DNA from: Acidobacteria bacterium 28-1
GTDB lineage: Bacteria; Acidobacteriota; Blastocatellia; Pyrinomonadales; Pyrinomonadaceae
Length of the DNA: 64,000 bases
Assembly (NCBI GenBank): GCA_002050365.1
Contig: MWYZ01000054.1
Span: 62,001 to 126,000 of the forward strand
Direction: 5' to 3'
Shown here: one piece after another, positions 1-64,000 of the stretch
How the letters are laid out: every line of letters starts with the position of its first letter
How positions within the stretch are numbered: the stretch's first letter is position 1
The notes under the pieces: model-generated
Databases searched by the model: none
What the model was told of the DNA's origin: nothing
Seen by the model: the letters and a program-made list of their open reading frames with translations, nothing else
Translations under genes and position numbers: made by a program

Positions 1-1893
1 ATGAAACACTTTTTGTCGGTTACCGTTGCACTGCTCTTTTTAATTTCACTTTGTTTTTCCGTCAACGCTTCGCTTGGACAAGACGACCTGGAGCGTTCGG
101 TTGCATTGATGGGGAAAATTGGTTCTGCCAATTCTCCGAGTTTTTCGCCGGACGGAAAAAGCATCGCTTTTATTTCAAACTTAAACGGCATTCCGCAAGT
201 GTGGACGATGCCCGCCAGTGGTGGTTTTCCAAAACTTGTTACAGCTTTTGATGATCCGGTCGGGTTTGTTACTTGGTCGCCTGACGGCAATTGGCTGGCT
301 TTTAACGTCGCGCCGGGCGGCGGCTTGAACGAGCAGATTTACATCGCTCGTCCCGACGGCAGCGAGTTACGGCGGTTGACCGAAGGCGGCAAGGAAAATA
401 ATTTTCTCGGCGATTGGACGCACGACGGAAAATATATTTTCTTCTCGTCAAATCGGCGCAATCCGGCTTCGACCGACTCTTACTTGCTTGATATTAAGAG
501 CGGCGAAATGCGAATGGTCGCCGAAAACAAAGGCACCGGCGGTATTAACGAGGTCAGCCGCGACGGTCGGCGAGCAGTTGTCAGCCGTCTTCTTAATCGA
601 GGCGACAACAATCTTTATTTGATTGATGTAGAAGGCGGCAAAGAAGCGCTGCTCACGCCGCACGAAGGACCAGGCAGTTTTTTCGGAGCGCAGTTCTCGC
701 CCGACGGACGCACAATTTATTTTGCTTCAAACAAAGACCGCGATTTGCTGGCGCTTGCCCGCGTCAAAATTGATGAAGCCGGACAACCCGGCGCGATTGA
801 GATTATCGCCGCCAGAGAAAACGGCGAACTTTCGGGCGGATTGATGAATGACGACGGGACGATGATGGTTTTGATTTGGAACATCGCCGGACGAAGCGAA
901 CTCGCGTTTTACGATGTGAAAAATAACCGGATGACGGCTGGACAGAAACTGCCCGCAGAAATCGTCGGCGGTCTCGATTTCACAGATGACGGCGGGCGGC
1001 TTGCGATGGTTCTGTCCGGCGCGGCGTCGCCCGCAGACATCTGGACGCTCGACTTAAAAACCCGGCAACTCGCGCAACTGACCGACAGCCCGCACGCCGG
1101 AGTTGATTTGACAAAAATGGTGCGCCCGGAACTCGTCGAATACGCGGCGCACGACGGTCTCAAATTGAGCGGTTGGTTATACAAACCACACGGCGCGACG
1201 GGTGCGATGCCCGTTGTTCTCAGCTTTCACGGCGGACCCGAAGGTCAGGAGCGACCCGGTTTTAACGGCACTTATCAAGCATTGCTGATGCGCGGCATTG
1301 CTGTTTTTGCGCCGAACGTGCGTGGCTCGTCCGGCTTCGGCAAAAAATTTGTCAACCTCGACAATGGCGCATTGCGTGAAAACGGAGTCAAAGATATCAA
1401 AGCGACGGTGGATTATGTGGTGAAAAGCGGAGTTGCCGACCCAAAACGAATCGGAATTATGGGCGGCAGTTATGGCGGTTATATGGTGATGGCGGGACTG
1501 ACCGAGTACCCTGAGCTTTTCGCCGCCGGAGCGAATCTTTTCGGCATCACGAACTTTGAAACATTTTTCAAACACACTCAACCGTGGATGGCGGCAATCT
1601 CGAAAATCGAATACGGTAATCCTGAAACCGAAGTTGAGATGTTACGCAAACTATCGCCGATTCATCGCATTGACCGCATCAAAGCTCCAACCATTGTTCT
1701 GCATGGCGCGAACGACACGAATGTGCCGGTCATCGAAGCCGAACAAGTCGTGGATAATCTGAAACGACGCAATGTGCCGGTCGAATATGTTTTGTTCGCC
1801 GATGAAGGACACGGCTGGCGGAAAACGCCGAATCGAATTCGCTCGGCGGTGTCAATCGTCAAATTTTTTGAGAAATATCTCAAGGGCGTTTAA
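1..1893 (+). CDS. S9-family prolyl oligopeptidase-like peptidase, secreted
   Basis: Serine peptidase of the prolyl oligopeptidase (S9) family, probably periplasmic, cleaving short peptides. A hydrophobic signal peptide covers about residues 1-26. Residues 30-370 carry TolB/WD40-like beta-propeller repeats (several SPDG motifs). Residues 380-630 are the alpha/beta-hydrolase domain. The catalytic triad can be placed directly: Ser490 in GGSYGGY, Asp572 in GANDTNV and His604 in DEGHGW. The length of 630 residues is normal for the S9C/acylaminoacyl-peptidase type. The ATG is the first base of the window and the signal peptide follows at once, so the gene is probably complete, but its promoter is outside. 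Exact substrate cannot be told. Confidence 0.93.
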   Translation: MKHFLSVTVALLFLISLCFSVNASLGQDDLERSVALMGKIGSANSPSFSPDGKSIAFISNLNGIPQVWTMPASGGFPKLVTAFDDPVGFVTWSPDGNWLAFNVAPGGGLNEQIYIARPDGSELRRLTEGGKENNFLGDWTHDGKYIFFSSNRRNPASTDSYLLDIKSGEMRMVAENKGTGGINEVSRDGRRAVVSRLLNRGDNNLYLIDVEGGKEALLTPHEGPGSFFGAQFSPDGRTIYFASNKDRDLLALARVKIDEAGQPGAIEIIAARENGELSGGLMNDDGTMMVLIWNIAGRSELAFYDVKNNRMTAGQKLPAEIVGGLDFTDDGGRLAMVLSGAASPADIWTLDLKTRQLAQLTDSPHAGVDLTKMVRPELVEYAAHDGLKLSGWLYKPHGATGAMPVVLSFHGGPEGQERPGFNGTYQALLMRGIAVFAPNVRGSSGFGKKFVNLDNGALRENGVKDIKATVDYVVKSGVADPKRIGIMGGSYGGYMVMAGLTEYPELFAAGANLFGITNFETFFKHTQPWMAAISKIEYGNPETEVEMLRKLSPIHRIDRIKAPTIVLHGANDTNVPVIEAEQVVDNLKRRNVPVEYVLFADEGHGWRKTPNRIRSAVSIVKFFEKYLKGV

Positions 1894-2088
1894 ACTGCAA
1901 AACGACATTTGCGGCACTTTGTAATTAAAATAATCTGGTTCAATTCCCGCAATTTTAATTTGCACAAATTTCAAATAGCTTTTGGTAAAATTGCGGGAAA
2001 TTATAAAATTTCGGCGGTAATCGAACTTTATTATGACGTGTCGGTAATTAAAGCGTCGGTGAACTTTTCCGGCGGCAGAAAGCATTAA

Positions 2089-2125
2089 AAATGGCAACTC
2101 GATACATGGAATCGAGTTGCCATTT
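2089..2125 (-). terminator. Rho-independent terminator of the PrcB-like gene
   Basis: Perfect 15-bp inverted repeat (arms 2089-2103 and 2111-2125, loop of 7) lying 60 bp downstream of the minus-strand gene that ends at 2185. Read on the minus strand the stem is followed by a short T run. The rest of 1894-2184 holds nothing else recognisable. Confidence 0.75.
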
Positions 2126-2184
2126 AACAATCGCTACTAATTGAATTTAAATTCGCCTGACCAGCGGGGATTGCCGACACATTT

Positions 2185-3075
2185 TTATTTTATTTTTGCG
2201 GCTTCAATCTTTCCGCTCGCTTGAAAACCGTCGGCGACATCGGTTGGAAGCGGTTCAAACATCAGAGAAAGTTTGCCGCCGGCAAGCGTTCCCGAAACCT
2301 TCAGTGGCGGTTTCGGACCTTCGGAAAAACTTCCCGCGTCGAGCCGCGCCAAATTTATTTTGCCTTCCTTCATCAAACCCGAAGCCGTTTCCGTTAATCG
2401 CAAATTTTTGTTCGCTCCCTTGCCCGAAAGGTTGAAAATGAGCGTTGCATAATCGCCAAAACTTAAAATGCCGATTGTTCCTTCCGCGCTAAATTTCTTA
2501 AGCATTCCTGCAAAACCGCCCGACGATTCAAATTCGCCCGACGTAATTTTATAAGTCTGCATTGCGTTTTTCCAATTCGCAGAAACTTCGAGCGGCAGAG
2601 ATTTTTCTTCTTCAGACGGAACGAGCGCAACCTGAAACGGCATTGTCAAAGCATCGGTCGTTATCGCGCCTTTCGGCGGTTCGACCACCTCAACCACCAT
2701 TTTATCAATTGTTTGCCGAATAGAAACTGAATAACCGCCGGTATTTTTCGTTCCGGCAAACGCTGCGATGACCGCCATTTTGCTGAAATCAATTTCGGAG
2801 GCGGGTGGCAGATTTTCGACGAAGTTTTGCAATTGCGCGTAAGTTTCTTTTGAACGCGCCACGAAAACAAACGGTGTTTCAATTGTTCCATACGCGTCTT
2901 CCGCGATAATTTTTATCTTTCCGTCCGTTAGTTTGTTATTTGGTTTATTATTCATTGGTTTTGTCGCTTTCGGGTTAGAATTTTTAGTCGTCTTGCGCTT
3001 GTTAGTTTGGGCTGAAGCACAACTGATGAAACTAAAACTTACCACGACTAAAAGTAAAAGTTTGAATATTTTCAT
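2185..3075 (-). CDS. Lipoprotein with PrcB C-terminal-like domain
   Basis: Predicted lipoprotein of 296 residues. I start it at the ATG at 3075, which has a strong AAGGAAA ribosome site and opens a signal sequence ending in a lipobox (SFISC at about residues 16-20); an upstream in-frame start at 3126 would bury this signal. A Lys/Asn/Thr-rich linker follows. Residues 70-150 contain AFAGTKNTGGYSVSI, the motif of the PrcB_C family (domain named after the treponemal protease-complex subunit PrcB). The C-terminal half, about 190-296, is glycine- and leucine-rich beta sequence without a family I recognise. It stands alone, followed by its own terminator. Role in a protease complex is inference only. 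Confidence 0.75.
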   Translation of the reverse strand: MKIFKLLLLVVVSFSFISCASAQTNKRKTTKNSNPKATKPMNNKPNNKLTDGKIKIIAEDAYGTIETPFVFVARSKETYAQLQNFVENLPPASEIDFSKMAVIAAFAGTKNTGGYSVSIRQTIDKMVVEVVEPPKGAITTDALTMPFQVALVPSEEEKSLPLEVSANWKNAMQTYKITSGEFESSGGFAGMLKKFSAEGTIGILSFGDYATLIFNLSGKGANKNLRLTETASGLMKEGKINLARLDAGSFSEGPKPPLKVSGTLAGGKLSLMFEPLPTDVADGFQASGKIEAAKIK

Positions 3076-3161
3076 AATAATTATTTCCTTTTTTCCTGTT
3101 TGATTAGGCAATATCAGAACGCACAACTTTAAGAGACTTGCGGTAAAGCAGGAAATCTATT

Positions 3162-4511
3162 TTATCTTCGCATCTTTTCGGCAATCGCTTTCATTTCCAT
3201 TTTTATCTCCGCTTCATCAATCCTTTTTGCCAAACCGTCACGGTAAATCTCTAGACCGGCAACCATCGTCATTTTTACATCCCGCGCATTCGACGTAAAA
3301 AGCAATGCAGAATAAACATCGTGAACTGGCATTTGCGCGATGTTGCCGAGTGAGATGACGATGACATCAGCTTGTTTGCCCGCTTCAAGCGTTCCGATTT
3401 CCGGGTCTAATCCGAGCGCACGCGCACCGCCGAGCGTCGCCGTTTCGATAATTTCTTTGGCGATCAAAAATCGTTTTCTATTCGCTGCGTTTCTTGCAAA
3501 AAGCGTCGCAAATCGGGCTTCTTCTGCAATGTCGCAGATATTGTTGCTGGCAACCGAATCGCTTCCGAAACCGACGCGGATTTTCCTCTCCAAGAACTTT
3601 TCGAGCGGTGCGATTCCGTGTCCGAATTTCGCATTTGATTTCGGACAGTGGGCGATGCGCGAGTCGCTAGCCTGAATCAATTTTATATCTTTGTTGGAAA
3701 CTTTGACGCAATGTGCGAGAAGCGGTTTCGCCCGCAAAACTCCGATGTCGGCGAGATATTCGACCGAAGACGTTTGCGGCGCGTTCCATTCGAGGTTTAA
3801 ATTTTCATAAACGCCGGCGAAAAATCCTGCGCCCGATTCCATAAAATCTTTTTCTTGATTTGATTCGGAAACGTGAATGGTAATTTTTACATTTTTTTCG
3901 ATTGCGTATTCAGTAATTTTTTCAAAAAGTTTGCGGCTGACCGTGTAAGGCGCGTGCGGCGATAAACCGACTTTGACGAGTTCCGTCTCGTTTTCCCGCA
4001 AATCTAAAAATTTATCTTTGAGTTTGGCGAAATCATTTTCGGCTTCTTCGTTTTTCGGCGAAAATTCTGTTTCCTGAAACAGCACGCCGCGCAAACCAAT
4101 TGTTTTTAACGCTTCAAAGCCAGCTTTGCCGAGACGTCCAATGTCGCCGAAGCAGGTTACGCCGGCTCTTGCGCCTTCGAATGCGCCGGCAAGCGCGGCA
4201 TTTTCGACATTTTTTTCGGTTAATTTTTCGGCGCGTGTTAGGGTAAGTTTTATCAGCCACGAATAAAAATCTTCTTCCACATCATCGAGAAATCCGCGCA
4301 TTGCCGTAATTTCAAGATGCGAATGACAATTGACGAAACCGGGCATTATCACGGCTTCGCCAAAATTTTCGTGCGTTGCTTCGGGAAATTTTTCGGCAAG
4401 TTTTCCGGTTGTGCCGACCGCGACGATTTTTGTTTCGTCAATCGCAATCGCGCCGTTCTCAATTGGTTCGGAAGAAATCGGCAAAAGATAATCGGCGGAC
4501 AAGATTTTCAT
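3162..4511 (-). CDS. Metal-dependent amidohydrolase (chlorohydrolase/SAH-deaminase type)
   Basis: Cytosolic amidohydrolase of the TRZ/ATZ/MtaD group, 449 residues. Metal-site motifs are in order: HSH in FVNCHSHLE (about residue 62-65), a later HAPYTVS, HVSES, HCVKVS and the catalytic Asp in GFGSDSVASNN. Enzymes of this group deaminate or dechlorinate purine- or triazine-like rings; close relatives include 5-methylthioadenosine/S-adenosylhomocysteine deaminase and aminofutalosine deaminase of the alternative menaquinone pathway. Nothing in the neighbourhood picks one substrate. The gene ends about 86 bp upstream of the PrcB-like gene on the same strand. Confidence 0.85.
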   Translation of the reverse strand: MKILSADYLLPISSEPIENGAIAIDETKIVAVGTTGKLAEKFPEATHENFGEAVIMPGFVNCHSHLEITAMRGFLDDVEEDFYSWLIKLTLTRAEKLTEKNVENAALAGAFEGARAGVTCFGDIGRLGKAGFEALKTIGLRGVLFQETEFSPKNEEAENDFAKLKDKFLDLRENETELVKVGLSPHAPYTVSRKLFEKITEYAIEKNVKITIHVSESNQEKDFMESGAGFFAGVYENLNLEWNAPQTSSVEYLADIGVLRAKPLLAHCVKVSNKDIKLIQASDSRIAHCPKSNAKFGHGIAPLEKFLERKIRVGFGSDSVASNNICDIAEEARFATLFARNAANRKRFLIAKEIIETATLGGARALGLDPEIGTLEAGKQADVIVISLGNIAQMPVHDVYSALLFTSNARDVKMTMVAGLEIYRDGLAKRIDEAEIKMEMKAIAEKMRR

Positions 4512-4561
4512 TGTTCAAATTGCAGGATTAGAAGTATTAATAAGTAATGCCGGTTGCGACT

Positions 4562-5119
4562 TTATCCGACATAACGTTTTAAGATTGAAGAAACGTAAGA
4601 TTTAGTTGAGGCGATACTAATTTTTTCGATGAATTGCTGTTCAGAAAGTTTTGAAGCATTAGTGTCTTTTGTCCATTCTTCGACGCGGCTTGCGCCGGCG
4701 TTATAAGCCGCTAACATCATCGCTTTTTCCGCCGGAAAGCCGCGATAATTGCCGCGCATTTTTTCCAGATACCAACAGCCAATTTGGATATTCCTTTCAG
4801 GTTCGCGAAGAAATTCGACGACATTTTCAGCCGTCTGTTTTTCAAATTCACGAAAGCCCGTTTCTTTCGCCCATTCCCGCGCAACTGTCGGTGTAACTTG
4901 CATCAACCCAACTTCGTTGTCGGCACCGATTTGCCAGGCGCGAAAATAAGTTTCTTCGTAGATTACGCTCCACACTAATTGCGCGTCGAGGCGATAAATT
5001 GATGCCTGCCGCGCTATTAAATCGTCGTAACGATGTATCCAATAATGGGTGAAAAAATAAATCCCGGCTATTGAAAAAAGGACAAAAATAACTAAGCTGG
5101 AGAGTAAATAACGACGCAT
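4562..5119 (-). CDS. Membrane-anchored lytic transglycosylase (SLT domain)
   Basis: Peptidoglycan lytic transglycosylase of 185 residues. A single N-terminal transmembrane helix (about residues 5-27) anchors it on the periplasmic side. The SLT domain has the catalytic Glu in SVIYEETYFRAW, followed by GLMQVTP and AAYNAGASRVEEW, the three family signatures. It is close to the C-terminal domain of Slt70 in size. It lies 50 bp upstream of the amidohydrolase on the same strand but in an unrelated pathway. Confidence 0.9.
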   Translation of the reverse strand: MRRYLLSSLVIFVLFSIAGIYFFTHYWIHRYDDLIARQASIYRLDAQLVWSVIYEETYFRAWQIGADNEVGLMQVTPTVAREWAKETGFREFEKQTAENVVEFLREPERNIQIGCWYLEKMRGNYRGFPAEKAMMLAAYNAGASRVEEWTKDTNASKLSEQQFIEKISIASTKSYVSSILKRYVG

Positions 5120-5148
5120 TTATTTTAAGTAGGCTCTTCGAGCAACAG

Positions 5149-5274
5149 TCAGTAAGCGGTTAGCAGGTTATTAATAGATAGCGACGCTTCACCTTTACTT
5201 TTTGCGTCCTCGGCTAAATCGTTGAGCGTTTTCCCTTTCGGAATCTGCAAATTGACGGCGTTAAAAATTTCCAT
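5149..5274 (-). CDS. Possible 41-residue protein, unknown
   Basis: Short ATG-initiated frame beginning MEIFNAVNLQIPKG and ending TAY, three bases after the stop of the 58-residue gene before it, so it could be translationally coupled. Composition looks protein-like (amphipathic, charged). No family recognised. It could be the C-terminal remnant of a larger gene or chance. Confidence 0.3.
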   Translation of the reverse strand: MEIFNAVNLQIPKGKTLNDLAEDAKSKGEASLSINNLLTAY

Positions 5275-5277
5275 AAA

Positions 5278-5454
5278 CTACTCATCAGTTGTCGGCGTTT
5301 CAATCCTCAACTCTCGATTCTCGGCTCTCGAATTGTCTTTGAATTTTCCCGAACGAATCATTTCCGCGAACAAATCCACATCGTAATCGGCTTCGCGCGA
5401 CATCTCTTGACGGATTTCGAGCAAAACTTCTAAAAATTTTGGACGACGATACAT
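5278..5454 (-). CDS. Small antitoxin-like protein paired with PIN protein
   Basis: 58-residue protein starting MYRRPKFLEVLLEIRQEM, with the helical segment EIRQEMSREADYDVDLFAEMI. Small proteins of the form IR-x-E-[LI]-x-x-E-x-x-x-D-[LIV] commonly accompany PIN-domain proteins and are regarded as their antitoxins (family knowledge, from memory). It lies 48 bp downstream of the PIN gene on the same strand, i.e. toxin first. Its C-terminal third (RAENRELRIE) is encoded by a heptameric repeat tract, so the end of the protein has probably been rewritten by that repeat. Confidence 0.6.
   Translation of the reverse strand: MYRRPKFLEVLLEIRQEMSREADYDVDLFAEMIRSGKFKDNSRAENRELRIETPTTDE
5301..5335. repeat. 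Heptameric tandem repeat inside the small antitoxin-like gene
   Basis: Five 7-bp units in register: caatcct, caactct, cgattct, cggctct, cgaattg. It belongs to the dispersed heptamer family of this window and is translated as part of the preceding small gene. Confidence 0.55.
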
Positions 5455-5502
5455 AACAACTTGTTAATTGTTATTTTTCGCGCGTCAATCGTCAAGTAGC
5501 AT

Positions 5503-5961
5503 TTAAGGACTAACAAGAAATTCGGGCGTAACTATCACGGGCGAGAAAAATCCGGCAGCGGCATTAAACAGTCGAATTCTCGCTTGCTTGCGGACGTTTG
5601 CCAAGTGTCCGAAATTCCACGTTACCAGATAATCGATTTTATGAAACGAACAAAGCGCAACGTGAAGCGCGTCCGCCAAAAAGCGGCGGTGAAAAATGCC
5701 GCGCGAAATATAACCTTCGGCGAGGATGGCGACTTCTTCGGCGAGTTCGAGCGTCTCGAGCGGCGCAATTAACTTCAAATAACTCGTGCGGTGCGGCTCG
5801 CTGACTTGTTCAAGTTCGCGCTGAACGAGAATTGAACTAAAAGCGCGATATTCCGCCAGTTCGTGTTCCCACCAGCGAATCGTTAAATCGCGCCGAAAAG
5901 GTTCGCCGTTGTCGAGATACGCGCCGACGACCGATGTTTCAAGGTACAAACTTTGCTTCAT
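5503..5961 (-). CDS. PIN-domain protein, probable toxin ribonuclease
   Basis: PIN-domain protein of 152 residues. The N-terminus LYLETSVVGAYLDNG is the variant of the PIN motif 1 in which YLETS replaces LDTN. The central LADALHVALCSFHKIDYLVTWNFGHLAN holds the conserved acidic and Asn/Thr motifs of the subgroup. Such proteins are Mg-dependent ribonucleases of type II toxin-antitoxin systems. The likely antitoxin is the 58-residue gene immediately downstream. Its start is preceded by the repeat tract at 5967-6036, leaving no clear Shine-Dalgarno. Confidence 0.78.
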   Translation of the reverse strand: MKQSLYLETSVVGAYLDNGEPFRRDLTIRWWEHELAEYRAFSSILVQRELEQVSEPHRTSYLKLIAPLETLELAEEVAILAEGYISRGIFHRRFLADALHVALCSFHKIDYLVTWNFGHLANVRKQARIRLFNAAAGFFSPVIVTPEFLVSP

Positions 5962-5966
5962 CCTTT

Positions 5967-6036
5967 AGTTCAAAGTTCAAGGTTCAAAGTTCAAAGTCAG
6001 GTTTTAACCTTGAACCTTGAACTTTGAACCTTAAAC
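5967..6036. repeat. Heptameric tandem repeat with inverted symmetry (AGTTCAA word)
   Basis: Ten 7-bp units in unbroken register: agttcaa, agttcaa, ggttcaa, agttcaa, agtcagg, ttttaac, cttgaac, cttgaac, tttgaac, cttaaac. The second half is the near-complement of the first, so the tract folds on itself. It fills the whole gap between the stop codon of the protease gene (6037) and the PIN gene. Confidence 0.9.
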
Positions 6037-7617
6037 TTATTTGACCGGCACGAAAATCACTTTCGAGTTTTGAAAGTCAAACGTCAAGCGATAATTTTTG
6101 AGAAAATTTCCGCCTAAAATTCCTGCTTGCTGAAAACCCGACGTTTCGTTTATTAACTCCAAATCGAGCGCAATTGCGGTGATGCTTTGACGGCTGTGAC
6201 TGCCGAAAGTTACGCGCGGAAGCAGCAGCGAAGGCACATTTTCAGTAACGCCCGCCGCGCCGACGACACGCATTTTTTCACCTTTAACAAATCTGCTGAA
6301 TTCCTTTGAATTAGCTAATTCGTTGGAGATAACCGACACGCTCGCGCCTGTGTCAACAATAAAATTCAGCGGAACTTCAATGCCTTCGAGATTGACTTCG
6401 CCGCTCAAAAATCCGCTTGAAGTAAGGCGCAGCGGCAAAGAGAGCGCAGTTGTTTGAATTTTTTGTTTGTCGAATACTTTTTTACTTACCAACGTGAACG
6501 TCTGATTGCCGTAATCAATGGTCGTCAAAAATTTCGAGATGAGCGACAAACCAATATAACCGTCAACTCGTTCGTTGGTCGTGTGAAATTTGCGGATGTA
6601 AATCGGCACGTTTTTGATTTTCGCATCGCCGATATAAACTGATGGCAAAAAACCATAGACGATTTCAAATTTACCTTCACCGCCGATGCCGCGCGCCAAA
6701 CCGCCGCGCGTTATTGGTTTGATTTTTAATCTTTCGGCGGTTTCTTCGGAGATAACGGAAATTCCCGAACCCGTATCTAAAATAAAATTAAGCGGCTCGC
6801 TTGATTTGTCGAGTTTAATTTGGACAATCGGACGGTCGTTTTTTAACTTAAACGAAACAATTGTCTGTTCCGCGCCGTCCACATCATAGAGCGATTGCCG
6901 ATTGCCTAGAAAACGCAAAAAATTGATAAGTCCTTTAATGCGGTCGCGTCTTTCAACTTCGGTTTGCGGCGAAATTTGCAGGTATCTTTTGTAAGCCTCA
7001 GAAGCCTCTTTATATTGCTCGGCTCGCGCCGCAACCTGCGCTAAAGCATACACAAAATCAGGTTCTCGCGGATCTAAATAAACGGCTTCGCGCAAACTTT
7101 CGAGACCCTGCGTAATCCGATTTTCATAAAAGTCAAGCATTCCATAACCCGACCACGCTAACGCTTCCTGATTGTTTAGTTTTACAGCGTTGATAAAAGA
7201 GATTTTTGCATCGCGGAAATTGCCCGCGCTAAGCAGAGCCGTGCCTAAAACGGCAAATGCGCGAGAATTTTTCGACTCGGCTCGCGCGACTTCAATCGAA
7301 AGGTCATACGCTTCGACAAGGCGCCTCTGTTTGAGCAAATTATAACTTAACGCGAGTTTGGCGGCTGAATTTTTCGGACTGCTTTCGACAACACCGCGCA
7401 AAAGGTTTTCGGCTTTGATGAATTCGCCGCGGCGCGTAAGTTTTTCCGCTTGTTTGATTAATTGTTTTGCTTCGGCGACTTCGGTCTGCTGGATATTGCC
7501 GTCTGCTGCGGGCGCTGTAAAACCAGCCGTCAGCAAACAAGCCGAGATTAAGAAAACAAACTTTTTTTTGTGGAAAGGAAATCGAAAAACATCTGTCAAA
7601 AAATCTTTATACTTCAT
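6037..7617 (-). CDS. TPR protein with two retropepsin-like aspartic protease domains
   Basis: 526-residue exported protein. I start it at the ATG at 7617 because AAAGGAGG lies 5 bases upstream; an in-frame ATG at 7650 lacks this. A signal peptide or anchor is followed by TPR-type helical repeats (about residues 40-215: two-helix units with Ala/Leu/Tyr spacing). Then come two clan-AA aspartic protease domains, each with the DTG motif: FILDTGSGISVIS (near residue 280) and FIVDTGASVSVIS (near 425). Retropepsins normally dimerise with one DTG each; here both halves sit in one chain, so it may form an internal pseudodimer. Substrate unknown. Confidence 0.85.
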   Translation of the reverse strand: MKYKDFLTDVFRFPFHKKKFVFLISACLLTAGFTAPAADGNIQQTEVAEAKQLIKQAEKLTRRGEFIKAENLLRGVVESSPKNSAAKLALSYNLLKQRRLVEAYDLSIEVARAESKNSRAFAVLGTALLSAGNFRDAKISFINAVKLNNQEALAWSGYGMLDFYENRITQGLESLREAVYLDPREPDFVYALAQVAARAEQYKEASEAYKRYLQISPQTEVERRDRIKGLINFLRFLGNRQSLYDVDGAEQTIVSFKLKNDRPIVQIKLDKSSEPLNFILDTGSGISVISEETAERLKIKPITRGGLARGIGGEGKFEIVYGFLPSVYIGDAKIKNVPIYIRKFHTTNERVDGYIGLSLISKFLTTIDYGNQTFTLVSKKVFDKQKIQTTALSLPLRLTSSGFLSGEVNLEGIEVPLNFIVDTGASVSVISNELANSKEFSRFVKGEKMRVVGAAGVTENVPSLLLPRVTFGSHSRQSITAIALDLELINETSGFQQAGILGGNFLKNYRLTFDFQNSKVIFVPVK

Positions 7618-7646
7618 AAAATCCTCCTTTCCATTGTCAGGCGAAT

Positions 7647-8309
7647 TCATTTAAGAATCTCGCCGGTTTTCATTGACCACAAAACTAAATCCAGTTCATC
7701 AAAATCAATCTTGGTCAGCGTGGCTAAATTTTTTAATTTTTCTTCAATCGTTAGATACTTCGACCGCGTATTCGGTGGCTTCGGGTCATCAATAATTCCG
7801 AGTTCAGCCAGACTTCGCAAAATATGTTTGTCGAGAATCGCGTAACCTTTTAAACCGATGTTTCTCAAATAATGGCTCGCTTCCTTATAGCCCAAACCTT
7901 TAATGCGTTTTTCTTTGACCAGCCAATCGCGCCGCTCCAAATCATCGTCGAAACCGCTCAGTTTTTCCCGCAGACGCAAACCGCAATGCTCTTGCAAAAA
8001 TTCGCGTGAAGCGACGATGTAACCTGCCCGCGCATTCGGATAGCGATGTCGTCCGCGCAGAGCGTCGGCGAGTTCGTGGTGATTTCCTGTTTGCAAAATT
8101 GGTCTGACGGCTTCGACCGAACGAAGTCCCATGCGCGCCGAGCAACCGCCTGTAAAGAAACAAAAAACCATCTCTTCCCAAAGGCGTTCGTCGGTTTCAT
8201 TTTCCCAAACGGATTCAAACTCCCTAAGTCTGGCACGAATTTCCGCGCGTCTTTCCGCGTGTGCCGCTTTTATTTTTTCAATCGTTAGAGGCTTTTGTTC
8301 TTTTTTCAC
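7647..8309 (-). CDS. ogg: 8-oxoguanine DNA glycosylase/AP lyase, Ogg2-type
   Basis: Base-excision repair enzyme of 220 residues. The helix-hairpin-helix signature KGLGYKEASHYLRNIG (about residues 135-150) contains the catalytic Lys, and LDKHILRSL follows with the catalytic Asp/His region of the Ogg2 family. The length is right for Ogg2, which excises 8-oxo-7,8-dihydroguanine and nicks the strand by beta-elimination. It ends just 29 bp upstream of the protease gene start, so the two may be co-transcribed. Confidence 0.85.
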   Translation of the reverse strand: MKKEQKPLTIEKIKAAHAERRAEIRARLREFESVWENETDERLWEEMVFCFFTGGCSARMGLRSVEAVRPILQTGNHHELADALRGRHRYPNARAGYIVASREFLQEHCGLRLREKLSGFDDDLERRDWLVKEKRIKGLGYKEASHYLRNIGLKGYAILDKHILRSLAELGIIDDPKPPNTRSKYLTIEEKLKNLATLTKIDFDELDLVLWSMKTGEILK

Positions 8310-8579
8310 AAAACAGTTTGAATTCGCCTAATTTTATGCGCTTTTTTGCTGAAAAGCAATGTTTTTTGAGTGGCAAGCAATTTACAGTTTTATTTTTACT
8401 TGTATTGTCTTTTTGAAGATTGCAAATTTATTCAAAAAAATCTTTCCTTTTCGTAATTTATAATATATAAGTAAATAGAATCGTTTCCATAAGCGATTCT
8501 AAATCTTTGCATCTAAATTTGGACAAAACTCATCGAAACGCACGTTATACAGGCACAAACCTGAAAAGGTTTTTAGTGC

Positions 8580-8610
8580 TTGAAAAGTAGGACGGTTGAT
8601 GTGGTATAAT
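8580..8610 (+). promoter_or_regulatory. Sigma-70-type promoter of dacB
   Basis: TATAAT at 8605-8610 is preceded by TG one base away (TGGTATAAT, extended -10). A TTGAAA at 8580-8585 could act as a weak -35 although the 19-bp spacing is long. Transcription would start near 8617, giving a leader of about 50 nt. The rest of the 357-bp gap 8310-8666 is A/T-rich and shows no gene. Confidence 0.55.
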
Positions 8611-8666
8611 TCAAGACAGCCTTCCGAGCAAAGGGAAGCCTGCCGCATCATCAAACTAAGAAAATT

Positions 8667-10100
8667 ATGAATAGTTTTACCAAAAATAAAGCCGCCTGGC
8701 TTATTGTTACCGCTTTCGTGTTGTGGATTAGCTCGATGGTTTCTGCTTTCGGACAAGTCTCCAGCAAACCGACCAATCCGCCGCCGAAACCTCTGCAGCA
8801 GATTGTCGTCCAAACGGATAAAGCTAAATCGCAGCCGACCACTAATACAAAACCGCAAGCGTCGGCAACTCCGCTCGTAACAAAAACAGGAAGTTCGTCG
8901 CCGGTGGCAATAGTGCCGCGCAAAACATCTTTTCCTATTTTGGCAGACGTTGATATTCCGGGTTATTCGGGTATTTTGGTTGAAAATATTGACGGCAATG
9001 TCGTGTTAGACAGCTATTCAAATTACGCATTTAATCCGGCTTCCAATGTCAAAATCGCTACCGCTTACGCCGTTTTGAAAACCTTCGGACCTGATTACCG
9101 CTTTCCGACCAGCGTTTGGACGGACGGGCAAATTGATTCGTCCACGGGAACGCTCAACGGAAATTTATACGTCTCCGGGCGCGACCCGATGTTCGGTCTT
9201 GAACACGCCGTTGCGGTCGCCGGTGAACTTAATCGGTTAGGCATTCGTCAGGTGTTCGGCGATTTAATTGTTACCGATAATTTTGCGATGAATTATTCGA
9301 CGCAGGCGCAAAGTTCCGGCAATGCGCTGCTTGCCACAATGAATTCGGCGAAGCGTTCGGCGGCGGCAAATCGCGCTTGGCAAAATTATTTGGTTAGCGC
9401 GAGAAAATCCGCATTAACGATTCCGAGTGTGGAAACTTCCGGCGGCGTTTACGTTCAATCCCTGCCAACCAACGCAAGACTTCTTTTCTCGCACGAATCG
9501 GCGCCGATGCGGGAAATTGTTAAAGTCACGCTCTGTTACTCGAACAACTTTTTGGCGGAACGCTTGGGCGATATGCTCGGCGGACCGTATGCCGTCGCCC
9601 GCATCGTGCAAATGAACGGACAAATCGCCCCCGAAGAATTTATAATTCAAACCGCGAGCGGACTTGGCACAAACCGTGTTACGCCGCGAGCGATGATTAA
9701 ACTTTTAAGAACTCTGCGAAACGAATTAGCACGCAACAAAATGACTTTCGCCGACATAATGCCGGTTGCCGGTGTTGATAAAGGAACGCTTGAAAGACGT
9801 TTTGACACGGATTTCGAGCGTGGCAGCATCGTCGGCAAAACCGGAACTTTGGGACAAACCGACAGCGGCGTGAGCAGTTTATCAGGCGAAATTCAAACGA
9901 AAAACGGCAAACTTCTTTTCGTTATTTTTAATCAACGCGGAAGCGTCAACCGTTTTCGCGCTTTCCAAAACTCGCTCGTCGCATTGATTCAAGGACAGAT
10001 GGGCGGCGCAACTCCGATGACTTACAATCAAGTTCCGCTCGATGTGCGATTGGCAAACACGCGCTTTACTTATCCAGACACACGCGCCCGCGTTAACTAA
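8667..10100 (+). CDS. dacB: D-alanyl-D-alanine carboxypeptidase/endopeptidase (PBP4 type)
   Basis: Penicillin-binding protein of the PBP4 (S13) family, which trims or cleaves peptidoglycan cross-links in the periplasm. Signal peptide at about residues 1-30, then a Pro/Gln/Thr-rich linker to residue 85. The three active-site motifs are present: S126-N-V-K129, S292-N-N294 and K391-T-G393. Only about 165 residues separate SxxK from SxN, shorter than the roughly 240 in E. coli PBP4, so the insertion domains are reduced. It has its own promoter upstream and a terminator downstream. Confidence 0.93.
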   Translation: MNSFTKNKAAWLIVTAFVLWISSMVSAFGQVSSKPTNPPPKPLQQIVVQTDKAKSQPTTNTKPQASATPLVTKTGSSSPVAIVPRKTSFPILADVDIPGYSGILVENIDGNVVLDSYSNYAFNPASNVKIATAYAVLKTFGPDYRFPTSVWTDGQIDSSTGTLNGNLYVSGRDPMFGLEHAVAVAGELNRLGIRQVFGDLIVTDNFAMNYSTQAQSSGNALLATMNSAKRSAAANRAWQNYLVSARKSALTIPSVETSGGVYVQSLPTNARLLFSHESAPMREIVKVTLCYSNNFLAERLGDMLGGPYAVARIVQMNGQIAPEEFIIQTASGLGTNRVTPRAMIKLLRTLRNELARNKMTFADIMPVAGVDKGTLERRFDTDFERGSIVGKTGTLGQTDSGVSSLSGEIQTKNGKLLFVIFNQRGSVNRFRAFQNSLVALIQGQMGGATPMTYNQVPLDVRLANTRFTYPDTRARVN

Positions 10101-10129
10101 GAATAAATTCGCGCAAAAATAAAATCAGA

Positions 10130-10165
10130 AAAGGAAGCAGGAAACATCTTGCTTCCTTTCTTTTT
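10130..10165 (+). terminator. Rho-independent terminator after dacB
   Basis: Perfect 10-bp stem (10130-10139 with 10150-10159, loop of 10) followed by cttttt on the plus strand, 30 bp after the dacB stop. Confidence 0.8.
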
Positions 10166-10177
10166 GCGGCGAAGAAT

Positions 10178-11965
10178 ATGATAATTCACGTTTGTCAAAA
10201 TAAAAAAGAACCGATGAACGAACCAGAACAAACCGATCAAACGGAACAAACTCCCGAACTGCTCGCCGAACCTACGACACATTCCGAATCAAAACCCGAG
10301 AAAACTCATACCAAACAAACCAGCGTTGCAAAAAGCGCGGGCATCGTTTCGATTGCCGTTATGTTTTCGCGTGTTTTAGGTTTGGTGCGCGAAATGATTT
10401 TTGCGCGTTATTTCGGCGCGGGATTTCTTTATGACGCATATCAAGCCGCCTTTACCATTCCAAATGTTTTGCGCGACCTTTTTGCCGAAGGTGCTTTATC
10501 AGCCGCGTTTGTCAAAGTTTTCACCGATTACCAAATTAACAAAAGCGAAGCCGAAGCGTGGAAACTTGCCAGTCTCGTGTTGAATGCTTTAGCCGTCATT
10601 TTAAGTGTCGTCACCATTTTGGGTATTCTTTTTACGCCTTATCTGGTGTCAATCGTCGCTTCCGGCTTTTCGCCCGAAAAAGCCGCTTTAACGGTGACGA
10701 TGACGCAGATAATGTTTCCTTTTATCCTTTTGGTTGCGCTGGCGGCAGTGGCGATGGGCGTTTTGAATACGAAAGGAATTTTCGGCATTCCCGCTTCAGC
10801 TTCGACGGTTTTTAACGTCGTGTCAATTTTGGTCGGGCTTGGCTTCGCTTATTGGTTGAGCGGCGGCAGTTGGGATGCGGCACAGGATAAATACACCGTT
10901 CCGGCAGTTTCGGCACAATGGGCGATTCTCGGAATGGCGATTGGAACATTGATTGGCGGCGCGGCACAGTTTGCAATGCAGATTCCTTCGCTCCTCAAAG
11001 TCGGGTTTCGCTTTTCGCCGATTTTAAGTTTTACCGATGAAGGCGTAAAAAAAATAATGCGTCTGATGGCTCCGGCGATACTGGGAACGTCAGCCGTTCA
11101 AATAAATGTTCTGGTAAATTTAGCATTTGTTTCAAGTATTGACGGCGGTCGTTCGTGGTTAAGTTACGCATTTCGTTTGATGCAGTTTCCGATTGGCGTT
11201 TTCGGTGTCGCTATCGGGACGGCTTCAATTCCGGTTCTTTCACGAATGGCAAGCGAAGGGAAATTCAACGATTTCCGCAAAACGCTTTCGTCATCGCTCA
11301 ATTTAGTTTTTTTGATGACTTTACCGTCGGCGTGCGGACTAATAATTTTAGGCGAACCGATTATTCGTCTGCTTTACTCGCGCGGAGCTTTTAAGGAATC
11401 GGATGTTCCGATGACGGCTTATGCTCTTGCCGGATATTCAATCGGTTTGACGGGTTACGCGGCAATCAAAATTTTATCGCCGGCTTTTTACGCCCTTGAC
11501 GACGCGAAAACGCCGATGATTATTGCTGTTTGTTCGATTGCCGTCAATGCTCTAGCGAGTTTTCTTTTTCGCAACTGGCTTTCCAACTTCGGAGTTTCAC
11601 CCGAATATCCCAGCGGTTACGGTCACGTCGGCGTTGCGCTGGCGACTTCGAGCGTCGCGCTCGTCAACTTTTTCGCGCTTGCTTTAATGATGCGAAAACG
11701 TATCGGGCGCATAGACGGCAGAGCGATTATTTCCGCCTTTATGCGTATTGCGATAGCCTCGGCGGTGATGTCCGTTATCTGCTATTTCAGTTATCATTTT
11801 TTGGTTAATCAATTTGGTATAAGCGGTTTTATCTATAAAATCATCGAAGCCTTTGTGCCAATCGTTTTGGGCGGCATCGTTTTTATTTTAATGGCAAAAA
11901 TTTTGCGTATCAATGAAATTAATAAATTGTTTAATTCTTTGGCGCGAAAATTAGGACGTAAATAA
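10178..11965 (+). CDS. murJ: Lipid II flippase MurJ
   Basis: Integral membrane flippase of the MOP superfamily that moves lipid II across the inner membrane for peptidoglycan synthesis. After a hydrophilic, Glu/Thr-rich N-terminal tail of about 45 residues, the conserved start KSAGIVSIAVMFSRVLGLVREM and FFARYFG-type sequence follow, then about 14 hydrophobic helices; the NVLRDLFAEGALSAAFV segment is typical of MurJ. The start is uncertain: ATG 10178 or ATG 10214, neither with a strong ribosome site, and only the variable tail differs. The next gene begins one base after its stop. Confidence 0.93.
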   Translation: MIIHVCQNKKEPMNEPEQTDQTEQTPELLAEPTTHSESKPEKTHTKQTSVAKSAGIVSIAVMFSRVLGLVREMIFARYFGAGFLYDAYQAAFTIPNVLRDLFAEGALSAAFVKVFTDYQINKSEAEAWKLASLVLNALAVILSVVTILGILFTPYLVSIVASGFSPEKAALTVTMTQIMFPFILLVALAAVAMGVLNTKGIFGIPASASTVFNVVSILVGLGFAYWLSGGSWDAAQDKYTVPAVSAQWAILGMAIGTLIGGAAQFAMQIPSLLKVGFRFSPILSFTDEGVKKIMRLMAPAILGTSAVQINVLVNLAFVSSIDGGRSWLSYAFRLMQFPIGVFGVAIGTASIPVLSRMASEGKFNDFRKTLSSSLNLVFLMTLPSACGLIILGEPIIRLLYSRGAFKESDVPMTAYALAGYSIGLTGYAAIKILSPAFYALDDAKTPMIIAVCSIAVNALASFLFRNWLSNFGVSPEYPSGYGHVGVALATSSVALVNFFALALMMRKRIGRIDGRAIISAFMRIAIASAVMSVICYFSYHFLVNQFGISGFIYKIIEAFVPIVLGGIVFILMAKILRINEINKLFNSLARKLGRK

Positions 11966-11966
11966 T

Positions 11967-12335
11967 ATGGAAAATGAACCGGTAAATGACCAGAAATATC
12001 GTCAGCGCGTTTATGCAATCGTCAGCGAAATTCCCGTCGGGCGCGTGATGACTTACGGGCAAATTGCGGAAATGCTCGGCGAAGGCTACACGCCGCGGAC
12101 CGTCGGATTTGTGATGCACGCGGCTGATACAAAAGAAGTTCCATGGCAGCGAGTTATCAATTCGCAAGGCGCGTGTTCGACAGGCAGAATCACCGTGCCG
12201 ATAAATTTGCAGCAAAAAATGCTCGAAGACGAAGGCGTGAAGTTTAATGAAAAAGGTCGCTGCGATTTGAACGCTTATCGCTGGTCGCCCGAAGGTTTTG
12301 AGCAAGAAGACGAACAACCAAGTTTATTCGGATAA
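11967..12335 (+). CDS. Alkyltransferase-like protein (ATL), non-catalytic MGMT homologue
   Basis: 122-residue protein with the DNA-binding fold of O6-alkylguanine alkyltransferases (VMTYGQIAEMLGEG, RTVGFVMHAA, then the active-site loop). The loop reads PWQRV where true MGMT has PCHRV, so the alkyl-acceptor Cys is replaced by Trp. ATL proteins with this change cannot transfer the alkyl group; they bind O6-alkylguanine and hand the lesion to nucleotide excision repair (family knowledge). The gene starts one base after murJ ends, implying co-transcription and probably translational coupling. Confidence 0.88.
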   Translation: MENEPVNDQKYRQRVYAIVSEIPVGRVMTYGQIAEMLGEGYTPRTVGFVMHAADTKEVPWQRVINSQGACSTGRITVPINLQQKMLEDEGVKFNEKGRCDLNAYRWSPEGFEQEDEQPSLFG

Positions 12336-12353
12336 TTATTACAAGAATTTTCT

Positions 12354-12402
12354 TCACTTTTGCCTTTTCCCTTTTGCCTTTTGCCTTTTGCCTTTTCTTC
12401 AT
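12354..12402. repeat. Heptameric tandem repeat (TTTTGCC word)
   Basis: Seven units in register: tcacttt, tgccttt, tcccttt, tgccttt, tgccttt, tgccttt, tcttcat. It fills the space between the convergent ATL and NAD kinase genes; the stop codon of the NAD kinase gene (12399-12401) lies in the last, diverged unit. No inverted arm. Confidence 0.85.
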
Positions 12403-13265
12403 CTGCCCCATTTTAACTTATTGCGCAGAACGTCGAAATAATTACGGTTCGGCGGTTGGACGAGGTTAAAAGTCGTCGCGCTTTTGCGAATCAAAACTTT
12501 ATCTTCTGTACTTATCGGAAAACCGATTTGTCCATCCAAAGTTAAAACTACATCTTCAATATCGTTTTTTAATTTTATCTCAATTTCGTCTTCGTCCGGC
12601 ACAACAATCGGGCGGTTTGTCAGAGTGAACGGGCAAATCGGAGTCAGCACGACGGCGTTCATTGAAGGATACAGAATCGGACCGCCCGCCGAAAGATTAT
12701 ACGCCGTCGAACCGGTCGGCGTGGCGACAATTAAACCGTCGGCGCGAAATGAATTAACGTAAAGATTGTTGAGGTTGACTTCAATTTCGATGATTCGCGC
12801 TAAGGCGGATTTGTTGACGACGACATCGTTTAAAACGCGTCCTTCGGCTAATTTTTTGTCCGCTCTAAAATGCTCGACATCGAGCATTACGCGGCGGTCA
12901 ATTTCATATTCGCCCGCGAGAATCATTTCCAAAGCGGGAAACATTTCTTCGATGCGAAAGTCGGTCAGATAACCGAGACTGCCGTAATTGATTCCCAAAA
13001 CTAAAACTTCGCGGTCGCCCGTTAGCCGTGCGGTCGAAATCATCGTGCCGTCGCCGCCGAGAACGACGATTAAATCAGATTGCGACTGAAATTCTTCAGT
13101 TTCAACCGTTTTGATGCCGCATTTTTCGGCTTCTCCGTGCGTTTTGCCGATTAGATTTATATTTCGTTTTTTGAGCCAGGCGGCGAGGTCGCCAGCCGTC
13201 GCCCAAGCCTCTTTGTGATTCGGCTTGATGACGACACCGACGCATTTTATTTCTTGATTTATCAT
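12399..13265 (-). CDS. nadK: NAD kinase
   Basis: ATP-dependent NAD kinase producing NADP, 288 residues, cytosolic. The phosphate-binding motif GGDGT is at residues 70-74 within VVLGGDGTMIST. LNDVVVNKS supplies the conserved Asn-Asp region, and VATPTGSTAYNLSAGGPI is the second family signature. Length is normal. Its 3' end runs into the heptamer repeat at 12354-12402. Confidence 0.95.
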   Translation of the reverse strand: MINQEIKCVGVVIKPNHKEAWATAGDLAAWLKKRNINLIGKTHGEAEKCGIKTVETEEFQSQSDLIVVLGGDGTMISTARLTGDREVLVLGINYGSLGYLTDFRIEEMFPALEMILAGEYEIDRRVMLDVEHFRADKKLAEGRVLNDVVVNKSALARIIEIEVNLNNLYVNSFRADGLIVATPTGSTAYNLSAGGPILYPSMNAVVLTPICPFTLTNRPIVVPDEDEIEIKLKNDIEDVVLTLDGQIGFPISTEDKVLIRKSATTFNLVQPPNRNYFDVLRNKLKWGR

Positions 13266-13323
13266 TTTGGTTAATGATTATCTAAAAGATTTGAAACTGC
13301 AAGCGTTCGGTTTTTACATATTT

Positions 13324-13794
13324 TTACATATATGTATTTCTTTTGAAGCCAAGCTCGATTGATTTGTTTATGTCCTTTAATTCGCGCTTGCCGAGCGGTT
13401 TAAAGCCCAGTGTTTCATAAAGCCGATGGGCATTGGTAAATCTCGTGTCCGACCATAAAATAATTTCGCTTCTGCCTTTCATTGACGCAGATTTGACAGC
13501 TAGTTTGATTAGATTTTCACCTAAATTTTGCCTGCGAAAATTTTCTCTGACGTAAAGACTTTTTAATTCAGCCGTTTTTTCATCTAACATTAGCACGCCA
13601 ACAGTTGCAATGATTTCGTTCCTTTCCGCAGCGACCCAAAATTCGCCGTCTTTTGAATGAAAATAGTCGTCGGGCGCGAGTAGATATTTATCATCTCCTT
13701 GAGTATCCAGAACACAATCATATTCCGCCCAAATGTCGCCGATTAATTTAATAATTTGCGGAACATCTTTTTTTGTGACGGGACGAACTTTCAT
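13324..13794 (-). CDS. GNAT-family N-acetyltransferase
   Basis: 156-residue acetyltransferase. The reading frame stays open further upstream, but that part overlaps the reductase gene and is not GNAT-like; the ATG at 13794 gives the usual GNAT start MKVRPVTKKDVPQIIKL. The acetyl-CoA loop is RRQNLGENLIKLAV (consensus Q/RxxGxG/A), preceded by LYVRENF and followed by HRLYETLGFKPLG. Substrate unknown. It begins 10 bp after the reductase stop and is probably in its operon. Confidence 0.85.
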   Translation of the reverse strand: MKVRPVTKKDVPQIIKLIGDIWAEYDCVLDTQGDDKYLLAPDDYFHSKDGEFWVAAERNEIIATVGVLMLDEKTAELKSLYVRENFRRQNLGENLIKLAVKSASMKGRSEIILWSDTRFTNAHRLYETLGFKPLGKRELKDINKSIELGFKRNTYM

Positions 13795-13804
13795 CTGAAA
13801 AGAA

Positions 13805-14875
13805 TTATAATCTGGGATTTTTCTCGACAAACTCCAGCAAATTTTTGACGTAAGATTTGAAGTTCGGACAAGTAATGTCGTGCGCGGCGAGAAGTTCGTT
13901 TGCCGTGCTTGTATCGTAAGTTTGCGGCACAAAAAAATACGGCACGCCGGAATGCGGCAAACCGCTCATCGCGGGCGAAAACGGTAGCATCAAGGTTTTT
14001 TCGACCAAAATCGGCGGTGGTTTGATAACCGATTTCTTTTTCGTCATCTCTTCGGCAATCGCATCGAAAAGTTCTTCAGTCGTCAGCGGATTCGGGTCGG
14101 CGAGCGCGATTGTTTGCCCGATTGCTTTTTCATCTTTTGCTAATGCGGCGATGCCTTCGACCACAAAATCTACGGGAACTAGGTTTAACTTTACGTCTTT
14201 GTTGCCGACATTGACCAAGCGAAAAAGTCTCGGAAACATTTTCAAATAATTTATCAAATAATAAATGCCGTCATATTTTTCGGTTTCGCCCGTTTGAGAA
14301 TCGCCGACGACGACTGAGGGGCGAAAAATCGTGACGGGCAATTCGCCTTTCAATTGTTCGACTTCCCGTTCTGCCAGATATTTTGTTTCCTCATAAAAAT
14401 TGCGGAAACCGGCATCGTGTTCGAGTTCCGTTTCGTAAATTACGCCTTTCCGATTTCCTGAAACGTAACAGGTTGAAATGTAATTATAGCGATGCAGATT
14501 CGGCACGGTTTTGACAAATTCATTAACTTTGCGCGTTCCTTCGACATTAACCCGAAAAGCCAAATCTTTTTTAACTGCCAAATCATAAACTGCCGCGAGA
14601 TGATAAACATCGGTTGTTTCACGCCGAAGAATTTCTAAATCATCACGGGAAATTCCTAGATTTTCCTCAGTAATATCGCCTTCGACAAGCGCAAAATTTT
14701 CAAGCGGAGTGCCGGTTTTTTGAACAATTTCTTCAACGTACTGCATCGCTTTTTTGATAAAGTTTTTTTGCACAAGCAGAAAAAACTGCGTGTCGTGCTT
14801 TGCCAGACGCGCAACTAGTCTCTTAGCAATAAAACCGGGAAAACCCGTCATAAAAATTGTTTGGTTAAAACTCAT
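13805..14875 (-). CDS. Extended SDR oxidoreductase, fatty acyl/thioester reductase-like
   Basis: NAD(P)-dependent short-chain reductase of 356 residues. The Rossmann motif is TGFPGFIAKRL (TGxxGxxA form) at residues 10-20; YNYISTCYVSG provides the active-site Ser region and YEETKYLAE the YxxxK catalytic pair. The order of motifs matches the male-sterility/thioester-reductase-like branch (NAD_binding_4), which reduces acyl thioesters or sterol/lipid ketones. The exact substrate cannot be read from the sequence. Confidence 0.8.
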   Translation of the reverse strand: MSFNQTIFMTGFPGFIAKRLVARLAKHDTQFFLLVQKNFIKKAMQYVEEIVQKTGTPLENFALVEGDITEENLGISRDDLEILRRETTDVYHLAAVYDLAVKKDLAFRVNVEGTRKVNEFVKTVPNLHRYNYISTCYVSGNRKGVIYETELEHDAGFRNFYEETKYLAEREVEQLKGELPVTIFRPSVVVGDSQTGETEKYDGIYYLINYLKMFPRLFRLVNVGNKDVKLNLVPVDFVVEGIAALAKDEKAIGQTIALADPNPLTTEELFDAIAEEMTKKKSVIKPPPILVEKTLMLPFSPAMSGLPHSGVPYFFVPQTYDTSTANELLAAHDITCPNFKSYVKNLLEFVEKNPRL

Positions 14876-14995
14876 CTTTTGAAATTATAGCAACTAAATG
14901 AGAGAACTGCTTGCGCAAGTTGCATCGCATTCTTGAAACACCAAATCATTTAATTTTTTACAACTAACAACGGTTATGTTAGAGTTCGGGTAAAA

Positions 14996-15280
14996 ATGAA
15001 AGAGGAAAAAGAGGAAAAAGAGGAAAATCAAAAGCCAAATAAAGCGCAAGCTGCTCGAAAAAAGAAAAACTCTTCGGCAGCAAAGTCCGTTTCGGGTGCG
15101 AATCCTTCGAGCGAATTAGCCGAACAACGCTGGTCGGTCGTTACGTTTGAAAGCCGCGCCGCCAGCGGTTTGACTTACGATGAAGCCGTTCAAAAATTAG
15201 ATGAACTCCGAAAAGAAAACAAATTTGGATTGTGCATTATAACCGATGAAGCCGCTGAAAGAGTGAAGAGTGAAAAGTAA
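14996..15280 (+). CDS. Small hypothetical protein with charged N-terminus
   Basis: 94 residues. The first 45 are Lys/Glu/Ser-rich and low in complexity, starting MKEEKEEKEENQKP; the last 50 form a compact domain containing RWSVVTFES and LTYDEAVQKLDELRKENKFG, which looks real. No family recognised. The last three codons and stop fall in a heptamer tract (agagtga units). It stands alone between divergent and convergent neighbours. Confidence 0.6.
   Translation: MKEEKEEKEENQKPNKAQAARKKKNSSAAKSVSGANPSSELAEQRWSVVTFESRAASGLTYDEAVQKLDELRKENKFGLCIITDEAAERVKSEK
15260..15280. repeat. Short heptameric repeat at the end of a small gene
   Basis: Three units, agagtga, agagtga, aaagtaa, that encode the C-terminus and stop codon of the small hypothetical protein. 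A further low-complexity stretch with ctttgc/gcgttt words lies at about 15311-15346 in the convergent intergenic region. Confidence 0.45.
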
Positions 15281-15351
15281 AACCTCGAAATGAACCTTAC
15301 CTTTACGATATTTCTCTTTGCAGTCTTTGCGTTTTTGCGGGAAAATTTTTA

Positions 15352-16359
15352 TTAAAATTCCAAAACTACCTTTCCGAAACTCGCATTTGATTCAAGATAT
15401 TCGTGCGCTTCTTTGATATCTTCGACTTGAAAAACTTTGTCCAAATTCGGTTTGATTTTCCCTTCCGAAAGAAGCGGCAAAACATCACGGATAAACGCCT
15501 GCGTTGCCACTGCTTTTTCTTCGGTCGAGCGCGAACGCAAAACCGTTCCGATTATTCTGGCGCGTTTCGCCAACGCCATTCCGAGATTAAATTCCGCCGT
15601 TCTGCCGCCCGTCAAACCGACCAGAATTAAACGTCCTTTTAGCGCGAGACTTTCCAAATTTGCCGCAAAATATCTTGCGCCGACTAAATCCAGAATAACA
15701 TCAACACCTTTGTTGTCGGTGTGATATTCAATAATTTCGGCAAAATATTTCGGAGCTTTACCTTCGCTTAAATCGGCATTGGTTACGATTCCGTAATCTA
15801 AACCTAACTTATCGCATTTGACTAATTTGTCCGCCGTGCGCGAAGTTCCGATGGTTTTGATGTTCATCGCTTTTGCTAATTGAAGCGCGGCGAGTCCAAC
15901 GCCTGAGCCGACGGCGTGAATAAGTAGCGTTTCGCTTTCCCGCAGATTTCCTTGCGTAAAAATTGCGTCGTGCGCGGTGATAAATGCTTCGGGAATCGTT
16001 GCGGCTTCGACGAAATTTAGATTGTCGGGAATTTTTGCCAGCAGCGACTCATCCGTTAAAAGAAATTCGGCTTGCGCTCCGCCCGCTGTGATTCCGAAAA
16101 CTCTGTCGCCAACCTTAAAGTTCGTTACGCTTTCGCCAATTTCCGCAACTTCTCCCGCAAACTCCAAACCTAAAATTTTTTCAGGAAAACCTTTTGGCGC
16201 AGGATAAAGACCTTCGCGCTGCATAATATCTGCGCGATTCAAAGCACAGGTTTTAACACTTATTAATACTTCTCTTCCCTTTGGCTTTGACAGATTTTCA
16301 ATCTCTCGGATTTCCAAGTTTTCTGCGCCGCCGAATTCTTTTACGTAGACTGCCTTCAT
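15352..16359 (-). CDS. NADPH:quinone oxidoreductase (MDR superfamily)
   Basis: Zinc-independent medium-chain reductase of 335 residues, PIG3/QOR branch. N-terminal GroES-like part has NRADIMQREGLYPAP and GLEFAGEVAEIG; the cofactor domain has LLIHAVGSGVGLAALQLAKA (AxxGxxG-type NADPH loop) and ends EAHEYLESNASFGKVVL, the typical C-terminal signature. No Zn-ligand Cys cluster is present. Reduces quinones or enones with NADPH. It is monocistronic by position. Confidence 0.9.
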   Translation of the reverse strand: MKAVYVKEFGGAENLEIREIENLSKPKGREVLISVKTCALNRADIMQREGLYPAPKGFPEKILGLEFAGEVAEIGESVTNFKVGDRVFGITAGGAQAEFLLTDESLLAKIPDNLNFVEAATIPEAFITAHDAIFTQGNLRESETLLIHAVGSGVGLAALQLAKAMNIKTIGTSRTADKLVKCDKLGLDYGIVTNADLSEGKAPKYFAEIIEYHTDNKGVDVILDLVGARYFAANLESLALKGRLILVGLTGGRTAEFNLGMALAKRARIIGTVLRSRSTEEKAVATQAFIRDVLPLLSEGKIKPNLDKVFQVEDIKEAHEYLESNASFGKVVLEF

Positions 16360-16368
16360 AAAATTTGT

Positions 16369-16466
16369 TAGGCAGTCAGCAGTAGCAGTTGGCAGGAAGT
16401 TCGCTTTGATATTTTAGATTTTCAATTAAAAAACAAACCTGCCAACTGCTACTGCCGACTGCCTAC
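16369..16466. repeat. Heptameric repeat forming a long inverted repeat (AGTAGGC/AGTTGGC words)
   Basis: Left arm about 16369-16398 and right arm about 16438-16466 are near-perfect reverse complements of one another built from 7-bp units (agcagta, gcagttg on one side; aactgct, actgccg, actgcct on the other), with an A/T-rich 40-bp centre. The TAG stop of the M48 peptidase gene (16463-16465) lies inside the right arm. Confidence 0.88.
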
Positions 16467-17434
16467 TTTTTCAATAATTCCGCATACTGCCCGTCGTCAA
16501 CCCATTTCAAAATCTCCGACACGCGCCAAATGGGGAACGGATGCGAAAGTCCGGCGTTGAGTATGTCCGCCCAGAATTTATCCAACTTTTTCTCGTCGTA
16601 ATTTTTCTGAAACTCGCGGGCTTGTTCAAGAAATAAATCGTAATCAATTTTCGACGCTAATGTTCCACCGCACAATTTCATCATCGTTCGCCCGATGACG
16701 TGCGGGTCTTGCGTAACCAGAAGTGCGGCTCTATCGCACGACAATTCCGCCCGGCGCGCCCAAGCAAGCAACGCACCGCTAATTCCGGCAGAAATTAAAA
16801 ACTTGATAATCTCCGCGCCCGGAATTATTCGAGCTATCGAAGCGTTCGCTAGTGCTTCAATTAATCTCGCGGCGGTCAAATATAAAACGTGTTCGGCGTG
16901 AATGTGTCCGACTTCGTGCGCGATAACGGCGAGCGTTTCTTCATCGCTCAGACGTTCGATTAAAGACGTATGAAGCACGATAATCGGTTTTTCGACTCCG
17001 CCCGTAAATGCGTTGACAGTTGGATTTTGCTGAATATAAAGTTCCGGCATATCAACGCCCAATGTCGTGCAAGCGATTTGCAATTTAGCGTGAAGGTCGG
17101 GACATTGCTTCGGCGTAACCTTGACCGCGCTCGCCATAAACATTACGCGAATGGCTGATTCGCCCGTTACGGCGAGCAGTTTTTTAAGTGCCGTATCAAT
17201 TCCGGGAATTGCCCGCAAAGCCGCTAACGCTTTGCTGTCCGCCGGATGAACGTATTCGTGTTTGCTCAAATCGGCAAACTTTTTGTGCGGCTCATTCGAC
17301 AAAGGCAGTCGGCAGCGTCCGCAGACGGCTTCATTGTTTTTATAATCTTCTTTGACGGAATTTTTCTGTCCGCAGTAGCGACAACGCACCGAATATCTTT
17401 CGGCGATGGCGGCTGATGAATCTTTTTTTGACAT
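16463..17434 (-). CDS. M48-family zinc metallopeptidase with zinc ribbon
   Basis: 323-residue peptidase. An N-terminal zinc ribbon has Cys pairs C18-x2-C21 and C38-x2-C41. The metallopeptidase motif HEVGH is at residues 173-177, followed by a hydrophobic stretch (about 185-220) and the downstream Glu region SCDRAALL. This is the Ste24/HtpX-type M48 architecture, although the long helices are reduced, so the protein may be cytosolic or only peripherally membrane-bound. Its C-terminus (LLKK) and stop are formed by the repeat at 16438-16466. Confidence 0.88.
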   Translation of the reverse strand: MSKKDSSAAIAERYSVRCRYCGQKNSVKEDYKNNEAVCGRCRLPLSNEPHKKFADLSKHEYVHPADSKALAALRAIPGIDTALKKLLAVTGESAIRVMFMASAVKVTPKQCPDLHAKLQIACTTLGVDMPELYIQQNPTVNAFTGGVEKPIIVLHTSLIERLSDEETLAVIAHEVGHIHAEHVLYLTAARLIEALANASIARIIPGAEIIKFLISAGISGALLAWARRAELSCDRAALLVTQDPHVIGRTMMKLCGGTLASKIDYDLFLEQAREFQKNYDEKKLDKFWADILNAGLSHPFPIWRVSEILKWVDDGQYAELLKK

Positions 17435-17576
17435 AATTTTAAAGTTTAGTTATTAATTTCGGATAATTCAAATCTCGAAAAATCTTGTAAGGATAAACGA
17501 GAAAGAACGACGAAAAGTTTAGATGCAGACTTTATTCGTCTTTGTCGCTTCAATTGTGCATTATATTATTGATGTT

Positions 17577-18686
17577 ATGAAAAGGTGTCTGCTCAAAACA
17601 ATCAAAATCGCCGGGTTGGTTTTGCTTATTTTAATCGGAGTTTTAGCGGCGATTATTCTTTGGAGCGAGAACGATAAAGCCGTGATTGAAAAATACGTCA
17701 GAAACGAAAATTTGCCGACCGTCAAAGCCGATTGGCGAGGAACATCGGTTGACCAAAAAGGCAGATTTGTAAATCACGAATTTCCCTTTTTGCCTTCGAC
17801 GGTTGATTTGCTCAAATGGCAGCTCGGCACAAAACCGCAAAAACTAGAAAAACAAAATGATACGGGAAGGCTCGAAGTCCGAGACCCGACGGAATTTTTG
17901 CGCGGCGAAACGGACGGAATTTTGTGGCTCGGACACGCTTCGTTTTTTGTTCGCTTAAACGGCGTGAACATTCTGCTCGACCCGGTTTTCGGCAAACCGT
18001 CGCTCGTTAATACTTTCGTTGATGTGCCGTCGCCGATTGATAAATTGCAAGCAGTTGATTTTATATTAATCTCGCACAGCCACCGCGACCACTGCGACGA
18101 GGAAACGATTAAACAATTAACGGGCAAATTTCCCGATGCGAAAATACTCGCCGGTTTGGGAATGGAAGAATTATTAAACGATTGGAAAACCGCTTCAAAC
18201 GAAATGCAGACGGCTGGTTGGTATCAGCAATTTTCCCTAACGGACGACAATTTAAAAATCTTTTTTCTTCCCGTCAGGCATTGGAGTCGGCGCGGACTTT
18301 TTGATACTAACAAACTTCTTTGGGGCGCGTTCGTCATTCAAAGCGCGGAGAAAACCATTTATTTTAGCGGCGATTCCGGTTTCGGCAGCCATTATGCTGA
18401 ACTCGCCGCCGCGTTTCCGAAGATTGATTATTTTATCATCGGCATCGGCGCGTATAAACCTATTTGGTTTATGAAAGCGAATCACAATTCGCCGCAGGAA
18501 GCGTTTCAAGGTTTCATTGATTCAAAAGCCGATTTTTTGATTCCGATGCACTTCGGACGTTTCGATTTGTCGGACGAGCCGCCGAGCGAGCCATTGCGTT
18601 TGTTAAAAGAAAAAGCGGCGGAGGCGAATTTGTCGGATAAAATAAAAAATCTTCAGATAAATGAAAGCATAGATTTTAGCAGCTAA
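17577..18686 (+). CDS. MBL-fold metallohydrolase (NAPE-PLD/UlaG-like)
   Basis: Metallo-beta-lactamase-fold hydrolase with an N-terminal transmembrane helix (MKRCLLKTIKIAGLVLL onward). The metal motif is SHSHRDHCDE (HxHxDH), preceded by GHASFFVRLNGVNILLDP and followed by VRHWSRRG, YFSGDSGFG and a final MHFGRFDLSDEP. This order matches the NAPE-PLD/YfnD-UlaG group that acts on phosphodiester lipids or lactones. I prefer the ATG at 17577 because it opens the membrane anchor; an ATG at 17523 in frame would add 18 hydrophobic residues. Neither start has a convincing ribosome site. Confidence 0.85.
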   Translation: MKRCLLKTIKIAGLVLLILIGVLAAIILWSENDKAVIEKYVRNENLPTVKADWRGTSVDQKGRFVNHEFPFLPSTVDLLKWQLGTKPQKLEKQNDTGRLEVRDPTEFLRGETDGILWLGHASFFVRLNGVNILLDPVFGKPSLVNTFVDVPSPIDKLQAVDFILISHSHRDHCDEETIKQLTGKFPDAKILAGLGMEELLNDWKTASNEMQTAGWYQQFSLTDDNLKIFFLPVRHWSRRGLFDTNKLLWGAFVIQSAEKTIYFSGDSGFGSHYAELAAAFPKIDYFIIGIGAYKPIWFMKANHNSPQEAFQGFIDSKADFLIPMHFGRFDLSDEPPSEPLRLLKEKAAEANLSDKIKNLQINESIDFSS

Positions 18687-18761
18687 AAGAAATTTAACGC
18701 TTTTGTGTTTGCTTTTCTTTGCGTCTCTGCGACTTTGCGCCTTTGCGTTAAAATTTCTTTG
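18687..18761. repeat. Imperfect inverted repeat with GCGTCTCTGCG words
   Basis: Left arm aaagaaatttaacgc (from about 18687) and right arm gcgttaaaatttcttt (to about 18761) are complementary apart from one base; between them lie gcgtctctgcg and gcgcctttgcg words. Same word family as at 15311-15346, 26263-26362 and the ends of the GxxExxY cassette. Confidence 0.6.
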
Positions 18762-18772
18762 TCCTAAAAATT

Positions 18773-20263
18773 ATGAATTTTCCCAGAGCAAGCGGCATTT
18801 TACTGCACCCAACATCTTTGCCGAGCAGATTCGGCATCGGCGATTTCGGCGATGAAGCGTATAAGTTTATTGATTTTCTCGAAAGCACCGGACAAACTTA
18901 CTGGCAGATTCTGCCGCTCGGTCCAACCGGCTATGGCGATTCGCCATATTCTTCATTTTCGGCGTTTGCGGGAAATACGCTGCTTATCGCGCCGCAGAAA
19001 ATTGTCGAAGACGGATTTTTGACCGAAGAAGAAACGATTGAAAGACCTTATTTTTCCGTTGATAGAGTTGATTTCGGCAGTGTATTTGAATGGAAAAACA
19101 ATCTTCTAAAACGGGCTTTCGAGCAGTTTCGACAAACGACCGATGAAGCCGTCGCCGATTCGTTTCACAAGTTTTGTGACGCTAATAATTTTTGGCTCGA
19201 AGACTATGCGCTCTACCGGGCAATCAAAAAACAGAATCAAGATTCGTGGCAAAACTGGGACAAGCCGCTAAAACTTCGTCAACCCGAAGCATTGTCAAAA
19301 GCCAAACAAGAACTCGACGAGGAAATGTTTGCCCAAAAGTTTTATCAGTATTTATTCTACAAACAATGGCTTGATTTGAAACGATACGCTAACGAACGAG
19401 GCATAAAAATTGTCGGCGACGTGCCGATTTTCGTTGCGTTTGATTCGTGTGATGTGTGGTGCAATCCGTCGCAGTTCAAATTAAATGAAGATGGCTCGCC
19501 GCGCGTCATATCAGGCGTTCCGCCGGATTATTTCAGTAATACGGGACAGCTTTGGGGAAATCCGATTTACGATTGGGAACAAATGCAGGCGGACGGTTTC
19601 CGTTGGTGGGTTGACCGAATACGTTTTATTTTTCAAACCGTCGATGTCGTGCGCGTTGACCATTTTCGCGGCTTCGAGGCGTGTTGGGAAGTTCCCGGCG
19701 CGGACAAAACGGCGGAAAACGGTTGTTGGGTTCACGCTCCCGGCGATGAGCTTTTCGCCGCTTTGCGAACGGCTTTGGGCGATTTGCCGATGTTGGCGGA
19801 AGATTTGGGCGTGATTACGCCGGAAGTCGAACGATTGCGCGATTCGATTGGTTTGCCCGGAATGCGGATTTTACTTTTCGCTTTCGGCGGCGATTCGCAC
19901 AACACTTATTTGCCGCACAATCACATTAAAAACACGGTGGTTTATACGGGAAATCACGACAATGATACGGTCGTCGGCTGGTTCAAATTAACCAATAAAA
20001 GGGAACGTGATTTTTGTTTGCAATATCTGAAAGGCAACAAGCGGGAAATTCATTGGGATTTTATCCGCGCCGCTTTTTCTTCGGTTGCAGATACGGCAAT
20101 CGTGCCGCTTCAAGACGTTCTCGGTTTAGGCAACGAAGGGCGGATGAATTTGCCTTCGTCCTATTCGGGAAATTGGAATTGGCGATGCAAGCAAAGCGAT
20201 TTCACCGAAGAAATCTCAAAAAGATTAAAAGAAATGACGGAAATTTACGGAAGGGTTTTTTAA
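18773..20263 (+). CDS. malQ: 4-alpha-glucanotransferase (amylomaltase, GH77)
   Basis: GH77 disproportionating enzyme of 496 residues, transferring alpha-1,4-glucan segments between maltodextrins in the cytosol. N-terminal RASGILLHPTSLPSRFGIGD and LPLGPTGYGDSPYSSFSAFAG are hallmark motifs. The active site is seen in VVRVDHFRGF (nucleophile Asp), AEDLGVITPEV (acid/base Glu) and TGNHDNDTVVGWF (third carboxylate). Complete and normal in length. Upstream repeat 18687-18761 occupies its leader. Confidence 0.95.
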   Translation: MNFPRASGILLHPTSLPSRFGIGDFGDEAYKFIDFLESTGQTYWQILPLGPTGYGDSPYSSFSAFAGNTLLIAPQKIVEDGFLTEEETIERPYFSVDRVDFGSVFEWKNNLLKRAFEQFRQTTDEAVADSFHKFCDANNFWLEDYALYRAIKKQNQDSWQNWDKPLKLRQPEALSKAKQELDEEMFAQKFYQYLFYKQWLDLKRYANERGIKIVGDVPIFVAFDSCDVWCNPSQFKLNEDGSPRVISGVPPDYFSNTGQLWGNPIYDWEQMQADGFRWWVDRIRFIFQTVDVVRVDHFRGFEACWEVPGADKTAENGCWVHAPGDELFAALRTALGDLPMLAEDLGVITPEVERLRDSIGLPGMRILLFAFGGDSHNTYLPHNHIKNTVVYTGNHDNDTVVGWFKLTNKRERDFCLQYLKGNKREIHWDFIRAAFSSVADTAIVPLQDVLGLGNEGRMNLPSSYSGNWNWRCKQSDFTEEISKRLKEMTEIYGRVF

Positions 20264-20381
20264 AGGCAAAAGTAAAAAAGTAAAAAGCAAAAGTGAAGAA
20301 AGAATCATTGCCTATCTTTTCTCTCAATTATTTTTCTGCCGCGCTCTTCACTTTTACCTTTTGCCTTTTTACTTTTTACTT
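20262..20381. repeat. Heptameric inverted repeat (AGTAAAA/AGGCAAA words)
   Basis: Left arm 20262-20300 with units aggcaaa, agtaaaa, aagtaaa, aagcaaa, agtgaag; right arm about 20347-20381 with the complements ttcactt, ttacctt, ttgcctt, tttactt, tttactt. It lies between the convergent malQ and ABC permease genes and touches the stop codon of the permease (20380). Confidence 0.82.
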
Positions 20382-21528
20382 AGCTTTGCTTTTTGCCGAG
20401 CATATCAAGCCCGACCGCTGCGACGAGAATTGAGCCTTTGATAATATCCTGCATAAAATCCTTGACATTTAAAAGCGACATTCCGTTATCGAGGCTTGCC
20501 ATAATCAACGCGCCCAAACACGCGCCGAAAATTGTGCCGCGTCCGCCCATCAAACTTGCACCGCCGATAACGCACGCCGCAATCGCGTCAAGTTCTTTGA
20601 GAGTTCCTGCATCCGGCGAAGCGCTTCCGACACGCGCCGTAAAAATCAATGACGCGATGCCGGTTAATGCTCCTAAAAGCGCGAAGACTTTTAAGATATT
20701 GAGTTTGTTGTTGATGCCAGAAAGTCGCGCCGCGTCAGGGTTGCCACCGATGGCGTAAAGATAACGTCCGAAGGTTGTAAAATTTGTTATAAAAACGCCC
20801 AGCAGAGCGACGGCGAGCAGAATCAAAACCGGAATCGGAATACCCGCGTAGGAATTCATCAAATAAATAAAAACGATTATCGCGACGATTGACGGAATTG
20901 ATTTGAGAATTTCTCCCATGTAATTCGCTTCGCCGAGTCCGTAAGTTTTCTGTGTTTGAGCGCGGCGGAGAGCAACTGCCAAAACAAAGAGAATCGCCGC
21001 GCCCGCCAGAATCCAACCGATATCTGGGTCAACGTATTGCTGCCCGATTGTTTTGAAAATCGGGTCGGCAACCGGAATCGTTTCCGACTGCGTAATGGCT
21101 TTGACCGCGCCGCGCCATGCGAGCAAGCCGCCCAAAGTTACGATGAACGCCGGAATGTTGAAATAAGCGGTGAGCGTTCCGTGAACGAATCCGATTAACA
21201 CGCCGACCACTACCGCCGACAAAAGCGCAATCGGCAATCCAAAATTCCATTCAGTCAACGCAAGCGCGGCGACCGCGCCGGCGAATCCTAAAACCGAACC
21301 GACCGACAAATCAATTTGTCCGGCGACAATCACCATTAACATTCCGACTGCAAGAATGCCGGTCACGGAAGTTTGCAGCATCAAATTTGACAAGTTGCGC
21401 GGAGTAAAAAAGATGCCGCTCGTCGCCCAATGAAAGTAAATCCAAACCACCGCGAGCGCAGCAATCATCGAGTATGCCCGCAAAGCCGATGCTTGTATTT
21501 TGAAAATGTTTTCTTTCGTTTCACTCAT
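20380..21528 (-). CDS. xylH: Sugar ABC transporter permease, XylH-like
   Basis: Inner-membrane permease of the CUT2/ribose-xylose family, 382 residues with about 10 hydrophobic helices. Signature segments are VGMLMVIVAGQIDLSVGSV, HGTLTAYFNIPAFIVTLGG, GRYLYAIGGNPDAARLSGI and GGASLMGGRGTIFGACLGAL, the EAA-like loops contacting the ATPase. Last gene of the order substrate-binding protein, ATPase, permease on the minus strand, 65 bp after the ATPase gene. Confidence 0.92.
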   Translation of the reverse strand: MSETKENIFKIQASALRAYSMIAALAVVWIYFHWATSGIFFTPRNLSNLMLQTSVTGILAVGMLMVIVAGQIDLSVGSVLGFAGAVAALALTEWNFGLPIALLSAVVVGVLIGFVHGTLTAYFNIPAFIVTLGGLLAWRGAVKAITQSETIPVADPIFKTIGQQYVDPDIGWILAGAAILFVLAVALRRAQTQKTYGLGEANYMGEILKSIPSIVAIIVFIYLMNSYAGIPIPVLILLAVALLGVFITNFTTFGRYLYAIGGNPDAARLSGINNKLNILKVFALLGALTGIASLIFTARVGSASPDAGTLKELDAIAACVIGGASLMGGRGTIFGACLGALIMASLDNGMSLLNVKDFMQDIIKGSILVAAVGLDMLGKKQS

Positions 21529-21564
21529 ATTTCTATTGGTTTTAAAGCCGAAAGTTTCTTCTTA

Positions 21565-21596
21565 TTTTTACCTTTTGCCTTTTTACTTTTGCCTTA
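21565..21596. repeat. Heptameric repeat at the 3' end of the sugar ATPase gene
   Basis: Units ccttttg, ccttttt, acttttg between the ATPase and permease genes, using the same word as 12354-12402 and 20347-20381. The ATPase stop codon (21594-21596) is its last element. Confidence 0.65.
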
Positions 21597-23120
21597 AACA
21601 TTTCCCGTTGCCGCCGCCATTACTTTTTCCGGCGTAACTTCCTGTTTGGAAAATTCGCCCGTCAATTTCCCTTCGTGCAGAACTAAAACGCGGTCGGAAA
21701 GCCCGATTATTTCCGGCAATTCGCTTGACACCATCACGATTGCTAAACCTTGTTTTGCCAGCGCATTGATGTTCGCGTAAATTTCCTGCTTTGCGCCGAC
21801 ATCAATGCCGCGCGTCGGTTCGTCGAGAAATAACACTTTCGGCTTTGTCAAAAGCCATTTTCCAAGCACGACCTTTTGCTGATTGCCGCCCGAAAGTGTT
21901 CCCGCCACGGTCAGAGGCGAGTTGGCTTTAACGCGTAAATCAGCCATTGATTGTTTAGCCGCCACGCTTTCGCGGGTGCGATGAATCAGAAACGCGCCGC
22001 TGATTTGTTTCAAGCCGGCGAGCGTCATATTGTCCAAAATCGTCTGCTCTAAAATTAACCCAAAACGCTTGCGGTCTTCGGTCACGAAACCGATGCCGTT
22101 TTCAATTGCCTCCGACGGCGAATTTATCGAAACTCGCTTGCCTTCAACAAAAATTTCGCCCGATGATTTGCCAAGATGCGCTCCGAAAATTGACATCAAA
22201 AGTTCGCTGCGTCCTGCGCCCATCAAACCCGCTATCCCTAGGACTTCGCCGCGTCGGACGGCAAACGAAATGTTGTCAACCAATTTTTTATCGGTTTCCG
22301 CTTCAAACGCCGTCAGGTTTTTGATTTCCAAAGCCGCTTCGCCAAATTCGTGCGCGGATTTCGGAAAAATATCGCCGACTTCCCGCCCGACCATCTGTGC
22401 GATGACTTGTCCGATTGTCAAGTTTTTAGCGTCGTTCGTGCCGACAGTTTTTCCGTCACGCAAAACGGTAATTCGGTCGGACATCGTAAAAACTTCGCCG
22501 AGTTTGTGCGAGATGTAAATCATTCCCACGCCGCGCGATTTCAAACGTCGCAAAATATCGAACAGCGTTTCGACTTCCGATTCGGTCAGCGCGGCGGTCG
22601 GCTCATCGAGAACCAAAATTTTTGCGTTTTGCGACAATGCCTTGGCGATTTCGACAAGTTGTTGTGAACCGATGCCGAGATTTCCGACCGGCGTTTTCGG
22701 GTTTATCGGCAGATTCAAATCTTGAAGAAGTTTACCGGCGCGTTGGTAAAGCTCCGTCCAATTTATCACTCCGAAACGTGAAGGCTCGCGCCCCAAAAAA
22801 ATATTTTCGCCGACGGTCAATTCTTTAACCAAGGAGAGTTCCTGAAAGATGATGGCGATTCCTGCATCTTCGGCATCGCGGATATTTTTAAATTTTCGCG
22901 GTGTGCCCTCGACTACAATTTCGCCGCCGTAAGTTCCCGCCGGATAGACACCCGACAAAACTTTCATCAAAGTTGATTTTCCCGCGCCGTTTTCGCCGAC
23001 GAGCGCGTGAAATTCGCCGGCGAAAAGGTCAAGCGTTACGCCGTCGAGAGCCTTCACGCCGGGAAATTCTTTGGTGATGTTTTTCATCTCCAAAAGCGGA
23101 GATTTTGTTTGCATCGTCAT
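21594..23120 (-). CDS. xylG: Sugar ABC transporter ATP-binding protein, XylG-like
   Basis: Two tandem ABC domains, 508 residues. First domain: Walker A GENGAGKSTLMKVLSG (about 40-55), signature GIGSQQLVEIAKAL, Walker B ILVLDEPTAAL. Second domain: degenerate Walker A GLMGAGRSELLM, signature LSGGNQQKVVLGKWL, Walker B VLFLDEPTRGID. This is the double ATPase of CUT2 importers. The start is ATG 23120 or 23114; no ribosome site is visible because a REP hairpin (23135-23159) sits right upstream, probably replacing the original leader. Confidence 0.93.
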   Translation of the reverse strand: MTMQTKSPLLEMKNITKEFPGVKALDGVTLDLFAGEFHALVGENGAGKSTLMKVLSGVYPAGTYGGEIVVEGTPRKFKNIRDAEDAGIAIIFQELSLVKELTVGENIFLGREPSRFGVINWTELYQRAGKLLQDLNLPINPKTPVGNLGIGSQQLVEIAKALSQNAKILVLDEPTAALTESEVETLFDILRRLKSRGVGMIYISHKLGEVFTMSDRITVLRDGKTVGTNDAKNLTIGQVIAQMVGREVGDIFPKSAHEFGEAALEIKNLTAFEAETDKKLVDNISFAVRRGEVLGIAGLMGAGRSELLMSIFGAHLGKSSGEIFVEGKRVSINSPSEAIENGIGFVTEDRKRFGLILEQTILDNMTLAGLKQISGAFLIHRTRESVAAKQSMADLRVKANSPLTVAGTLSGGNQQKVVLGKWLLTKPKVLFLDEPTRGIDVGAKQEIYANINALAKQGLAIVMVSSELPEIIGLSDRVLVLHEGKLTGEFSKQEVTPEKVMAAATGNV

Positions 23121-23134
23121 TACAAAAAACGATT

Positions 23135-23662
23135 GTAGGGGCGAGGCTCGTCCTCGCCCGCTCCTTTATTTTAAATAATCAACTCGTCCGACAAATTCTC
23201 AATCGTCCAAATTTTTCTTCAACGGATTTTCTTTGATGTATTTCAAACACTCGAAAAAATCCGTTTCATTACGAATAATATGGTCGTGATAACCGCGTTG
23301 CCAAAGTTGCCCTTTTCCTATTTTCCAATAAACGCGAGTCGAAATACTTTTGAATGCTCCACAAATTTGTCCGAGCGTTTTGTTTGATTCGCCTGCTCCG
23401 ATTAGCGCGTGAAAATGGTCGGGCATTAAACAATATCCATAAAGATTGAATTTCACTTTTTCACGCAAATTCAGTAAACATTCGACAATGGCTTTAGCAA
23501 ATTCTTGGTTGTAAAAAGCGTTCTTTTATTTGAAACAACGATTGTTACGAAATAGACGCGACACGAAGCATAATCAAAATGTTCTAATCGTTATGAATTC
23601 TTCCGTGTGTATAATTTCTCACTCATTTCGTTTAAGCGGGCGAGGACAAGCCTCGCCCCTAC
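23135..23662. mobile_element. REP-flanked RAYT element interrupting the sugar ABC operon
   Basis: Two REP hairpins in opposite orientation bracket a decayed transposase gene. Left REP: GTAG at 23135-23138 followed by stem GGGCGAGG (23139-23146), loop ctcgt, CCTCGCCC (23152-23159). Right REP is the mirror image: stem 23638-23645 and 23651-23658, loop acaag, then CTAC (GTAG on the minus strand) at 23659-23662. The GTAG foot plus palindrome is the classic REP form. The element fills the gap between the xylF-like stop (23681) and the xylG-like start (23120) almost exactly. Confidence 0.8.
23199..23626 (-). pseudogene. REP-associated tyrosine transposase (RAYT), broken
   Basis: IS200-like Y1 transposase remnant. 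Reading from ATG 23626: MSEKLYTRKNS, then an in-frame TAA at 23591-23593, then RLEHFDYASCRVYFVTIVVSNKR in the same frame, then a one-base loss in the T run near 23517-23521 shifts to the frame YNQEFAKAIVECLLNLREKVKF, followed by YGYCLMPDHFHALIG with the HUH metal motif HFH. The C-terminal part (WQRGYHDHIIRNETDFFECL, with the region of the catalytic Tyr) is intact. Start, HUH and C-terminal motifs together match full-length RAYT, so at least two lesions inactivate it. Confidence 0.82.
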
Positions 23663-23680
23663 AAAATTCGCTACATTTCA

Positions 23681-24772
23681 TTATTGCTTCGGTCGCTGGT
23701 CAGCAGGAACATTTTTATAAACTTCGTCGAATCTCGCGTAGCCGTCCTTGATGACCGTCGTCATCAGATTGTCTTTATCAACCGTCGTAACTTCCAGCAA
23801 AATTGCGGGAACGTCCTTGCCGAGATTGTCGTTTCTAAAAGGCTTTGCGTCGGCTAAAGTTTCCTTTTTCGCCAACTTTATCGCAGCTTCGACGGCGGCG
23901 TTGGCAAGCGGGATAATCGGTTTGTAGACGGTCATTGATTGTTTGCCTTCGGCGATGCGTTGGAGCGCGTCAATTTGTGCGTCTTGTCCGGTAACAATCA
24001 CTTTGCCCGTCAAGCCGCGCTTATCAAGAGCCGAAACTACGCCGCCCGCCATTCCGTCGTTCGAGACGACAATCGCTTGAATGTCATCGCGATGTTGCGT
24101 CAGCGCATTTTCAACCATTTTCAATGCTTCCTCTGGTTTCCAATCGGTGATAAATTGGTCGGCTTTGATAACGACGGCTTTGCTGTCAATCGCGGGCTGC
24201 AGAACGGCGAGTTGTTCCTTTTTCATAATCACCGCATTATTGTCAGTTGACGCGCCGTAGACCATTATGTAGTTTCCCTTCGGAACTTTACCCAAAGCGT
24301 ATTCGGCGATTTTTCGCCCGATGACCGGAACTTGATGCGAAACATACAAATCAATTTTGTCTGAATTTATCAAGCGGTCATAGCTGATAACGGGAACGCC
24401 TTGTGCTTTCGCCTTTTCTACCATCGAAGCCGCCTGCGTCGCATCATGCGGCGCAATTACAACTACGTCAACGCCCTGTGTCAATAAATTATCCACGTCG
24501 TTTGCCTGCTTGTCGGATTTGTTATCGGCGACCGTAATGACGCAATCAACATTCAACTGCTTGCAATGTGCTTCAAACGCTTCGCGGTCGCGCACCCAAC
24601 GCTCTTCCTTTTGCGTGTCCATCGCAAAACCGATCTTGATTCGGCGATTCGGGTCTTTGTTCGTTTGGTTCGACGAACCCGTCGCCACACTGTTTCCGTT
24701 TTGCGGAGCGTTCACGCAAGCCGCCAGAAAAAAAGCTAAAATCAAAAATATTGGAATGATAAATCTCTGCAT
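23681..24772 (-). CDS. xylF: Sugar-binding lipoprotein of ABC transporter, XylF-like
   Basis: Periplasmic sugar-binding protein, 363 residues, lipoprotein signal ending FFLAAC (Cys19). The mature part begins with RIKIGFAMDTQKEERWVRD and carries GVDVVVIAPHDA, VPVISYDRLI, VYGASTDNNA and IVVSNDGMAGG, the pattern of the D-xylose/glucose-binding XylF branch of type-1 periplasmic proteins. It is first in the order xylF-xylG-xylH, but a RAYT element now separates it from xylG. Since neighbours are glucan hydrolases and no xylose catabolism gene is present here, glucose is as likely a ligand as xylose. Confidence 0.9.
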   Translation of the reverse strand: MQRFIIPIFLILAFFLAACVNAPQNGNSVATGSSNQTNKDPNRRIKIGFAMDTQKEERWVRDREAFEAHCKQLNVDCVITVADNKSDKQANDVDNLLTQGVDVVVIAPHDATQAASMVEKAKAQGVPVISYDRLINSDKIDLYVSHQVPVIGRKIAEYALGKVPKGNYIMVYGASTDNNAVIMKKEQLAVLQPAIDSKAVVIKADQFITDWKPEEALKMVENALTQHRDDIQAIVVSNDGMAGGVVSALDKRGLTGKVIVTGQDAQIDALQRIAEGKQSMTVYKPIIPLANAAVEAAIKLAKKETLADAKPFRNDNLGKDVPAILLEVTTVDKDNLMTTVIKDGYARFDEVYKNVPADQRPKQ

Positions 24773-24863
24773 AAAAATTTCTCCTATTTGAATTTAGAAA
24801 TTGCTGATTTGATTTAACAATATAGCATTTAATCAAATTTCCAAGCCGTGTCAAAATAATCTT

Positions 24864-26222
24864 TCAACGAATCTTAACACGCGTTAAAGCATTTTTTATC
24901 TCCGCATTTCGCATAAACCATCGCCAGACGTCTCCGCTGCGCAGGTTTTCCGCGCTAAGGAGCGTGATGCCGACATCAATTCCGATGACATCTTGATTAA
25001 CCCAACCCGTATGCGGATTAAAGGCATCGGCGAAACCGTAGCGTCCATAAATTTTATCACCATATTTCGTTTTCATTTCCACAAGCGCGGGTAGTGCGAT
25101 TTCCGGCGCAAACATCAAAGAACCTGCCGGCGCACACGGCACGACGCTTCCGTCGGTCGCTTCGTGGCGCGGAGGTGCGCCCCAGGCGACGTAACCTTTC
25201 GCGCTATCTGAAGCGGTCAAGCCCCAAATATTTGCCGTATAAAGCGGAAATTCCTTGCTCAAAACATCTATAAAAAATTGCCTCTGCGCATAAGTCGCCG
25301 CAACAGAATTCTCAAAATAATCAACCGCAAAATTTGCATAATGCTCGCGCTTACTGCGGAAATCAACCCAAGCGTGCGAAAACTGATGAATAAAAAGCGG
25401 CGACACGGCAGCGAGAAATTTGTAATTTTTGTAAGTTACCCAATCGCGCTTCCACGCATACCACGATTGCCAGCGAATCGGACGAGACGGCGAGCCGATG
25501 CCGAGCAAATATAACATCGTCTGTTCGCTGTAATCGTTCCAGCGATTGACAATAAAACCCGTTTCGGGTCGCCAGCCGTGCGAAAGTAAATCTTCATCGC
25601 TGTTGAGCATCCAGGGAAAATCAACCCGCTCGTAGATTTTCGATGCCAGCCGAACAATTTCCGCGTCGCCCGCAAAACATTGACGAACGCTCAAAACGCC
25701 GCCGAGCAGAAGTGCCGTGTCTATCGAAGAAACTTCGCTGCGCCAACGCCGCTCGCCCGTTTTTTGGTCGAGCCAATGGTAAAACCAACCGTTTTTGTGA
25801 AACGCGCGGTTGGCAAAAAAATCGAGCGTGCGGCGCGTTTTCTCTTTCGCTTCTTCCGAACTAATCCATTTTCTTTCAGCGGCGATGCAGTAAGAAGTTA
25901 AAGCAAAGCCAGTCGAAGCAATACTGGCAACCTGAAAATGGTCTTCGCCCCGTTTCGGCGCGTCGCCATTCGTCCGCGCTCGGTCAAGCGTCAAGCCCGT
26001 GTCTGGGTCCGAGTGTTCCCAGAAAAATTGAAAGGCGCGGCGTTCGAGGTCTTCAAGAAATGCCCTATCATCAGGTGTTAAAACATATTTTTGAGTCGGA
26101 ACTTTTTCTTTAGAGGCAACTGTCTGTCTGGAAGTTTCCTTAACTGGTTGCGCGAACGTACCAGTTTGCACCGGGAAAGCTAAAACCAAAAAGACAAACG
26201 TTACCCAAAATTTCTTTGACAT
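24864..26222 (-). CDS. Secreted glucoamylase-like glycosidase (GH144-type)
   Basis: Exported 452-residue protein with signal peptide (about 1-25). The (alpha/alpha)6 domain of the Glycoamylase/GH144 family starts at FLEDLERRAFQFFWEHSDP and TGLTLDRARTNG, with FQVASIASTGFALTSYCIAAERK, ERRWRSEVSSIDTALLLGGVL, WNDYSEQTMLYLLGIGSP, FSHAWVDFR and a C-terminal DVIGIDVGITLLSAENLRSG. Characterised GH144 members are endo-beta-1,2-glucanases. The gene follows the GH3 gene on the same strand, which fits stepwise degradation of a beta-glucan. Product specificity is inferred from family and context only. Confidence 0.85.
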   Translation of the reverse strand: MSKKFWVTFVFLVLAFPVQTGTFAQPVKETSRQTVASKEKVPTQKYVLTPDDRAFLEDLERRAFQFFWEHSDPDTGLTLDRARTNGDAPKRGEDHFQVASIASTGFALTSYCIAAERKWISSEEAKEKTRRTLDFFANRAFHKNGWFYHWLDQKTGERRWRSEVSSIDTALLLGGVLSVRQCFAGDAEIVRLASKIYERVDFPWMLNSDEDLLSHGWRPETGFIVNRWNDYSEQTMLYLLGIGSPSRPIRWQSWYAWKRDWVTYKNYKFLAAVSPLFIHQFSHAWVDFRSKREHYANFAVDYFENSVAATYAQRQFFIDVLSKEFPLYTANIWGLTASDSAKGYVAWGAPPRHEATDGSVVPCAPAGSLMFAPEIALPALVEMKTKYGDKIYGRYGFADAFNPHTGWVNQDVIGIDVGITLLSAENLRSGDVWRWFMRNAEIKNALTRVKIR

Positions 26223-26262
26223 TAATTGTTACAAATTATCTTAAGGTACCAGTTAGAATTTT

Positions 26263-26362
26263 TCACCGCCGAGACGTGGAGATTTCGCCGAGAAACGCGA
26301 GAGATTTAGATTGTCTCCTAGAGCGAAACTCTGCGTTTCCGCGGCGGCTCGGTGGCGAAAAA
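26263..26362. repeat. Inverted repeat of the CACCGC-GAGACG family
   Basis: Left part tttttcaccgccgagacgtg (from about 26263) and right part ctctgcgtttccgcgg...ggtggcgaaaa (to 26362) are imperfect reverse complements. The words match the terminal repeats of the GxxExxY cassette at 41151-41632, but no gene lies between them here. It fills the gap between the GH3 stop and the GH144 start. Confidence 0.6.
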
Positions 26363-26367
26363 TCATT

Positions 26368-28611
26368 TTATTTTACGATTGTAAAAGTATCTTTCAAACC
26401 ATCGTCGTTCGAACTTGTTCCGACAGTTAAACCGAACTCGCCTGCTTCTACAACGTATTGATTCGCCGTGTTGTAAAATCCCAAATCTTTTGCCTTCAGA
26501 ACTAATTCAATTTTTCTTTTTTCGCCCGCTTTTAGCGAGACTCTTTGAAATGCTTTTAATTCTTTGACGGGACGCGAAAGGCTGGCGACAAAATCGCGCA
26601 CATAAACTTGCACGACTTCCGCGCCGGCGCGCTTGCCCGTATTTTCCACGTCAACCGAAACTTTTAGCTCGCCGGTTTTTGATATTTTGCTCTGGCTCAA
26701 TTGCAGATTTGAAACTTTAAATGTCGTATAGCTCAAACCGTAACCGAATGGATAAAGCGGCGTGTTGGGCGAATCTAGATATTTGGAAGTGTATTTATTT
26801 TCGGCTTCAAACGGTCTGCCGGTCGGCAGAGCGTTATAGTAAATCGGAATTTGCCCGACCGAGCGGGGAAACGTAATCGGCAATTTGCCGCTCGGATTAG
26901 CGTCGCCGAACAAGGTATCTGCAATCGCGTTGCCGGCTTCGGTTCCGGCAAACCAAGTTTCAAGAATTGCGGGCGAATTTTCCGCCAGCCAGTTTATCGT
27001 CAGCGGTCTACCGTTCATCAAAACAACCGCGTAAGACTTGCCGGTTTGGTGAATTCTTTTGACTAATTCAAGCTGTTTGCCGGGCAACCCGATGTCGGTG
27101 CGCGAAGACGCTTCCGCGCTCATATCAATATCTTCGCCGACGGTTAAAATCGTAAAATCGCTGTTTTGGGCAAGTTTTACGGCTTCGTCAAAACCGCTTG
27201 CGTCCTCGCATTTCGCATCGCAGCCACTCGCGAATTTTACTTTTGCTGAATTTCCAAGTTTATTTTTCACGCCTTCAAATACGGTTACCGCGTCTTGCTC
27301 GCGTCCGTCGCCCGCCCAATTGCCGTTCATATTGCGCTGGTCGCCAGCGAGAAATCCGACGACGGCGATTTCTTTGATAGATTTTTTTATCGGCAGAGTT
27401 TCGCGCTCGTTCTTTAATAAGACAAAAGATTCGTTCGCCGATTGACGCGCGAATTTTCTGTGTTCGGCATTGAGAAGCATCGCTCTTTCACGGTTTGCAT
27501 CGGCATACGGTTTCTCAAAAAGTCCAAGTTTGAATTTCGTTCGCAAAACTTCGCGGACGGCGTTGTCAATTGTCGCCATCGAGAGCTTTTTATTTTGAAC
27601 GAGCTGTTCGCCGTGTTTGTTGACGAAACGTGAAACCATTTCAATGTCAATGCCGGCGTTTAAAGCAAGCCGCGCCGCGTCCGCTTCGTCGAGGGCAACG
27701 CCGTGTTTCATCAATTCCATCACGGCGGTGTAATCGGTAACGACCAGCGCGTCGGATTTCCATTCGTCGCGCAGGATTTGTTTCCAAAGAAACGGATTGG
27801 CGGTTGAAGGAACGCCGCTGATGCTGTTAAACGAAGTCATAAACGAACCGACTCCGGCATCAACCGCCGCTTTGAACGGCGGAAAATAAATTTCACGCAA
27901 AGTGCGCTCGCTCATATCGGTCGTGTTGTAATCGCGCCCCGCTTCCGCCGCTCCGTAAGCTGCGAAATGTTTGGCGCAAGCCATCACGCGGTCGCTTTGG
28001 CTGAAATCCGTTCCCTGAAAACCGCGCACGCGGGCGAAAGCAATCTGCGAACCCAAGAATGTGTCTTCGCCCGCGCCTTCGGCGATTCTGCCCCAACGCG
28101 GGTCGCGAGCAATGTCCACCATCGGCGCAAACGTCCAATGCACGCCGGCGCTTCTGGCTTCCGTCGCCGCGATGTGCGCTGATTTTTCAATCGAAGCCAA
28201 ATCCCAACTCGCCGATTCGCCCAGTGGAATCGGGAACATCGTTCGGTATCCGTGAATCACGTCAAAGGCAAACAACATCGGAATTTTCAGACGCGATTGC
28301 TCGACGGCAATTTTTTGCAATTCGTTCGATTGTTCCGCGCCGCGCACGTTTAGAGTTGAACCGAGAAGACCGTTTCGAGCGAGTTCGAGATGTTCGGGAC
28401 GATATTTGCCGCTCGCTTCACCGTCGAGTTGCTGCAGTTGACCGAGTTTTTCAGCGAGCGTCATTTTTGCCAGCAAACTGTCAATTTTTCTCTCGATGCT
28501 CGAAGTTTGCGCGGCGAAACGAACGTTGCGCTGAGCGAAAAGTAACGAAGTGTTGAAAAAAAACAGGCAGACTAAAATAAACGAGATATGGCGTTTGACA
28601 GCTAACCTCAT
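26368..28611 (-). CDS. bglX: Beta-glucosidase, GH3 (BglX-like)
   Basis: Periplasmic GH3 beta-glucosidase of 747 residues with a signal peptide (1-26). The (beta/alpha)8 domain contains PMLFAFDVIHGYRTMFPIPL, RDPRWGRIAEGAGED and the nucleophile Asp in SDALVVTDYTAVMEL. The alpha/beta sandwich has GRPLTINWLAENSPAILETWF and NPSGKLPITFPRSVGQIP. A fibronectin III-like domain (about 650-740) ends the protein, as in E. coli BglX. A GGAG ribosome site lies 8 bases before ATG 28611. It hydrolyses terminal beta-glucosyl residues; with the neighbouring GH144-like enzyme it would release glucose from beta-glucan. Confidence 0.93.
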   Translation of the reverse strand: MRLAVKRHISFILVCLFFFNTSLLFAQRNVRFAAQTSSIERKIDSLLAKMTLAEKLGQLQQLDGEASGKYRPEHLELARNGLLGSTLNVRGAEQSNELQKIAVEQSRLKIPMLFAFDVIHGYRTMFPIPLGESASWDLASIEKSAHIAATEARSAGVHWTFAPMVDIARDPRWGRIAEGAGEDTFLGSQIAFARVRGFQGTDFSQSDRVMACAKHFAAYGAAEAGRDYNTTDMSERTLREIYFPPFKAAVDAGVGSFMTSFNSISGVPSTANPFLWKQILRDEWKSDALVVTDYTAVMELMKHGVALDEADAARLALNAGIDIEMVSRFVNKHGEQLVQNKKLSMATIDNAVREVLRTKFKLGLFEKPYADANRERAMLLNAEHRKFARQSANESFVLLKNERETLPIKKSIKEIAVVGFLAGDQRNMNGNWAGDGREQDAVTVFEGVKNKLGNSAKVKFASGCDAKCEDASGFDEAVKLAQNSDFTILTVGEDIDMSAEASSRTDIGLPGKQLELVKRIHQTGKSYAVVLMNGRPLTINWLAENSPAILETWFAGTEAGNAIADTLFGDANPSGKLPITFPRSVGQIPIYYNALPTGRPFEAENKYTSKYLDSPNTPLYPFGYGLSYTTFKVSNLQLSQSKISKTGELKVSVDVENTGKRAGAEVVQVYVRDFVASLSRPVKELKAFQRVSLKAGEKRKIELVLKAKDLGFYNTANQYVVEAGEFGLTVGTSSNDDGLKDTFTIVK

Positions 28612-28650
28612 ACGATTTGCTCCGTTAAATTTATTGAAATTTTGGATTGG

Positions 28651-28687
28651 TAAAAATTAGGGCAAGCCGATTTGCACTCGCCCTAAT
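28651..28687 (-). terminator. Terminator after the TonB-dependent receptor gene
   Basis: 11-bp stem with one mismatch (28656-28666 with 28677-28687) followed on the minus strand by TTTTT, 12 bp past the receptor stop. It separates the receptor from the GH3 gene, so read-through or a second promoter must serve the hydrolases. Confidence 0.75.
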
Positions 28688-28698
28688 CGGTAATAAAT

Positions 28699-31600
28699 CT
28701 AAAATCTGAATCTCGCTTGAAATTCGACTACTCGTCCGGCTAAAGCACCGTCTACCTCGCCAAAATTAGGACGATTAACGAACGTGCCGCTGCTAAAAAA
28801 TCCAAACGGTTGAAGATTAAGATTGTTAAATATATTAAAGAAGTTAAACTTTAATTCAAGATTCGGGCTTTCACCCAAAACTCCGAAAGCGGGCAGACCG
28901 AATCTTTTTGCAACGCTCATATCAACCGCAAAATAGTTTGGACCGCGAAACGAGTTGCGTCCTATTCCCGGCGGATTATTTTGGTAAGTCGGATCGCCCG
29001 GATTGAGCGTAGTTTGAAAATACCGACTGCCGCCGCCCGTAAAGTATCCGTTCGGCTGCAAAAACGAATTGTTTGAAGTATTTTGCTGAACGCCGCCAAA
29101 ATATCTGACGGGGCGAACCGGACCGAAAAAGTCGCCGCCCGCGCCGCGCAATCCTTGTTCAATCTTCGGCGTCCACGGAAAACCTGTGTGATATGTCAAA
29201 ATGCCGCTCAGTTCAAAACCGCCGAGCAATTTGCCCGCTAAAGTTTTTTGGTTTCTAAAGAAAGGCGATTCCAGCAAACCCGATAAATTAAAATTGTGCC
29301 GCACGTCGTAATCCGACGGACCGCGCTCTTGTCTTAAATCAATCGGATAAGTTTGGTTGGTAACTGCGCCCGGACCTTCGTTGGAAAGCGTGTCAATGCT
29401 CTTGGCGAAACGATAATTTGCCGTTACCTGAAAATGATTGGTAAAACGTCGTTCGACACGCAAGTTCATTCCGTTATAACTCGCATTCACGTCGGGCGTA
29501 GCAAAAAAAGCGGCAAAAATATTCGGATTCGCCTGAAACAGAAAATTTTGATTGACCAATCTGATTAAGTTACGGCTTTGGTTGCCTTCGTAACCGATTG
29601 AAGTAACGATTTGATACGGCAGTTCGTATTGCAAATCAAGCGAATATTTATAAACTTCGGCATTCGGCACACGGCGCGGGCTGCCGTAAATTTCTACTCT
29701 GCCGACGTTCGGCAAACCGTTTGCCGGATTTATGCCGGTCGCCAAAACAGGATTGATTGGATAACCGGTAGTCGTGTTATTCGAACCGAGCGCGTAGACA
29801 ATCTGCCCGCCCGCATACGGCGAACCCTCGGTTCCGCAGCAGATATTATATCTGGCGAAGTTCGGCGGATTACCTGCGGCGTTGGCAAAAACTACGCTTG
29901 GAATGCGGTTGTAATAAATCCCCGCGCCGCCGCGAATAACTATTTTGTTTTCCAATCTTTCGCCGAAAGAACCGAACATATTTGAAAACTTCGGACTATA
30001 GGCAAAACCGAAGCGCGGCGCGAAATTATTTTTGTCCGGGTCACTTAATGATTCAACCTTGACGAGTTTGGCATTGGTTAAAGTTTGCGCTCCCGTGCCG
30101 GTTTCCAAGTTAGTCAGACGACCGAGACGGTCGGTCAGCGGCGAAAAGTATTCGTAGCGAAGACCGAGATTCAAGGTTAAATTCGGAAACGGTTTCCAAT
30201 CGTCTTGGATAAAAAACGATGTGTCGTTCGAGCGCAATTTCCGAGCGGCATCCGCCGGCGCGCCCGTCGTCGGGTCGGTGTTGATAGCTTCAAAAATCGG
30301 CGTGTCGTTGGCTAAGTTAAATAAACCGACGAACGAATAAAGCGGACGCGCTCCGCCGCTCAAATTATTATCATTGAATTCGCGGCGGAAAGAACCGCCG
30401 AATCGGACGGCGTGACTGCCGAAGACCGTTGTCAGCGAATCGGCAATTTCAACCGTGTTTTGCGAAAAAATTCCCGGCGTAGTTTCCGCCCGCGGCGCGC
30501 CGAACCGAATGCGGTCGAACGGCAAGCCTTCGACTTCGAGGCGCGGAATACCGAAATTCGTCTCCGCCGAAGCCTTTACTTGGTTTGAACTGAAGCGCGT
30601 AAAATTCGTGCGAAATTCATTAACCAAAGTGCTGTTTATATTGCTGATTAAAATTCCCGTCACGACAAACGGAAGTGGCGCGTCTATTATGTCGCTGCCC
30701 GGACGACTTCTCGAACCGCGGTCGTTTGAAATGTCCCGGCGCGTCGTGATGTAGCTGCTTAAAGCGAGTTGATTTGTGTCGTTTATATTGTAATCGAATC
30801 GGAAATTAAACTGATTTCCGCGCTGACGGGTTGGGTCATTCAAAAGCGCATAAACCACGTCGGGTATGCCGTCGAAGCCGCCGCCGATGTCAACCTGACC
30901 GATGCCCGGACCGAACGGCAAATAAACGCCGCGCGTTCCGGCAATCGAGCCTAAATCTAAACCGCCGGGAACGTCTCGGCAGCGGGCGGCGGCGGCAACG
31001 CCGAAGGTTTGGGCGCAAGTTCTCGGAAGAAAACCGGCGACGCGCGGCTCGATGCCCGGCGTTTGAAAAATCGTCGCCGCGATGCTGCCCGGTCGCCGAT
31101 TGATAACTTGCTGCCGATATTGCGAAGTTTCGATATAAGCCTCGTAAGTATTATTTGAGTTATTTCGCAAACCTTCGTAAGAGGTAAAGAAAAAGAAACG
31201 ATTTTTGATAATCGGACCGCCGATTGAACCACCGAATGTTTTGTAGCGCTGCTCGACTCGCTGCGAGGGGACGAAACGGGTTGCCGTAATTTGCCCGTTC
31301 GCGTCGGGAATGCCGTTAAATCTATTGCGTGCATTCCAGCCCGGATCGTTGTATTTGAAAAGCGCGCTGCCGTGAAATTCGTTCGTTCCGTTTTGTGAAA
31401 CAGCCCGCACCTGCGCTCCGGAATTACGTCCGTCTTCGGCGGAAAAAGCCGAACTCGAAATGATGATTTCCTTGACTGATTCCTGATTCGGAGTAATGAC
31501 CGACGCGCCGCCCTGCTGCAAACTGTTGACGCTCACACCGTCGAGTTGATAATTATTAGCCGTTACGCGCTGTCCAGCGGCACTGATTTGCGGGACGTTT

Positions 31601-32196
31601 TCCGATTGAAAAATCGAGTTGTTCGAGCCGCCTGGACCGGGCGTGTTCGGTAAATTAACGGCGTTTCCGTTTCCGCCCCCGCGTGCGCCGTCACCGAAAA
31701 CTCCGGGCGCCAAGCGCAACAATTCAAACGGGTCGCGCCCGTTCTGCGGCAGATTGCGGATTTCCTGCGTGCCGATTGTTTTTTGAACGCTGGCGTTTTC
31801 AGTTTCGAGCGTTGTTGCCTCATCATTTACCGTAACGGTTTCGGTTATTCCGCCGACTTCCAACGCGACATCAACGCCTTGCGTTATTTCCGCTGCGACA
31901 TTTATGTCTTCGAGCGTTTGTTTTTTAAAATTTCCCTGCTCGACCGTTAAATTATATTTTCCCGGCGCGAGACTGGAAAATCGGTAGAAACCATCTTCGT
32001 TCGTAGTGATTTGTTGAGTGCGTCCCGTTTCATTATTGGTCAAAGTAACGGTTGCGCCGGAAACGGCTCCGCCGCTTGAATCGGTAACCGCGCCTTGCAG
32101 TGCGGCTCGAAACTGCGCATGGGCGATAAAGCTCAGCGTTATAATCAAAACGCCGACCATTAGTGCGTTAAATAATCTAGCCAATCCTCTGTGCAT
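28699..32196 (-). CDS. TonB-dependent receptor with carboxypeptidase-regulatory-like domain
   Basis: Outer-membrane TonB-dependent transporter of 1,165 residues. Start set at ATG 32196, which has GGAGG 8 bases upstream and begins the signal peptide MHRGLARLFNAL; the frame continues upstream without a ribosome site. Mature protein: Cna-B/carboxypeptidase-regulatory domain (about 30-115: AALQGAVTDSSGGAVSGATV, GFYRFSSLAPGKYNL), plug domain (about 120-260: VQKTIGTQEIRNLPQNGRDPF), then a large beta-barrel to the terminal Phe of FQARFRF, the outer-membrane insertion signature. This OmpA-type receptor architecture is abundant in Acidobacteriota. Position opposite a LacI regulator suggests uptake of an oligosaccharide. 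Confidence 0.93.
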   Translation of the reverse strand: MHRGLARLFNALMVGVLIITLSFIAHAQFRAALQGAVTDSSGGAVSGATVTLTNNETGRTQQITTNEDGFYRFSSLAPGKYNLTVEQGNFKKQTLEDINVAAEITQGVDVALEVGGITETVTVNDEATTLETENASVQKTIGTQEIRNLPQNGRDPFELLRLAPGVFGDGARGGGNGNAVNLPNTPGPGGSNNSIFQSENVPQISAAGQRVTANNYQLDGVSVNSLQQGGASVITPNQESVKEIIISSSAFSAEDGRNSGAQVRAVSQNGTNEFHGSALFKYNDPGWNARNRFNGIPDANGQITATRFVPSQRVEQRYKTFGGSIGGPIIKNRFFFFTSYEGLRNNSNNTYEAYIETSQYRQQVINRRPGSIAATIFQTPGIEPRVAGFLPRTCAQTFGVAAAARCRDVPGGLDLGSIAGTRGVYLPFGPGIGQVDIGGGFDGIPDVVYALLNDPTRQRGNQFNFRFDYNINDTNQLALSSYITTRRDISNDRGSRSRPGSDIIDAPLPFVVTGILISNINSTLVNEFRTNFTRFSSNQVKASAETNFGIPRLEVEGLPFDRIRFGAPRAETTPGIFSQNTVEIADSLTTVFGSHAVRFGGSFRREFNDNNLSGGARPLYSFVGLFNLANDTPIFEAINTDPTTGAPADAARKLRSNDTSFFIQDDWKPFPNLTLNLGLRYEYFSPLTDRLGRLTNLETGTGAQTLTNAKLVKVESLSDPDKNNFAPRFGFAYSPKFSNMFGSFGERLENKIVIRGGAGIYYNRIPSVVFANAAGNPPNFARYNICCGTEGSPYAGGQIVYALGSNNTTTGYPINPVLATGINPANGLPNVGRVEIYGSPRRVPNAEVYKYSLDLQYELPYQIVTSIGYEGNQSRNLIRLVNQNFLFQANPNIFAAFFATPDVNASYNGMNLRVERRFTNHFQVTANYRFAKSIDTLSNEGPGAVTNQTYPIDLRQERGPSDYDVRHNFNLSGLLESPFFRNQKTLAGKLLGGFELSGILTYHTGFPWTPKIEQGLRGAGGDFFGPVRPVRYFGGVQQNTSNNSFLQPNGYFTGGGSRYFQTTLNPGDPTYQNNPPGIGRNSFRGPNYFAVDMSVAKRFGLPAFGVLGESPNLELKFNFFNIFNNLNLQPFGFFSSGTFVNRPNFGEVDGALAGRVVEFQARFRF

Positions 32197-32351
32197 TTGG
32201 AAGTCCTCCAGAACTGAATTTATTAAGACTGTATTGAATGAAACTACGACAAACTTCTCTTTACAAAAACACAAGAATATAAATTTGGAAACTGTTTGTC
32301 CGTTTCAAAACTATTTCTGAATACTGAGAAATTATACTTTTGCTTGGCTTA

Positions 32352-32381
32352 CTAAATCGTTTTACTGAAACGTTTTACTAG
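32352..32381. promoter_or_regulatory. Candidate LacI-family operator pair
   Basis: Two CG-centred, partly palindromic sites, taaatcgtttta (centre 32358/32359) and tgaaacgtttta (centre 32371/32372), repeated 13 bp apart between the divergent TonB receptor and LacI genes. LacI-family operators commonly have a central CG flanked by AAA/TTT. The remaining intergenic sequence (32197-32530) is A/T-rich and holds no gene. Confidence 0.42.
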
Positions 32382-32530
32382 ATATTTGTTTTATAACATT
32401 CTTGTAACACAAAGGTCAAGAGATTTTCCGACTATTTGTATAATTACTTCTAGTTAGTTGCTTAACCGAACAAAATCACGTGAAAACAAATTCTTGCGTT
32501 GCTTTTCGCAGTGTGAGAAACTCTTCGTCT

Positions 32531-33619
32531 ATGCCGCCCAAGCGAAAAAATAAAGTTGCTGAGTACTCAAAGAAACCCGATTCTCTGCGAATTAGTCTGA
32601 AAGAATTAGCCGCGCATCTCGGACTTTCGCCGACCTCGCTTTCGATTGTGCTGAACGATGCGCCGTCGGCAAGCGCGATTCCACAGGAAACTAAAAACCG
32701 CATTTTAGAGGCGGCGGAAAAATTTAATTATCGTCCGAATTATTTTGCCCGTTCGCTGCGGGCGCAGCGCAGTTTCACGCTCGGCGTAATCGTGCCGGAG
32801 TTATCTGACGGTTATTCGGCGATGGTTTTGAACGGCGTGGAAGCTTCGCTTTCCAAAGAAGGTTTTTTTTATTTGACGGCGAGCCATCTGCACCGCGACG
32901 ACCTTTTAGAACATCATCCAAAGATGCTTCTCGAACGCCAAGTCGAAGGCATCATTGCGGTTGATACGCCGATTCGCTTTCATTCAAATTTGCCGATTGT
33001 TTCCGTCTCCGGTCACGATGAAATCCAAGGCGTAACCAATGTGGTTTTGAATCACCATCACGCAGCGGAACTCGGAATGGGACATCTATTCACGCTCGGA
33101 CATCGCCAAATTGCGTTTATCAAAGGACAGGATTTTAGTTCTGACACAAAAGTGCGTTGGGAAACAATTGCGATAGCGGCAAACAAACGCGGGATAAAAT
33201 TAGACAAGACTTTAATAACCCAACTCGAAGGCGATATTCCGTCGCCGGAAATCGGTTACATCGCCGTGCAAAAATTGCTCTCAAACAAAAAACCGTTCAC
33301 TGCGCTTTTTGCCTTTAACGATATTTCCGCCATCGGTGCGATTCGCGCTTTGCAGGAATCGGGTTTGCGCGTTCCCGAAGACGTTTCCGTGCTTGGCTTT
33401 GACGACATTTACGCCGCCGAATTTCACAATCCGGCACTGACGACAATTCGCCAGCCGTTGTTTGAAATGGGCAGCCTTGCTGCCCAGACACTCCTTAAAA
33501 GACTTGCCGCAGATCAGACGGACGATGCGGAAATTCCGCAAACTTTAACCGTCGAGCCGAAACTCATTGTCCGCCAATCAACCGCGCAGGCGAAAAAATT
33601 CAAAGCCGTCAAAAAATAA
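32531..33619 (+). CDS. LacI-family transcriptional regulator
   Basis: 362-residue repressor. HTH domain at the N-terminus: [23 protein letters not shown], then the hinge [25 protein letters not shown]. Ligand-binding part of the periplasmic-binding-protein type contains [61 protein letters not shown] and [17 protein letters not shown] 32531 preferred; a GTG at 32480 in frame is possible. It lies divergent from the TonB receptor and two bases before the MFS gene, so it probably controls both with a sugar as effector. Confidence 0.92.
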
Positions 33620-33621
33620 TA

Positions 33622-34815
33622 ATGATTCCGAATCAAACGCCAGCCCACGAATCAGACCGCTTCTTAAAATTTCTGCTTCATTTCGGTTTTCTCATCTCCG
33701 GCACGCTTACTGTCTTAATCGGACAAATTTTGCCAATTCTCTCCACGCGGCTTTTCCTCGACGACACGCAAGCCGGCTATTTTTTTACTGCTCAATTTTC
33801 CGGCTCTTTGATGGGAACTTTTTTGACGCAGACGATTGTTAAACGATTCGGATTCGGCGGCGCGATTGTCCTCGGTTTTCTGGCGATGCTCGTCGGAGTT
33901 TTAGGCTTAAATTCGGACGCGTGGCTTTTTTGTGCGGCGGCTTTCGTTGTCAACGGTTTTGGAATCGGCGTTACCTTACCGTCAATCAATATGCTGACGG
34001 TCGAACTAAATCCGCAAAACATCACGCCCGCGCTAAATTTTCTGAATTTTTTTTGGGGCGTGGGCGCAATTTTTTGCAAGCCGTTCATTGATTTTTTCGG
34101 CACGCAGACGAGTGTTCTTCAGCCGACTTTAATTCTCGTCATTTTGCTTTTCATTACCGGTTCAGCAATTGGTTTTGCTTCGTACAGAAGCCGCCGAAAA
34201 GAATCGTTTGACCAAATCGAAAGCGAAAATCCAATACCGATTTGGACAACTTTGACGGCTTGGTTGATTGCGATTTTTAACTTCGTTCACGTCGGCTTTG
34301 AAAGCGGAACGGGCGGTTGGATTACAACTTACGCGATGCGCCTGCCGAATCAAGACGGCGGCGTTGCTTGGCTTTCGCCAACATTTGCTTATTTTTTATT
34401 TTTCGTTTTAGGACGATTTGCTGCGCCGCTTTACGCACGCTTTCTCAGCGAAAACCGAATGCTTCTGCTCGGTCTTTTAACGACGACGCTCGGCGTAATC
34501 ATTTTGCTGCTTGGAAACACGCTCGGAATTCTCGCGCTTGGCGCGTCAATCGCCGGCTTTGGCACGTCCTCAATTTTCCCGACGAATATGGCGCGTTTCA
34601 CTAAAACCTTCGGCGCAACCGCCACGCGCCGCGCTACGCCGTTGTTCATTTGCGGAACGCTCGGCGCGGCTCTGACGACTTGGCTCATCGGTTATATTTC
34701 GACAAACTATAATGACTTGCGTTTCGGAATGATTGTTTTGCTCGGAAGCTGTCTATTTTTAATTTGTCTGCAACTTTTTCTCTACGCAAGAAGCCGCACG
34801 ACGGTTTCGACATGA
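33622..34815 (+). CDS. MFS sugar transporter
   Basis: Major facilitator protein of 397 residues with 12 predicted hydrophobic helices. The pattern GFLISGTLTVLIGQILPIL and FGIGVTLPSINMLTVELNP fits the FucP/glucose-type sugar:proton symporter group. It begins 2 bp after the LacI stop, so it is co-transcribed. Its last 34 bp overlap the 3' end of the convergent methyltransferase gene. Likely imports the monosaccharide released by the nearby hydrolases. Confidence 0.85.
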   Translation: MIPNQTPAHESDRFLKFLLHFGFLISGTLTVLIGQILPILSTRLFLDDTQAGYFFTAQFSGSLMGTFLTQTIVKRFGFGGAIVLGFLAMLVGVLGLNSDAWLFCAAAFVVNGFGIGVTLPSINMLTVELNPQNITPALNFLNFFWGVGAIFCKPFIDFFGTQTSVLQPTLILVILLFITGSAIGFASYRSRRKESFDQIESENPIPIWTTLTAWLIAIFNFVHVGFESGTGGWITTYAMRLPNQDGGVAWLSPTFAYFLFFVLGRFAAPLYARFLSENRMLLLGLLTTTLGVIILLLGNTLGILALGASIAGFGTSSIFPTNMARFTKTFGATATRRATPLFICGTLGAALTTWLIGYISTNYNDLRFGMIVLLGSCLFLICLQLFLYARSRTTVST

Positions 34816-35960
34816 TGCGTTTGCGGAAATAAATCAAGGGCGGTGATTGAATCTATCGAGTAACCGTTGTCGCACAAAACTTTCAAATCTCTGGCTAAGG
34901 TCGAAGGCTCGCAGGAAACGTAGGAAATTTGTTTCGGCTTCAAGCGTAAAAGATTCTCAATTGTTTCCCTTTCAGTGCCGGTGCGTGGCGGATCGAGCAG
35001 AACGAAATCCAGATTTTTTAAGTTCTCTACATTTTCTTTTAGCCAATCGGAAACATCTTCGCGGTGAAATTTAACGTTAGAAAGCTGCGCGTTTTCGGCA
35101 TTTTTTTCGGCGAAATCAATTGCCTGCTCGCTTCCTTCAACGCCGACGACCGTTTCAAATCGCCTGGCGAGCGGCAGTGTAAAAAGTCCGACACCGCAGT
35201 ATAAATCGAGCGCAACTTTGCCGCTTGCCGCGCCCAAAGCAATTTCAATGAGCGGTTCGATTAAATATGAATTGCCCTGAAAAAAACTCGTCGCGTCGTA
35301 GAAATATTTCTCGCCGTTTGTGGTGAATGAAATTTCTCGGACGTGTTCAATTATTTCCGCCGAATAAACGGAGGTTTCTCCGCCCGCGGTCGCCGCTTCC
35401 ACTTCAACAATTTTGCTCCAAAAACTTTCCCAGGGCGGATTTCGACGAAAACTTTTTAAAGTCTGTTCAAGTTCGGGCGCGAGAATCGGACAAGTTTCGA
35501 CATCGATTATATCGTGCGATTTTCTTTGAAAATAACCGAATTTTTTCTCTCTCGAATCAAGGTGCCAGCTGGCGCGCGAGCGATATTCGTAATCTCGCGG
35601 GCTGGCGACAATCGAAATTTCCCGCTCGTAATTTATCCGTCCGATGCGCGTCAAACAATCTTGCACGATGCCGACTTTCGCTTCGAGCTGCGCGGCGTAA
35701 GTCATCTGCTGAAAATTGCAGCCGCCGCACCGCCCGAAATATGGACAACGCGGTTCGGTTCTGTCGCTTGACGGTTCAAGGATTTCGACAATCTCGGCAA
35801 ATGCCGTTTTTCCTTTTAATTGGTTGATACGAACGCGAAGTCGGTCGCCTTTGGCAGACAAAGGAACGAACACGGTTAGATTTTCGGCAAATGCCAAACC
35901 GAAACCGTTCGGCACGATTTTTTCGATTGTTACATCAATTATTTGATTATTTTGTTTCAA
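34782..35960 (-). CDS. 23S rRNA (uracil-5-)-methyltransferase, RumA/RlmD type
   Basis: SAM-dependent RNA m5U methyltransferase, 392 residues. N-terminal TRAM domain (about 5-60), then the iron-sulfur Cys set in RCPYFGRCGGCNFQQM (about 69-84), SAM motif LDLYCGVGLFTLPLA, LLDPPRTGTE and YVSCEPSTLARDL with the catalytic Cys. These match the RlmC/RlmD/TrmA family; which uridine is methylated cannot be told. Overlaps the MFS gene tail to tail by 34 bp. Confidence 0.92.
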   Translation of the reverse strand: MKQNNQIIDVTIEKIVPNGFGLAFAENLTVFVPLSAKGDRLRVRINQLKGKTAFAEIVEILEPSSDRTEPRCPYFGRCGGCNFQQMTYAAQLEAKVGIVQDCLTRIGRINYEREISIVASPRDYEYRSRASWHLDSREKKFGYFQRKSHDIIDVETCPILAPELEQTLKSFRRNPPWESFWSKIVEVEAATAGGETSVYSAEIIEHVREISFTTNGEKYFYDATSFFQGNSYLIEPLIEIALGAASGKVALDLYCGVGLFTLPLARRFETVVGVEGSEQAIDFAEKNAENAQLSNVKFHREDVSDWLKENVENLKNLDFVLLDPPRTGTERETIENLLRLKPKQISYVSCEPSTLARDLKVLCDNGYSIDSITALDLFPQTHHVETVVRLLA

Positions 35961-35991
35961 GATTTATTGAGTTTAAGCGAAAAAAAGTATC

Positions 35992-36708
35992 TCATAAATT
36001 AAACAAACTAAGGCGCGGAATTTCCGCGTGTTCGCGCAGACGCTTGAGAAGCATTAAATCGAAAGTTCGCTCGTAAATTTCCCGTTCCATTTTGTTTTTA
36101 TAAGAGGCGATTTGCTTTTCGATTTCGCTTTTTATCCGTTCGGTTTCAAGATTCTGCAAAAGACTTTCGTCAACCAGTGCATCGAGTTTTTCAAGAGATT
36201 CTTCCAATTTCTCCGGCGCGTAAGGTTTCTGCCGAAGCTCCGCTAAATGCTTGGAAACTTTCCCCAAAATCGTCTTCAATTCGCCTTCGGTTTTATTTAG
36301 GGCGGCGTTTAATTCGGCGGAAACTTTTTCCAAATGCGCGGCAATCGCTTCTTCGGAGAATAAATCGCTTTTCGGTAAACTCGTGTCTTCTGAACTTTGA
36401 ACTTTGAACTTTGAACTTTGAACTTTATTGCCGCCGTTTTTGCCGACCTGCATTTCCAGCCAAGCGGCATGCTGCGCTTCGATTTCTTCGCGGCAGTAAA
36501 GCAGAGATTTAACCGTGCGCTTTTTGGCGGGCTGCCGGTCAACCGCGTCAAAAACTTTTTCGATTGCCCGCAAAATAATATGAAGCGGAATTTTTCGTTC
36601 CTGCCAAGTTTCAATCAACGCCCAATCAAGCGGACTTAAAAGCAAATTGCGTCCGCGCCGGCGTATGAACAATTCTTCAATTTCGGAAAAATAATTAAAG
36701 TAATTCAA
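35992..36708 (-). CDS. Hypothetical protein with a repeat-encoded insert
   Basis: 238 residues, no family recognised. The N-terminal 90 residues (EIEELFIRRRGRNLLLSPLDWALIETW) look like a compact helical domain. A low-complexity insert containing KVQSSKFKVQSS (about residues 95-106) is encoded by five perfect copies of a heptamer. The C-terminal 130 residues are charged and heptad-like, probably coiled coil (ELKTILGKVSKHLAELRQ). 5' end lies next to another heptamer tract at 36711. The insert shows that repeat arrays can enter a gene without breaking it when the frame stays open. Confidence 0.7.
   Translation of the reverse strand: MNYFNYFSEIEELFIRRRGRNLLLSPLDWALIETWQERKIPLHIILRAIEKVFDAVDRQPAKKRTVKSLLYCREEIEAQHAAWLEMQVGKNGGNKVQSSKFKVQSSEDTSLPKSDLFSEEAIAAHLEKVSAELNAALNKTEGELKTILGKVSKHLAELRQKPYAPEKLEESLEKLDALVDESLLQNLETERIKSEIEKQIASYKNKMEREIYERTFDLMLLKRLREHAEIPRLSLFNL
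36392..36426. repeat. Five perfect GAACTTT heptamers inside a coding region
   Basis: Exact tandem 5 x 7 bp (36392-36398 and so on to 36426), same word as one arm of 5967-6036. Translated on the minus strand within the hypothetical protein; three units equal 21 bp, so the encoded peptide repeats every 7 residues. Confidence 0.95.
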
Positions 36709-36710
36709 GT

Positions 36711-36789
36711 AAGTGGTAAGTGGTAAGTGCTAAACGGTAAGTGGAAAGCAAAAATACTTACCACTTACCGTTTAGCACTTACCACTATT
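36711..36789. repeat. Heptameric inverted repeat (AGTGGTA word)
   Basis: Left units aagtggt, aagtggt, aagtgct, aaacggt, aagtgga (36711-36745); right units tacttac, cacttac, cgtttag, cacttac, cactatt (36755-36789), the reverse complement in mirrored order. It separates two minus-strand genes and provides the TAG stop (36785-36787) of the upstream one. Confidence 0.93.
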
Positions 36790-37045
36790 CAAGGCGTATT
36801 TTCATACGGCGCAGCGTACGCAGATCTTCATCGGTTAAATCAAGTTCAATATCTTCTGGAAAATCACCGAAACCGCCTTCGATTGCCTGCAGACCGATTT
36901 CGAGTTTGAGCGTTAAATTCGGCTCGTAACCGAGTTCGCGCAAGTTTTCAATCGCTTCGCTGACGCGCAAGGACTTTTCAACCGCGTGGTTAATCGCATC
37001 GCCGAGTTCGCGCACCGCTTTTTTTGCAATTTGGTCGAGTTCCAT
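36785..37045 (-). CDS. Small hypothetical protein
   Basis: 86 residues starting MELDQIAKKAVRELGDAI at ATG 37045; a TTG 42 bp upstream lies in repeat sequence and is unlikely. Segments SEAIENLRELGYEPNLTLKLEIGL and DFPEDIELDLTDEDLRTLRRM are acidic and look folded. No family recognised. The stop codon lies within the heptamer tract at 36711-36789. Confidence 0.65.
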   Translation of the reverse strand: MELDQIAKKAVRELGDAINHAVEKSLRVSEAIENLRELGYEPNLTLKLEIGLQAIEGGFGDFPEDIELDLTDEDLRTLRRMKIRLE

Positions 37046-37079
37046 TTCGTTTAATGAAATGCTACGCGAGACTCGTATA

Positions 37080-37207
37080 AGTTTCAAGTTCCAGGTTTCA
37101 GGTTTCGAATTTTTCTTTTCGCTAGCACCGAGTTGCGTTTCTAATTTTCAAAAATATAAATTTTGAGTTAGTTTTAACTTGAAACTTAAAACCTGAAACC
37201 TGAAACT
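37080..37207. repeat. Heptameric inverted repeat (AGTTTCA/ACCTGAA words)
   Basis: Left arm 37080-37107: agtttca, agttcca, ggtttca, ggtttcg. Right arm 37177-37207: acttgaa, acttaaa, acctgaa, acctgaa, act. The 70-bp centre is A/T-rich. The right arm ends 6 bp before the start of the mutase gene, leaving no Shine-Dalgarno. Confidence 0.88.
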
Positions 37208-37213
37208 AAAAAA

Positions 37214-38803
37214 ATGGAACGGCGCGAAAAATTTCAAACTTCTTCCGGCATCGAACTGCCGAACGATTTTAATCCGGACAATTCACATTTCGATTACGAG
37301 ACAGATTTAGGAAATGCGGGCGAATTTCCATATACGCGCGGCGTTCGTCCGAATATGTATCGCGGCAGATTTTGGACGATGCGCCAATACGCCGGATTTG
37401 CGACTGCCGAAGAATCGAACGCGCGTTATAAATATCTGCTCGCGCACGGCACGACCGGCTTGAGCGTGGCGTTCGATTTGCCGACTCAAATCGGACTCGA
37501 TTCCGACGATGCGCTGGCGGCGGGCGAAGTCGGCAAAGTCGGTGTGGCGATTGATAGTTTGGAAGATATGCTGCGGCTTTTTGACGAAATCCCACTCGAC
37601 ACGGTTTCGACTTCGATGACTATAAACGCTACCGCTTCGACGCTTCTCTGTTTATATTTAGCAGTTGCGCGAAAACAAAATGTCTCTTTCGATCGAGTTC
37701 AGGGAACGATTCAAAATGATATTTTGAAGGAATACATCGCTCGCGGAACTTATATTTATCCGCCGAAACCTTCCTTAAGATTGATAACCGACACATTCGC
37801 TTTTTGCCAGACGGAAGTTCCGAATTGGAACACGATTTCGATTTCCGGCTATCATATCCGCGAAGCCGGCTCGACCGCCGCTCAGGAAATCGCTTTCACA
37901 CTCGCCGACGGAATCGCATACGTTCAAGCCGCAACGGATGTTGGTTTACGAGTTGACGATTTCGCGCCGCGTCTTTCGTTCTTTTTTAATTCGCACAACA
38001 ACCTTTTGGAAGAGATAGCCAAGTTTCGGGCGGCGCGGCGTCTTTGGGCGCGAATTATGAAAGATAGATTCGGCGCAAAAAATCCAAAATCTTTGATGCT
38101 TCGCTTTCACACGCAAACCGCCGGCTCGACCCTGACCGCCCAGCAACCGGAAGTAAATGTCGTGCGAACAACAATTCAAGCGCTCGCGGCGGTTCTCGGC
38201 GGAACGCAAAGTCTGCATACCAACGGAATGGACGAAGCATTATCTCTGCCGACCGAAACGGCGGCGCGAATCGCTTTGCGAACGCAACAAGTTATCGCGC
38301 ACGAGTCAGGCGTTGCCGACACGGTTGACCCGTTTGCAGGTTCTTACGCAATTGAGGAATTGACCAACGGGCTTGAGCAAAAAGCCGTTGATTACATTAA
38401 CAAAATTGACGAGATGGGCGGAATGTTAAAGGCGATTGAAAACGGATTTCCGCAGCGCGAGATTCAGGAAGCGGCATTTAAATATCAAAAAGCAGTCGAG
38501 AAAAACGATGCGGTCGTCGTCGGTGTCAACAAGTTTCAGACTGAAGAAGACACGACTATTCCGATTCACAAAGTTGACGAGAAAATCGAACGCGGACAAG
38601 TCGAGCGTCTTCGCGCCTTACGCGAAAAGCGCGACTTTACAAAAGCCGAAAACGCTTTAACAAAACTCGAAGAAGCGGCGCGAGGAACGGAAAATATTTT
38701 GCCGAAGATTTTAGATTGTGTCGAAAACTATGTAACCGTCGGCGAAATCTCTCATAAGTTGAGAAAAGTTTGGGGCGAATACCATGAAGCCGTCACGGTT
38801 TAA
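37214..38803 (+). CDS. Methylmalonyl-CoA mutase-family catalytic subunit
   Basis: 529-residue catalytic (TIM-barrel) subunit of a B12-dependent acyl-CoA mutase. Motifs: [103 protein letters not shown] and [24 protein letters not shown]. The C-terminal cobalamin-binding domain (DxHxxG) is absent, so it must pair with a separate B12 subunit, which is not in this window. Interconverts (R)-methylmalonyl-CoA and succinyl-CoA, or a related acyl-CoA pair. Confidence 0.92.
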
Positions 38804-38836
38804 TGTGAGATTACTTATGAATAAAGACGTTAGAAA

Positions 38837-39073
38837 ATGGATATGTGTTTTTTCGCACTTGTAGTTTTGATTTCCAGCACCTCGATAAGCATTCAAAATA
38901 CTTTTTACTCAGATGTAATTTTGGGTAATTTAACCATTGTTGGCTTTGTTAGTTCTTTTCTAACTTTTGTGTTCGCACTTTCTTCATTACCAAGATGGCA
39001 ATCTTTTTTCGGGCTGGCAGTTTCCGTTTATTCAATAATTTGGGAAACTACAAGCAAAGTCGGAATTCACTAA
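38837..39073 (+). CDS. Small membrane protein, possibly frameshifted at its start
   Basis: 78 residues, two hydrophobic stretches (FFALVVLISS and GNLTIVGFVSSFLTFVFALSSL) plus a third near the end. No family recognised. An upstream ATG at 38817 reads MNKDVRKWICVF before it stops; adding one T to the six-T run at about 38847-38852 would fuse it to this frame and give a typical charged start before the first helix. A native start at 38837 lacks a ribosome site. Confidence 0.45.
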   Translation: MDMCFFALVVLISSTSISIQNTFYSDVILGNLTIVGFVSSFLTFVFALSSLPRWQSFFGLAVSVYSIIWETTSKVGIH

Positions 39074-39177
39074 TTTTTATGAAGCAATTTTAAATCGCAA
39101 TTGTTTGATTTGGATAAACTAAAATGCTAATGTTTCATCTGTGAAACAAAATTCTTTTGTGAGGTTATTTTTCTAAT

Positions 39178-39615
39178 ATGATGACGCAAGCAGCAACGGA
39201 AACTGAAACAACCGAAAATCAAATTAACGAAACGAAAACCGATTTGCGCTCGATCCGCGAAATCGTCAAAGATTTGTCAAAGCCGATTGCTCAAAAGCAT
39301 CTCCGCAAACGTCGGCAAGGCGGCAAGGAAATAACTTATCTGGCGTGGCACGACGCGGTAAAATATCTTGACCATTTTGCGCCCGGTTGGTGTTATGAAA
39401 TTCGCTCGATTGATTCGGTTGCCGGAAAATTGATTTTAACCGTCAGGCTTTCCATTCCAAGTTTGGAAGGCGTCATTTATCGGGAAGCGACTGGACAGGA
39501 AGACGAAGATTTGGAAAGCTATGGAAATTCATCGAGCAACGCGGAATCTATGGCTCTGCGCCGCGCCGCTGCGAAATTTGGTTTGGGATTGTCGCTTTAC
39601 GACCAAAATAAATAA
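39178..39615 (+). CDS. Rad52-like single-strand annealing protein (orphan)
   Basis: 145 residues. After a Thr/Glu-rich tail, KEITYLAWHDAVKYLDHFAPGWCYEI and the final SSNAESMALRRAAAKFGLGLSLYD match the core of Rad52/Rad22- and DUF1071/Sak-type single-strand annealing proteins, which are usually phage-borne and anneal ssDNA. Here it stands alone in a chromosomal setting without phage genes. It is shorter than typical Rad52 cores (about 180), so assignment is by motif pattern, not by full fold. Confidence 0.68.
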   Translation: MMTQAATETETTENQINETKTDLRSIREIVKDLSKPIAQKHLRKRRQGGKEITYLAWHDAVKYLDHFAPGWCYEIRSIDSVAGKLILTVRLSIPSLEGVIYREATGQEDEDLESYGNSSSNAESMALRRAAAKFGLGLSLYDQNK

Positions 39616-39647
39616 TCGGTGAAGATTTCAATTTATAATCATAGCCA

Positions 39648-39693
39648 TTAATTTTTCTTCGCCACAATCACAATCGAAACGCCGAACGGTAAA
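39648..39693 (-). pseudogene. Displaced 3' end of the methyltransferase gene
   Basis: On the minus strand this reads KFNLPFGVSIVIVAKKN and a stop. The intact methyltransferase 0.7 kb away ends DFPFGVSIVIVAKKTKQTDGL. Twenty-nine bases are identical (39661-39689 with 40405-40433). It is a vestige of the same gene end, left on the far side of the VapBC genes. Confidence 0.85.
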
Positions 39694-40107
39694 TTAAATT
39701 TCCCAATCTTCAATTTTGAGATTTCTGATTCGGCTGAATTCTTTCGTGTTGTGGGTTACTAAAGTCAAATCGTTTGCCAAAGCAATCGCGGCAATTTGCA
39801 AATCGTATGCGCCGATGAGCGTTCCTTTGCTTGCTAAATCAGCGCGAATTTCGCCGAAAATCAAAGCCGCTTCGTCATCGAAAGGCAATGACTGAAATTG
39901 TTTGAAAAACTTTTGTTGAATTGCTAAAGAATCGCCTTGATTTTGGCTTTTCATTGAGCCGTAAAACATCTCCGCCTTAACGATTGAACAAACGGCAATT
40001 TCGGATTTCGGCAGTAATTCGAGTTTACGCCTTACGCCTGATTGAGAATTTTTGATATAGACGATGCAAGCGTTTGTATCGAGTAAGTATTTCAACAAAT
40101 AAATCAT
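39694..40107 (-). CDS. vapC: VapC-family PIN toxin
   Basis: 137-residue PIN-domain ribonuclease toxin. Motif 1 YLLDTNACIVYIKN has the first Asp, SIVKAEMFYGSMKS the conserved Glu, and IGAYDLQIAAIALANDLTLVTHNTKEFSRI the C-terminal Asp cluster. Its ATG overlaps the antitoxin stop as ATGA (40104-40107), the usual vapBC coupling. It is inside the cassette bounded by methyltransferase 3'-end repeats. Confidence 0.92.
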   Translation of the reverse strand: MIYLLKYLLDTNACIVYIKNSQSGVRRKLELLPKSEIAVCSIVKAEMFYGSMKSQNQGDSLAIQQKFFKQFQSLPFDDEAALIFGEIRADLASKGTLIGAYDLQIAAIALANDLTLVTHNTKEFSRIRNLKIEDWEI

Positions 40108-40349
40108 TCGATTTCTTCTCTGACATCAAACGGCGGCTGCGGCTCACGTTCTGGAAAATCGGGCAAACTTCCCGCCGTTTCTTCAAAAAACCCGATTGGA
40201 TAACCGTTTGCGTCAACTTCAACTGCGCCGCCGTTTTCCGGTTCTTCATCTAACGGAAGTATAATTATCTCGACATCGCGGTTTCTCATTTCCTTCGGAA
40301 TCGAAATTACGGACGGCGCGTTTTTAATAGTTTCACGATAAAAATTCAT
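40104..40349 (-). CDS. vapB: VapB-like antitoxin
   Basis: 81 residues. N-terminal part SVISIPKEMRNRDVEIIILPLDEE is of the kind found in small VapB/DUF2281 antitoxins; the acidic, Pro-rich tail (LPDFPEREPQPPFDVREEIE) would wrap the toxin. GGAG ribosome site 9 bases upstream of ATG 40349. First gene of the vapBC pair. Confidence 0.82.
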   Translation of the reverse strand: MNFYRETIKNAPSVISIPKEMRNRDVEIIILPLDEEPENGGAVEVDANGYPIGFFEETAGSLPDFPEREPQPPFDVREEIE

Positions 40350-40373
40350 TTTTTGTAAATCTCCTTCAGTTGA

Positions 40374-41147
40374 TTACAAACCGTCTGTTTGTTTTGTCTT
40401 CTTTGCCACAATCACAATCGAAACGCCGAACGGGAAATCGAAATTTTTGAGCCAGAATCTTTCCGCGCCAAAGAGTTTGCCGAACACGCCGTTGAGCGCG
40501 GAGACGTTGACGTTATTTTCCGATTCGGGTTTGATTCCGGTTAGTTTCATCAAAGTTCTGCCACCCAAAATCGGCGCGAAAAAAGAGATGTTTGCATAAG
40601 TCGCCCGCTCGATTTCAAAACCGGCTTTTTCTAACCTTTCGACTATTTGTTTTTTCGTGTAGCGAATTCGATGATTTGAAACGTCATCCTGCACGCCCCA
40701 GAGCCACATAAAGGCGGGAACGAAAATCAGCGTTCTGCCACCCGTTTTAAGAACGCGATTCATTTCTTTCAAACCCGCTACATCGTCGTCTAAATGTTCG
40801 ATGACATCGAGCGCAGTTACAACGTTAAAACTTTCATCTTCAAACGGAAGTTTTTCCGCCAAACCTTTATGAACTCTCAGACCCTTTGATTTACAAAATT
40901 CGAGCGCGTCGTCGGAAACATCAACGCCTTCCGCCACGCCGAATTTCTCCAGCATTTCCAAATTGCCGCCCGTTCCGCAACCCACATCCAAAATTCTCGG
41001 ATTTTCGATTTTCGATTTCTGAATTATTCCTTCAAGAAAACTTTCCAAAATCGCACGCCGACCGACATACCACCAGTGCGAATCTTCGACGCGATTCATA
41101 ATCGCGTAGGTGTGCTGCTGCATTTCTTTCGAGAGTGTTTGGCTCAT
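40374..41147 (-). CDS. Class I SAM-dependent methyltransferase
   Basis: 257 residues from ATG 41147 (a GTG four codons upstream is possible). SAM motif ILDVGCGTGGNLEML (about 48-62), then NVVTALDVIEHLDDDVAGLKEMNRVLKTGGR as motifs II-III. The N-terminal DSHWWYVGRRAIL pattern is often seen in methyltransferases of polysaccharide or lipid clusters. Substrate unknown. Its last 10-15 codons are duplicated downstream at 39648-39693 across the vapBC genes. Confidence 0.88.
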   Translation of the reverse strand: MSQTLSKEMQQHTYAIMNRVEDSHWWYVGRRAILESFLEGIIQKSKIENPRILDVGCGTGGNLEMLEKFGVAEGVDVSDDALEFCKSKGLRVHKGLAEKLPFEDESFNVVTALDVIEHLDDDVAGLKEMNRVLKTGGRTLIFVPAFMWLWGVQDDVSNHRIRYTKKQIVERLEKAGFEIERATYANISFFAPILGGRTLMKLTGIKPESENNVNVSALNGVFGKLFGAERFWLKNFDFPFGVSIVIVAKKTKQTDGL

Positions 41148-41150
41148 AAC

Positions 41151-41632
41151 TTTTTTCACCGCAGAGACGCGGAGACGCAGAGAAATTTTATAAATTATTT
41201 ACTATTCTTTTCAAACCGCTTTTTAGAATCGGAACGTGAAAATTTATCAAAAGACCAATTTTCTTATCGTAGAGTTTCAAATATGATAAAAGCTGAGCTT
41301 CGTGAACGGGCAAAATTCTTTCGACGGCTTTTAATTCCACAATAACTAAATTTTCAACAACAACGTCTATTCGATAACCGCAATCAAGTTTAACGCCTTT
41401 ATAAATCACGGGTAAAGGAACTTGGCTGTCAAATTCGAATTTGTTTTGAGTCAATTCAAAACATAAACATTCTTCATAAGCCGATTCTAAAAGTCCGGGA
41501 CCCAAACCACGATGAACCGAAATTGCACAACCGATAATTTTTTCAGTTATCTGATTTATCTTTTGATTTACGGGATTTTCCTCAAACATTCTCTAAAATC
41601 CTCTGCGCCTTTGCGTCTCTGCGGTGAAAAAA
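41151..41632. mobile_element. GxxExxY gene cassette with terminal inverted repeats
   Basis: A 482-bp unit with matching ends: left ttttttcaccgcagagacgc (41151-41170), right the exact reverse complement gcgtctctgcggtgaaaaaa (41613-41632). Beyond these 20 bp the ends stay similar (gcagag blocks). The only gene inside is the GxxExxY protein. No transposase, so it would be moved in trans if mobile. It sits tightly between methyltransferase start and nuclease stop. Confidence 0.7.
41188..41589 (-). CDS. GxxExxY protein
   Basis: 133-residue member of the GxxExxY family. The name-giving motif is GLGPGLLESAYEECL (about 30-44). YRIDVVVENLVIVELKAVERILPVHEAQLLSYLKL carries the D-(x)n-E-x-K arrangement of PD-(D/E)XK nuclease folds. 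Function not established; a nuclease-like role is inferred from the fold. It forms the sole cargo of the cassette with inverted ends. Confidence 0.9.
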   Translation of the reverse strand: MFEENPVNQKINQITEKIIGCAISVHRGLGPGLLESAYEECLCFELTQNKFEFDSQVPLPVIYKGVKLDCGYRIDVVVENLVIVELKAVERILPVHEAQLLSYLKLYDKKIGLLINFHVPILKSGLKRIVNNL

Positions 41633-41636
41633 TTCC

Positions 41637-42545
41637 TTATTTATTGTCAACTCGATTTTCAAGAGTTTCCTGTAAATTCGCCGGCAGATTTGAAAGCAGA
41701 TTCAGATTCGTTCGCTGCTCGATGGCGCGGACGGTTGTGCGAAAGTTGCGCCAATCGGTTTTGCCGAGATTCGGCGCGTTCGGCATATCAACCGCGATGA
41801 CGTGCGTGTTTTCGTTGATAACCGAAAAATCCGCGCCCTGCGGAACGGCGACGGCTACTTTCCAGCAATTGGTCGGTACGGTGATTTTCTTTTTCAACTT
41901 TCCTTTTTCGCCGTAACAACCCGCAACGACGTATAAATCAACTTTTCCTTTTTTTACCAAATCGCGCGAGTAAGTTTCAAAATCGTTCCAGACATTGCGA
42001 TTCAAATCGGGCGTTTGCGGAATTATATTCGTCATATAAAACGTCTGGCTGTTGGCTTCGGGACTGCTCGAACGGTCGGCACTCGGACACAGATGTCCTT
42101 TGTCGAAACCGCTTCCCGTGTAATCGGTCGGCGTAATTCGCGTGAAAGTTTTCGGTAAATTCGGATCGGGTCGAAAATTATTTTGCCGCTCGGCTCCACC
42201 GAAATCGTTTTCGGAAATGCGCCACGCCACCCAATTTGCCGTGCCTTTGCCGTTGTTGTAAGAAAGCGCGTAAGCGTTGTTGACCATCAAATAATTGTCG
42301 GCGTTTGACGTATTATTTGTGGCGTTGCTCGGATTGCCGAGCGCGAGATAAGTTTTTTGCGCTTCCTCGATGTTGGTTATCGGCGGCGCGGGCGTTCGTT
42401 GACCTGGCGGAGTTTGCGTCTCGGTTGTTTCGGTTTTATCCGTTACGCTTTGCCAGATTTTTTTGCCAATCCAAACACAGGCGAATAACAGCAAAAATAG
42501 GATTGCCAGAGCAATTAAACCACCGATAAGTGTTTTTCTATTCAT
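41637..42545 (-). CDS. DNA/RNA non-specific endonuclease (NUC1 type), anchored
   Basis: 302 residues from ATG 42545; an upstream in-frame start runs into the REPIN and is less likely. N-terminal transmembrane helix (about 6-28), a Thr/Pro-rich spacer, then the beta-beta-alpha metal nuclease domain with SGFDKGHLCPSADRSSS (DKGH in place of the usual DRGH, His as general base) and FYMTNIIPQTPDLNRNVWNDFE with the metal-binding Asn. Acts on the periplasmic or outer side as a sugar-nonspecific nuclease. Confidence 0.9.
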   Translation of the reverse strand: MNRKTLIGGLIALAILFLLLFACVWIGKKIWQSVTDKTETTETQTPPGQRTPAPPITNIEEAQKTYLALGNPSNATNNTSNADNYLMVNNAYALSYNNGKGTANWVAWRISENDFGGAERQNNFRPDPNLPKTFTRITPTDYTGSGFDKGHLCPSADRSSSPEANSQTFYMTNIIPQTPDLNRNVWNDFETYSRDLVKKGKVDLYVVAGCYGEKGKLKKKITVPTNCWKVAVAVPQGADFSVINENTHVIAVDMPNAPNLGKTDWRNFRTTVRAIEQRTNLNLLSNLPANLQETLENRVDNK

Positions 42546-42597
42546 AAATTTTTTCGCCGAAACGATTTTCAAAAAGTTTATCACAAAAATTAAACCT

Positions 42598-42722
42598 GGG
42601 AAGGCAGGCATCTTGCCTGCAATAAGGTGAGAGCGCGAAAACAAAGTTTAGCGAATTGTTGCGCTGAGATAAACTAATTGTTCAGCTTACACGACGTTTG
42701 CAGGCAAGATGCCTGCCTTCCC
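42598..42722. repeat. REPIN: two REP hairpins in perfect inversion
   Basis: A perfect 25-bp inverted repeat: left 42598-42622 and right 42698-42722, 75 bp apart. Each arm contains its own hairpin (stem GCAGGCA/TGCCTGC, loop tct) and a GGGAAG foot. This is a REP doublet (REPIN). It is a different REP family from that of the RAYT element at 23135-23662; no RAYT lies beside it. Confidence 0.85.
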
Positions 42723-42746
42723 GGTAAAAACTTTCGATGATTAGGT

Positions 42747-42752
42747 TATAAT
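42747..42752 (+). promoter_or_regulatory. -10 element close to rlmN
   Basis: TATAAT at 42747-42752, with no clear -35. It ends only 9 bases before ATG 42762, so a transcript from it would be almost or fully leaderless (predicted start near 42759). Confidence 0.4.
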
Positions 42753-42761
42753 AAAATTGTG

Positions 42762-43898
42762 ATGAGCGAGAAACTTCACTTGACAGGATTTTCAAAAACC
42801 GAACTTGCCGAGTTTGCCGAGAAAATCGGCGAGCCGAAATATCGCGCGAAACAAATTTTCAAAGGCTTGCACGAAAGACGGCTTTTAAGTTTTGATGAAA
42901 TGACGGATTTGCCGAAAGCGTTTCGTGAGAAGCTAAATGAAACCGCCGTCGCTTCAATTTTAAAAGTCGAATCGCGTTATGTTTCCGAAGACGGGACGCG
43001 CCGCTTTTTAATGAAAACCCCTGACAATTTTCCCGTCGAAACCGTTTTTATTCCAACCGAAAACCGGGACACCATTTGTTTTTCGTCGCAATCAGGCTGT
43101 CCTCTGAAATGTGATTTTTGCTTGACGGCGAAACTCGGACTGCTTAGAAATCTAACGGCGGGCGAAATTGTCGAGCAGATAATTATAGTTTTGAACGATG
43201 TTTACGGAACGGGCGCGGAAACTCCGCACGGCACGAATTTGGTGGCGATGGGCGCGGGCGAGCCGTTTTTAAATTTCGACAATTTAATAAAATCGCTTGA
43301 AATAATGAGCGACGAAGAAGGTTTGTTCATTGTGCCGAATCGCGTAACGGTTTCAACTGCCGGAATTGTGCCGAAAATTTACGAATTTGCGAAACTTGAA
43401 AAACGTCCAAACTTAGCAATCTCACTGTCTGCACCAAATGATGAATTACGCGACAAGCTGATGCCGATAAATAAGCGTTGGAACGTCGAGGAACTTTTGG
43501 CGGCGGCGAAAGAGTTTGAAAAAACTTTGCGGCGCGGCGAGCGTTTCACATTTGAATACGTTCTGCTCGGCGGCGTGAACGACTCCGAAGCGCATGCCCG
43601 CGCGTTGGCAAATCTTGTTCACAAATACGAATTACAAAAAGTGAAAATCAATCTGATTCCGCATAACTCGGCAGATCCGCTTGAATATCACCCGCCGAGT
43701 TTTCGGCAAGTCGAAAGATTTAAAAATTTATTAGAAAGCAAAGGCGTTTCCGCTTACGTGCGCCGTGCGCGTGGACGCGACATCTACGCCGCTTGCGGAC
43801 AACTCGCCGCGAAAGACGGAATGAATAAGACAGTCGGCAGCAGCAGTTGGCAGGAGAAAACCGACTGCCTACTGCCTACTGCTGCTGCTGCCGACTGA
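42762..43898 (+). CDS. rlmN: Dual-specificity RNA methyltransferase RlmN
   Basis: Radical-SAM enzyme methylating C2 of A2503 in 23S rRNA and A37 in some tRNAs, 378 residues from ATG 42762 (a GTG one codon earlier is also possible). N-terminal GEPKYRAKQIFKGLHERR, radical-SAM cluster C-P-L-K-C-D-F-C in FSSQSGCPLKCDFCLTAKLG, GAGEPFLNFDN, LAISLSAPNDELRDKLMPIN and the second active-site Cys in RRARGRDIYAACGQL. The final ~20 residues (TVGSSSWQEKTDCLLPTAAAAD) and the stop codon come from a heptamer repeat hairpin, so the native C-terminus has been overwritten. Confidence 0.95.
   Translation: MSEKLHLTGFSKTELAEFAEKIGEPKYRAKQIFKGLHERRLLSFDEMTDLPKAFREKLNETAVASILKVESRYVSEDGTRRFLMKTPDNFPVETVFIPTENRDTICFSSQSGCPLKCDFCLTAKLGLLRNLTAGEIVEQIIIVLNDVYGTGAETPHGTNLVAMGAGEPFLNFDNLIKSLEIMSDEEGLFIVPNRVTVSTAGIVPKIYEFAKLEKRPNLAISLSAPNDELRDKLMPINKRWNVEELLAAAKEFEKTLRRGERFTFEYVLLGGVNDSEAHARALANLVHKYELQKVKINLIPHNSADPLEYHPPSFRQVERFKNLLESKGVSAYVRRARGRDIYAACGQLAAKDGMNKTVGSSSWQEKTDCLLPTAAAAD
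43832..43896. repeat. Heptameric inverted repeat encoding the RlmN C-terminus
   Basis: Perfect 15-bp arms (43832-43846 agtcggcagcagcag and 43882-43896) around units actgcct, actgcct. Same word set as 16369-16466, 44935-45016 and 47401-47477. It is translated as the tail of RlmN and supplies its TGA. Confidence 0.88.
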
Positions 43899-43904
43899 AA
43901 AATT

Positions 43905-44423
43905 ATGGAAATTCTTATCGTCGGAGTTATTCTTGTCGCGCTGATGGTTTTTGTTTCAACGAAAATCAAAAAAAGCGCGGCGCAGGCTTTTGAACCGGAA
44001 GCGCTAGAAACGGAAGATTTCAAAATTACTAAACCGAAAGGTTTTATCAATCCGATAAACGAAGATTTAGCCGTTGCGTTTGTTGCTTATACGAAAGAAT
44101 TAGGCGAAAACGACGCGAAAAATTTCCGGCAAGCACAAGCAAATTTAAGAATTATTACAGATTCGGATTTTGAAGCGGTTTGCGAAAATGCCAAAACGTC
44201 TGCCGATAAAATTCTGTCGGAAAAGTGGTTTGAAAATCCGAGAGTTTATTTGCTTGAGAGCGAAAAAATTGAAAAGGACATTAGCATTATTTCGTCGTGG
44301 AAAATTGTCGAAAACATCCAAAAAGGGAAAATTTACGAATTACAGATTTCGGTTATAGAAGCGTATCGTGAAGATTACGCAGCCAGAACAAATGAGATGA
44401 TTGATAGTTTTATTGTGAAGTGA
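43905..44423 (+). CDS. Hypothetical membrane-anchored protein
   Basis: 172 residues with an N-terminal transmembrane helix (EILIVGVILVALMVFVSTKI), followed by a soluble domain with many Glu/Lys residues; ends DYAARTNEMIDSFIVK. No family recognised. Six bases after rlmN stop, so co-transcribed with it. Confidence 0.65.
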   Translation: MEILIVGVILVALMVFVSTKIKKSAAQAFEPEALETEDFKITKPKGFINPINEDLAVAFVAYTKELGENDAKNFRQAQANLRIITDSDFEAVCENAKTSADKILSEKWFENPRVYLLESEKIEKDISIISSWKIVENIQKGKIYELQISVIEAYREDYAARTNEMIDSFIVK

Positions 44424-44471
44424 AGCATCGGGAAACAATTAAAACGCATCATTTATCAACAAAGAAAATTT

Positions 44472-44933
44472 ATGAGAAAACTTTTATTGAGCGCAATTTT
44501 ATCTTTGATTTTTTTAGCGGGTGTTTGCGTCGAAGCTAATGCCCAAACATTTAGCGGTTCAATCGGCACAATTAAACGCGGCGGCGCGGCGAAAGCAACA
44601 ATTGTGATGAGCGTGCCAAACGGTTTGCACGTCAATTCAAGTCGTCCGAACAGCGAATATGCAATTCCGACGGTGGTCAGAGTCAGCGCGACGGGCGTGA
44701 AAGTCGGCGCGGTTGGTTATCCGCGCGGAAAAACGCGCAAGTTCGGTTTTTCCGAAGACAACATCAATGTTTATGAAGGACGCACCGCGTTTAGTTTTAA
44801 CATCAGTGTTCCCGCAAATTTTAAAGGAAACGTCGTAAAAGTCCGCGCCGTCGTGCGTTATCAGGCTTGCACCAATGAAGTTTGTTATCCGCCGAAGAGT
44901 AAGGAAATAACTTTAACTGCACAGGTTAGTTAA
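44472..44933 (+). CDS. Secreted DsbD N-terminal-domain-like protein
   Basis: 153-residue exported protein with signal peptide (1-24, cleavage after NAQA-type sequence). The mature part aligns by pattern to the N-terminal domain of thiol:disulfide interchange protein DsbD: GLHVNSSRPNSEYAIPTVV, and YQACTNEVCYPPKSKEITL with the Cys pair C-x5-C. It is a stand-alone immunoglobulin-like redox domain without the DsbD membrane part. Last gene before a repeat tract. Confidence 0.78.
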   Translation: MRKLLLSAILSLIFLAGVCVEANAQTFSGSIGTIKRGGAAKATIVMSVPNGLHVNSSRPNSEYAIPTVVRVSATGVKVGAVGYPRGKTRKFGFSEDNINVYEGRTAFSFNISVPANFKGNVVKVRAVVRYQACTNEVCYPPKSKEITLTAQVS

Positions 44934-44934
44934 A

Positions 44935-45016
44935 AGTAGGAAGCGGTAGTTGGCAGAGATAAGTAAGTTTTGAACGCCACAATCAACTTGCCTACTGCTA
45001 ACTGCTACTGCCTACT
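44935..45016. repeat. Heptameric inverted repeat (AGTAGGA/ctactgc words)
   Basis: Left arm agtagga, agcggta, gttggca (44935-44955); right arm about 44990-45016 with cctactg, ctaactg, ctactgc. Between convergent genes. The TAG stop of the PgeF gene (45005-45007) is inside the right arm. Confidence 0.87.
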
Positions 45017-45895
45017 TTTTTTCAAACCAATCACCGACAGCAAACGTCCCGTTTTGCCGTAAAGGTTTTTCTCGACGCGATAGGAAAAAAACAAATCTGT
45101 GCGTTCGATCGTGCAAAGCGGAGCGATGAAGATATTTTCAGGTAAAACGCCAATGCTTGAAATTTGCTCTTTGTTTGCTAAATGTAAGTCAACCAGCGCG
45201 TGTCCTTCACGGGTTTTTGTAAAAAGATTTCCACAGGTGGAAAAGTTTTTCTCAAAAGCGTTAATTATATCTTGTCCGACTTCGTAATTTTTTCCGCTTG
45301 CCGCCGGTCCGATCGCGCAAATTAAATCTTCGGTGTTCGTGCCATAAATTTCGCGCATTTTTTCAATCGTCTTTACAACAATCGAATTCGCCGTTCCGCG
45401 CCAACCGGCGTGAACCGCCGCAAACGCTTTCGTCCGATTATCGCCGAACAGAATGGGAACGCAATCGGCTGTTTTTACGCCGACTAATACATTCTCTAAG
45501 TTTGAAATTAAAGCGTCGCTCTTTTGAATGCCGTTTTCCGCATCATCGAGATTGTTGACGATTCGCACGTCCGCGCTGTGCGTTTGCCAACTTGAGGCGA
45601 GCCAGTAATCGCCGCCGAAAATTTCCAAAAAACGCTTTCGATTTTCCGCCAGATTCTCTGCCGAATCAATATCTACGCCCGACAAATTCAGAGAGTTTTC
45701 GGGGAACGGCGAAACACCGCCGAGCCTAGTTGAAAAACCGTTGGCAAAACCTTTTTCTTCAAGCCGGCGGCAAACAAGAATTTTTACGCCGTTCTTTTCT
45801 CGCCAAAAAAAGCCGGAATCTGCTAAAGTTTCTTTTGTTTGGTCTTCGGACTGCCGACTCTCGACTCTCGACTCTCGACTAATGATAGTTTCCAT
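45005..45895 (-). CDS. pgeF: Peptidoglycan editing factor PgeF (laccase-domain protein)
   Basis: 296 residues from ATG 45895 (ATG 45907 also possible). The conserved metal-site motifs are GGVSPFPENSLNLS, WQTHSADVRIV, KTADCVPILFGD, FAAVHAGWRGTANSIV and AIGPAASGKNYEVG. PgeF removes wrongly incorporated amino acids from peptidoglycan precursors (YfiH/CopGFD family). Residues 4-17 (IISRESRVESRQSED) come from a heptamer tract, and the start overlaps the divergent acpS start. Both ends of the gene thus fall in repeats. Confidence 0.9.
   Translation of the reverse strand: METIISRESRVESRQSEDQTKETLADSGFFWREKNGVKILVCRRLEEKGFANGFSTRLGGVSPFPENSLNLSGVDIDSAENLAENRKRFLEIFGGDYWLASSWQTHSADVRIVNNLDDAENGIQKSDALISNLENVLVGVKTADCVPILFGDNRTKAFAAVHAGWRGTANSIVVKTIEKMREIYGTNTEDLICAIGPAASGKNYEVGQDIINAFEKNFSTCGNLFTKTREGHALVDLHLANKEQISSIGVLPENIFIAPLCTIERTDLFFSYRVEKNLYGKTGRLLSVIGLKKSRQ
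45849..45883. repeat. Heptameric tandem repeat (GACTCTC word) at the divergent pgeF/acpS start
   Basis: Units gactgcc, gactctc, gactctc, gactctc, gactaat, in exact register. It lies within the N-terminal codons of pgeF and runs up to the ATG of acpS (45882), so it occupies the place where a promoter and leader would be expected. Confidence 0.9.
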
Positions 45896-46262
45896 CGGAA
45901 TAGACATTATTGAAGTTTATCGCATCCGCGAAACGATTTCGAGAACGCCGCGTTTTGCCGAAAGAGTTTTTACAAAAAGAGAACGCGATTATTGCGAAGC
46001 AAAAGGCGCGGCTTCGGCTCAGTCTTACGCGGCGCGATTTGCCGCTAAAGAAGCGTTTTTAAAAGCGTTAAAGACAGGTTGGCGAGGAAAGATTACTTGG
46101 CACGACATTGAAATTTGTTCGGATGAAAACGGCGTTCCGTCGCTCGAAATTCGAGGTGAGGCGAAGAATATCTTGGAAAATCTCGGCGCAAACAAAATTC
46201 ATTTATCGCTTTCGCACACTACGGAACACGCGGTTGCACAAGTTATTTTGGAGAAGACTTGA
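45882..46262 (+). CDS. acpS: Holo-[acyl-carrier-protein] synthase
   Basis: 126-residue 4'-phosphopantetheinyl transferase that activates acyl carrier protein. Start ATG 45882 gives the canonical MIVSIGIDIIEVYRI (metal Asp8); the open frame upstream is antisense to pgeF. Core motif FAARFAAKEAFLKAL contains the second metal-binding Glu, and LSLSHTTEHAVAQV is the C-terminal signature. 14 bp of its 5' end overlap pgeF divergently, and the 3' end overlaps the next gene by 20 bp tail to tail. Confidence 0.93.
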   Translation: MIVSIGIDIIEVYRIRETISRTPRFAERVFTKRERDYCEAKGAASAQSYAARFAAKEAFLKALKTGWRGKITWHDIEICSDENGVPSLEIRGEAKNILENLGANKIHLSLSHTTEHAVAQVILEKT

Positions 46263-46701
46263 TTTTTGATTTCTTTATTTTCTTCATTTTGTTAAGAAAA
46301 GCTATGTCTTTATTCGACTCAAAATCAGAAGTTCGGGTGCAAATGTTTGTTCCCAATTTACCTTTATCTCCGTAAGCATAAATCAAATACTTTTTCCCAA
46401 CCTCAAACTCATATCCGCAATCGCCGCCGCCTCGACCGGTTGTTATTGAAACTGAATCTTTAAATTCATTTTTCCAAGATTTCACATTCTTAAATTTTAC
46501 TTCAGTGTTAAAGGTATCCGGCTTCTCAATTACCTCAACTACTTCGCCGACAAAGACAGCGGTTGAATTTGTGTAGGCTTCTTTGACTTGTTTCTCAATT
46601 GATTCACTTTCCTGCGGAACACAACTGCAAGCAAGGGCGTTAATTACACTCAAAACGGTAATGAATGCGAAAAAGAAAATTGTAAAGATAATTTTGTTCA
46701 T
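46243..46701 (-). CDS. Secreted TIMP/netrin-like domain protein
   Basis: 152 residues with signal peptide (to about residue 23). The mature start ACSCVPQES and AYTNSTAVFVGEVVEV, and later GGGDCGYEFEVGKKYLIYAYG and NICTRT, follow the Cys pattern of the tissue-inhibitor-of-metalloproteinase/NTR-like fold found in bacterial secreted proteins. Function unknown. Codon use and A/T content are higher than in neighbouring genes. Overlaps acpS by 20 bp at the 3' end. Confidence 0.72.
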   Translation of the reverse strand: MNKIIFTIFFFAFITVLSVINALACSCVPQESESIEKQVKEAYTNSTAVFVGEVVEVIEKPDTFNTEVKFKNVKSWKNEFKDSVSITTGRGGGDCGYEFEVGKKYLIYAYGDKGKLGTNICTRTSDFESNKDIAFLNKMKKIKKSKIKSSPK

Positions 46702-46709
46702 AATTTCAA

Positions 46710-47243
46710 TTATTGATTTTCTTTTTCAGACGGAAAAACAGGTCGCGTTGCATCGGGATTATCGGGTGAAGTATGCAGGTGAATTACTTTCCAATCTTTG
46801 CCGATGAGTTTGAAAACCAGCGTCATTCTGCCGGAAGCCGATTCAAGTTTACCGTTAAATTCCTGCTGCTGTTTCCATTTGCAGGTCGCATACGCGCTGT
46901 CTTTGCCGAGCATTTCTATTCTTAAACCCGTTATATCAAGACTTACGTTTGAAGTTTTGTCGTAAAGCGATTCGCGATTACTCTTCATCGTTTCCCAACC
47001 GATGGTTGCCGAACCGTTATTGTTGAAGAAAAGAATTTTATCGGAGTTTTGATAAACGCTCATTACTTTTTCCGCGTCGATTTGTTTAATACCTTCAACT
47101 AAACGGTCGAAAACGTCGCGTACGCCTTTGTCATTGGTAACCGTAACGGTCGTCGTTTTAACTTTAACGGTTTTTGCTTTTTGTCCAAAAGCCGTAAAAG
47201 TCAAAGCCAAAATTAGGAAACTCAATAATGCGATTTTTTTCAT
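46710..47243 (-). CDS. Exported SnoaL/NTF2-like protein (DUF4440 type)
   Basis: 177 residues from ATG 47243, chosen because GGAAGGAA precedes it and it opens a signal peptide MKKIALLSFLILALTFTAFG. The rest has the NTF2-like pattern VRDVFDRLVEGIKQIDAEKVMSVYQNSDKILFF and YATCKWKQQQEF, GRMTLVFKLIGKDWKVIHLHTS, as in SnoaL-like/DUF4440 proteins. No catalytic residues can be assigned. Immediately upstream of the TIMP-like gene on the same strand. Confidence 0.8.
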   Translation of the reverse strand: MKKIALLSFLILALTFTAFGQKAKTVKVKTTTVTVTNDKGVRDVFDRLVEGIKQIDAEKVMSVYQNSDKILFFNNNGSATIGWETMKSNRESLYDKTSNVSLDITGLRIEMLGKDSAYATCKWKQQQEFNGKLESASGRMTLVFKLIGKDWKVIHLHTSPDNPDATRPVFPSEKENQ

Positions 47244-47400
47244 ATTTATTATTCCTTCCAAAACAAAGTTTATAATCAAAAGCCTTAGTTGCACAACGCA
47301 AAGGTTGAGTTTTCTACGAAACGCAGATTCGTCCATTTTACACCATATCGTATTACATTTATCCGATTTCAGACGTGAGAAGTATGAAGTGTATAAAACA

Positions 47401-47477
47401 GTTGGCAATCAGCAGTAGCAGTTGGCAGTAAAAATACAGCACCTGATTACAGACTGCCAACTGCTACTGCCTACTTA
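47401..47477. repeat. Heptameric inverted repeat (AGTTGGC/actgcta words)
   Basis: Left arm gttggca, atcagca, gtagcag, ttggcag (47401-47428); right arm actgcca, actgcta, ctgccta (47453-47473). It is the main occupant of the divergent gap 47244-47590, which otherwise holds the promoter and hairpin of the FecR gene. Confidence 0.87.
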
Positions 47478-47497
47478 TTAACTGTCAGTTTCATCGG

Positions 47498-47527
47498 TAT
47501 AATTTTTGCTTGCAAGCGCAAGCAAAA
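47498..47527 (+). promoter_or_regulatory. -10 box and leader hairpin of the FecR-domain gene
   Basis: TATAAT at 47498-47503 (no clear -35), at once followed by a perfect 10-bp hairpin (TTTTGCTTGC 47504-47513, loop aagc, GCAAGCAAAA 47518-47527). The hairpin would lie at the start site, which suggests an operator or an mRNA 5' structure. Confidence 0.4.
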
Positions 47528-47590
47528 GTTGAATTTATTCAATTTCGACTCTTCCGAGAAGAAAAACCAAAATTAAGGAGAAAATCTTTT

Positions 47591-49624
47591 ATGCGTCCAG
47601 CTAAAAAAATTCAATGGGCATTTTTCTTCCTGATGCCTTTTTTGTTCGCCGTGGCGGGAAACGCTTTAGCAAATGTTCCCGACGATTATGTGCCCGAAGT
47701 TAATGTGCGGGTGGCGCGGATTAGCTTTATCAGCGGCGATGTGCAAATCCGGCGCGCTGACTCTCAGCACTGGGAACGCGCCGCCAGCAATCTGCCGATT
47801 GTCGAAGGCGATGAGATTGCGACCGATTCAAACGCGAGGTTGGAGATTCAGTTTAACAGCTACAATTATTTGCGACTCTCGGAAAATGCTTATTTGAAAA
47901 TCACGACTTTGCGCGATGAAGGCATTGCAGTTAGCCTGCCGAACGGTTCGATGAGTTTGCGCGTTTTAAATTTCGTTAAAGACCGTTCCTATTTTGAAAT
48001 TGACGCACCGAAGACGACTGTTTCCGTCGAACGTGCGGGAATGTATCGCGTGGATGCCGGAAGCAAAAACGATTCGGAAGTTCGCGTTTCCGTTACTGAT
48101 TCAGGACAAGCGCGTGTTTATTCGGAAAATTCGGGTTTCACATTGAAGAACGGTCGGAGCGCGACGGTTCAGATTGACGGAAATTACGCGGGCGAATGGG
48201 AGACTTCCGACGCTTCACGTTACGCCGACGAGTTTAATAGTTGGTCTCTGCAACGCGACGCAATAATCGCCAAACGTCTGCAAAACGCCGATTATGACAA
48301 ATATTATGACCGCGACATTTACGGCGCGGAAGATTTAAGCGAATACGGCGAATGGATTTTCACGAAAAAATACGGTTACGTTTGGAAGCCCTTTCGCAAC
48401 TCGGTGGCGAGCTATTCTGATTGGTCGCCGTATCGCTACGGTCAGTGGCGTTGGATTCCGCCTTACGGCTGGACTTGGGTTAATGACGAGCCGTGGGGTT
48501 GGGCAACGTATCATCACGGACGCTGGGTTTATGACGACGGTTGGTATTGGACACCGTATCCACGCTATCGCGGGCAACGCAGTTGGTGGCGACCGGCGTT
48601 AGTATTTATTTCATATATCGGCAGTAATATCTGCTGGTATCCGTTACCTTACGATTATGGTTACTACAACTATAATTATTCGACTTACATTGACCGCCGA
48701 AAATATAACACGACGATTATTAATAATACGACCGTCGTTATTAATCCGCCACCGAATCAACCGCCGGTAGTTGAAACTCCGCTGATTAAAAAAATTCCGC
48801 ACCTCGGCGTAATTACCGTTCCGGCAAGTGAATTCGGAAGAAATACGAAGGGTTTTCGCAACGCGTCAACGGAACTCGCGCAAGAGGTTTTGTCGGTTAC
48901 GCCTTCCGAAACAGTCAAACCGCCGATTCTGCCTACCTTTAAAGATTTGAACGGCAGAGTAAGTAGGGATATTCTAGTCGAAAATCCTAAACCAACAGCG
49001 CGAGCCGAAGCTCAAATCAAAACTGGCGCGACTGAAAGAACAAGCGGCATTTCCACCGGCGAGAATCTTCGTAAAGAGCGTATTTATGGAAATCGTTCGC
49101 CGATTGAAAAAACCGACAGAAATTCACAGACGGAAATTAAAAGCGCATTAGATGGTCAACCGATAATCCGCGATACGGGCGCAGTTACGCGTCAGCCGCG
49201 GTCAGTTGTTAAACAAGATGACGGCAATTCCGAAACAAGGAATGAGTCGCCGAATAATGTTTCGCCAAGGGATTTTCCGATTCGTTCGAGAGGCGGAAAA
49301 AACGTGAACGAAAGTGAAACGCAAACGCCCGTGAAACCGCCGCACAGCCGCAACGACCGCGAGATATCCCCACCTGTTTACGCACCACCGCAAAAACAGC
49401 AAGAGCGTGAAGAGCGCATTGAGCGACAACCTCGCAAAGAACGTCAAGAACCGGTGCGAGAACCGGAGCCGCCGCGTTACGAGCCGCCGACCAAGCACGA
49501 CGATCCATCGCCGCCACCGCCGCGAAGCGAGCCGCCGCCCAAACCAGAACCGAAACCAGAACCGAAACCTGAGCAGAAGCCGCCGCTCAATGAAGGCAAA
49601 GGTAAAAGTGAAAAAGACGGATAA
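47591..49624 (+). CDS. FecR-domain protein with WP-rich repeat region and Pro-rich tail
   Basis: 677 residues from ATG 47591 (AAGGAG about 12 bases upstream; in-frame sequence before it is not signal-like). Signal peptide about 1-27. FecR domain about 40-150 (RISFISGDVQIRRADSQHWE, EGDEIATDSNARLEIQF). Middle part about 245-330 is Tyr/Trp-rich (YGEWIFTKKYGYVWKPF, YRYGQWRWIPPYGWTWV), the DUF6600 pattern. The last 200 residues are Pro/Glu/Lys-rich and disordered, ending in KPEPKPEP repeats. Probably a periplasmic or cell-surface protein; no sigma/anti-sigma partner is adjacent. Confidence 0.82.
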   Translation: MRPAKKIQWAFFFLMPFLFAVAGNALANVPDDYVPEVNVRVARISFISGDVQIRRADSQHWERAASNLPIVEGDEIATDSNARLEIQFNSYNYLRLSENAYLKITTLRDEGIAVSLPNGSMSLRVLNFVKDRSYFEIDAPKTTVSVERAGMYRVDAGSKNDSEVRVSVTDSGQARVYSENSGFTLKNGRSATVQIDGNYAGEWETSDASRYADEFNSWSLQRDAIIAKRLQNADYDKYYDRDIYGAEDLSEYGEWIFTKKYGYVWKPFRNSVASYSDWSPYRYGQWRWIPPYGWTWVNDEPWGWATYHHGRWVYDDGWYWTPYPRYRGQRSWWRPALVFISYIGSNICWYPLPYDYGYYNYNYSTYIDRRKYNTTIINNTTVVINPPPNQPPVVETPLIKKIPHLGVITVPASEFGRNTKGFRNASTELAQEVLSVTPSETVKPPILPTFKDLNGRVSRDILVENPKPTARAEAQIKTGATERTSGISTGENLRKERIYGNRSPIEKTDRNSQTEIKSALDGQPIIRDTGAVTRQPRSVVKQDDGNSETRNESPNNVSPRDFPIRSRGGKNVNESETQTPVKPPHSRNDREISPPVYAPPQKQQEREERIERQPRKERQEPVREPEPPRYEPPTKHDDPSPPPPRSEPPPKPEPKPEPKPEQKPPLNEGKGKSEKDG

Positions 49625-49632
49625 AACGAAAA

Positions 49633-49683
49633 AAAGAAAGCCAAAAGCAAGGAAAACAATTGAAACTTTTGGCTTTCTTTTTA
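49633..49683 (+). terminator. Terminator after the FecR-domain gene
   Basis: Perfect 15-bp stem (49633-49647 with 49666-49680) and T-rich tail, 9 bp past the stop. Symmetric A/T tracts allow it to work in both directions. Confidence 0.82.
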
Positions 49684-49687
49684 ACTT

Positions 49688-49792
49688 TTAAGCACTCCAA
49701 CAAAAATAGTTTTAAAGTATTTTGCCGCAAAAGGAACGCCTGCAAACTACAGGCGTTCCTTCAGTCAAATATATTTTTGTTGGAGTGCTTAA
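49688..49792. repeat. Nested 105-bp palindrome with TTAA ends
   Basis: Outer perfect 21-bp inverted repeat (49688-49708 and 49772-49792), each end beginning TTAAGCACTCC on its own strand. Inside is a second perfect hairpin, 12 bp (49731-49742 with 49750-49761, loop of 7). It lies between the convergent FecR and M16 genes, just after the FecR terminator. Could be a MITE-like unit or a strong terminator; see findings. Confidence 0.75.
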
Positions 49793-49805
49793 GCTGGTAT
49801 AAATA

Positions 49806-51164
49806 CTAATTATTTTGTAGAAAAATTTCTTTATTGATCGCTGATTGATTACCGATAACCACAAAGCGTATGTTCTTCATATATTTTTGCGCGACGGCTT
49901 GCACTTCGGCAGGCTTCACTTGGCGGATTTTATCCAAAAAGCTAAACGCATTGCGCCAACCGCCGCCGACGAATTCGTATTTGGCGAGCTCGCCGGCTTG
50001 CGCGGCGTTCGTTTGCTGGTCAATGTAATAAAGCGTTAGGAAATGTCCTGATATGCCGTCAATTGTTTCCTCATTAATCTGTTTAGTTCTTAAATTGTTT
50101 ACTTCATTAAGCATCACGCTGACGGCTTGATTTGCGTCAACGGCGGTTACATAAATGTTCGCCGTATTTGCCGCAGATGAATCTAATTCGGCATTCGGCG
50201 CGTATGAAAGCTGACGTTTGATGCGGACTTCCTGGTAAATTCGGCTTTGAAGAACGGCAACCGCAACTCGCATCGCATAATAATCGGGACTAGCGGGCGA
50301 CGGCGCGTTAAAAACGCCTTGAATATAATTAGTCGGCAAGGTGCGCGACGTAACGTCTAACGTCGCTTTGGAAAAATCGAGCGGCGGAAAGGGCGATTCT
50401 TTATAATCACCGCGCGGCAGTTTACCGAGCGTGGCGGCAACACGCGTCTGCACGTCTTTCGGGTCTATGTCACCGACAACTACGAGCAAAAGGCGCGAGG
50501 TCTGCATCAATTTCTGATGAAAATCAATTAAATCTTTTGCGGTGAAACGACTTATCGTCTCGAGCGTCCCGCTCACGTCGTTGGCGTATGGATGATTAAC
50601 GTAAATGATTCTATCCTGCAAAACCTGCAAAAAATTATCGCTGCTGGTTTCTTGTTCTCTCAAACCGGTCGAAATCTGGTCGCGGGTGCGTTGAACGTCT
50701 TCTACTGCAAAAGCCGGATTAAGCGCGATGTCGGTGAAAATCTCCCACGAATGGTCAAAGTTTTGGCGCGTCGTCGCCAAACTCAAAGCACTGTAATCGT
50801 TGTTCACACCCGAACCGACGCTGCTTCCAGTCCGCGCGAGTTCGCGTCTCAGAGTTTCACGCGGAAATTTCTTGCTTCCCTCAGTCGCCGCACTCAGCAT
50901 CAAGTTTTCGATGCCGGCGTTCTTATCGGTAATGTTTCGCGCACCGCCGCGAATGAAAAGTCCGGCGGCTACCGTTGGCGAGTTCGGACGGCGTTTGACT
51001 AAAACCTTCAATCCGTTCACGTCAAACTCCGTTACGAGATTTGCTTGTTCGGCGATGCTCGGCTTACTTGTTTGAGCAAAACTGCTTGTGACAAAAAATA
51101 AACAAATGAATGTCAGCAAAACGATTTTGCCGACCGCTGACCGCTGACCACTGACCACTCTCAT
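49806..51164 (-). CDS. M16-family peptidase-like subunit lacking the zinc motif
   Basis: 452-residue M16 (pitrilysin/MPP-like) protein. The position of HxxEH holds GIENLMLSAATEGSKK, so the catalytic zinc site is missing; the fold is otherwise typical (VAAGLFIRGGARN, LLVVVGDIDPKDVQTRV, NYIQGVFNAPSPASPDYYAM). Such subunits pair with an active partner, here the gene just upstream. I start it at ATG 51164; a TTG five codons earlier would overlap the partner by 11 bp. The first residues VVSGQRSAVG before the signal helix are encoded by a heptamer tract. Confidence 0.88.
   Translation of the reverse strand: MRVVSGQRSAVGKIVLLTFICLFFVTSSFAQTSKPSIAEQANLVTEFDVNGLKVLVKRRPNSPTVAAGLFIRGGARNITDKNAGIENLMLSAATEGSKKFPRETLRRELARTGSSVGSGVNNDYSALSLATTRQNFDHSWEIFTDIALNPAFAVEDVQRTRDQISTGLREQETSSDNFLQVLQDRIIYVNHPYANDVSGTLETISRFTAKDLIDFHQKLMQTSRLLLVVVGDIDPKDVQTRVAATLGKLPRGDYKESPFPPLDFSKATLDVTSRTLPTNYIQGVFNAPSPASPDYYAMRVAVAVLQSRIYQEVRIKRQLSYAPNAELDSSAANTANIYVTAVDANQAVSVMLNEVNNLRTKQINEETIDGISGHFLTLYYIDQQTNAAQAGELAKYEFVGGGWRNAFSFLDKIRQVKPAEVQAVAQKYMKNIRFVVIGNQSAINKEIFLQNN
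51132..51159. repeat. Heptameric tandem repeat (AGTGGTC word) at the M16 start
   Basis: Units gaccgct, gaccgct, gaccact, gaccact, ending just before the start codon of the inactive M16 subunit. In frame, they add about nine residues ahead of the signal peptide. Confidence 0.9.
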
Positions 51165-51168
51165 AATT

Positions 51169-52677
51169 TTATTTTCCAATCAGATCTTCCTGCGTTAATT
51201 TTGCCTGTGCCTGTGCATTTGCCGAAATAAGCGCAACGCCAATGTGCGATTTGCCCCGAATATAATTGTCGACGTACCGGTTGATGTCCGCCCGCGATGT
51301 GGCGCGGAGATTTTTATGATAACCGCGAAAATAATCAATGCCCGTCGAAGACCACCAAAACCCGAGCGTGTGTGCGTAATCGCTGAGTTTTTCACGGTCG
51401 AACAAATCTCTCGCTTCGAGAATCGTTTTCGCGCTCTCGAGTTCTTCGTCGGTAAAATAATTCGGTTTATCAAATTGCGACAGTTCGGCATAAATGGCTT
51501 TGAGCGCGGCTTTTGATTTGTCAGGCGTGGTTATCAAAGTTACTATAATCGGTCCGACATTGCGCTGCGTGTAATAGCCTGTGTCTGCGCCGACAGCCAG
51601 CCCCGAATCAACTAAGGCACGTTGGAAACGCGAATTCGGCTGTGACAAGATATATGAAAAAACGTCCGCTGCGTAGGTCGCCGCATCGTCTTTGCCGATT
51701 GAAGGCCCGTGCCAGCCGATGTTAATCAGCACGTTTTGCACGGGTTGTTCGACAATATAACCTTCGCTTTTCACTATCGGCGGATGTTCAACCAGCGGAA
51801 ATTCCTTAAACGGGTCAACTTCGCGCCGCTTCCAGCTGCCGAAAACCTGCTCGGCTAATTTGAAAACTTCTTCGGCGTTGACATCGCCCGTTACAACTAA
51901 CGCCGCATTATTCGGCACATAATAGCGCGACTGAATCGTCCGCATTTTACTCGTCGTTGCGGTTAAAATTGATTCGCGCGTGCCGAGCGCGTTTTTGCGC
52001 GTTGGATATTTGTAATAAAGTTTGTCCATCAACGTCCGATTCAAGTAATAAAACGGATTCGATTCGTTACGGTCAATTTCGCCGATGACGACTTGTTTTT
52101 CCTGCTCGAATTCTTCTTTGTCAAATGTCGGATAGCGAATCGAATCGTTAATTTGACGTATCGCGTCAGGCAAAAATGGGCTGGTCGTCGTGTAGTAATA
52201 ATTAACGACTTCTTCGCGCGTCGTGCCGTTGTAAACGTTTAGCTGGTCTTCGTTGTTGAGATAAGCGACGCTGCCGATTTGCTGCTTGAGTTTCACACTT
52301 TCCGAACATTGCTTGCCATTGTAATAATTCGTGTTTCCGTATTGAAGCGCAAGTTCGCACCGGTAAATCAAAGCCGCTTGACTCGGTTTGAAGAACATAT
52401 GTTCGTAGAGATGTGATAAGCCGTTGAGTTCGGGCGGCTCGGTAAAAGAGCCGTTGCGGACAGCCATTTCCACCGTAATAATCGGCACGGACGCGTCCGG
52501 CAGAACGATGATTTCCAAACCGTTCGGCAAAACTTTATTGACAAACGGAACTTCGTTGGCAGTTTGGGTTTTTGCCGTTGCCTGAGTGTTGGCTTGCGCC
52601 GTCTTCGCGGTTTGTGCAAAATTGACGGTAGTTAAAATTGATAAAATCAGTAACGAATTTAAGAAAAGTTTTTTCAC
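51169..52677 (-). CDS. M16-family zinc metallopeptidase, catalytic subunit
   Basis: 502 residues, exported (signal peptide 1-22). Zinc motif HxxEH in LSHLYEHMFFKPS (about 87-91) with the downstream Glu in the NVYNGTTREEVVNYYYTT region, and the C-terminal M16 half containing IVTLITTPDKSKAALKAIY. Works with the downstream M16-like protein as a heterodimer, as in mitochondrial processing peptidase-like bacterial pairs. First of the two-gene operon. Confidence 0.92.
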   Translation of the reverse strand: MKKLFLNSLLILSILTTVNFAQTAKTAQANTQATAKTQTANEVPFVNKVLPNGLEIIVLPDASVPIITVEMAVRNGSFTEPPELNGLSHLYEHMFFKPSQAALIYRCELALQYGNTNYYNGKQCSESVKLKQQIGSVAYLNNEDQLNVYNGTTREEVVNYYYTTTSPFLPDAIRQINDSIRYPTFDKEEFEQEKQVVIGEIDRNESNPFYYLNRTLMDKLYYKYPTRKNALGTRESILTATTSKMRTIQSRYYVPNNAALVVTGDVNAEEVFKLAEQVFGSWKRREVDPFKEFPLVEHPPIVKSEGYIVEQPVQNVLINIGWHGPSIGKDDAATYAADVFSYILSQPNSRFQRALVDSGLAVGADTGYYTQRNVGPIIVTLITTPDKSKAALKAIYAELSQFDKPNYFTDEELESAKTILEARDLFDREKLSDYAHTLGFWWSSTGIDYFRGYHKNLRATSRADINRYVDNYIRGKSHIGVALISANAQAQAKLTQEDLIGK

Positions 52678-52775
52678 TCTTAATTACTCCAAATTTAAGT
52701 TGCTGGTTTTACGCTCTTACCAGCGAAAAAGTTTATTTTCAAGGAAAACTCTAACACACGAAGGAGAACCAAATT

Positions 52776-52997
52776 ATGGAACGCGACAATTTGATGCACG
52801 GAGCGCGAACTGCGTTGAATCAAAATACGGAAATGCGCGAATGGTGCGAAAATTATTTACGGGAAAAGGAACGGGAAAATCATCAGGATATGACAGACGA
52901 AGAATTTCAAAAACACTGGCGTTATCATCGTCCCGAAATTATGCATGCCGGCGCGGCGGAATCCGTGCAAGCCTACAAAACAAGGGGTGAGAAGTAA
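52776..52997 (+). CDS. Small hypothetical protein
   Basis: 73 residues with an excellent ribosome site (GAAGGAG, 9 bases before ATG 52776), so it is very probably translated. Sequence is charged and helical: MREWCENYLREKERENHQ, DMTDEEFQKHWRYHRPEIMHAGA. No family recognised. It stands alone. Confidence 0.75.
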   Translation: MERDNLMHGARTALNQNTEMREWCENYLREKERENHQDMTDEEFQKHWRYHRPEIMHAGAAESVQAYKTRGEK

Positions 52998-53146
52998 AAC
53001 ATAGAATTATTCAATACAAGTTAAGCACCAGACCAAATATTTTGCGGTATAAAGAAACTGTTTGAGCCTTAAAACATCAGACTTTCAATTTTCTAAATAC
53101 CTCGAAATTTTTGTCCACCTGCTTATGTGAATCAAGAGTAGAACAA

Positions 53147-53307
53147 TAGACATTATTGGAAATAAAAACCAGAAGAAACGCTGCCCGCGAAAAACGCCAA
53201 TTACACTATCATTAAAGCAAAAAGATTGAGCTTTATCTTCGATTTTCCTTTTTTCGCCTATTTCGCGCTTTTCGCGGGCAAATATTTCTTATTTCCGATA
53301 ATGTCTA
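53147..53307. mobile_element. MITE-like element, 161 bp, TA-bounded
   Basis: 19-bp terminal inverted repeats with one mismatch (53147-53165 and 53289-53307), both ends starting TA on their own strand, and a second complementary block (gcccgcgaaaaacgc about 53183-53197 with gcgcttttcgcgggc about 53265-53279). TA at both ends fits a TA target duplication (IS630/mariner type). No open frame inside. The flanks of the 498-bp gap 52998-53495 contain nothing else recognised. Confidence 0.6.
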
Positions 53308-53495
53308 ATAAAGATATATCAGTTGCCAAAAGAGCGGGCGCAAAGCAACCCTTCCTGACCTGTTACCAGTTGTAAGTTGAATGGAAAGGGACAAGTTTGA
53401 TAAATTGGCAGGTTGGAAAGGGTTGCTCTGCGCTATTGCGTAATTGGGAATTGAAAAATCTATTTTCTATTCATGATCCAAATAAATTTTATTTC

Positions 53496-54266
53496 TCATT
53501 TGTCAAGCAATCTGTCAGGCGCAATCTGCGGCGTAAAACCGTCCAGATTCAAACGGGTCATTCCGCCGGCGTCGGAAAACGCTTCCATCGCTGCGCGTTT
53601 TTGTTCGCGGATCCGAAAGAAGATTATTCCGACGATTATTCCCGCGAGAACTGAAAGTCCAAGCCCGCCGACAATGGCTAAAGTTGTTGCGACGAATAAT
53701 TCCGACAAACCTCTCACTAAAGCGCGTTCGGCGCGTTTCAACAAAAACGGATCTTCGCCTAGCCATTGCACGTTTTTCTCATATTTAATTTGGTCGAACA
53801 AATCAATTGCAGCCGATTCATCGCTCGTGTCAAAGACAAACGCATTATAGTTTCCGATGCGACGGTAAAAAATCGGCTGATTTTGAGATGATTCCGCAAT
53901 TTTTTGTTTGATTTTTTCGTCCGCGTCAATCGAAGCCTGCGGCGTTGTAAATTCGACGAGCAGCAACTTTCCCTGTCCGTAAGCGGCGGTAACGGCTTCT
54001 GTGCCGCTTTCAAAATTTATCAATTTAAGAACATCACGCTCACCTAAAGCATTTCGCAAATCCGTTTGATTTAGGATGTAAACCGCACGGCTTTGTGTAT
54101 TTTCCCAGTCGGGAAGATGCTTAATTAAAACAGGAATGCCGTCGCTGTCCGAAACCTCCTGACTCTTAATCGGCGGCGCGGAACCTTCTTGCGCGTAATT
54201 GCCGCCCGCCACCGGCAAAATAACACAAATCAAAAGCAAAAACTTTATGAACCAAGTCTTTTTCAT
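53496..54266 (-). CDS. Exported hypothetical protein with C-terminal membrane helix
   Basis: 256 residues: signal peptide (1-25), a soluble domain that contains GIPVLIKHLPDWENTQSRAVYI and RDVLKLINFESGTEAVTAAYG, and a late hydrophobic helix (LFVATTLAIVGGLGLSVLAGIIVGIIFF, about 190-217) followed by basic residues. Domain faces the periplasm. I know no named family for it with confidence. Monocistronic, with its promoter in the divergent region 54267-54566. Confidence 0.7.
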   Translation of the reverse strand: MKKTWFIKFLLLICVILPVAGGNYAQEGSAPPIKSQEVSDSDGIPVLIKHLPDWENTQSRAVYILNQTDLRNALGERDVLKLINFESGTEAVTAAYGQGKLLLVEFTTPQASIDADEKIKQKIAESSQNQPIFYRRIGNYNAFVFDTSDESAAIDLFDQIKYEKNVQWLGEDPFLLKRAERALVRGLSELFVATTLAIVGGLGLSVLAGIIVGIIFFRIREQKRAAMEAFSDAGGMTRLNLDGFTPQIAPDRLLDK

Positions 54267-54518
54267 CTTTATAACTTATCTCCGCTTGGAAATTTATCCG
54301 AATTTTTTTGAATTTCAATAGTAGCATCGTTTGAAGATTATCTGTAATTAGTAACGAATTGATACACATTTAATCCGTGTTTGAGATGCGTCTACCAATA
54401 TACGCTTTGGTTTAAATCCAAACTTTGATGAAGTGCGAATACAAAAGTATGTCCGGGAAAATGCAACAAAACTGCTTGAAAAACGTGAATTAATTGTGAT
54501 TATTACTAGAAAATTTTG

Positions 54519-54534
54519 TGGCACGGTAATTGAT
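54519..54534 (+). promoter_or_regulatory. Candidate sigma-54-like promoter of the ECF sigma gene
   Basis: TGGCACG (54519-54525), four bases, then TTGAT (54530-54534). This matches the -24/-12 consensus TGGCACG-N4-TTGCW except that GA replaces GC at -12. It lies about 35 bp before the start codon. The remaining sequence of 54267-54518 is A/T-rich with no gene. Confidence 0.35.
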
Positions 54535-54566
54535 AATTAGACTAAAGAGTGAGGGGGAATTTGAAA

Positions 54567-55241
54567 ATGACAACAACTACAGAAACTTTAGAATATCCGA
54601 TTTGGCAGGAAGCAGCCGAAACCGAAAAATCTAATCCGGGTTTTATCAAGACGGAAGAGAAAATCAATGTAAGTTCAGCGAAGGATTTCGAACTTACCCA
54701 AGCTGCCGCTAAAGGAAATATGATGGCGTTTGAGGAAGTTTATAACCGTCATCATCGCCGAGTTTATTCGATTTGTTTGCGGATGTTGCAAAATGCAACC
54801 GAAGCTGAAGACTTAACCCAAGACGTTTTTATTCAACTCCATCGCAAGATTGGAAGTTTTCGCGGCGATTCGGCTTTCACGACGTGGCTTCATAGAATGA
54901 CGGTTAACCAAGTTTTGATGCATTTTCGTAAACGCAATGTTAAGTTTGAAAAAACCACCGAAGAAGGTGAAACACCGGTTCAAATAGTCGGCGGAACTGA
55001 AAATCCGCGAAAGATGCCGGTAGTTGATAAAATTGCTATCGAGGACGCAATTGATAAATTACCGAACGGTTATAGAAATGTCTTCGTTCTGCACGATGTC
55101 GAAGGTTACGAACACGAGGAAGTAGCCAGAATATTAGGTTGTTCGGTCGGAACTTCAAAATCGCAACTGCATAAAGCGCGTTTGAAATTGCGGAAGCTTC
55201 TTCAAAAGAAAGCGCCGCCGAGATTATTCGGAATTCAATAA
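54567..55241 (+). CDS. ECF RNA polymerase sigma factor
   Basis: 224 residues from ATG 54567 (AGGGGG 10 bases upstream; a GTG at 54549 is unlikely). Region 2: [40 protein letters not shown] and [20 protein letters not shown]. Region 4: [53 protein letters not shown]. SigE/RpoE type extracytoplasmic-function factor. No anti-sigma gene adjoins, so its control is elsewhere. Confidence 0.93.
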
Positions 55242-55260
55242 TTCATAAAATTTTATAAAA

Positions 55261-55300
55261 AACAAAAACGGCTTTTCATACTTGAGAAGCCGTTTTTGTT
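55261..55300. terminator. Bidirectional terminator between convergent genes
   Basis: Perfect 14-bp stem (55261-55274 with 55287-55300) with A tract on one side and T tract on the other, serving both the sigma factor gene and the DUF1579-like gene. Confidence 0.88.
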
Positions 55301-55307
55301 TGGAAAT

Positions 55308-55853
55308 TTATTTGACTCTTTTTAAATTCATTTCAAAAAATTTCATCCAGGTTTTGCCGTCGTCTCGGGACATTTCGCCCGTTTCAATCCAAGTATCGTT
55401 TTCAATTTTAATGTCATAACGAATCGCACCGTTAGGAATTTGAAAGCCCCATTGCCAACTTCCGCCGACCGCTTTTAATTCCTGTTCGCCGTTCATTCCG
55501 TTCGCCAGATACGTGCGAAAGTCGTAGTTTTTTGTTTTTGTATTCGGCGAAAGAACCGCTAAAGTTTCGTGAATAATCATGCCTTCTTTATTCTTAAAAC
55601 TTCCCTCGACGAGCAGCGCCAACCCGTCGAGCTTTCTTTGCACCGTTTCCGTTCCCGTAAAAGTTTCCTTTCCTTTCTCGTGCATAATCCAGCCTGAACC
55701 GCTCCATTGACCAATTAACCCGTCGAGTTTTTTCATCTCGGCGCGTTTTGCTTCCGCCAGTTCCTGCGGCTGCATATTTTTACTGCCTTGCGCGGCGGCA
55801 AAAGGAACGCTCGAAATCATTAAGACAAAAGCGAATAAAATAATTTTTTTCAT
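55308..55853 (-). CDS. Exported DUF1579-like protein
   Basis: 181 residues with signal peptide (1-22). Mature part begins MKKLDGLIGQWSGSGWIMHEKGKETFTGTE, then LDGLALLVEGSFKN, the lipocalin-like pattern of DUF1579 proteins. GGSWQWGFQIPNGAIRYDIKIENDTW follows. Function unknown. Ends at the shared bidirectional terminator. Confidence 0.75.
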   Translation of the reverse strand: MKKIILFAFVLMISSVPFAAAQGSKNMQPQELAEAKRAEMKKLDGLIGQWSGSGWIMHEKGKETFTGTETVQRKLDGLALLVEGSFKNKEGMIIHETLAVLSPNTKTKNYDFRTYLANGMNGEQELKAVGGSWQWGFQIPNGAIRYDIKIENDTWIETGEMSRDDGKTWMKFFEMNLKRVK

Positions 55854-55941
55854 ACTTATAAAGAATCTCCCTTACAAAATTTAAGACGATTTTAAATAGA
55901 TTTTCCGCCCGCGTCTTGTAAATTTGCGACACTCTGAAAAC

Positions 55942-56235
55942 TTATTTGATGAGTTCGCCGTGTTCGATACGTTTCACTTTTTCGGCAAATGAATTCGGCG
56001 AGCGTCCCGTGAGCATCGAAAATTCGTGTGTCAGATGCGCTTGGTCGGCGAAGCCCATTTCGGCGGCGCGGCTTGCCCAGTTCATTTCAGATTTTTCCAC
56101 CAAACTGATTGCCGTCGCCCGAATCCGACGCGCTCGTGCGTATTGTTTTGGCGACAAGCCCGCGCTCTTCTTAAAACGCCTTTCCAATTGTCTGGTGCTT
56201 AAATGAACTGCTTCGGCAATCTCCGAAACTCTCAT
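55942..56235 (-). CDS. AraC-type DNA-binding half, frameshifted from sensor half
   Basis: 97-residue AraC/XylS HTH domain: VSEIAEAVHLSTRQLERRFKKSAGLSPKQYARARRIRATAISL, second HTH AAEMGFADQAHLTHEFSMLTGRSPN. Its ATG overlaps the stop of the sensor half as ATGA (56232-56235). In intact relatives both halves form one chain; restoring one A before ATGAGAG would give GEMRVSEIAEAVHLS in continuous frame. Either a one-base loss or a real two-protein arrangement coupled by stop-start. Confidence 0.75.
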   Translation of the reverse strand: MRVSEIAEAVHLSTRQLERRFKKSAGLSPKQYARARRIRATAISLVEKSEMNWASRAAEMGFADQAHLTHEFSMLTGRSPNSFAEKVKRIEHGELIK

Positions 56236-56741
56236 TCGCCGCGATTTTCTTCGATAATTTTGACGGCTTCGGCAATCTTTTCGTCTGTTTCGGCGCGTGT
56301 TATTTGGAGCGAATTTATTTGCGCTTCGTAAATTTTTATCGCTTCTTCAAAGTTTCGGCAATGGATAAGTTTTTCAAGCAGTCCATGGGTTATGTGTAAA
56401 AAATTCTTCGATTCAATTAACGGTTGAGATTGAATTTCCGACGGATTAATACGTAAAATTTTCGCGCAAGCCGCCGGCGAAAATCTCATTCCCCAGTAAA
56501 CGTCATTCGCAAAAACTTGTGTCCTCACGGTTTCGAGGCTCAAATTGTTAACGAAAAGCAGATTGACATCGGCGTTTTCGTTGCCGTAATAAAAAAGCGA
56601 AATACAGCCGTCGGGGAAAACTTCGTGAACAACCGGCTCGTGATTTTCACCTTGTGCCAGAAATTCCCAGAAAGATAAAACGAGATGTGAGACTTCCGGT
56701 GACGCGGGAATTTCGCGGTAAAACATCGAAGCGTTTGACAT
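56232..56741 (-). CDS. AraC-family regulator, N-terminal sensor half
   Basis: 169 residues. N-terminal FYREIPASPEVSHLVLSFWEFLAQGEN, HEVFPDGCISLFYYG and GMRFSPAACAKILRINPSEIQSQ belong to the DUF6597 sensor of AraC-type regulators. Terminates at TGA which overlaps the start of the HTH half. Located 6 bp downstream of the SanA-like gene, in one operon. Confidence 0.75.
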   Translation of the reverse strand: MSNASMFYREIPASPEVSHLVLSFWEFLAQGENHEPVVHEVFPDGCISLFYYGNENADVNLLFVNNLSLETVRTQVFANDVYWGMRFSPAACAKILRINPSEIQSQPLIESKNFLHITHGLLEKLIHCRNFEEAIKIYEAQINSLQITRAETDEKIAEAVKIIEENRGE

Positions 56742-56747
56742 AAAATT

Positions 56748-57398
56748 TTATTGATTAATCGGTTGCGTCTGTCCGCCGATTGCCTCAAACGGCAAAAAGT
56801 TTATTTCAAACCACGCGCCCGCCCGCGAGAAAAATTCTCGAAACGCCCAGTAGCTTTCGCCTTCGTAGCGGCGACGATTTGCCGTGATGCCGATACTGTC
56901 GACGCCTAAATTATTGCACAGATAAATCGCCCGCGCTTGGTGAAATTCCTGTGTAACGACAATCGCCTTTTGCACTTCAAAAATTTCCTTCGCCCGAAAA
57001 CAAGTGTCGTAAGTTCTCCTGCCGGCGAAATCCAGAGCAACGTCGCTTGCGGGGACGCCGAGTTTGACGGCGGTCGCCCTCATCGCGGTCGGCTCGTCAT
57101 AATTTTCGTTCCGGTTGTCGCCGCTCATCAAAATCTTTTTCACACGCCCGGCGCGATAAAGTTCAACGGCAGTAATTACACGGTCATAAAGCGCGTGCGA
57201 AGGCTCGCCGTTTTCCCAAACCCTCGCGCCGAAAACGATTGCGATGCGCGGCGGATTCTCTGTGGGAATTTCCGTTATTGACGATTGGATTTTACCGGCG
57301 GCTTGCGATTGAAGGCGTTCATTGATGAAATAAATAATCAAAAGCCCGATTGAGCCGACCGAGAGAAAAATAAGGACAATTCGTAAAAGCCACTTCAT
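56748..57398 (-). CDS. SanA/YdcF-like DUF218 envelope protein
   Basis: 216 residues with an N-terminal transmembrane helix (1-25) and a DUF218 domain on the outside: IVFGARVWENGEPSHALYDRVITAVELYRAG, ILMSGDNRNENYDEPTAMRATAVKLGV, DFAGRRTYDTCFRAKEIF and AIVVTQEFHQARAIYLCNNLGVDSIG. Matches SanA (vancomycin-sensitivity/envelope barrier) of enterobacteria in order and size. Heads the operon with the AraC halves. Confidence 0.88.
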   Translation of the reverse strand: MKWLLRIVLIFLSVGSIGLLIIYFINERLQSQAAGKIQSSITEIPTENPPRIAIVFGARVWENGEPSHALYDRVITAVELYRAGRVKKILMSGDNRNENYDEPTAMRATAVKLGVPASDVALDFAGRRTYDTCFRAKEIFEVQKAIVVTQEFHQARAIYLCNNLGVDSIGITANRRRYEGESYWAFREFFSRAGAWFEINFLPFEAIGGQTQPINQ

Positions 57399-57488
57399 AA
57401 AAAAACTTTGTCGAGCGGAAAAATAGCCGGCAACTTAAAATTATAAACTACCAGCTATTTTAATCATTCGATAACGAATTGCAACGAT

Positions 57489-57737
57489 CTAAAATTTATC
57501 AACCAACTCCGTAATACCGCAATGCGGACAGGTTAAAGTTCGATGAGCTTCGTCCGCCCATTTTGCGAGCGCGAGATTTGAAAAACTCGGCTGTTTGCTT
57601 TCCGCTTCACCTTCACTCATCAATCGTGAAATTTTATTTTCAGACGAATCATCTGATTGTTTGAATTCGCGTTCACACGGTTTACAAATCCAACCGAAAC
57701 CGTCGTTATAAAAATCGTTCAATTCGATTTTTTCCAT
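57489..57737 (-). CDS. Small zinc-ribbon-like protein
   Basis: 82 residues or so from ATG 57737 (upstream in-frame start lies in A/T-rich sequence). Cys pairs ICKPCERE (about 17-20) and CPHCGITEL (near the C-terminus) could bind one zinc. The middle is hydrophilic (EGEAESKQPSFSNLALAKWAD). No family recognised. Confidence 0.6.
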   Translation of the reverse strand: MEKIELNDFYNDGFGWICKPCEREFKQSDDSSENKISRLMSEGEAESKQPSFSNLALAKWADEAHRTLTCPHCGITELVDKF

Positions 57738-57811
57738 AAACAAAAAAATAAAAATCGACTGACAGTCGACGGTAATTATTGAATAAATATTCAAGATCAT
57801 TACCACGGATA

Positions 57812-57846
57812 ACTGCCAACCGCCAGCTGCATACTGCCGACTCGCT
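57812..57846. repeat. Heptameric repeat at the HtrA stop codon
   Basis: Units actgcca, accgcca, gctgcat, actgccg, actcgct. One arm only. The last unit overlaps the TAG stop (57845-57847) of the HtrA-like gene. Confidence 0.75.
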
Positions 57847-59047
57847 AAGACCGACGCGCCGGACGACCTTGCGATGACTGCGGCAAAGGAAGAAGTTTAA
57901 CGGGAATGGTCATTGTCCTGCCGTTACGGAAGACTTCAACCCGAATCGTATCGCCGATTTGCTTTTTATCGAGAAAACGGTAAAGATCGTCTAAATCGTT
58001 CATCTTTTCGCCGTCAATGGTCGTGATAATATCGCCTAAAACGACATCGCCGTCAGCCGCTTGAGAAAGTCCGCGAATGCCTGCGCTTTGCGCCGCGCCG
58101 CCGGGCAAAGATTGCCGCACGAGTAGTCCGCCTTCGACCGGAAGCCTAATACCTTGTTCGCGCAGTTGGGAAACACCAATAAAGACGGCGCCGAATTTCG
58201 GACGGCGAACTTCACCAAATTGAATTAATTGCGGAACGACGCGCTTGGCAATATTAACGGGAATGGCAAATCCGACACCGACCGAGCCGCCAGAGCGCGA
58301 CAAAATCTGCGAGTTAATGCCAATCATTTTACCGAATTTATCGAGTAGCGGTCCGCCGGAATTGCCCGGATTGATTGAGGCATCGGTTTGAATCGCGCCT
58401 TCAATCGGACGGTCGTTGCGGGCGCGAATCGGACGCTGTAGACCGGAAATTACGCCGGTCGTTAAAGTTCTGTCAAGCCCGAACGGATTGCCGATTGCCA
58501 AAACTTTTTGTCCGACATTCAACCTATCCGAGTCGCCGAGCGGAACGACGGTCAAGCCTTCCCGCGGCGGCTCGATTTTGATAACGGCTAAATCCGTGTC
58601 CGGATCGCTGCCGACAAAAGTTGCCGGATAAACTTTGTCGCCGCCGAAACTGACCGTTAATTTTGACGCGCCCTCAACCACGTGATTATTCGTTAAAATA
58701 TGACCTTGCGCGTCAATCACGGAACCCGAACCGTTGCCGCTTTCGCGCTCAAATTCTTCGCCGTAATAATTTTCCATTCGCGCACTCGTCGTGATAAAAG
58801 CCACGCCGGGTGATAAATTTTTGTAAACCTCAATACTATTTTGCTCGTCGCTGACCGCTGACGGTTCGGAAATTCCTTGCGGAACGTTTTCCGCTAACGC
58901 AACATTTGTGTTGTCACGAAGTTGCCAAGCGTTGCCAAAGTTGCTCAGACAAGCCATTGTTCCGACGGCGATGAACGCTGATGCTAAAGCGAGAAACAAA
59001 ATCTGTCTGGCTGTTAATTGATAAATTGCTTTTCTTGTCATAATCAT
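57845..59047 (-). CDS. HtrA/DegP-family serine protease, membrane-anchored
   Basis: About 400 residues from ATG 59047 (ATG 59041 equally possible; GGAAG just upstream). One N-terminal hydrophobic helix anchors it to the inner membrane. Trypsin-like domain with the triad His (TNNHVVEG), Asp (SDPDTDLAVIK) and Ser (NPGNSGGPL). One PDZ domain (about 290-390, VEGGLLVRQSLPGGAAQSAGI). DegS/HtrA-like periplasmic quality-control protease. Two heptamer units (gctgacc, gctgacg) are encoded near residue 60, and its stop is in a repeat. Confidence 0.93.
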   Translation of the reverse strand: MIMTRKAIYQLTARQILFLALASAFIAVGTMACLSNFGNAWQLRDNTNVALAENVPQGISEPSAVSDEQNSIEVYKNLSPGVAFITTSARMENYYGEEFERESGNGSGSVIDAQGHILTNNHVVEGASKLTVSFGGDKVYPATFVGSDPDTDLAVIKIEPPREGLTVVPLGDSDRLNVGQKVLAIGNPFGLDRTLTTGVISGLQRPIRARNDRPIEGAIQTDASINPGNSGGPLLDKFGKMIGINSQILSRSGGSVGVGFAIPVNIAKRVVPQLIQFGEVRRPKFGAVFIGVSQLREQGIRLPVEGGLLVRQSLPGGAAQSAGIRGLSQAADGDVVLGDIITTIDGEKMNDLDDLYRFLDKKQIGDTIRVEVFRNGRTMTIPVKLLPLPQSSQGRPARRS

Positions 59048-59141
59048 TTTACTTCCATCCAAATAAAATTTTGATTGTTTGATGCCGAACTTTTGAAAGT
59101 GCGTTGCGTTCCCTGAATACGAAAAAAAATAGTCGCTTGTT

Positions 59142-59564
59142 TCAAACTGAATAGAAACACGCGGCTGCGGGTTTATAAAAAAATGTAAAGAATTCCATTA
59201 ATTGAAAAAAAGCGAAAAAGGTGTGCGAGTTAGCGGCGAAATCATTAACGAAAGATTCTGAGATAAATCCGAAAGCGAAAAGTCCGGTTAAAAAATGAAT
59301 GCCCATTAGACCGATGTAAATCATTAAAACGACGTTCAACTCAAACTTCGCCAGACGCAAGTTTTCCAATGTCATAACACCATCGCCGCCGCTGCGCTAA
59401 CGGCAATTTTAACCCCAATAAAAGGTAAATAGCCGATGTCGAGAAGCCCAGCCATTAATTGATTACCTTTGGTTGCAACGTCCGTAATGAACCGAATAAA
59501 TCGTCAAAAACGCATTTAATAAATTAAGCGCGATAAGAAGAACCGATTGACGAGAAATTTGCAT
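59142..59564 (-). pseudogene. Frameshifted DUF5658-like membrane protein
   Basis: Starting at ATG 59564: MQISRQSVLLIALNLLNAFLTIY, then a frameshift (around 59490) to RFITDVATKGNQLMAGLLDIGYLPFIGVKIAVSAAAAMVL, which stops at TGA; adding one G (TGG) continues as WTLENLRLAKFELNVVLMIYIGLMGIHFLTGL in the frame ending at 59142. The three pieces together give one small polytopic protein with the NxLM...LLDxG pattern of DUF5658. Two indels therefore break it, unless they are assembly errors. Confidence 0.6.
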
Positions 59565-59607
59565 AACAGAGAATTTTTTGGAAAACTTTTAAAGCTTCTT
59601 TCTAAAA

Positions 59608-59646
59608 CAGCTTAGCCTCGGTCACTGAGAGACCGAGGCTAAGCTG
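59608..59646. repeat. Perfect 16-bp hairpin in an intergenic region
   Basis: Arms 59608-59623 and 59631-59646, loop of 7. On the minus strand it is followed by TTTTAG, so it could terminate a minus-strand transcript, yet no protein gene is seen upstream of it on that strand up to 59880. The rest of 59565-59892 is A/T-rich and probably carries the promoter of the next gene. Confidence 0.6.
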
Positions 59647-59892
59647 GAAAAAGGGAAAAATCAAAATGTATTGTCGGCAAGAATATACTTCATAATAACT
59701 CGCATTTTCAAAATTATTGCAAAATAAATTTAATTTTTGTTTTTTGACGTGGAAGATGCTGGTCAAAATCAAAGCTCGGATGATTGTTTTCAATAATTTG
59801 GACAACGGTTCAAGACGCGATAACGTCAAAAGTGCGGCATTCAAGAGAAAGTTTTTGAACCCAAATTAAAAACGAAAAGGATGGAAAGAGAG

Positions 59893-60618
59893 ATGAAAAA
59901 ATTATCTAACTTTAAATTTTTGGTGGCGATTCTAGCGGCATTTTTTGTCTTCGGCACAGTTGATGGTATGGCGCAGAGACGCAGACCGGTAATTCGTCGC
60001 GCACCCGTCAAGCGAAATGTGGTGGTTAGCCGACCAACGGTTAAGTTATACACGGTTCAGAGCGGCGAAAGATTTCGCGTTCGGATGAACGAAACAATTA
60101 GTTCAAAAACGGCTCGAGTCGGCGACCGGTTTTCGACGACTATTACCGAACCCGTTTATTCAGACACGGGCGTTGTCGTCATTCCGACGGGAAGTACTGT
60201 TACCGGACGCGTTGATTCGGTCAGAGCGGCAAAGAAGGGCGGCGACCCAGGACAGATTAGCGCAAGTTTCGTTGAAGTCAAATTGCCGAACGGAACGCGC
60301 CGCGCGATTAACGGTTCTTTAACCGATTTAGACACTAAAAAAGCGAAAAGCGACAACGAAGGCACTGCTTCGGGCGATGACAGAAAAAATGATAAACTTA
60401 TCTTCATCGGCGGCGGTGCCGCGGGCGGCGCAGTTTTAGGCGGAGCAGTCGGCGGCGGCAAAGGCGCGTTGATTGGCGGAATTCTCGGCGCAGGCGCGGG
60501 ACTTCTCGGTGAAAGATTAACCAAAGGCGAAGATGCTGAAGTTAAATCGGGAACGGAATTCGGCGTTTATCTGAATCAATCAATTTCCCTGCCGAAATTT
60601 AATGAAGTCAATCCGTAA
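59893..60618 (+). CDS. Exported glycine-zipper protein
   Basis: 241 residues from ATG 59893 (GGAAAGAGAG just upstream; ATG 59881 is in frame). Signal peptide about 1-25, then a basic Arg-rich stretch, a beta domain (YTVQSGERFRVRMNETI, VVIPTGSTVTGRVDSV), and a glycine zipper (FIGGGAAGGAVLGGAVGGG KGALIGGILGAGAG, about 173-205) that may insert in the outer membrane. Function unknown; the arrangement of a 'tunable' beta domain and zipper resembles general stress or lipoprotein-like proteins. Confidence 0.7.
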   Translation: MKKLSNFKFLVAILAAFFVFGTVDGMAQRRRPVIRRAPVKRNVVVSRPTVKLYTVQSGERFRVRMNETISSKTARVGDRFSTTITEPVYSDTGVVVIPTGSTVTGRVDSVRAAKKGGDPGQISASFVEVKLPNGTRRAINGSLTDLDTKKAKSDNEGTASGDDRKNDKLIFIGGGAAGGAVLGGAVGGGKGALIGGILGAGAGLLGERLTKGEDAEVKSGTEFGVYLNQSISLPKFNEVNP

Positions 60619-60637
60619 AAGTTTCTGTAAAAATAGT

Positions 60638-60676
60638 AAAGCCGCGCAGGTAGTATCAAACATCCTGCGCGGCTTT
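60638..60676. terminator. Bidirectional terminator
   Basis: Perfect 13-bp GC-rich stem (60638-60650 with 60664-60676) flanked by A and T runs, between the convergent glycine-zipper and ispH genes. Confidence 0.9.
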
Positions 60677-60696
60677 TAATTTGCAAATTAAAAGAT

Positions 60697-61566
60697 TTAA
60701 GTCAGAGCCAATTCATTTTCAAAACTTACGCCGATTTCCTCTAATTTCTTACCAACCTTTTCGATCAACCAATTTGGCGTTGACGCGCCCGCCGTTAAAC
60801 CGACTCGTTTTGCGCCCCGCAAATCTTCCGAGTTAATTTCATCTTCGGTTTCAATCAGAAAACTCTTTTCGCATTGTTCTTTGCAAACGGCAAGCAATTT
60901 ACGGCTGTTTGAAGAATGCCGTCCGCCGATAATATAAAATACATCAACTTCGCCCGCGAGTGCGCGAGCCGCGTCCTGTCGGTCGCGCGTCGCCGAGCAA
61001 ATCGTGTTAACAATTTGTGTTTCCCCGTCAGCTTTCGCTTTAACGGCTTCCGCGACATCATAAAAATTTTGCAGTTTAATAGTTGTCTGCGAAACGACCA
61101 GCGGATTTCTAAGACGCGGCAGAGCGGCAACTTCTTCAGCATTATTGACGACAAATGCGTGTTCCGGCGCGTAACCGAAAACGCCAATCATTTCAGGATG
61201 GTCAGGATTTCCGACGACGACGACGTGGCGGTCTTGTGCGGCAGCGCGTGAAGCGAGTTTTTGAACTTTCGTCACAAACGGACACGTTGCATCAACGACT
61301 TTCGACGCTTTTTCCCGCAACTCTGCTTCGATTTGCGGCGTAACGCCGTGAGCCCGAATGACGGCAGTTTCGCCGCGCTGTATTTGCACAGGTTCGCTAA
61401 TGGTCGAAACGCCGTGCGTCGCCAACCGCTCCATTTCTTGGTCGTTGTGAATAAGCGGTCCGAGCGTGCGAACCGTGTCGCCTTCCTGCAGCGCTTCTTC
61501 AACCATTTCGACCGCACGTTCGACACCGAAACAAAATCCGTATTCGTCTGCTATTAAAACTTGCAT
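60697..61566 (-). CDS. ispH: 4-hydroxy-3-methylbut-2-enyl diphosphate reductase
   Basis: IspH/LytB, last step of the MEP isoprenoid pathway, 289 residues. Three Cys ligands of the iron-sulfur cluster: Cys12 in YGFCFGVERAV, the Cys in VVDATCPFVTKVQ and in IVNTICSATRDRQ. Also VRTLGPLIHN, ARAHGV-type IRAHGVTP, and the C-terminal RVGLTAGASTPNWLIEKV. Complete and of normal length. Confidence 0.96.
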   Translation of the reverse strand: MQVLIADEYGFCFGVERAVEMVEEALQEGDTVRTLGPLIHNDQEMERLATHGVSTISEPVQIQRGETAVIRAHGVTPQIEAELREKASKVVDATCPFVTKVQKLASRAAAQDRHVVVVGNPDHPEMIGVFGYAPEHAFVVNNAEEVAALPRLRNPLVVSQTTIKLQNFYDVAEAVKAKADGETQIVNTICSATRDRQDAARALAGEVDVFYIIGGRHSSNSRKLLAVCKEQCEKSFLIETEDEINSEDLRGAKRVGLTAGASTPNWLIEKVGKKLEEIGVSFENELALT

Positions 61567-61651
61567 AAATTCCTTGCCAATTAATCAGCCAAGAAAATCA
61601 TAACAAAGTTAGTTGGCATTTGTCAGTTAATAGTTGTTAAGAAGATATGAA

Positions 61652-63517
61652 TTAACGAATCGGCTCGCGCAAAACAACTTCCGCCGTCGTCCGCGCAATC
61701 GCGGCGGCTTCCGTGTTTGAATCTTTTAAGTGAGCGACTTGCATCAACGCTTCGCCGGTTCTCGATAACAGACGAACTAAATCACCTTCTTCCGCTTTGG
61801 TCTGAAAAACCAAGTCGCTCCAAGCCATTCCGTCTGCCCATCGTTCGGCAGTTGCGGCTGCTGAGAAATTCATTTCCGGCGCAGGCTCGACACCGTTTTT
61901 CCACTCGACGTTGGAAACATTGAAAATAATATCTTCAAATTTTGTCAGCACGTCTAAAATCTCGTCAGATAAATAGAGTTCGCCGTAATTTCTATCCGAA
62001 TCAGCCGCGAGCGCCGCCATCAAACCGGCGACCTGTTTGGTTTGGAGTTTCTCAAAAAGCCTGTGCCGCAACGCTTCGCCGACGAGCAGCGGTCGGTCAA
62101 CGCGCAAATCGGCAAGCCATTTTCCGCGCTCCGTAACTTTTTGCGACGGAAAATCGAGGTAACCGAAATGATGCAGAACTTTGGCGCGATGCTCGAAGGG
62201 CAGCCAGATTTCGCTTTTCAAATAATCAATATCGCGCGTCGTTTTCTCCAAAAATTCGGCATCGTCCCAACATTCCCACAAAAAACTTGCCGCACTTCGT
62301 TTCGCTTCTTCGCTCAAGTTTTCGGGGAAAAACTTTTCGATTAAAGAATTGATAATTTCAACTGTTTCATCCGCGCCACCTTTTTTTAAGCTCAGCTTCG
62401 GCTCGTCGAGCGGCGGATTCTTGCCCGCCTGAATTTCGTCAAAAGCCTGTCCGACCGGCGCTTCCTTTATCAGATAAATTTTTTCATAAACGCGATTGAC
62501 GTGCGACAGGGCAAAGGTTGTGCCTTCGCCGTCCTCGCGCATCGCCGAAATTTTTTCGCCGTGAACGCTGATAACTAAAAAGAAACGCCTGCCGCTTTTG
62601 CCTCTCGAAACAATTCTGCCTGAAACAATTGTTTCTTTTAACCATTCGTGACGAATATCGCGGCGCGTGTCGGGAATTTTTTCCTGAAGGCGAAGGCGAA
62701 TATTGGTTAGACGTTCAAAACCGCACACGTCTTCGAGCGTAAAATTAAATTCACTTTTTTCGAGTTTTTCGCGCAAATTCTGCAAACGATTTTCGCTCTG
62801 TTTTTCTAATTTAGAAATCGTCCGCGCCGTTTCACGAAACGCAAAACTTTTCTCGGCAATGTCGCGCACTTGGGCGAAGCCGCCGAAAGCGTCCAATAAA
62901 TTTAGCAGGCTCGTGTAAGTTGCGCGAAATTTACTTTGCAGTTCATCGGGCGGAGATTTCAATAACTGTGCAATCTTCGGCGGATTCTGAAAATTCGACG
63001 GCGCAAGCACGACAAAACCGACGTTATCTTTGCCGCGTCTACCCGCGCGACCGGTCATTTGTTGAAGCTCACTTGCTTGGAGAGAACGCCAACCGTCGTT
63101 GCCGCGCGTGTCGGCGTTTGAGACGACGACCGTTCGCGCTGGGAAATCAACCCCGGCGGCAACCGTCGAAGTCGCAAAAATCGCGTTCAGCAAACCTTTC
63201 GCCATCATTTTTTCAACCAGCAGTTTCCAAGCCGGAATGTGTCCGGCGTGATGCGCGGCGATGCCGCCGTGCAAAAGGATTTTACGATGTTTATGAGATT
63301 TGATTTCCGGATATTGCGCGAGAAATTCCTGATAAATTTCAAACCGGGCGGCTTGTTTCTCCTGGTCAATTTTTTGCGATTTGTCGAGCGCAACTTCCGT
63401 CGCGGCTTCGTCGCAGCGGCGGCGCGTCGGCATAAAGACAATCGCCGGCAGAAGATTGTAGGAACGAAGCGTCGTGATAAGTTTCGGCGGCGGGATTTCA
63501 GGCAGCTTAAATTTCAA
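61652..63517 (-). CDS. Ski2-like helicase C-terminal protein without DEAD domain
   Basis: 621 residues starting at TTG 63517 (AGAGGAAAAC ribosome site). The N-terminus LPAIVFMPTRRRCDEAA is motif IV of Ski2/Mtr4-type helicases; ATSTVAAGVDFPARTVVVSNAD is motif V and QMTGRAGRRGKDN is motif VI. Then winged-helix and ratchet-like region (to about residue 620). The RecA1 half with Walker A and DEAD/DEVH is not in this protein, and the frame upstream is closed. The gene before it is unrelated. Thus it could not hydrolyse ATP alone. Confidence 0.8.
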   Translation of the reverse strand: MKFKLPEIPPPKLITTLRSYNLLPAIVFMPTRRRCDEAATEVALDKSQKIDQEKQAARFEIYQEFLAQYPEIKSHKHRKILLHGGIAAHHAGHIPAWKLLVEKMMAKGLLNAIFATSTVAAGVDFPARTVVVSNADTRGNDGWRSLQASELQQMTGRAGRRGKDNVGFVVLAPSNFQNPPKIAQLLKSPPDELQSKFRATYTSLLNLLDAFGGFAQVRDIAEKSFAFRETARTISKLEKQSENRLQNLREKLEKSEFNFTLEDVCGFERLTNIRLRLQEKIPDTRRDIRHEWLKETIVSGRIVSRGKSGRRFFLVISVHGEKISAMREDGEGTTFALSHVNRVYEKIYLIKEAPVGQAFDEIQAGKNPPLDEPKLSLKKGGADETVEIINSLIEKFFPENLSEEAKRSAASFLWECWDDAEFLEKTTRDIDYLKSEIWLPFEHRAKVLHHFGYLDFPSQKVTERGKWLADLRVDRPLLVGEALRHRLFEKLQTKQVAGLMAALAADSDRNYGELYLSDEILDVLTKFEDIIFNVSNVEWKNGVEPAPEMNFSAAATAERWADGMAWSDLVFQTKAEEGDLVRLLSRTGEALMQVAHLKDSNTEAAAIARTTAEVVLREPIR

Positions 63518-63572
63518 ATTGTTTTCCTCTATTAATTTTTCATTGCCAAACCATATCTTTAATAAAAATTTA

Positions 63573-64000
63573 TTATTCTTTTTCTTCTAAACGGTCGGTT
63601 TCAAAATCGTCGCTGAATAGACGGCTGACCGGCGTTTGCGGCGGCGGTAAAGATTCTCGATGTTCGTTTAAGTTTTTCTGTAATTTTGCCACTGCTTCGG
63701 CGGCGCGTTCAAAATCATCACGCGCCAATTTCAAAATCAATTTGCCGTCCTTATTCGGCAATTCGCTTAATTTTGTAAAACTTTCAAGACGGATCTCGAT
63801 TTTCGCGCCGCGCTTTAGAACGCCTTTGCGAAATTTTACGTCTAAAATTTCATCGAGCGCGATACGCGATTCTTTCACACCGCTTTTAATGATGCCGAAA
63901 AGTTTGCCTTCATATTCCAGCACGATGCCCGCCTGGCTGAACTTTCCGACACCGGCAATCTGCGTGAAATTGTCGTCTATTTTGAACGGAACGCTGATGA
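63573..64000 (-). CDS. Partial hypothetical protein, cut by window end
   Basis: The frame stays open to base 64000, so the true start lies outside; the visible part begins VPFKIDDNFTQIAGVGKFSQAGIVLEYEG. It shows beta-rich sequence (LFGIIKSGVKESRIALDEILDVKFRKG), then FTKLSELPNKDGKLILKLARDDFERAAEAVAKL, ending acidic (FSDDFETDRLEEKE). No family recognised. It is 55 bp upstream of the helicase-like gene, likely the same operon. Confidence 0.6.
   Translation of the reverse strand, partial: ISVPFKIDDNFTQIAGVGKFSQAGIVLEYEGKLFGIIKSGVKESRIALDEILDVKFRKGVLKRGAKIEIRLESFTKLSELPNKDGKLILKLARDDFERAAEAVAKLQKNLNEHRESLPPPQTPVSRLFSDDFETDRLEEKE

Follow-up and report, generated by a model that had tools for sequence, protein, structure and literature searches.

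What generates the short tandem arrays of 7-bp units that recur, in many different words, along the 64-kb stretch of acidobacterial DNA analysed here (the window)? We searched for such arrays in the window, in samples of its genome, in congeners and in other phyla.

Heptamer arrays in the window and beyond

The original prediction named 16 places, and repeats lie at or near all of them by inspection of the sequences and by Tandem Repeats Finder (TRF), although several are weak or irregular and the one at 57812 is not called by TRF (Table 1). The clearest tracts begin at 5967, 12357, 21565, 36391, 36709, 37080, 45855 and 51132. Those at 5301, 15260, 16369, 20262, 43832, 44935 and 47401 are weak or irregular, with mixed 6-8 bp units or TRF scores of 31-33.

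Table 1. Heptamer tracts and arms in the window
Feature	Position	Strand	Basis
Weak tract, CTCGACT-like units	5306..5331		TRF score 31
5' arm, AGTTCAA units; hairpin with 6006-6036	5967..5997	+	TRF
3' arm, complementary, AACCTTG/TTGAACT units; pairs with 5967..5997	6006..6036	-	TRF
Lone tract, CTTTTGC units, convergent-gene gap; tract also in 3/4 congener gaps retrieved	12357..12396	-	TRF
Weak tract, AAGAGTG units	15259..15278	+	TRF
5' arm, irregular AGTNGGC-like units; other repeat words in G008 and G006	16369..16396	+	Sequence, pairing
3' arm of hairpin with 16369..16396	16438..16465	-	Sequence, RNA fold
5' arm, AGTAAAA-like units, mixed 7-8 bp	20262..20302	+	TRF, inverted repeat
3' arm, TTTTACT units, partner of 20262..20302	20351..20381	-	TRF, inverted repeat
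Lone tract, TTTTGCC/TTTTTAC units, abuts stop codon	21565..21595	-	TRF, sequence
Perfect tract, 5.1 copies, AGTTCAA units, within reading frame	36391..36426	-	TRF
5' arm, AGTGGTA units; hairpin in 5/5 congener gaps retrieved, four with other words	36709..36748	+	TRF, RNA fold
3' arm of hairpin with 36709..36748	36756..36786	-	TRF
5' arm, AGTTTCA/AGGTTTC units, divergent-gene gap	37079..37106	+	Sequence
3' arm, partner of 37079..37106	37176..37206	-	Sequence
Two-arm hairpin, irregular CAGTNGGC/ACTGCCT units, gene 3' end	43831..43897		TRF, sequence, RNA fold
Two-arm region, irregular CAGTAGG-like units	44935..45016		TRF, sequence
Lone tract, AGTCGAG units	45855..45880	-	TRF
Two-arm hairpin, irregular AGTTGGC/AGTAGC units	47399..47475		TRF, sequence, RNA fold
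Lone tract, AGTGGTC/AGCGGTC units	51132..51159	-	TRF
Irregular ACTGCCNA-like tract, no TRF call	57811..57842	-	Sequence only

The view that these arrays are dispersed, have period 7 and did not arise by chance was upheld by Markov simulations and by comparison of periods. The window holds 6 exact lag-7 runs of at least 12, against a mean of 0.05 and a maximum of 1 in 20 order-3 Markov simulations; the observed counts of lag-7 runs were 6, 51 and 14, against 0 to 0.2 in order-3 Markov sequences. The genome-wide search for period 7 that had been suggested revealed a clear excess, with 99 tracts in an unbiased 664-kb sample, matched by no other period except its own harmonic, 14 (the other periods from 4 to 16 gave at most 14 tracts each). 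Many of the words are A-rich and simple, as microsatellites arising by chance from base composition might be, but the specificity for one period and the pairing of arms (long inverted repeats in 91 of 339 gaps and in 0 of 339 after shuffling) refute that explanation, to which we give practically no weight.

Sampling differs among the counts that follow. Twenty stretches (L001-L020) were chosen for AGTTCAA; they were excluded from every count described as unbiased but kept in the gene-overlap count of 184 tracts and in the unit-order test. L061-L068 and some search loci were left out of the sets for boundary phase (tolerant tracts and flanks), mismatch rates, word counts and unit order. Identical tracts were counted once in the boundary, mismatch and word counts, as were identical arm pairs in the unit-order test. 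Genes were called with a custom gene caller, whose start positions and short-gene predictions are approximate.

Earlier work has described arrays of heptamers, heptamers in pairs, and differences in length and sequence between two Xanthomonas. The STRR repeats of heterocystous cyanobacteria comprise several heptamer words per genome, as is the case here, and we also found period-7 tracts in Brasilonema. According to the available passages of PMC6344855, a survey of 7006 genomes, heptamers are the most abundant intergenic tandem repeats over a wide range of prokaryotes, with no clue to function; those of PMC4679880 relate the long SSRs of prokaryotes, including heptanucleotides, described by Mrazek et al. 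2007. The present tracts likewise consist of 7-bp tandem units beyond what composition gives, lie mainly between genes and occur in many phyla. In those same passages, inverted arms, turnover of words at conserved sites and arrays in loops of essential genes, all found here, are unreported for prokaryotic heptanucleotide repeats. A pattern scan for AGTTCAA in three copies alone hit at least 118 stretches across many phyla, so heptamer arrays are not peculiar to heterocystous cyanobacteria and an Acidobacteria group. Viral contigs gave at least 120 stretches with the array pattern, of which 80 were inspected; the scan pattern requires AGT, and these loci were therefore excluded from judging AGT.

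Particular systems resemble ours in part. In the available text of PMC4692102, which also mentions STRR repeats, two Xanthomonas carry 70 and 75 convergent pairs of the heptamer GGGAATC; this word and the GGGGA(C/T)T heptamer of Nostoc are treated as one G-rich word per genome studied, with a focus on quadruplexes. Facing arrays of one word are also the rule here (23 of 26 pairs), whereas our words number in the dozens, mostly lack G-runs and differ between congeners. The commonest (AAAATCC, AAAAGTG, AATTACG and AGTTCAA) contain no three consecutive G, unlike the quadruplex-capable G-run word of Xanthomonas. In the accessible part of PMC4679880, the TAACTGA repeats of Beggiatoaceae, some Cyanobacteria and Bacteroidetes make up 169 direct sets and a single indirect repeat; most of them closely precede a start codon, and related heptamers are rare. 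TAACTGA, likewise an intergenic heptamer array, corresponds by rotation to the word AGTTATC of our congener G007, but here there are many words (39 distinct in 98 unbiased tracts), paired arms and a stop-codon side. Geobacter metallireducens also has short tandem arrays, of octamers and heptamers, paired on opposite strands at variable distance; the passages available from PMC2700814 describe them as predicted binding sites of a global regulator with a conserved consensus, whereas here the words change at fixed sites.

Facing arms and position among genes

Mirror-image arms that keep register, noticed at several places in the original prediction, proved to be the usual arrangement of neighbouring tracts. 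Such neighbours were complementary in 23 of 26 pairs (word-shuffle mean 1.5, maximum 7), and in 22 of the 23 the first arm was richer in G than in C. Moreover, unit order agreed between arms beyond permuted order: in a wider sample that included chosen stretches and congeners, 12 of 45 informative hairpins ranked below 0.05, and the actual order was strictly best in 12 of 45, with about 6.5 expected (ranks with ties in both cases). Compared with same-word arms elsewhere, the partner arm was the best match in 7 of 18 cases, which is not clearly better.

Most tracts lie at gene borders, as had been claimed, but not all do; the array at 36391, for example, is inside a reading frame. In a sample that is about 85% coding and includes the 20 stretches chosen for AGTTCAA, 65 of 184 tracts lie mostly within predicted genes and 119 overlap them by less than half. 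On the stop-codon side, 27 of 43 tracts are at most 6 nt away (34% expected), whereas the start-codon side has no excess, with 19 of 41 at most 15 nt away (42% expected).

Sites that persist while words change

Sites were compared in eight congeners, one genome per species, with matches 66-89% identical and the first place per congener kept in the ortholog tables. This comparison of gaps in relatives, suggested at the outset, came out positive: a hairpin or array was present in 31 of 58 congener gaps where our own gap has one, against 11 of 74 where it has none (label permutation among 35 gaps, P 0.0028). Where both members of an ortholog pair carry arrays, the word is the same in 11 pairs and different in 14. 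The words at such sites are nevertheless akin, with a mean distance of 0.96 versus 2.72 for random lexicon pairs, and 17 of 25 pairs are within one step, versus 9% of random pairs. Six pairs, spread over 4 sites, are one step apart; all of these are transitions, a small set in which two that share a site may be a single event. Another 8 of the 25 are 2-3 steps apart, so some words look replaced and not drifted. In Segatella (matches in 3 of 60 genomes), words also differ within the same gap in alignments read by eye.

Turnover extends into proteins. The window gene that contains the AGTTCAA array has arrays of other words at the same codons in 4 of 4 congener orthologues retrieved. With genes assigned by Pfam, a PheT loop at amino acid 326 holds arrays in 5 of 6 genomes, in five words, and Mfd loops hold them in 5 of 8 and 5 of 7. 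In Mfd, arrays take the place of loops of equal length (6 of 8), and G004 and G005 have complementary arms inside the frame. Since 7-nt steps break the reading frame, words in PheT and Mfd could drift only by changes that leave the length unaltered or by steps of 21. In the literature searched, the coverage of which is incomplete, we found no earlier report that words turn over inside loops of essential genes.

Could the arrays be functional intergenic RNA hairpins, such as terminators, attenuators or mRNA stabilisers, in which structure is selected, sequence is not, and turnover is extreme compensatory change? Their persistence in congeners and their closeness to stop codons would suit this explanation, as would strong RNA folds (z -4.4 to -13.6 in six window stretches) and, among 22 unpaired co-directional tracts, 17 in which the G-richer strand is the sense strand. 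However, same-site arrays with changed words in the loops of PheT, Mfd and the window gene mean that regulatory RNA or terminators are not the whole story. A two-arm array also lies within an AcrB-type reading frame (L051, 4378-4515; gene by Pfam). Intrinsic terminators stand after genes and not in frames or divergent gaps, yet 3 of 23 pairs are in divergent gaps and only 1 of 23 is in a convergent gap, although convergent gaps are 52 of 401. In G005, an array hairpin stands next to a terminator-like hairpin that congeners keep. The window has no match to Rfam families at gathering score, and a scan of 35-52 kb found neither promoters (17 vs 20.9 in shuffles) nor terminators (24 vs 30.5) in excess. 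We consider this explanation unlikely.

Mobile elements or their derivatives (MITEs, REP/REPINs that a Y1 transposase makes, or some unknown carrier of arrays) would account for words that recur at many loci and for array regions missing in relatives. Some hairpins are confined to G005, G006 and G008, and Brasilonema UFV-L1 has a 392-bp stretch where two relatives have 5 nt between flanks that are about 95% identical. The window's own genome has 12 Y1_Tnp matches, and such matches occur in 29 of 35 genomes, a figure that pools RAYTs with other Y1 proteins. On the other hand, hairpin loops are unique to their site (none of 15 turned up again in a 1.05-Mb sample) and only the word is shared, not a conserved palindromic unit common to copies as in REP/REPIN. 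Words at the same site are akin, and G017 has 21 matches to AGTTCAA in three copies and 0 to Y1_Tnp in a genome that is 91% complete. The filled Brasilonema stretch is itself composite, with no clean junction. Insertion of such elements therefore seems to us quite improbable.

Words, the AGT core and the origin of the arrays

The arrays had been thought to share a fixed AGT followed by a variable tetramer. Instead, the AGT positions are as variable as the rest of the unit: mismatch rates at A, G and T are 0.143, 0.170 and 0.115 in 125 Acidobacteria tracts (other positions 0.191, 0.163, 0.141 and 0.140) and 0.092, 0.093 and 0.108 in 174 tracts from other phyla (other positions 0.092, 0.153, 0.092 and 0.095). 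The expected enrichment of AGT is mild per tract (38 of 98, 25.5 expected, z 2.9) and is exceeded by that of CCA/TGG (33 tracts, 12.5 expected, z 7.7); if the tally is made over the 39 distinct words, one entry each, AGT is outside the top seven listed. A preference across genomes was rejected, as 13 of 25 favour AGT and 12 of 25 the reversed pattern, a control that is imperfect because words such as AGTGAAA contain TGA. The sole AGT trait left standing is that mismatch-tolerant tracts tend to begin at AGT or AAT, a phase that is blurred in exact runs by mismatches inside tracts. Upstream of tract starts there is no motif apart from A-richness, and AT-rich flanks may be a partial cause of these starts. 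Without an AGT core, an enzyme keyed to it is also unsupported.

The vocabulary is nonetheless shared. Words recur across loci of one genome, the top word being at 17 of 105 against a mean of 3.8 for letter-shuffled words, and 21 of 117 are common to different phyla (7.2 expected). Slippage alone does not predict this recurrence, the part of the original idea of a common mechanism that may still hold. A dedicated repeat-making activity, such as templated synthesis or an array-copying enzyme with a limited vocabulary not keyed to AGT, would explain the common vocabulary, the phased starts at AGT/AAT and the equal-length loop replacement in Mfd. It sits poorly with some 40 words in one sample and single-step drift at sites, and no candidate gene was found with Y1_Tnp as the only family examined; we think it rather unlikely. 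A DNA-patching process common to many phyla is a further, doubtful possibility. It would rewrite short stretches (a few dozen bases) under weak constraint, in gaps as well as in protein loops, using repeated 7-nt copies drawn from a limited vocabulary, work on both flanks of a short stretch to give facing arms, and pass through essential-gene frames when length-neutral.

The 39 words, and the same, one-step and replaced words at orthologous sites, agree better with concerted evolution by something like slippage than with a repeat maker that uses a template. We lean, by a little, towards concerted evolution in place, in DNA under weak constraint, through slippage-like copying and hairpin-templated copying between arms. 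This proposal builds on the period, pairing and polarity of the arrays, on sites that persist with changed but kindred words, and on arrays in essential-gene loops. Arrays would keep evolving in intergenic gaps as far as the stop codon, and also in variable protein loops. Slippage-like copying would homogenise the units in a tract, so that the word could drift while the period of 7 bp was passed on. Quasi-palindrome correction is the recopying of one hairpin arm from its partner by template switching. At facing inverted arms, a strand folded into a hairpin could be recopied in this way, and both arms would switch word together. Pairing in the hairpin would keep the arms matched, the replication machinery may set the step of seven, and the enzymology of both kinds of copying is likewise conjectural.

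Arrays of this kind can be mistaken for regulator sites, terminators or protein repeats, and caution is warranted. More generally, period and site tend to persist while the word turns over, in loops of PheT and Mfd as well, and what sets seven is thus separable from what picks the word.

Period-7 tracts and their words

A genome-wide excess of period 7, which the original prediction had proposed as a check, was borne out. In an unbiased sample of this genome (the window plus stretches L021-L060, 664,428 bases), we found 99 tolerant tracts of period 7 and 68 of its harmonic 14, with no other period between 4 and 16 giving more than 14; extrapolation gives about 620 period-7 tracts in the 4.15-Mb draft. 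Within the window, repeats lie at or near all the predicted places, and there are 6 exact lag-7 runs of 12 or longer, versus a mean of 0.05 in 20 order-3 Markov sequences. Abundance of period-7 repeats is already known, from PMC6344855 and from Mrazek 2007, which the introduction of PMC4679880 summarises.

The predicted fixed AGT core was not upheld: in the 125 Acidobacteria tracts with exactly one AGT in the consensus, variation within AGT equals that in the rest of the unit. AGT enrichment stands when tracts are counted (38 of 98 unbiased tracts, 25.5 expected, z 2.9), but AGT falls outside the top seven when the 39 distinct words count once each. CCA/TGG (z 7.7), AAA, GGA and CAA are more strongly enriched in these 98 tracts, and a second big word group is based on GGATTTT, AGATTTT and GGATAAT. 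Across genomes, AGT arrays exceed the reversed pattern in only 13 of 25. Closer to the predicted trait is a preference for AGT or AAT at tract starts: in 37 of 114 AGT tracts from other phyla the first base is the A of AGT, and with AGTTCAA excluded start enrichment remains (z 4.5 for AGT, z 9.8 for AAT).

Facing arms and their gene context

Mirror-image arms, also predicted, were confirmed. Among 26 tract pairs no more than 250 bp apart in the unbiased sample, 23 are complementary, none has the same orientation and three are unrelated; word shuffles gave a mean of 1.5 complementary pairs and a maximum of 7. G outnumbers C in the first arm of 22 of the 23, and C outnumbers G in none. In a wider sample that adds stretches chosen for AGTTCAA and congeners, 61 of 75 pairs are complementary and 3 same-strand; there the first arm shows a G excess in 49 cases and a C excess in 9. 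These facing pairs resemble Xanthomonas heptamers, for which PMC4692102 describes facing pairs and, in two species, common sites varying in length and sequence; paired arrays are likewise known from Geobacter (PMC2700814).

The 23 complementary pairs fall in 19 co-directional, 3 divergent and 1 convergent gaps, compared with 282, 67 and 52 among all gaps of at least 40 bp. On the stop-codon side, 27 of 43 tracts lie within 6 nt (34% expected); the start-codon side has no excess (19 of 41 tracts at 15 nt or less, 42% expected). Long inverted repeats occur in 91 of 339 gaps of 60-400 bp and in no shuffled gap. Arm periodicity is 7 or 14 in 36, 8 in 6, 10 in 2 and not clear in 47, the last including terminator-like and other repeat kinds. 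Hairpin loops are private, none of 15 recurring at other loci, and Rfam families gave no match in the window.

Features in the window, in other stretches of the same genome (L028-L059) and in stretches from other phyla (L121, L167); G-numbers are compared genomes, G005-G007 being congeners
Location	Feature	Basis or remark
Window 10101-10177, 49625-49805	Terminator-like hairpins	Hairpin at 10101 conserved in congeners; additional adjoining hairpin in G005, G006, G007
Window 14999-15027	Perfect period-9 tract AAAGAGGAA	At predicted gene start
Window 15315-15339, 18717-18747, 41160-41183, 41600-41623	Period-8 relatives, TTTGCGTC/CGCAGAGA units	Tract at 18717 in stretch absent from G006
Window 23229-23537 (C50:85229-85537)	Y1_Tnp (PF01797) remnant, one internal stop	Genome search
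Window 42563-42771	25-bp perfect inverted repeat GGGAAGGCAGGCATCTTGCCTGCAA, 75-bp loop; looks like a different, MITE-like kind	None seen in six congener gaps retrieved; resembling arms like GCCAGCATCTTGCTGGC recur at other loci of this genome
L039 1383-1572, L040 2846-2948, L046 7689-7891, L059 7453-7555	Inverted repeats with arms of ~9-10-bp units (TTAGCCACGAATAACACGAAT, ACAGATAAACACAGAT)	Layout as heptamer hairpins
L028:6836-7753	Asp/Glu racemase	Pfam
L047:1338-3425	PheT beta chain	Pfam
L051:2893-6249	AcrB-type pump	Pfam
L051 4378-4515	Two-arm GACCACC/GGTGGTC array	Within AcrB-type pump frame
L056:10790-14425	Mfd	Pfam
L121 405-798	Composite 392-bp stretch, two arrays	Brasilonema sp. UFV-L1; G145 and G147 have 5 nt there
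L167 2636 region	Heptamer arrays of two kinds, KVESSKFKVQSS and NSQLSTLNSQLS, within a single frame, presumably GlmS	Levybacteria contig; named by eye

Word turnover at fixed sites

We compared 35 gaps (window and L058, a stretch of the same genome) with eight congeners. A hairpin or array occurs in 31 of 58 congener gaps where our own gap has one, versus 11 of 74 where it has none (P 0.0028, label permutation among gaps). With arrays on both sides (25 ortholog pairs), the word is the same in 11 and different in 14. In the gap at window 36646-36784 all five congeners retrieved carry a two-arm hairpin in the matching position, with the words AGTGGTA (G004, matching the window), AATGGTA, GGTGAAT, AGTTATC and GATTTGC; at L058 14756-15057 a hairpin is present in 5 of 5, with AGTTCAA (our word) in two, AGTCCAA in two and AGGTTCA in one. 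Same-site words are related, differing by a mean of 0.96 one-base steps versus 2.72 for random pairs: 17 of the 25 pairs are at most one step apart and eight are two or three. All six one-step pairs are transitions, from four sites, and one site supplies two that may reflect a single event. Transitions are the change type that G.T pairing tolerates. In one Segatella gap, judged by eye from the alignment, one species has AGTTCAA units and another AGTTAAA/AGTTGAT-like ones.

Turnover extends into reading frames. The array at window 36391-36426 lies within a reading frame, and orthologues in the four congeners retrieved carry arrays at these codons built of other words, G003 and G007 having one in common. 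In PheT, five of the six genomes covering the loop at aa 326 have an array there, with five words, and four of six have an AATTACG array as the loop at aa 67. In Mfd, five of eight genomes have an array in the loop at aa 528, whose length is equal in six of eight. Another loop, at aa 73-83 and between 4 and about 25 residues long, has an array in 5 of 7 and carries two complementary arms in G004 and G005. AGTTCAA arrays of other phyla lie in frames that we take, by eye, to be RuvC, MnmA, TsaD and GlmS. Arrays and arms are therefore not tied to intergenic RNA. The literature searched, mostly outside subscription journals, yielded no account of word turnover within loops of essential genes.

Shared vocabulary and proposed copying in place

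In the GTDB collection at least 118 stretches contain AGTTCAA x3, against ~0.1 expected under independent equal bases. Hosts among the matches listed are Cyanobacteria, Bacteroidetes, Verrucomicrobia, Acidobacteria, Chloroflexi, Planctomycetes, Nitrospiria, Proteobacteria, Deltaproteobacteria, Clostridia, Neomarinimicrobiota and candidate phyla. The word's distribution in the family is patchy, with matches in 11 of 59 relatives if this genome is counted. Words of this genome's lexicon make up 21 of 117 GTDB-stretch tracts more than one step from AGTTCAA (7.2 expected), and its top word 17 of 105 tracts (shuffle mean 3.8). Because facing AGTTCAA arms are rare elsewhere, at 3 of 80 loci listed, this genus may have paired arms more often than other groups do.

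We lean slightly towards in-place concerted evolution of the period-7 arrays as the best reading. It leaves unexplained the vocabulary common to loci and phyla, which is the strongest hint of a more specific process. Our confidence is slightly lowered because the start-codon side has no excess, the transitions come from only four sites and other phyla seldom show facing arms. Unit order matches between arms beyond chance (rank <0.05 in 12 of 45 hairpins), but the partner is the best match in only 7 of 18 when set against same-word arms elsewhere. Slippage-like copying would retain the period while the word drifts, and hairpin-templated copying would keep facing arms matched. By analogy, the enzymology may resemble that of quasi-palindrome correction. 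Both copying processes would act wherever selection permits.

Follow-up and report, generated by a model that had tools for sequence, protein, structure and literature searches.

A decayed REPtron at the binding-protein/ATPase junction of a xylose-type ABC operon in an acidobacterium, with REPs that may stabilize upstream mRNA

In Escherichia coli, the stabilizing structure in the malE-malF intercistronic region is a REP. The malEFG operon and four other ABC operons of this species undergo differential decay, in which the stabilized gene is invariably that of the binding protein, and stable hairpins are located at the 3' ends of most stabilized upstream segments (PMC5927463). REPs are also constituents of REPtrons, in which the gene of a Y1 HUH transposase (RAYT) with the Y---NP motif is flanked by facing GTAG palindromes and related REPs are found genome-wide; two-ended REPtrons have been described in other phyla (PMC3733652, PMC6006769), and for Acidobacteriota TIR-flanked (TIRYT) genes have been described (PMC3733652). 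A pair of facing REPs able to pair with each other is known as a REPIN (PMC3116915), and E. coli genomes lacking a RAYT still carry REPINs, though fewer of them (PMC8049555).

The window analyzed here is a stretch of 64,000 nt, and the element under study spans positions 23133 to 23664 from REP to REP (Table 1). It is almost certainly a dead REPtron, consisting of a decayed RAYT (class-2 Y1 HUH) and the two GTAG REPs that face each other across it. It shares with the described REPtrons the Y---NP transposase, the facing flanking palindromes, and the related REPs elsewhere in the genome, but the RAYT is a pseudogene, and the acidobacterial host, a member of the Pyrinomonadaceae, carries a REP-flanked RAYT as opposed to the TIRYT genes described for this phylum. 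REPtrons are already known and the element itself is ordinary; it is the position that is informative: the element lies exactly between the binding-protein and ATPase genes, as the first-pass annotation had stated, about 17 nt past the stop codon of the former and 12 nt before the annotated start codon of the latter (23120). Overall, we assign a probability of roughly 0.7 to the reading that this is a dead REPtron in a xylose-type ABC operon whose REPs now probably stabilize the upstream mRNA.

Table 1. Coordinates of the element and of the neighboring genes in the window
Feature	Position	Strand	Remarks
Sugar ABC permease gene	20380..21528	-	same operon
Xylose-type (XylG-like) sugar ABC ATPase gene	21594..23120	-	the element's downstream neighbor; passes NCBIfam PRK13549
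REP 1 (type A), TTGTAGGGGCGAGGCTCGTCCTCGCCC	23133..23162	+	GTAG foot pointing outward; ATPase start codon 12 nt away
RAYT (TnpA-REP) pseudogene	23166..23626	-	Pfam match, NCBIfam score under the cutoff; alignment to intact homologues
REP 2 (type A), mirroring REP 1	23635..23664	-	GTAG foot pointing outward; about 17 nt past the binding-protein stop codon
Xylose-type (XylF-like) substrate-binding protein gene	23681..24772	-	upstream of the element
Glucoamylase-like (PF10091) and BglX-like GH3 genes	24864..28611	-	same cluster, upstream

The two REPs, which had been described as GTAG footed and facing each other, are 30-nt inverted repeats with 97% complementarity and a spacing of 472 nt. Each forms a hairpin with an 8-bp stem, a 5-nt loop, and an unpaired GTAG foot, and both hairpins are more stable than their own shuffled sequences (minimum free energies of -16.6 and -17.6 kcal/mol, z scores of -3.4 and -4.0). 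Like a REPIN, the element contains two facing REPs able to pair; however, its arms are 472 nt apart with the RAYT between them, whereas the REP pairs of the second type in this genome (type B) are spaced by about 100 nt. The REPs were also considered as intrinsic terminators, and this was rejected, as the junction sequence has no T-run 3' of either hairpin.

The open piece of the RAYT remnant (23199-23468) matches Pfam PF01797 (Y1_Tnp, E value of 8e-8) and reaches 75.2 bits with NCBIfam REP_Tyr_transpos, which is just under the 80-bit cutoff, probably owing to the fragmentation of the gene; the intact homologue from another genus (G020) scores 90.5 bits. In the alignment with nine intact homologues, the HUH (DHFH) and tyrosine (YIKENP, class 2 Y---NP) motifs of the remnant are preserved. 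An IS200/IS605 insertion sequence was rejected on account of Y---NP in place of Y---Q and of the 20.1 bits obtained by the intact homologue against an IS200 cutoff of 55. When the remnant is aligned to G020, a single frameshift is seen near 23514-23518, within an A5 run, along with two stops in the reading frame, a TAA (about 23591-23593) and a TGA (23199-23201); the frameshift noticed at first reading stands, and the single stop codon reported with it has to be replaced by two. It is very improbable that these lesions are assembly errors and that the organism has an unbroken RAYT: the genome is indeed a draft of 109 contigs and the frameshift sits in a homopolymer, but both stops are located away from the A5 run and the adjoining genes are unbroken for kilobases. 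For the longest piece in a single frame, dN/dS is about 0.1 versus both G020 and G042, with a high dS; together with the small number of lesions, this indicates that constraint acted on the RAYT over most of its history, and its decay looks recent.

With the G020 RAYT as a query against 119 Pyrinomonadaceae genomes, matches were obtained in 11 genomes including that of the window, which is the sole match in its genus (8 other members, several of them incomplete). The G020 REPtron (C1:374251-374946) has the same REP subfamily in mirror image at both ends and about 74% DNA identity over the RAYT, but its gene is intact, it possesses an extra internal REP 5' of the RAYT, and its genomic position is unrelated. 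Among the 10 RAYT loci of the lineage, facing GTAG REPs are present on both sides in the window, G020, G058, G044, G131, and G043; G042, G057, and G062 also have REPs at both ends, but these are degenerate, ORF overlapping, or multiple (flanks read by eye), and the G039 locus has one REP. Roughly 8 to 9 of the 10 homologous loci are thus two-ended, indicating that the two-ended REPtron is usual in this lineage, contrary to the earlier view that the retention of both end hairpins is rare.

A genomic family of these palindromes, which their first-pass assignment as REPs implied, was found by pattern searches of the window's own genome (G000). Four copies of the exact REP core are present, at three loci, and the looser GTAG-REP pattern GTAGGGGC-N(11-15)-GCCC gave 25 matches versus 0 for the reversed-pattern control, which rules out that the genome holds no other copies. 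Approximately 7 copies are of type A, as in the element, and approximately 18 are of type B (GTAGGGGCAGGTCTTGTGCCTGCCC), mostly arranged as REPIN-like facing pairs about 100 nt apart at gene junctions; such type B pairs are seen on contigs C29, C60, C61, C65, C68, C75, and C78 (L225-L242). The search of this assembly (91% complete) with the G020 RAYT returned the broken remnant only, no intact RAYT matching the type B REPs was found in it, and no GTAG REPs lie beside other Y1 genes at the best seven matches. Since the only RAYT of the lineage in a 91%-complete assembly is broken, the REP population appears to be orphaned. Other intact Y1 transposase genes of the genome (L009, L010, and L011, on C49, C9, and C57) lie between long inverted repeats of a different, in part palindromic sequence (e.g., GCCACTAGCTTTAGCTAGTGG), in a TIRtron-like arrangement. 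One facing type A pair (L001 1485-1586, G000:C23:5558-5659) is located in frame within an ORF that reads through it and that, from its sequence motifs, we take to be M1-aminopeptidase-like. REPs inside genes are already known (PMC3733652).

The operon order differs among relatives. A member of another genus (G055) has the order glucoamylase-like gene, binding protein, ATPase, permease with an 86-nt binding-protein/ATPase gap and no element, which agrees with the earlier statement that the element splits the operon, and G052, G053, and G054 likewise have the order binding protein, ATPase, permease. That statement is weakened by the sister genome G006 (100/98 support) and the genus mates G002, G003, and G004, where the order is ATPase, permease, binding protein; in G005 and G008, the binding-protein gene is on a different contig. 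Given these two orders, insertion into an existing junction is indistinguishable from rearrangement, and a parsimony analysis with the ATPase tree favors neither. The REPtron could mark, or have caused, a rearrangement that moved the binding-protein gene from behind the permease to a place before the ATPase, with the element at the new joint. The order of G006 and the three genus mates would fit such a move, as would the position of the glucoamylase-like gene directly before the ATPase in G001, G002, G004, and G005; we nevertheless regard it as less likely than not, for G055 has the order of the window without the element, and this order may be ancestral. An assignment of the window's order as clearly derived, made by comparison with the genus mates, was withdrawn for the same reason.

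As in the malE-malF region (PMC5927463), a palindromic hairpin lies here between the gene of a binding protein and the downstream membrane-transport genes; it is located just 3' of the former, before the other transporter genes, and is not followed by a terminator T-run. The differences are that a dead RAYT separates the two REPs and that the transporter is another one. It is plausible that the REPs affect expression of the operon, and the repeated occurrence of unrelated hairpins at this junction in relatives supports this indirectly. In the mechanism that we propose, the RAYT would once have handled the flanking REPs and, being broken, could no longer do so, and the REPs would persist as transcribed hairpins; the REP about 17 nt past the binding-protein stop codon would then shield the upstream mRNA from 3'-5' decay, as the malE-malF REP does, and the protected mRNA would favor the binding protein over the ATPase and permease. 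This role as a decay barrier for the binding-protein mRNA, to which we give nearly an even chance, is suggested by the differential decay in E. coli, where binding-protein genes are stabilized and hairpins are found at their 3' ends.

Strong hairpins whose sequences are unrelated between genera also occur in the binding-protein/ATPase junctions of relatives. They include tandem-repeat hairpins (G055, G052, G053, G017, and G035, among others) and, in G054 (RBC039), a type B REP pair with a minimum free energy of -79.9 kcal/mol (z score of -10.7). With each junction scored by the best stem no more than 170 nt away from the stop codon, and a score of at least 12 taken as strong, a strong hairpin is present in 10 of 19 binding-protein/ATPase junctions; the corresponding counts are 11 of 150 for other co-directional junctions (P = 4.5e-6, odds ratio of about 14) and 3 of 44 for ATPase/permease junctions (P = 1.2e-4). 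These P values are indicative because the cutoff was picked after the data had been seen and because the background consists of mechanical ORFs (minus 6 hairpins that were assigned to binding-protein genes by inspection). The genomes counted are related to one another, but their hairpin sequences are not, which points to separate origins. The junction in the window scores 8 by this metric, since its long arms are 472 nt apart and each REP is a modest 8-bp hairpin.

In a serious rival to the decay-barrier reading, the element would be neutral debris: intergenic gaps are where REPtrons and REPINs settle, and this junction would just be a permissive one, with no effect on expression. Many unrelated gaps of this genome contain REPs, often at 3 to 10 nt from gene ends, and 24 of 82 convergent junctions in the genomes surveyed also score at least 12, so that hairpin deposition could be partly neutral. 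However, the overrepresentation after the binding-protein gene and the lower frequency at the ATPase/permease junction are not what neutral settling would suggest, and the lack of relatedness among the hairpin sequences suggests that structure was selected, as opposed to a single insertion having been inherited; we consider neutral debris quite possible but short of an even chance.

Across this genome and its relatives, the hairpins at this one junction are of several kinds, namely the REPtron, a REPIN, hairpins of tandem repeats, and inverted arms around a 23S-IVP ORF. We tentatively propose that in Pyrinomonadaceae and their relatives the binding-protein/ATPase junction may repeatedly gain unrelated hairpins that are selected for transporter stoichiometry, and that mobile palindromes, even those with a gene in the loop, may be recruited as barriers to mRNA decay. 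The junction is a natural experiment, with apparently independent and unrelated hairpins, two REP families among them, in many related species, and it matches the place where E. coli sets an excess of binding protein by such a structure. This would make the idea that operon tuning explains the retention of selfish palindromes testable by comparison; the recurrence of hairpins at the junction is somewhat more interesting than the element itself.

The IVP arrangement occurs in G010 and G021 at the binding-protein/ATPase junction (L058 and L061), where long inverted arms of short tandem repeats enclose a 23S_rRNA_IVP (PF05635) ORF, which in G021 is apparently interrupted, in parallel to the RAYT between its REP arms; a literature search for hairpin-enclosed IVP ORFs yielded nothing relevant. 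Small ORFs are also present in the ATPase/permease junctions of relatives (L044 in G002, L204 in G084, L208 in G089, L045 in G005, and L047 in G008). That of G084 is of the PDDEXK_3 (GxxExxY) type, with similar ORFs in G089 and G002 (broken, between inverted repeats), whereas G008 has an antitoxin-like ORF upstream of a ParE-like toxin, and so, by similarity, does G005. In the window itself, long hairpins made of short repeats (GTTCAAAGTTCAAGG..., GCAGTCGGCAGTAGCAG...) are located just downstream of the minus-strand ORFs at 6037-7650 and 16463-17434, and these hairpins after co-directional ORFs are of the same style as those at the sugar-operon junctions of the relatives.

Follow-up and report, generated by a model that had tools for sequence, protein, structure and literature searches.

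A vapBC module bracketed by duplicated methyltransferase gene ends, and similar duplications at other toxin-antitoxin loci in the Pyrinomonadaceae

In the 64,000 nt stretch of the Acidobacteria bacterium 28-1 genome analysed here (the window; contig MWYZ01000054.1, positions 62,001 to 126,000), a vapBC toxin-antitoxin (TA) pair lies behind a SAM-dependent methyltransferase (MT) gene, between two copies of that gene's 3' end. We read this structure as one example of the scars left where TA pairs settle at gene ends across the family. The explanation to which we give roughly even odds is that the module came in together with a donor-derived gene end, one side being joined by homologous and the other by illegitimate recombination, and that the native end stayed behind as a vestige.

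The methyltransferase-vapBC locus

The features of the locus are as follows.

39178..39615, + strand: Rad52/22-like gene, the conserved, convergent neighbour on the outer flank (PF04098, 3.8e-10)
39655..39701 (core 39661-39689), - strand: outer copy of the direct repeat, a putative vestigial or displaced native MT 3' end
39694..40107, - strand: vapC toxin gene, PIN domain (PF01850), tRNA(fMet)-specific endonuclease family, apparently intact
40104..40349, - strand: vapB-type antitoxin gene (ORF, 81 aa), with relatives only beside the MT gene in genomes G069 and G054
40374..41159, - strand: SAM-dependent MT gene (ORF; Pfam Methyltransf_11, 1.9e-20)
40399..40445 (core 40405-40433), - strand: inner copy of the direct repeat, the gene-attached MT 3' end

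The two small genes overlap by 4 nt, with vapB (40349-40104) directly upstream of vapC (40107-39694). VapC matched Pfam PF01850 (2.4e-15) and scored above the cut-off of NF047863, the model of the tRNA(fMet)-specific endonuclease family; it also matched VapC structures in the PDB, among them 6ifc (E 3.4e-27). No Pfam or NCBIfam model matched VapB, the gene for which is conserved together with the toxin in G069 and G054. With both a PIN toxin and an overlapping upstream antitoxin gene, the pair is, as judged from its sequence, a VapBC type II TA system. These two genes are all that lies between the repeats, with no integrase or other recombinase, as the initial annotation had remarked, and a scan for promoters and terminators gave nothing above the expectation from shuffled sequence.

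The same annotation described 29 identical bases in direct orientation on either side of vapBC (39661-39689 and 40405-40433). These are indeed present, embedded in a longer match of 47 nt at 89% identity (39655-39701 and 40399-40445); the copies are 744 bp apart, and the outer one extends over the final vapC codon together with its stop. The repeated sequence corresponds to the conserved terminus of MT family members, and flanking repeat pairs of comparable score, at a spacing of 600-1000 bp, are rare, occurring in 0.5% of 7410 control windows drawn from 864 kb of this genome, the locus included; hence the repeat pair is not attributable to chance. An assembly artefact was also considered and rejected, since the two copies differ and the structure is present in independent species.

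On the - strand, the inner copy forms the C terminus of the MT, ending ...FDFPFGVSIVIVAKKTKQTDGL before the stop codon: it reads FDFPFGVSIVIVAKK followed by the non-homologous residues TKQTDGL and a stop, the MT gene continuing into AKKTKQTDGL. The outer copy still encodes an MT tail, as originally claimed, and reads ...NLPFGVSIVIVAKKN to its stop codon. Orthologous MTs terminate no more than a few residues from the conserved FPFGVSIVVVA(K/R)K, that of G031 ending AKKN, as does the outer copy, and joining the flanks over the 29 bp core gives a product ending ...NFDFPFGVSIVIVAKKN and a stop. From this product and the G031-like terminus, the outer copy most simply represents the native MT end; the additional seven residues at the inner copy would derive from the module side. 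Four of the six differences in the outer copy are in common with G001; sliding identity along the MT gene gave no clear breakpoint.

Orthologues of the MT gene, comparison with which makes a start at 41147 more likely, were present in 94 of 119 family genomes, and in most of these nothing occupies the position of vapBC and the single tail is uninterrupted. They include four genomes of the same genus, with MT genes 83-90% identical to that in the window and no vapBC behind them, such that the empty sites the initial annotation had proposed looking for do exist. The Rad52/22-like neighbour is also found near the MT gene in G006 and G008. The history weighed there against insertion, a tandem MT duplication and subsequent deletion, with vapBC in between, agrees with the outer copy being a piece of that gene, yet a second full MT gene in tandem was found in none of the 94 genomes with the gene, and the like arrangement at pgk, transketolase, ftsY and other genes (see below) would be left unexplained. 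Already disfavoured, it was rejected on the lack of tandem pairs, and we regard it as very improbable. On the other side of the MT gene, a GxxExxY (PD-(D/E)XK) gene lies between 38 nt inverted repeats that are 87% complementary (41151-41632); the gap between the nuclease gene and the MT gene in G006 and G002 is around 30-80 bp and contains no GxxExxY gene, hence this looks like a separate small insertion.

Duplicated gene ends at other toxin-antitoxin loci

PIN-domain (vapC-type) loci in nine genomes of the genus were surveyed for direct repeats on both sides, a locus being counted as bracketed at a spacing of 600-1000 bp and a score of at least 16. This was so for 13 of the 79 other loci with enough flanking sequence, against 1.7% of 7410 windows across 864 kb of the window's genome (TA loci among them); at a score of 30, the figures were 9 of 79 and 0.5%. 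The rate at vapC-type loci is around ten times that of the control windows, which overlap one another, hence no p value is given. The duplicated stretches, with repeats of 18-177 nt, are the termini of unrelated genes (where a gene had no Pfam match, its name was assigned by reading the translation).

L225: duplicated 3' end of pgk
L208: duplicated 3' end of the transketolase gene
L224: duplicated 3' end of ftsY
L227, L175 and L178: duplicated 3' ends of Type ISP and Eco57I-like restriction-modification genes
L130: duplicated 3' end of a glycosylase gene
L185: duplicated 3' end of a PD40-like protein gene
L180 and L228: duplicated 5' ends of an amidohydrolase gene
L146: duplicated 5' end of an amine oxidase-like flavoprotein gene
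L204: duplicated 5' end of a DUF427-like gene
L251: duplicated 5' end of dnaG

Repeat copies in these sister loci are mostly 88-100% identical, and the gene terminus almost always lies inside the duplication. Wherever a 3' end is duplicated around a PIN toxin (ten cases, counting that in the window), the TA pair is on the strand of the host gene. No core or att sequence is common to the sister insertions, which use unrelated gene ends. Bracketing repeats were also present at seven of another 41 PIN loci, almost all in other genera, which were inspected in part. Five loci bracketed by paralogous genes or simple repeats (L154, L264, L266, L231 and L252) were not counted as support, and two with retropepsin-like paralogues (L205 and L237) were set aside as ambiguous.

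Several related arrangements were encountered. At L178 (1860-3502, G000:C9), three copies of the restriction-modification 3' end surround two different PIN-type TA pairs, which suggests two successive insertions at one gene end. An 81 nt aldehyde dehydrogenase 3' end is duplicated, at a spacing of 486 bp, around a HicB-like ORF with no Pfam match (L260, 7526-8092, G000:C92). At L239 (7467-9531, G000:C39), a 32-38 nt stretch is present three times, bracketing an HNH-endonuclease unit and a Uma2-family gene, such that the pattern may not be confined to classical TA pairs. Five copies of a 26-49 nt motif (CCGCGTTTCAAAAATTGCCCGTCGCC) lie around a MazF-type toxin gene at L258 (14007-17650, G000:C92), and L245 (16827-18854, G000:C61) contains a near-perfect head-to-tail duplication of about 1,010 bp, which is either real or an assembly artefact.

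Toxin lineages found repeatedly at one gene end

Close relatives of both vapB and vapC were detected in only three of the 119 genomes: that of the window, G069 (ACE_ACI2) and G054 (MGR_bin254). In the latter two, which belong to another genus, vapBC is directly behind the same MT gene, the stop of which is normal, with no second tail; the toxin gene of G054 is decayed. The initial annotation had also proposed looking for the cassette at other sites; its close relatives lay only at this gene, in three genomes of two genera. A search with vapB gave no match in viral contigs or plasmids; among genome contigs it matched only G069, G054 and one Chloroflexi sequence (41% identity), and further matches in 396 genomes of the phylum were weak only. 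Whilst VapC of G069 ends DWE, that in the window ends DWEI, and the extra codon and stop lie inside the outer tail copy, which places the junction at the last codon of vapC. The AT-rich GGGAAATTTAA at the end of vapC, set against AAAATTTTAA in orthologous MT ends, hints at a possible short micro-homology at this junction.

The ftsY-linked toxin behaves similarly: five of its seven family relatives are directly behind ftsY, in genera g1, g19, g22 and g28, with a vestige of the ftsY end recognised in G002 only. A relative of the pgk-linked toxin in G066, from another genus, is also behind pgk, the end of which is again duplicated; other relatives of this toxin are located elsewhere. The G066 locus (L270, G066:C17) has the order pgk, TA pair, pgk tail vestige, second TA pair, tpiA, with two TA pairs thus stacked inside a cluster of glycolytic genes.

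Identity among the modules hardly differs within and between genera. VapB sequences are 71% identical within genus g22 and 70-71% across genera, against 83% and 78% for the MT; the ftsY-linked VapC sequences are 70% identical within the genus and 56-69% across, against 93% and 83-85% for ftsY. Since TA divergence within genera is as large as between them, repeated transfer to the same gene end fits these comparisons of short proteins better than simple descent. It might instead be supposed that vapBC is an old inhabitant of the site, vertically inherited and lost from most lineages, the tail copy being a later local duplication by template switching, unrelated to insertion. Occupation of the same site in two genera, the decayed toxin of G054 and the lack of the tail copy from both relatives would suit such a history; it would, however, require losses in nearly all of the 94 genomes and leave unexplained the TA divergence without genus signal, the loss of the stop from the inner rather than the outer MT copy, and the same scar around many unrelated TA modules. 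We consider it improbable.

The G002 ftsY vestige agrees with the ftsY gene of G000 at all four synonymous sites where the vestige differs from the ftsY of G002 itself. Alongside the agreement of the outer MT copy with G001, this suggests that the gene-attached tail and the vestige are different natural alleles in both the ftsY and MT cases. Across 16 repeat pairs there were 27 synonymous and 21 non-synonymous differences, figures that do not separate decay from donor tails.

Origin of the structure and its relation to known systems

In the scheme we favour, vapBC would form a compact TA unit associated with a core gene's 3' end, entering on DNA from a relative with the same vapBC behind the same MT gene. 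Donors with such one-sided homology are plausible in view of G069 and G054; the donor and the direction of transfer are inferred, and none of the genomes showed an intermediate structure that would mark it as a donor. Host homologous recombination within the conserved MT 3' end would have provided the anchor on one side, such that the gene would now have a donor-type tail followed by vapBC. On the other side, the join may have been illegitimate, within the MT end of the recipient and at the final vapC codon, so that the native end with its stop persisted as the outer copy. A circle with the MT tail and vapBC, integrated by a single crossover, would yield the same product. Either enzymology would keep the MT gene whole, with vapBC probably read as its downstream cistron by co-transcription, and recombination between the repeats could subsequently delete the module. 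Several further observations count against this scheme: the identical 29 bp core also fits a simple duplication of one sequence, the MT gene shows no breakpoint, the substitution counts do not distinguish donor tails from decay, and several TA loci are at genes with no known second example.

The initial annotation had likened the structure to an integrative element that enters a gene's 3' end and brings a replacement. The 3'-end site, the empty sites and the native-looking outer end stand; a self-contained 744 bp integrative element is not supported, given the repeat-free module in G069 and G054 and the unrelated modules bracketed by unrelated gene ends of 18-177 nt. The 29 bp core with its diverging flanks does resemble attL and attR sites, and the gene end is preserved, as in elements that enter and restore a gene 3' end and so leave a direct repeat around the insert. 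Unlike these, the present structure has no integrase and no fixed core, spans only 744 bp and has many unrelated sister targets of variable repeat length. Site-specific integration with the integrase supplied in trans is therefore already disfavoured, and very unlikely. The repeat-free copies in G069 and G054, and unrelated TA modules similarly bracketed, point to a general recombination route rather than a dedicated integration system.

Insertion with a long, variable target duplication, in which the TA pair is joined into a staggered or replicating target and around 18-177 bp is duplicated, would let gene-end insertions survive because the duplication preserves the whole gene. It accommodates the variable repeat length, the unrelated targets, the differing TA families, the mostly 88-100% identity of the copies and the position of the gene terminus within the duplicated part, and insertions of this kind, with duplications of the order of 100 bp, are published for restriction-modification systems (Nobusato 2000; Furuta 2010, via PMC3874152 and PMC3031569; the length from PMC3874152). 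Such systems are likewise small addiction-type modules with no transposase, long variable direct target repeats and empty sites in relatives. The cases described here differ from those accounts in involving type II TA modules and repeats that are gene termini, with the same TA lineage recurring at the same gene end across genera, sometimes with no repeat. Neither this recurrence nor copies resembling different alleles is explained by target duplication, and such fidelity to one gene favours one-sided recombination or a circle crossover over random insertion; we hold target duplication to be possible but doubtful.

Precedents exist for the individual steps of one-sided recombination. In E. coli experiments, single crossovers duplicated 109-950 bp of a target gene end, although deletion of target DNA is the usual outcome of classical one-sided recombination (PMC3240628); the MT-vapBC locus would share the single homologous anchor with this homology-facilitated illegitimate recombination or single-crossover integration, but is a natural case with short duplications rather than a laboratory plasmid construct. 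In the Vibrio cholerae T6SS effector-immunity arrays, displaced 3' ends are attributed to one-sided recombination (PMC5361080). There too the module is anchored in a conserved gene part, the old 3' end is displaced downstream and repeated insertions produce arrays; however, that anchor belongs to the effector gene of the module itself, whereas here it is an unrelated core gene. The ParDE-type TA linked to MaOC1 in Microcystis similarly lies downstream of a gene between direct repeats, but these are intergenic, 152 bp long and have inverted repeats, with no duplicated gene end (PMC7935541). The structure in the window is a variation on known processes, homology-facilitated illegitimate recombination and insertion with a long target duplication. 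No earlier description of the gene-end pattern for TA modules was found in partial coverage of the literature, and its generalisation to them is likely, though not proven, to be new.

Tentatively, and at somewhat lower confidence than for the locus itself, the type II TA modules of the family might be viewed as integrase-free cassettes, each tied to one gene terminus (as for MT, ftsY and pgk) and spreading between species by host homologous recombination there, with the duplicated ends as one-sided scars. The pattern bears on how small chromosomal TA modules move without integrases or transposons. Should gene-end scars record such moves, genomes would reveal the direction, route and relative age by which TA pairs were acquired. 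The proposal that recombination in adjacent core genes carries TA pairs between genomes would then be directly testable and, if true, would explain their occurrence as downstream cistrons of housekeeping genes.
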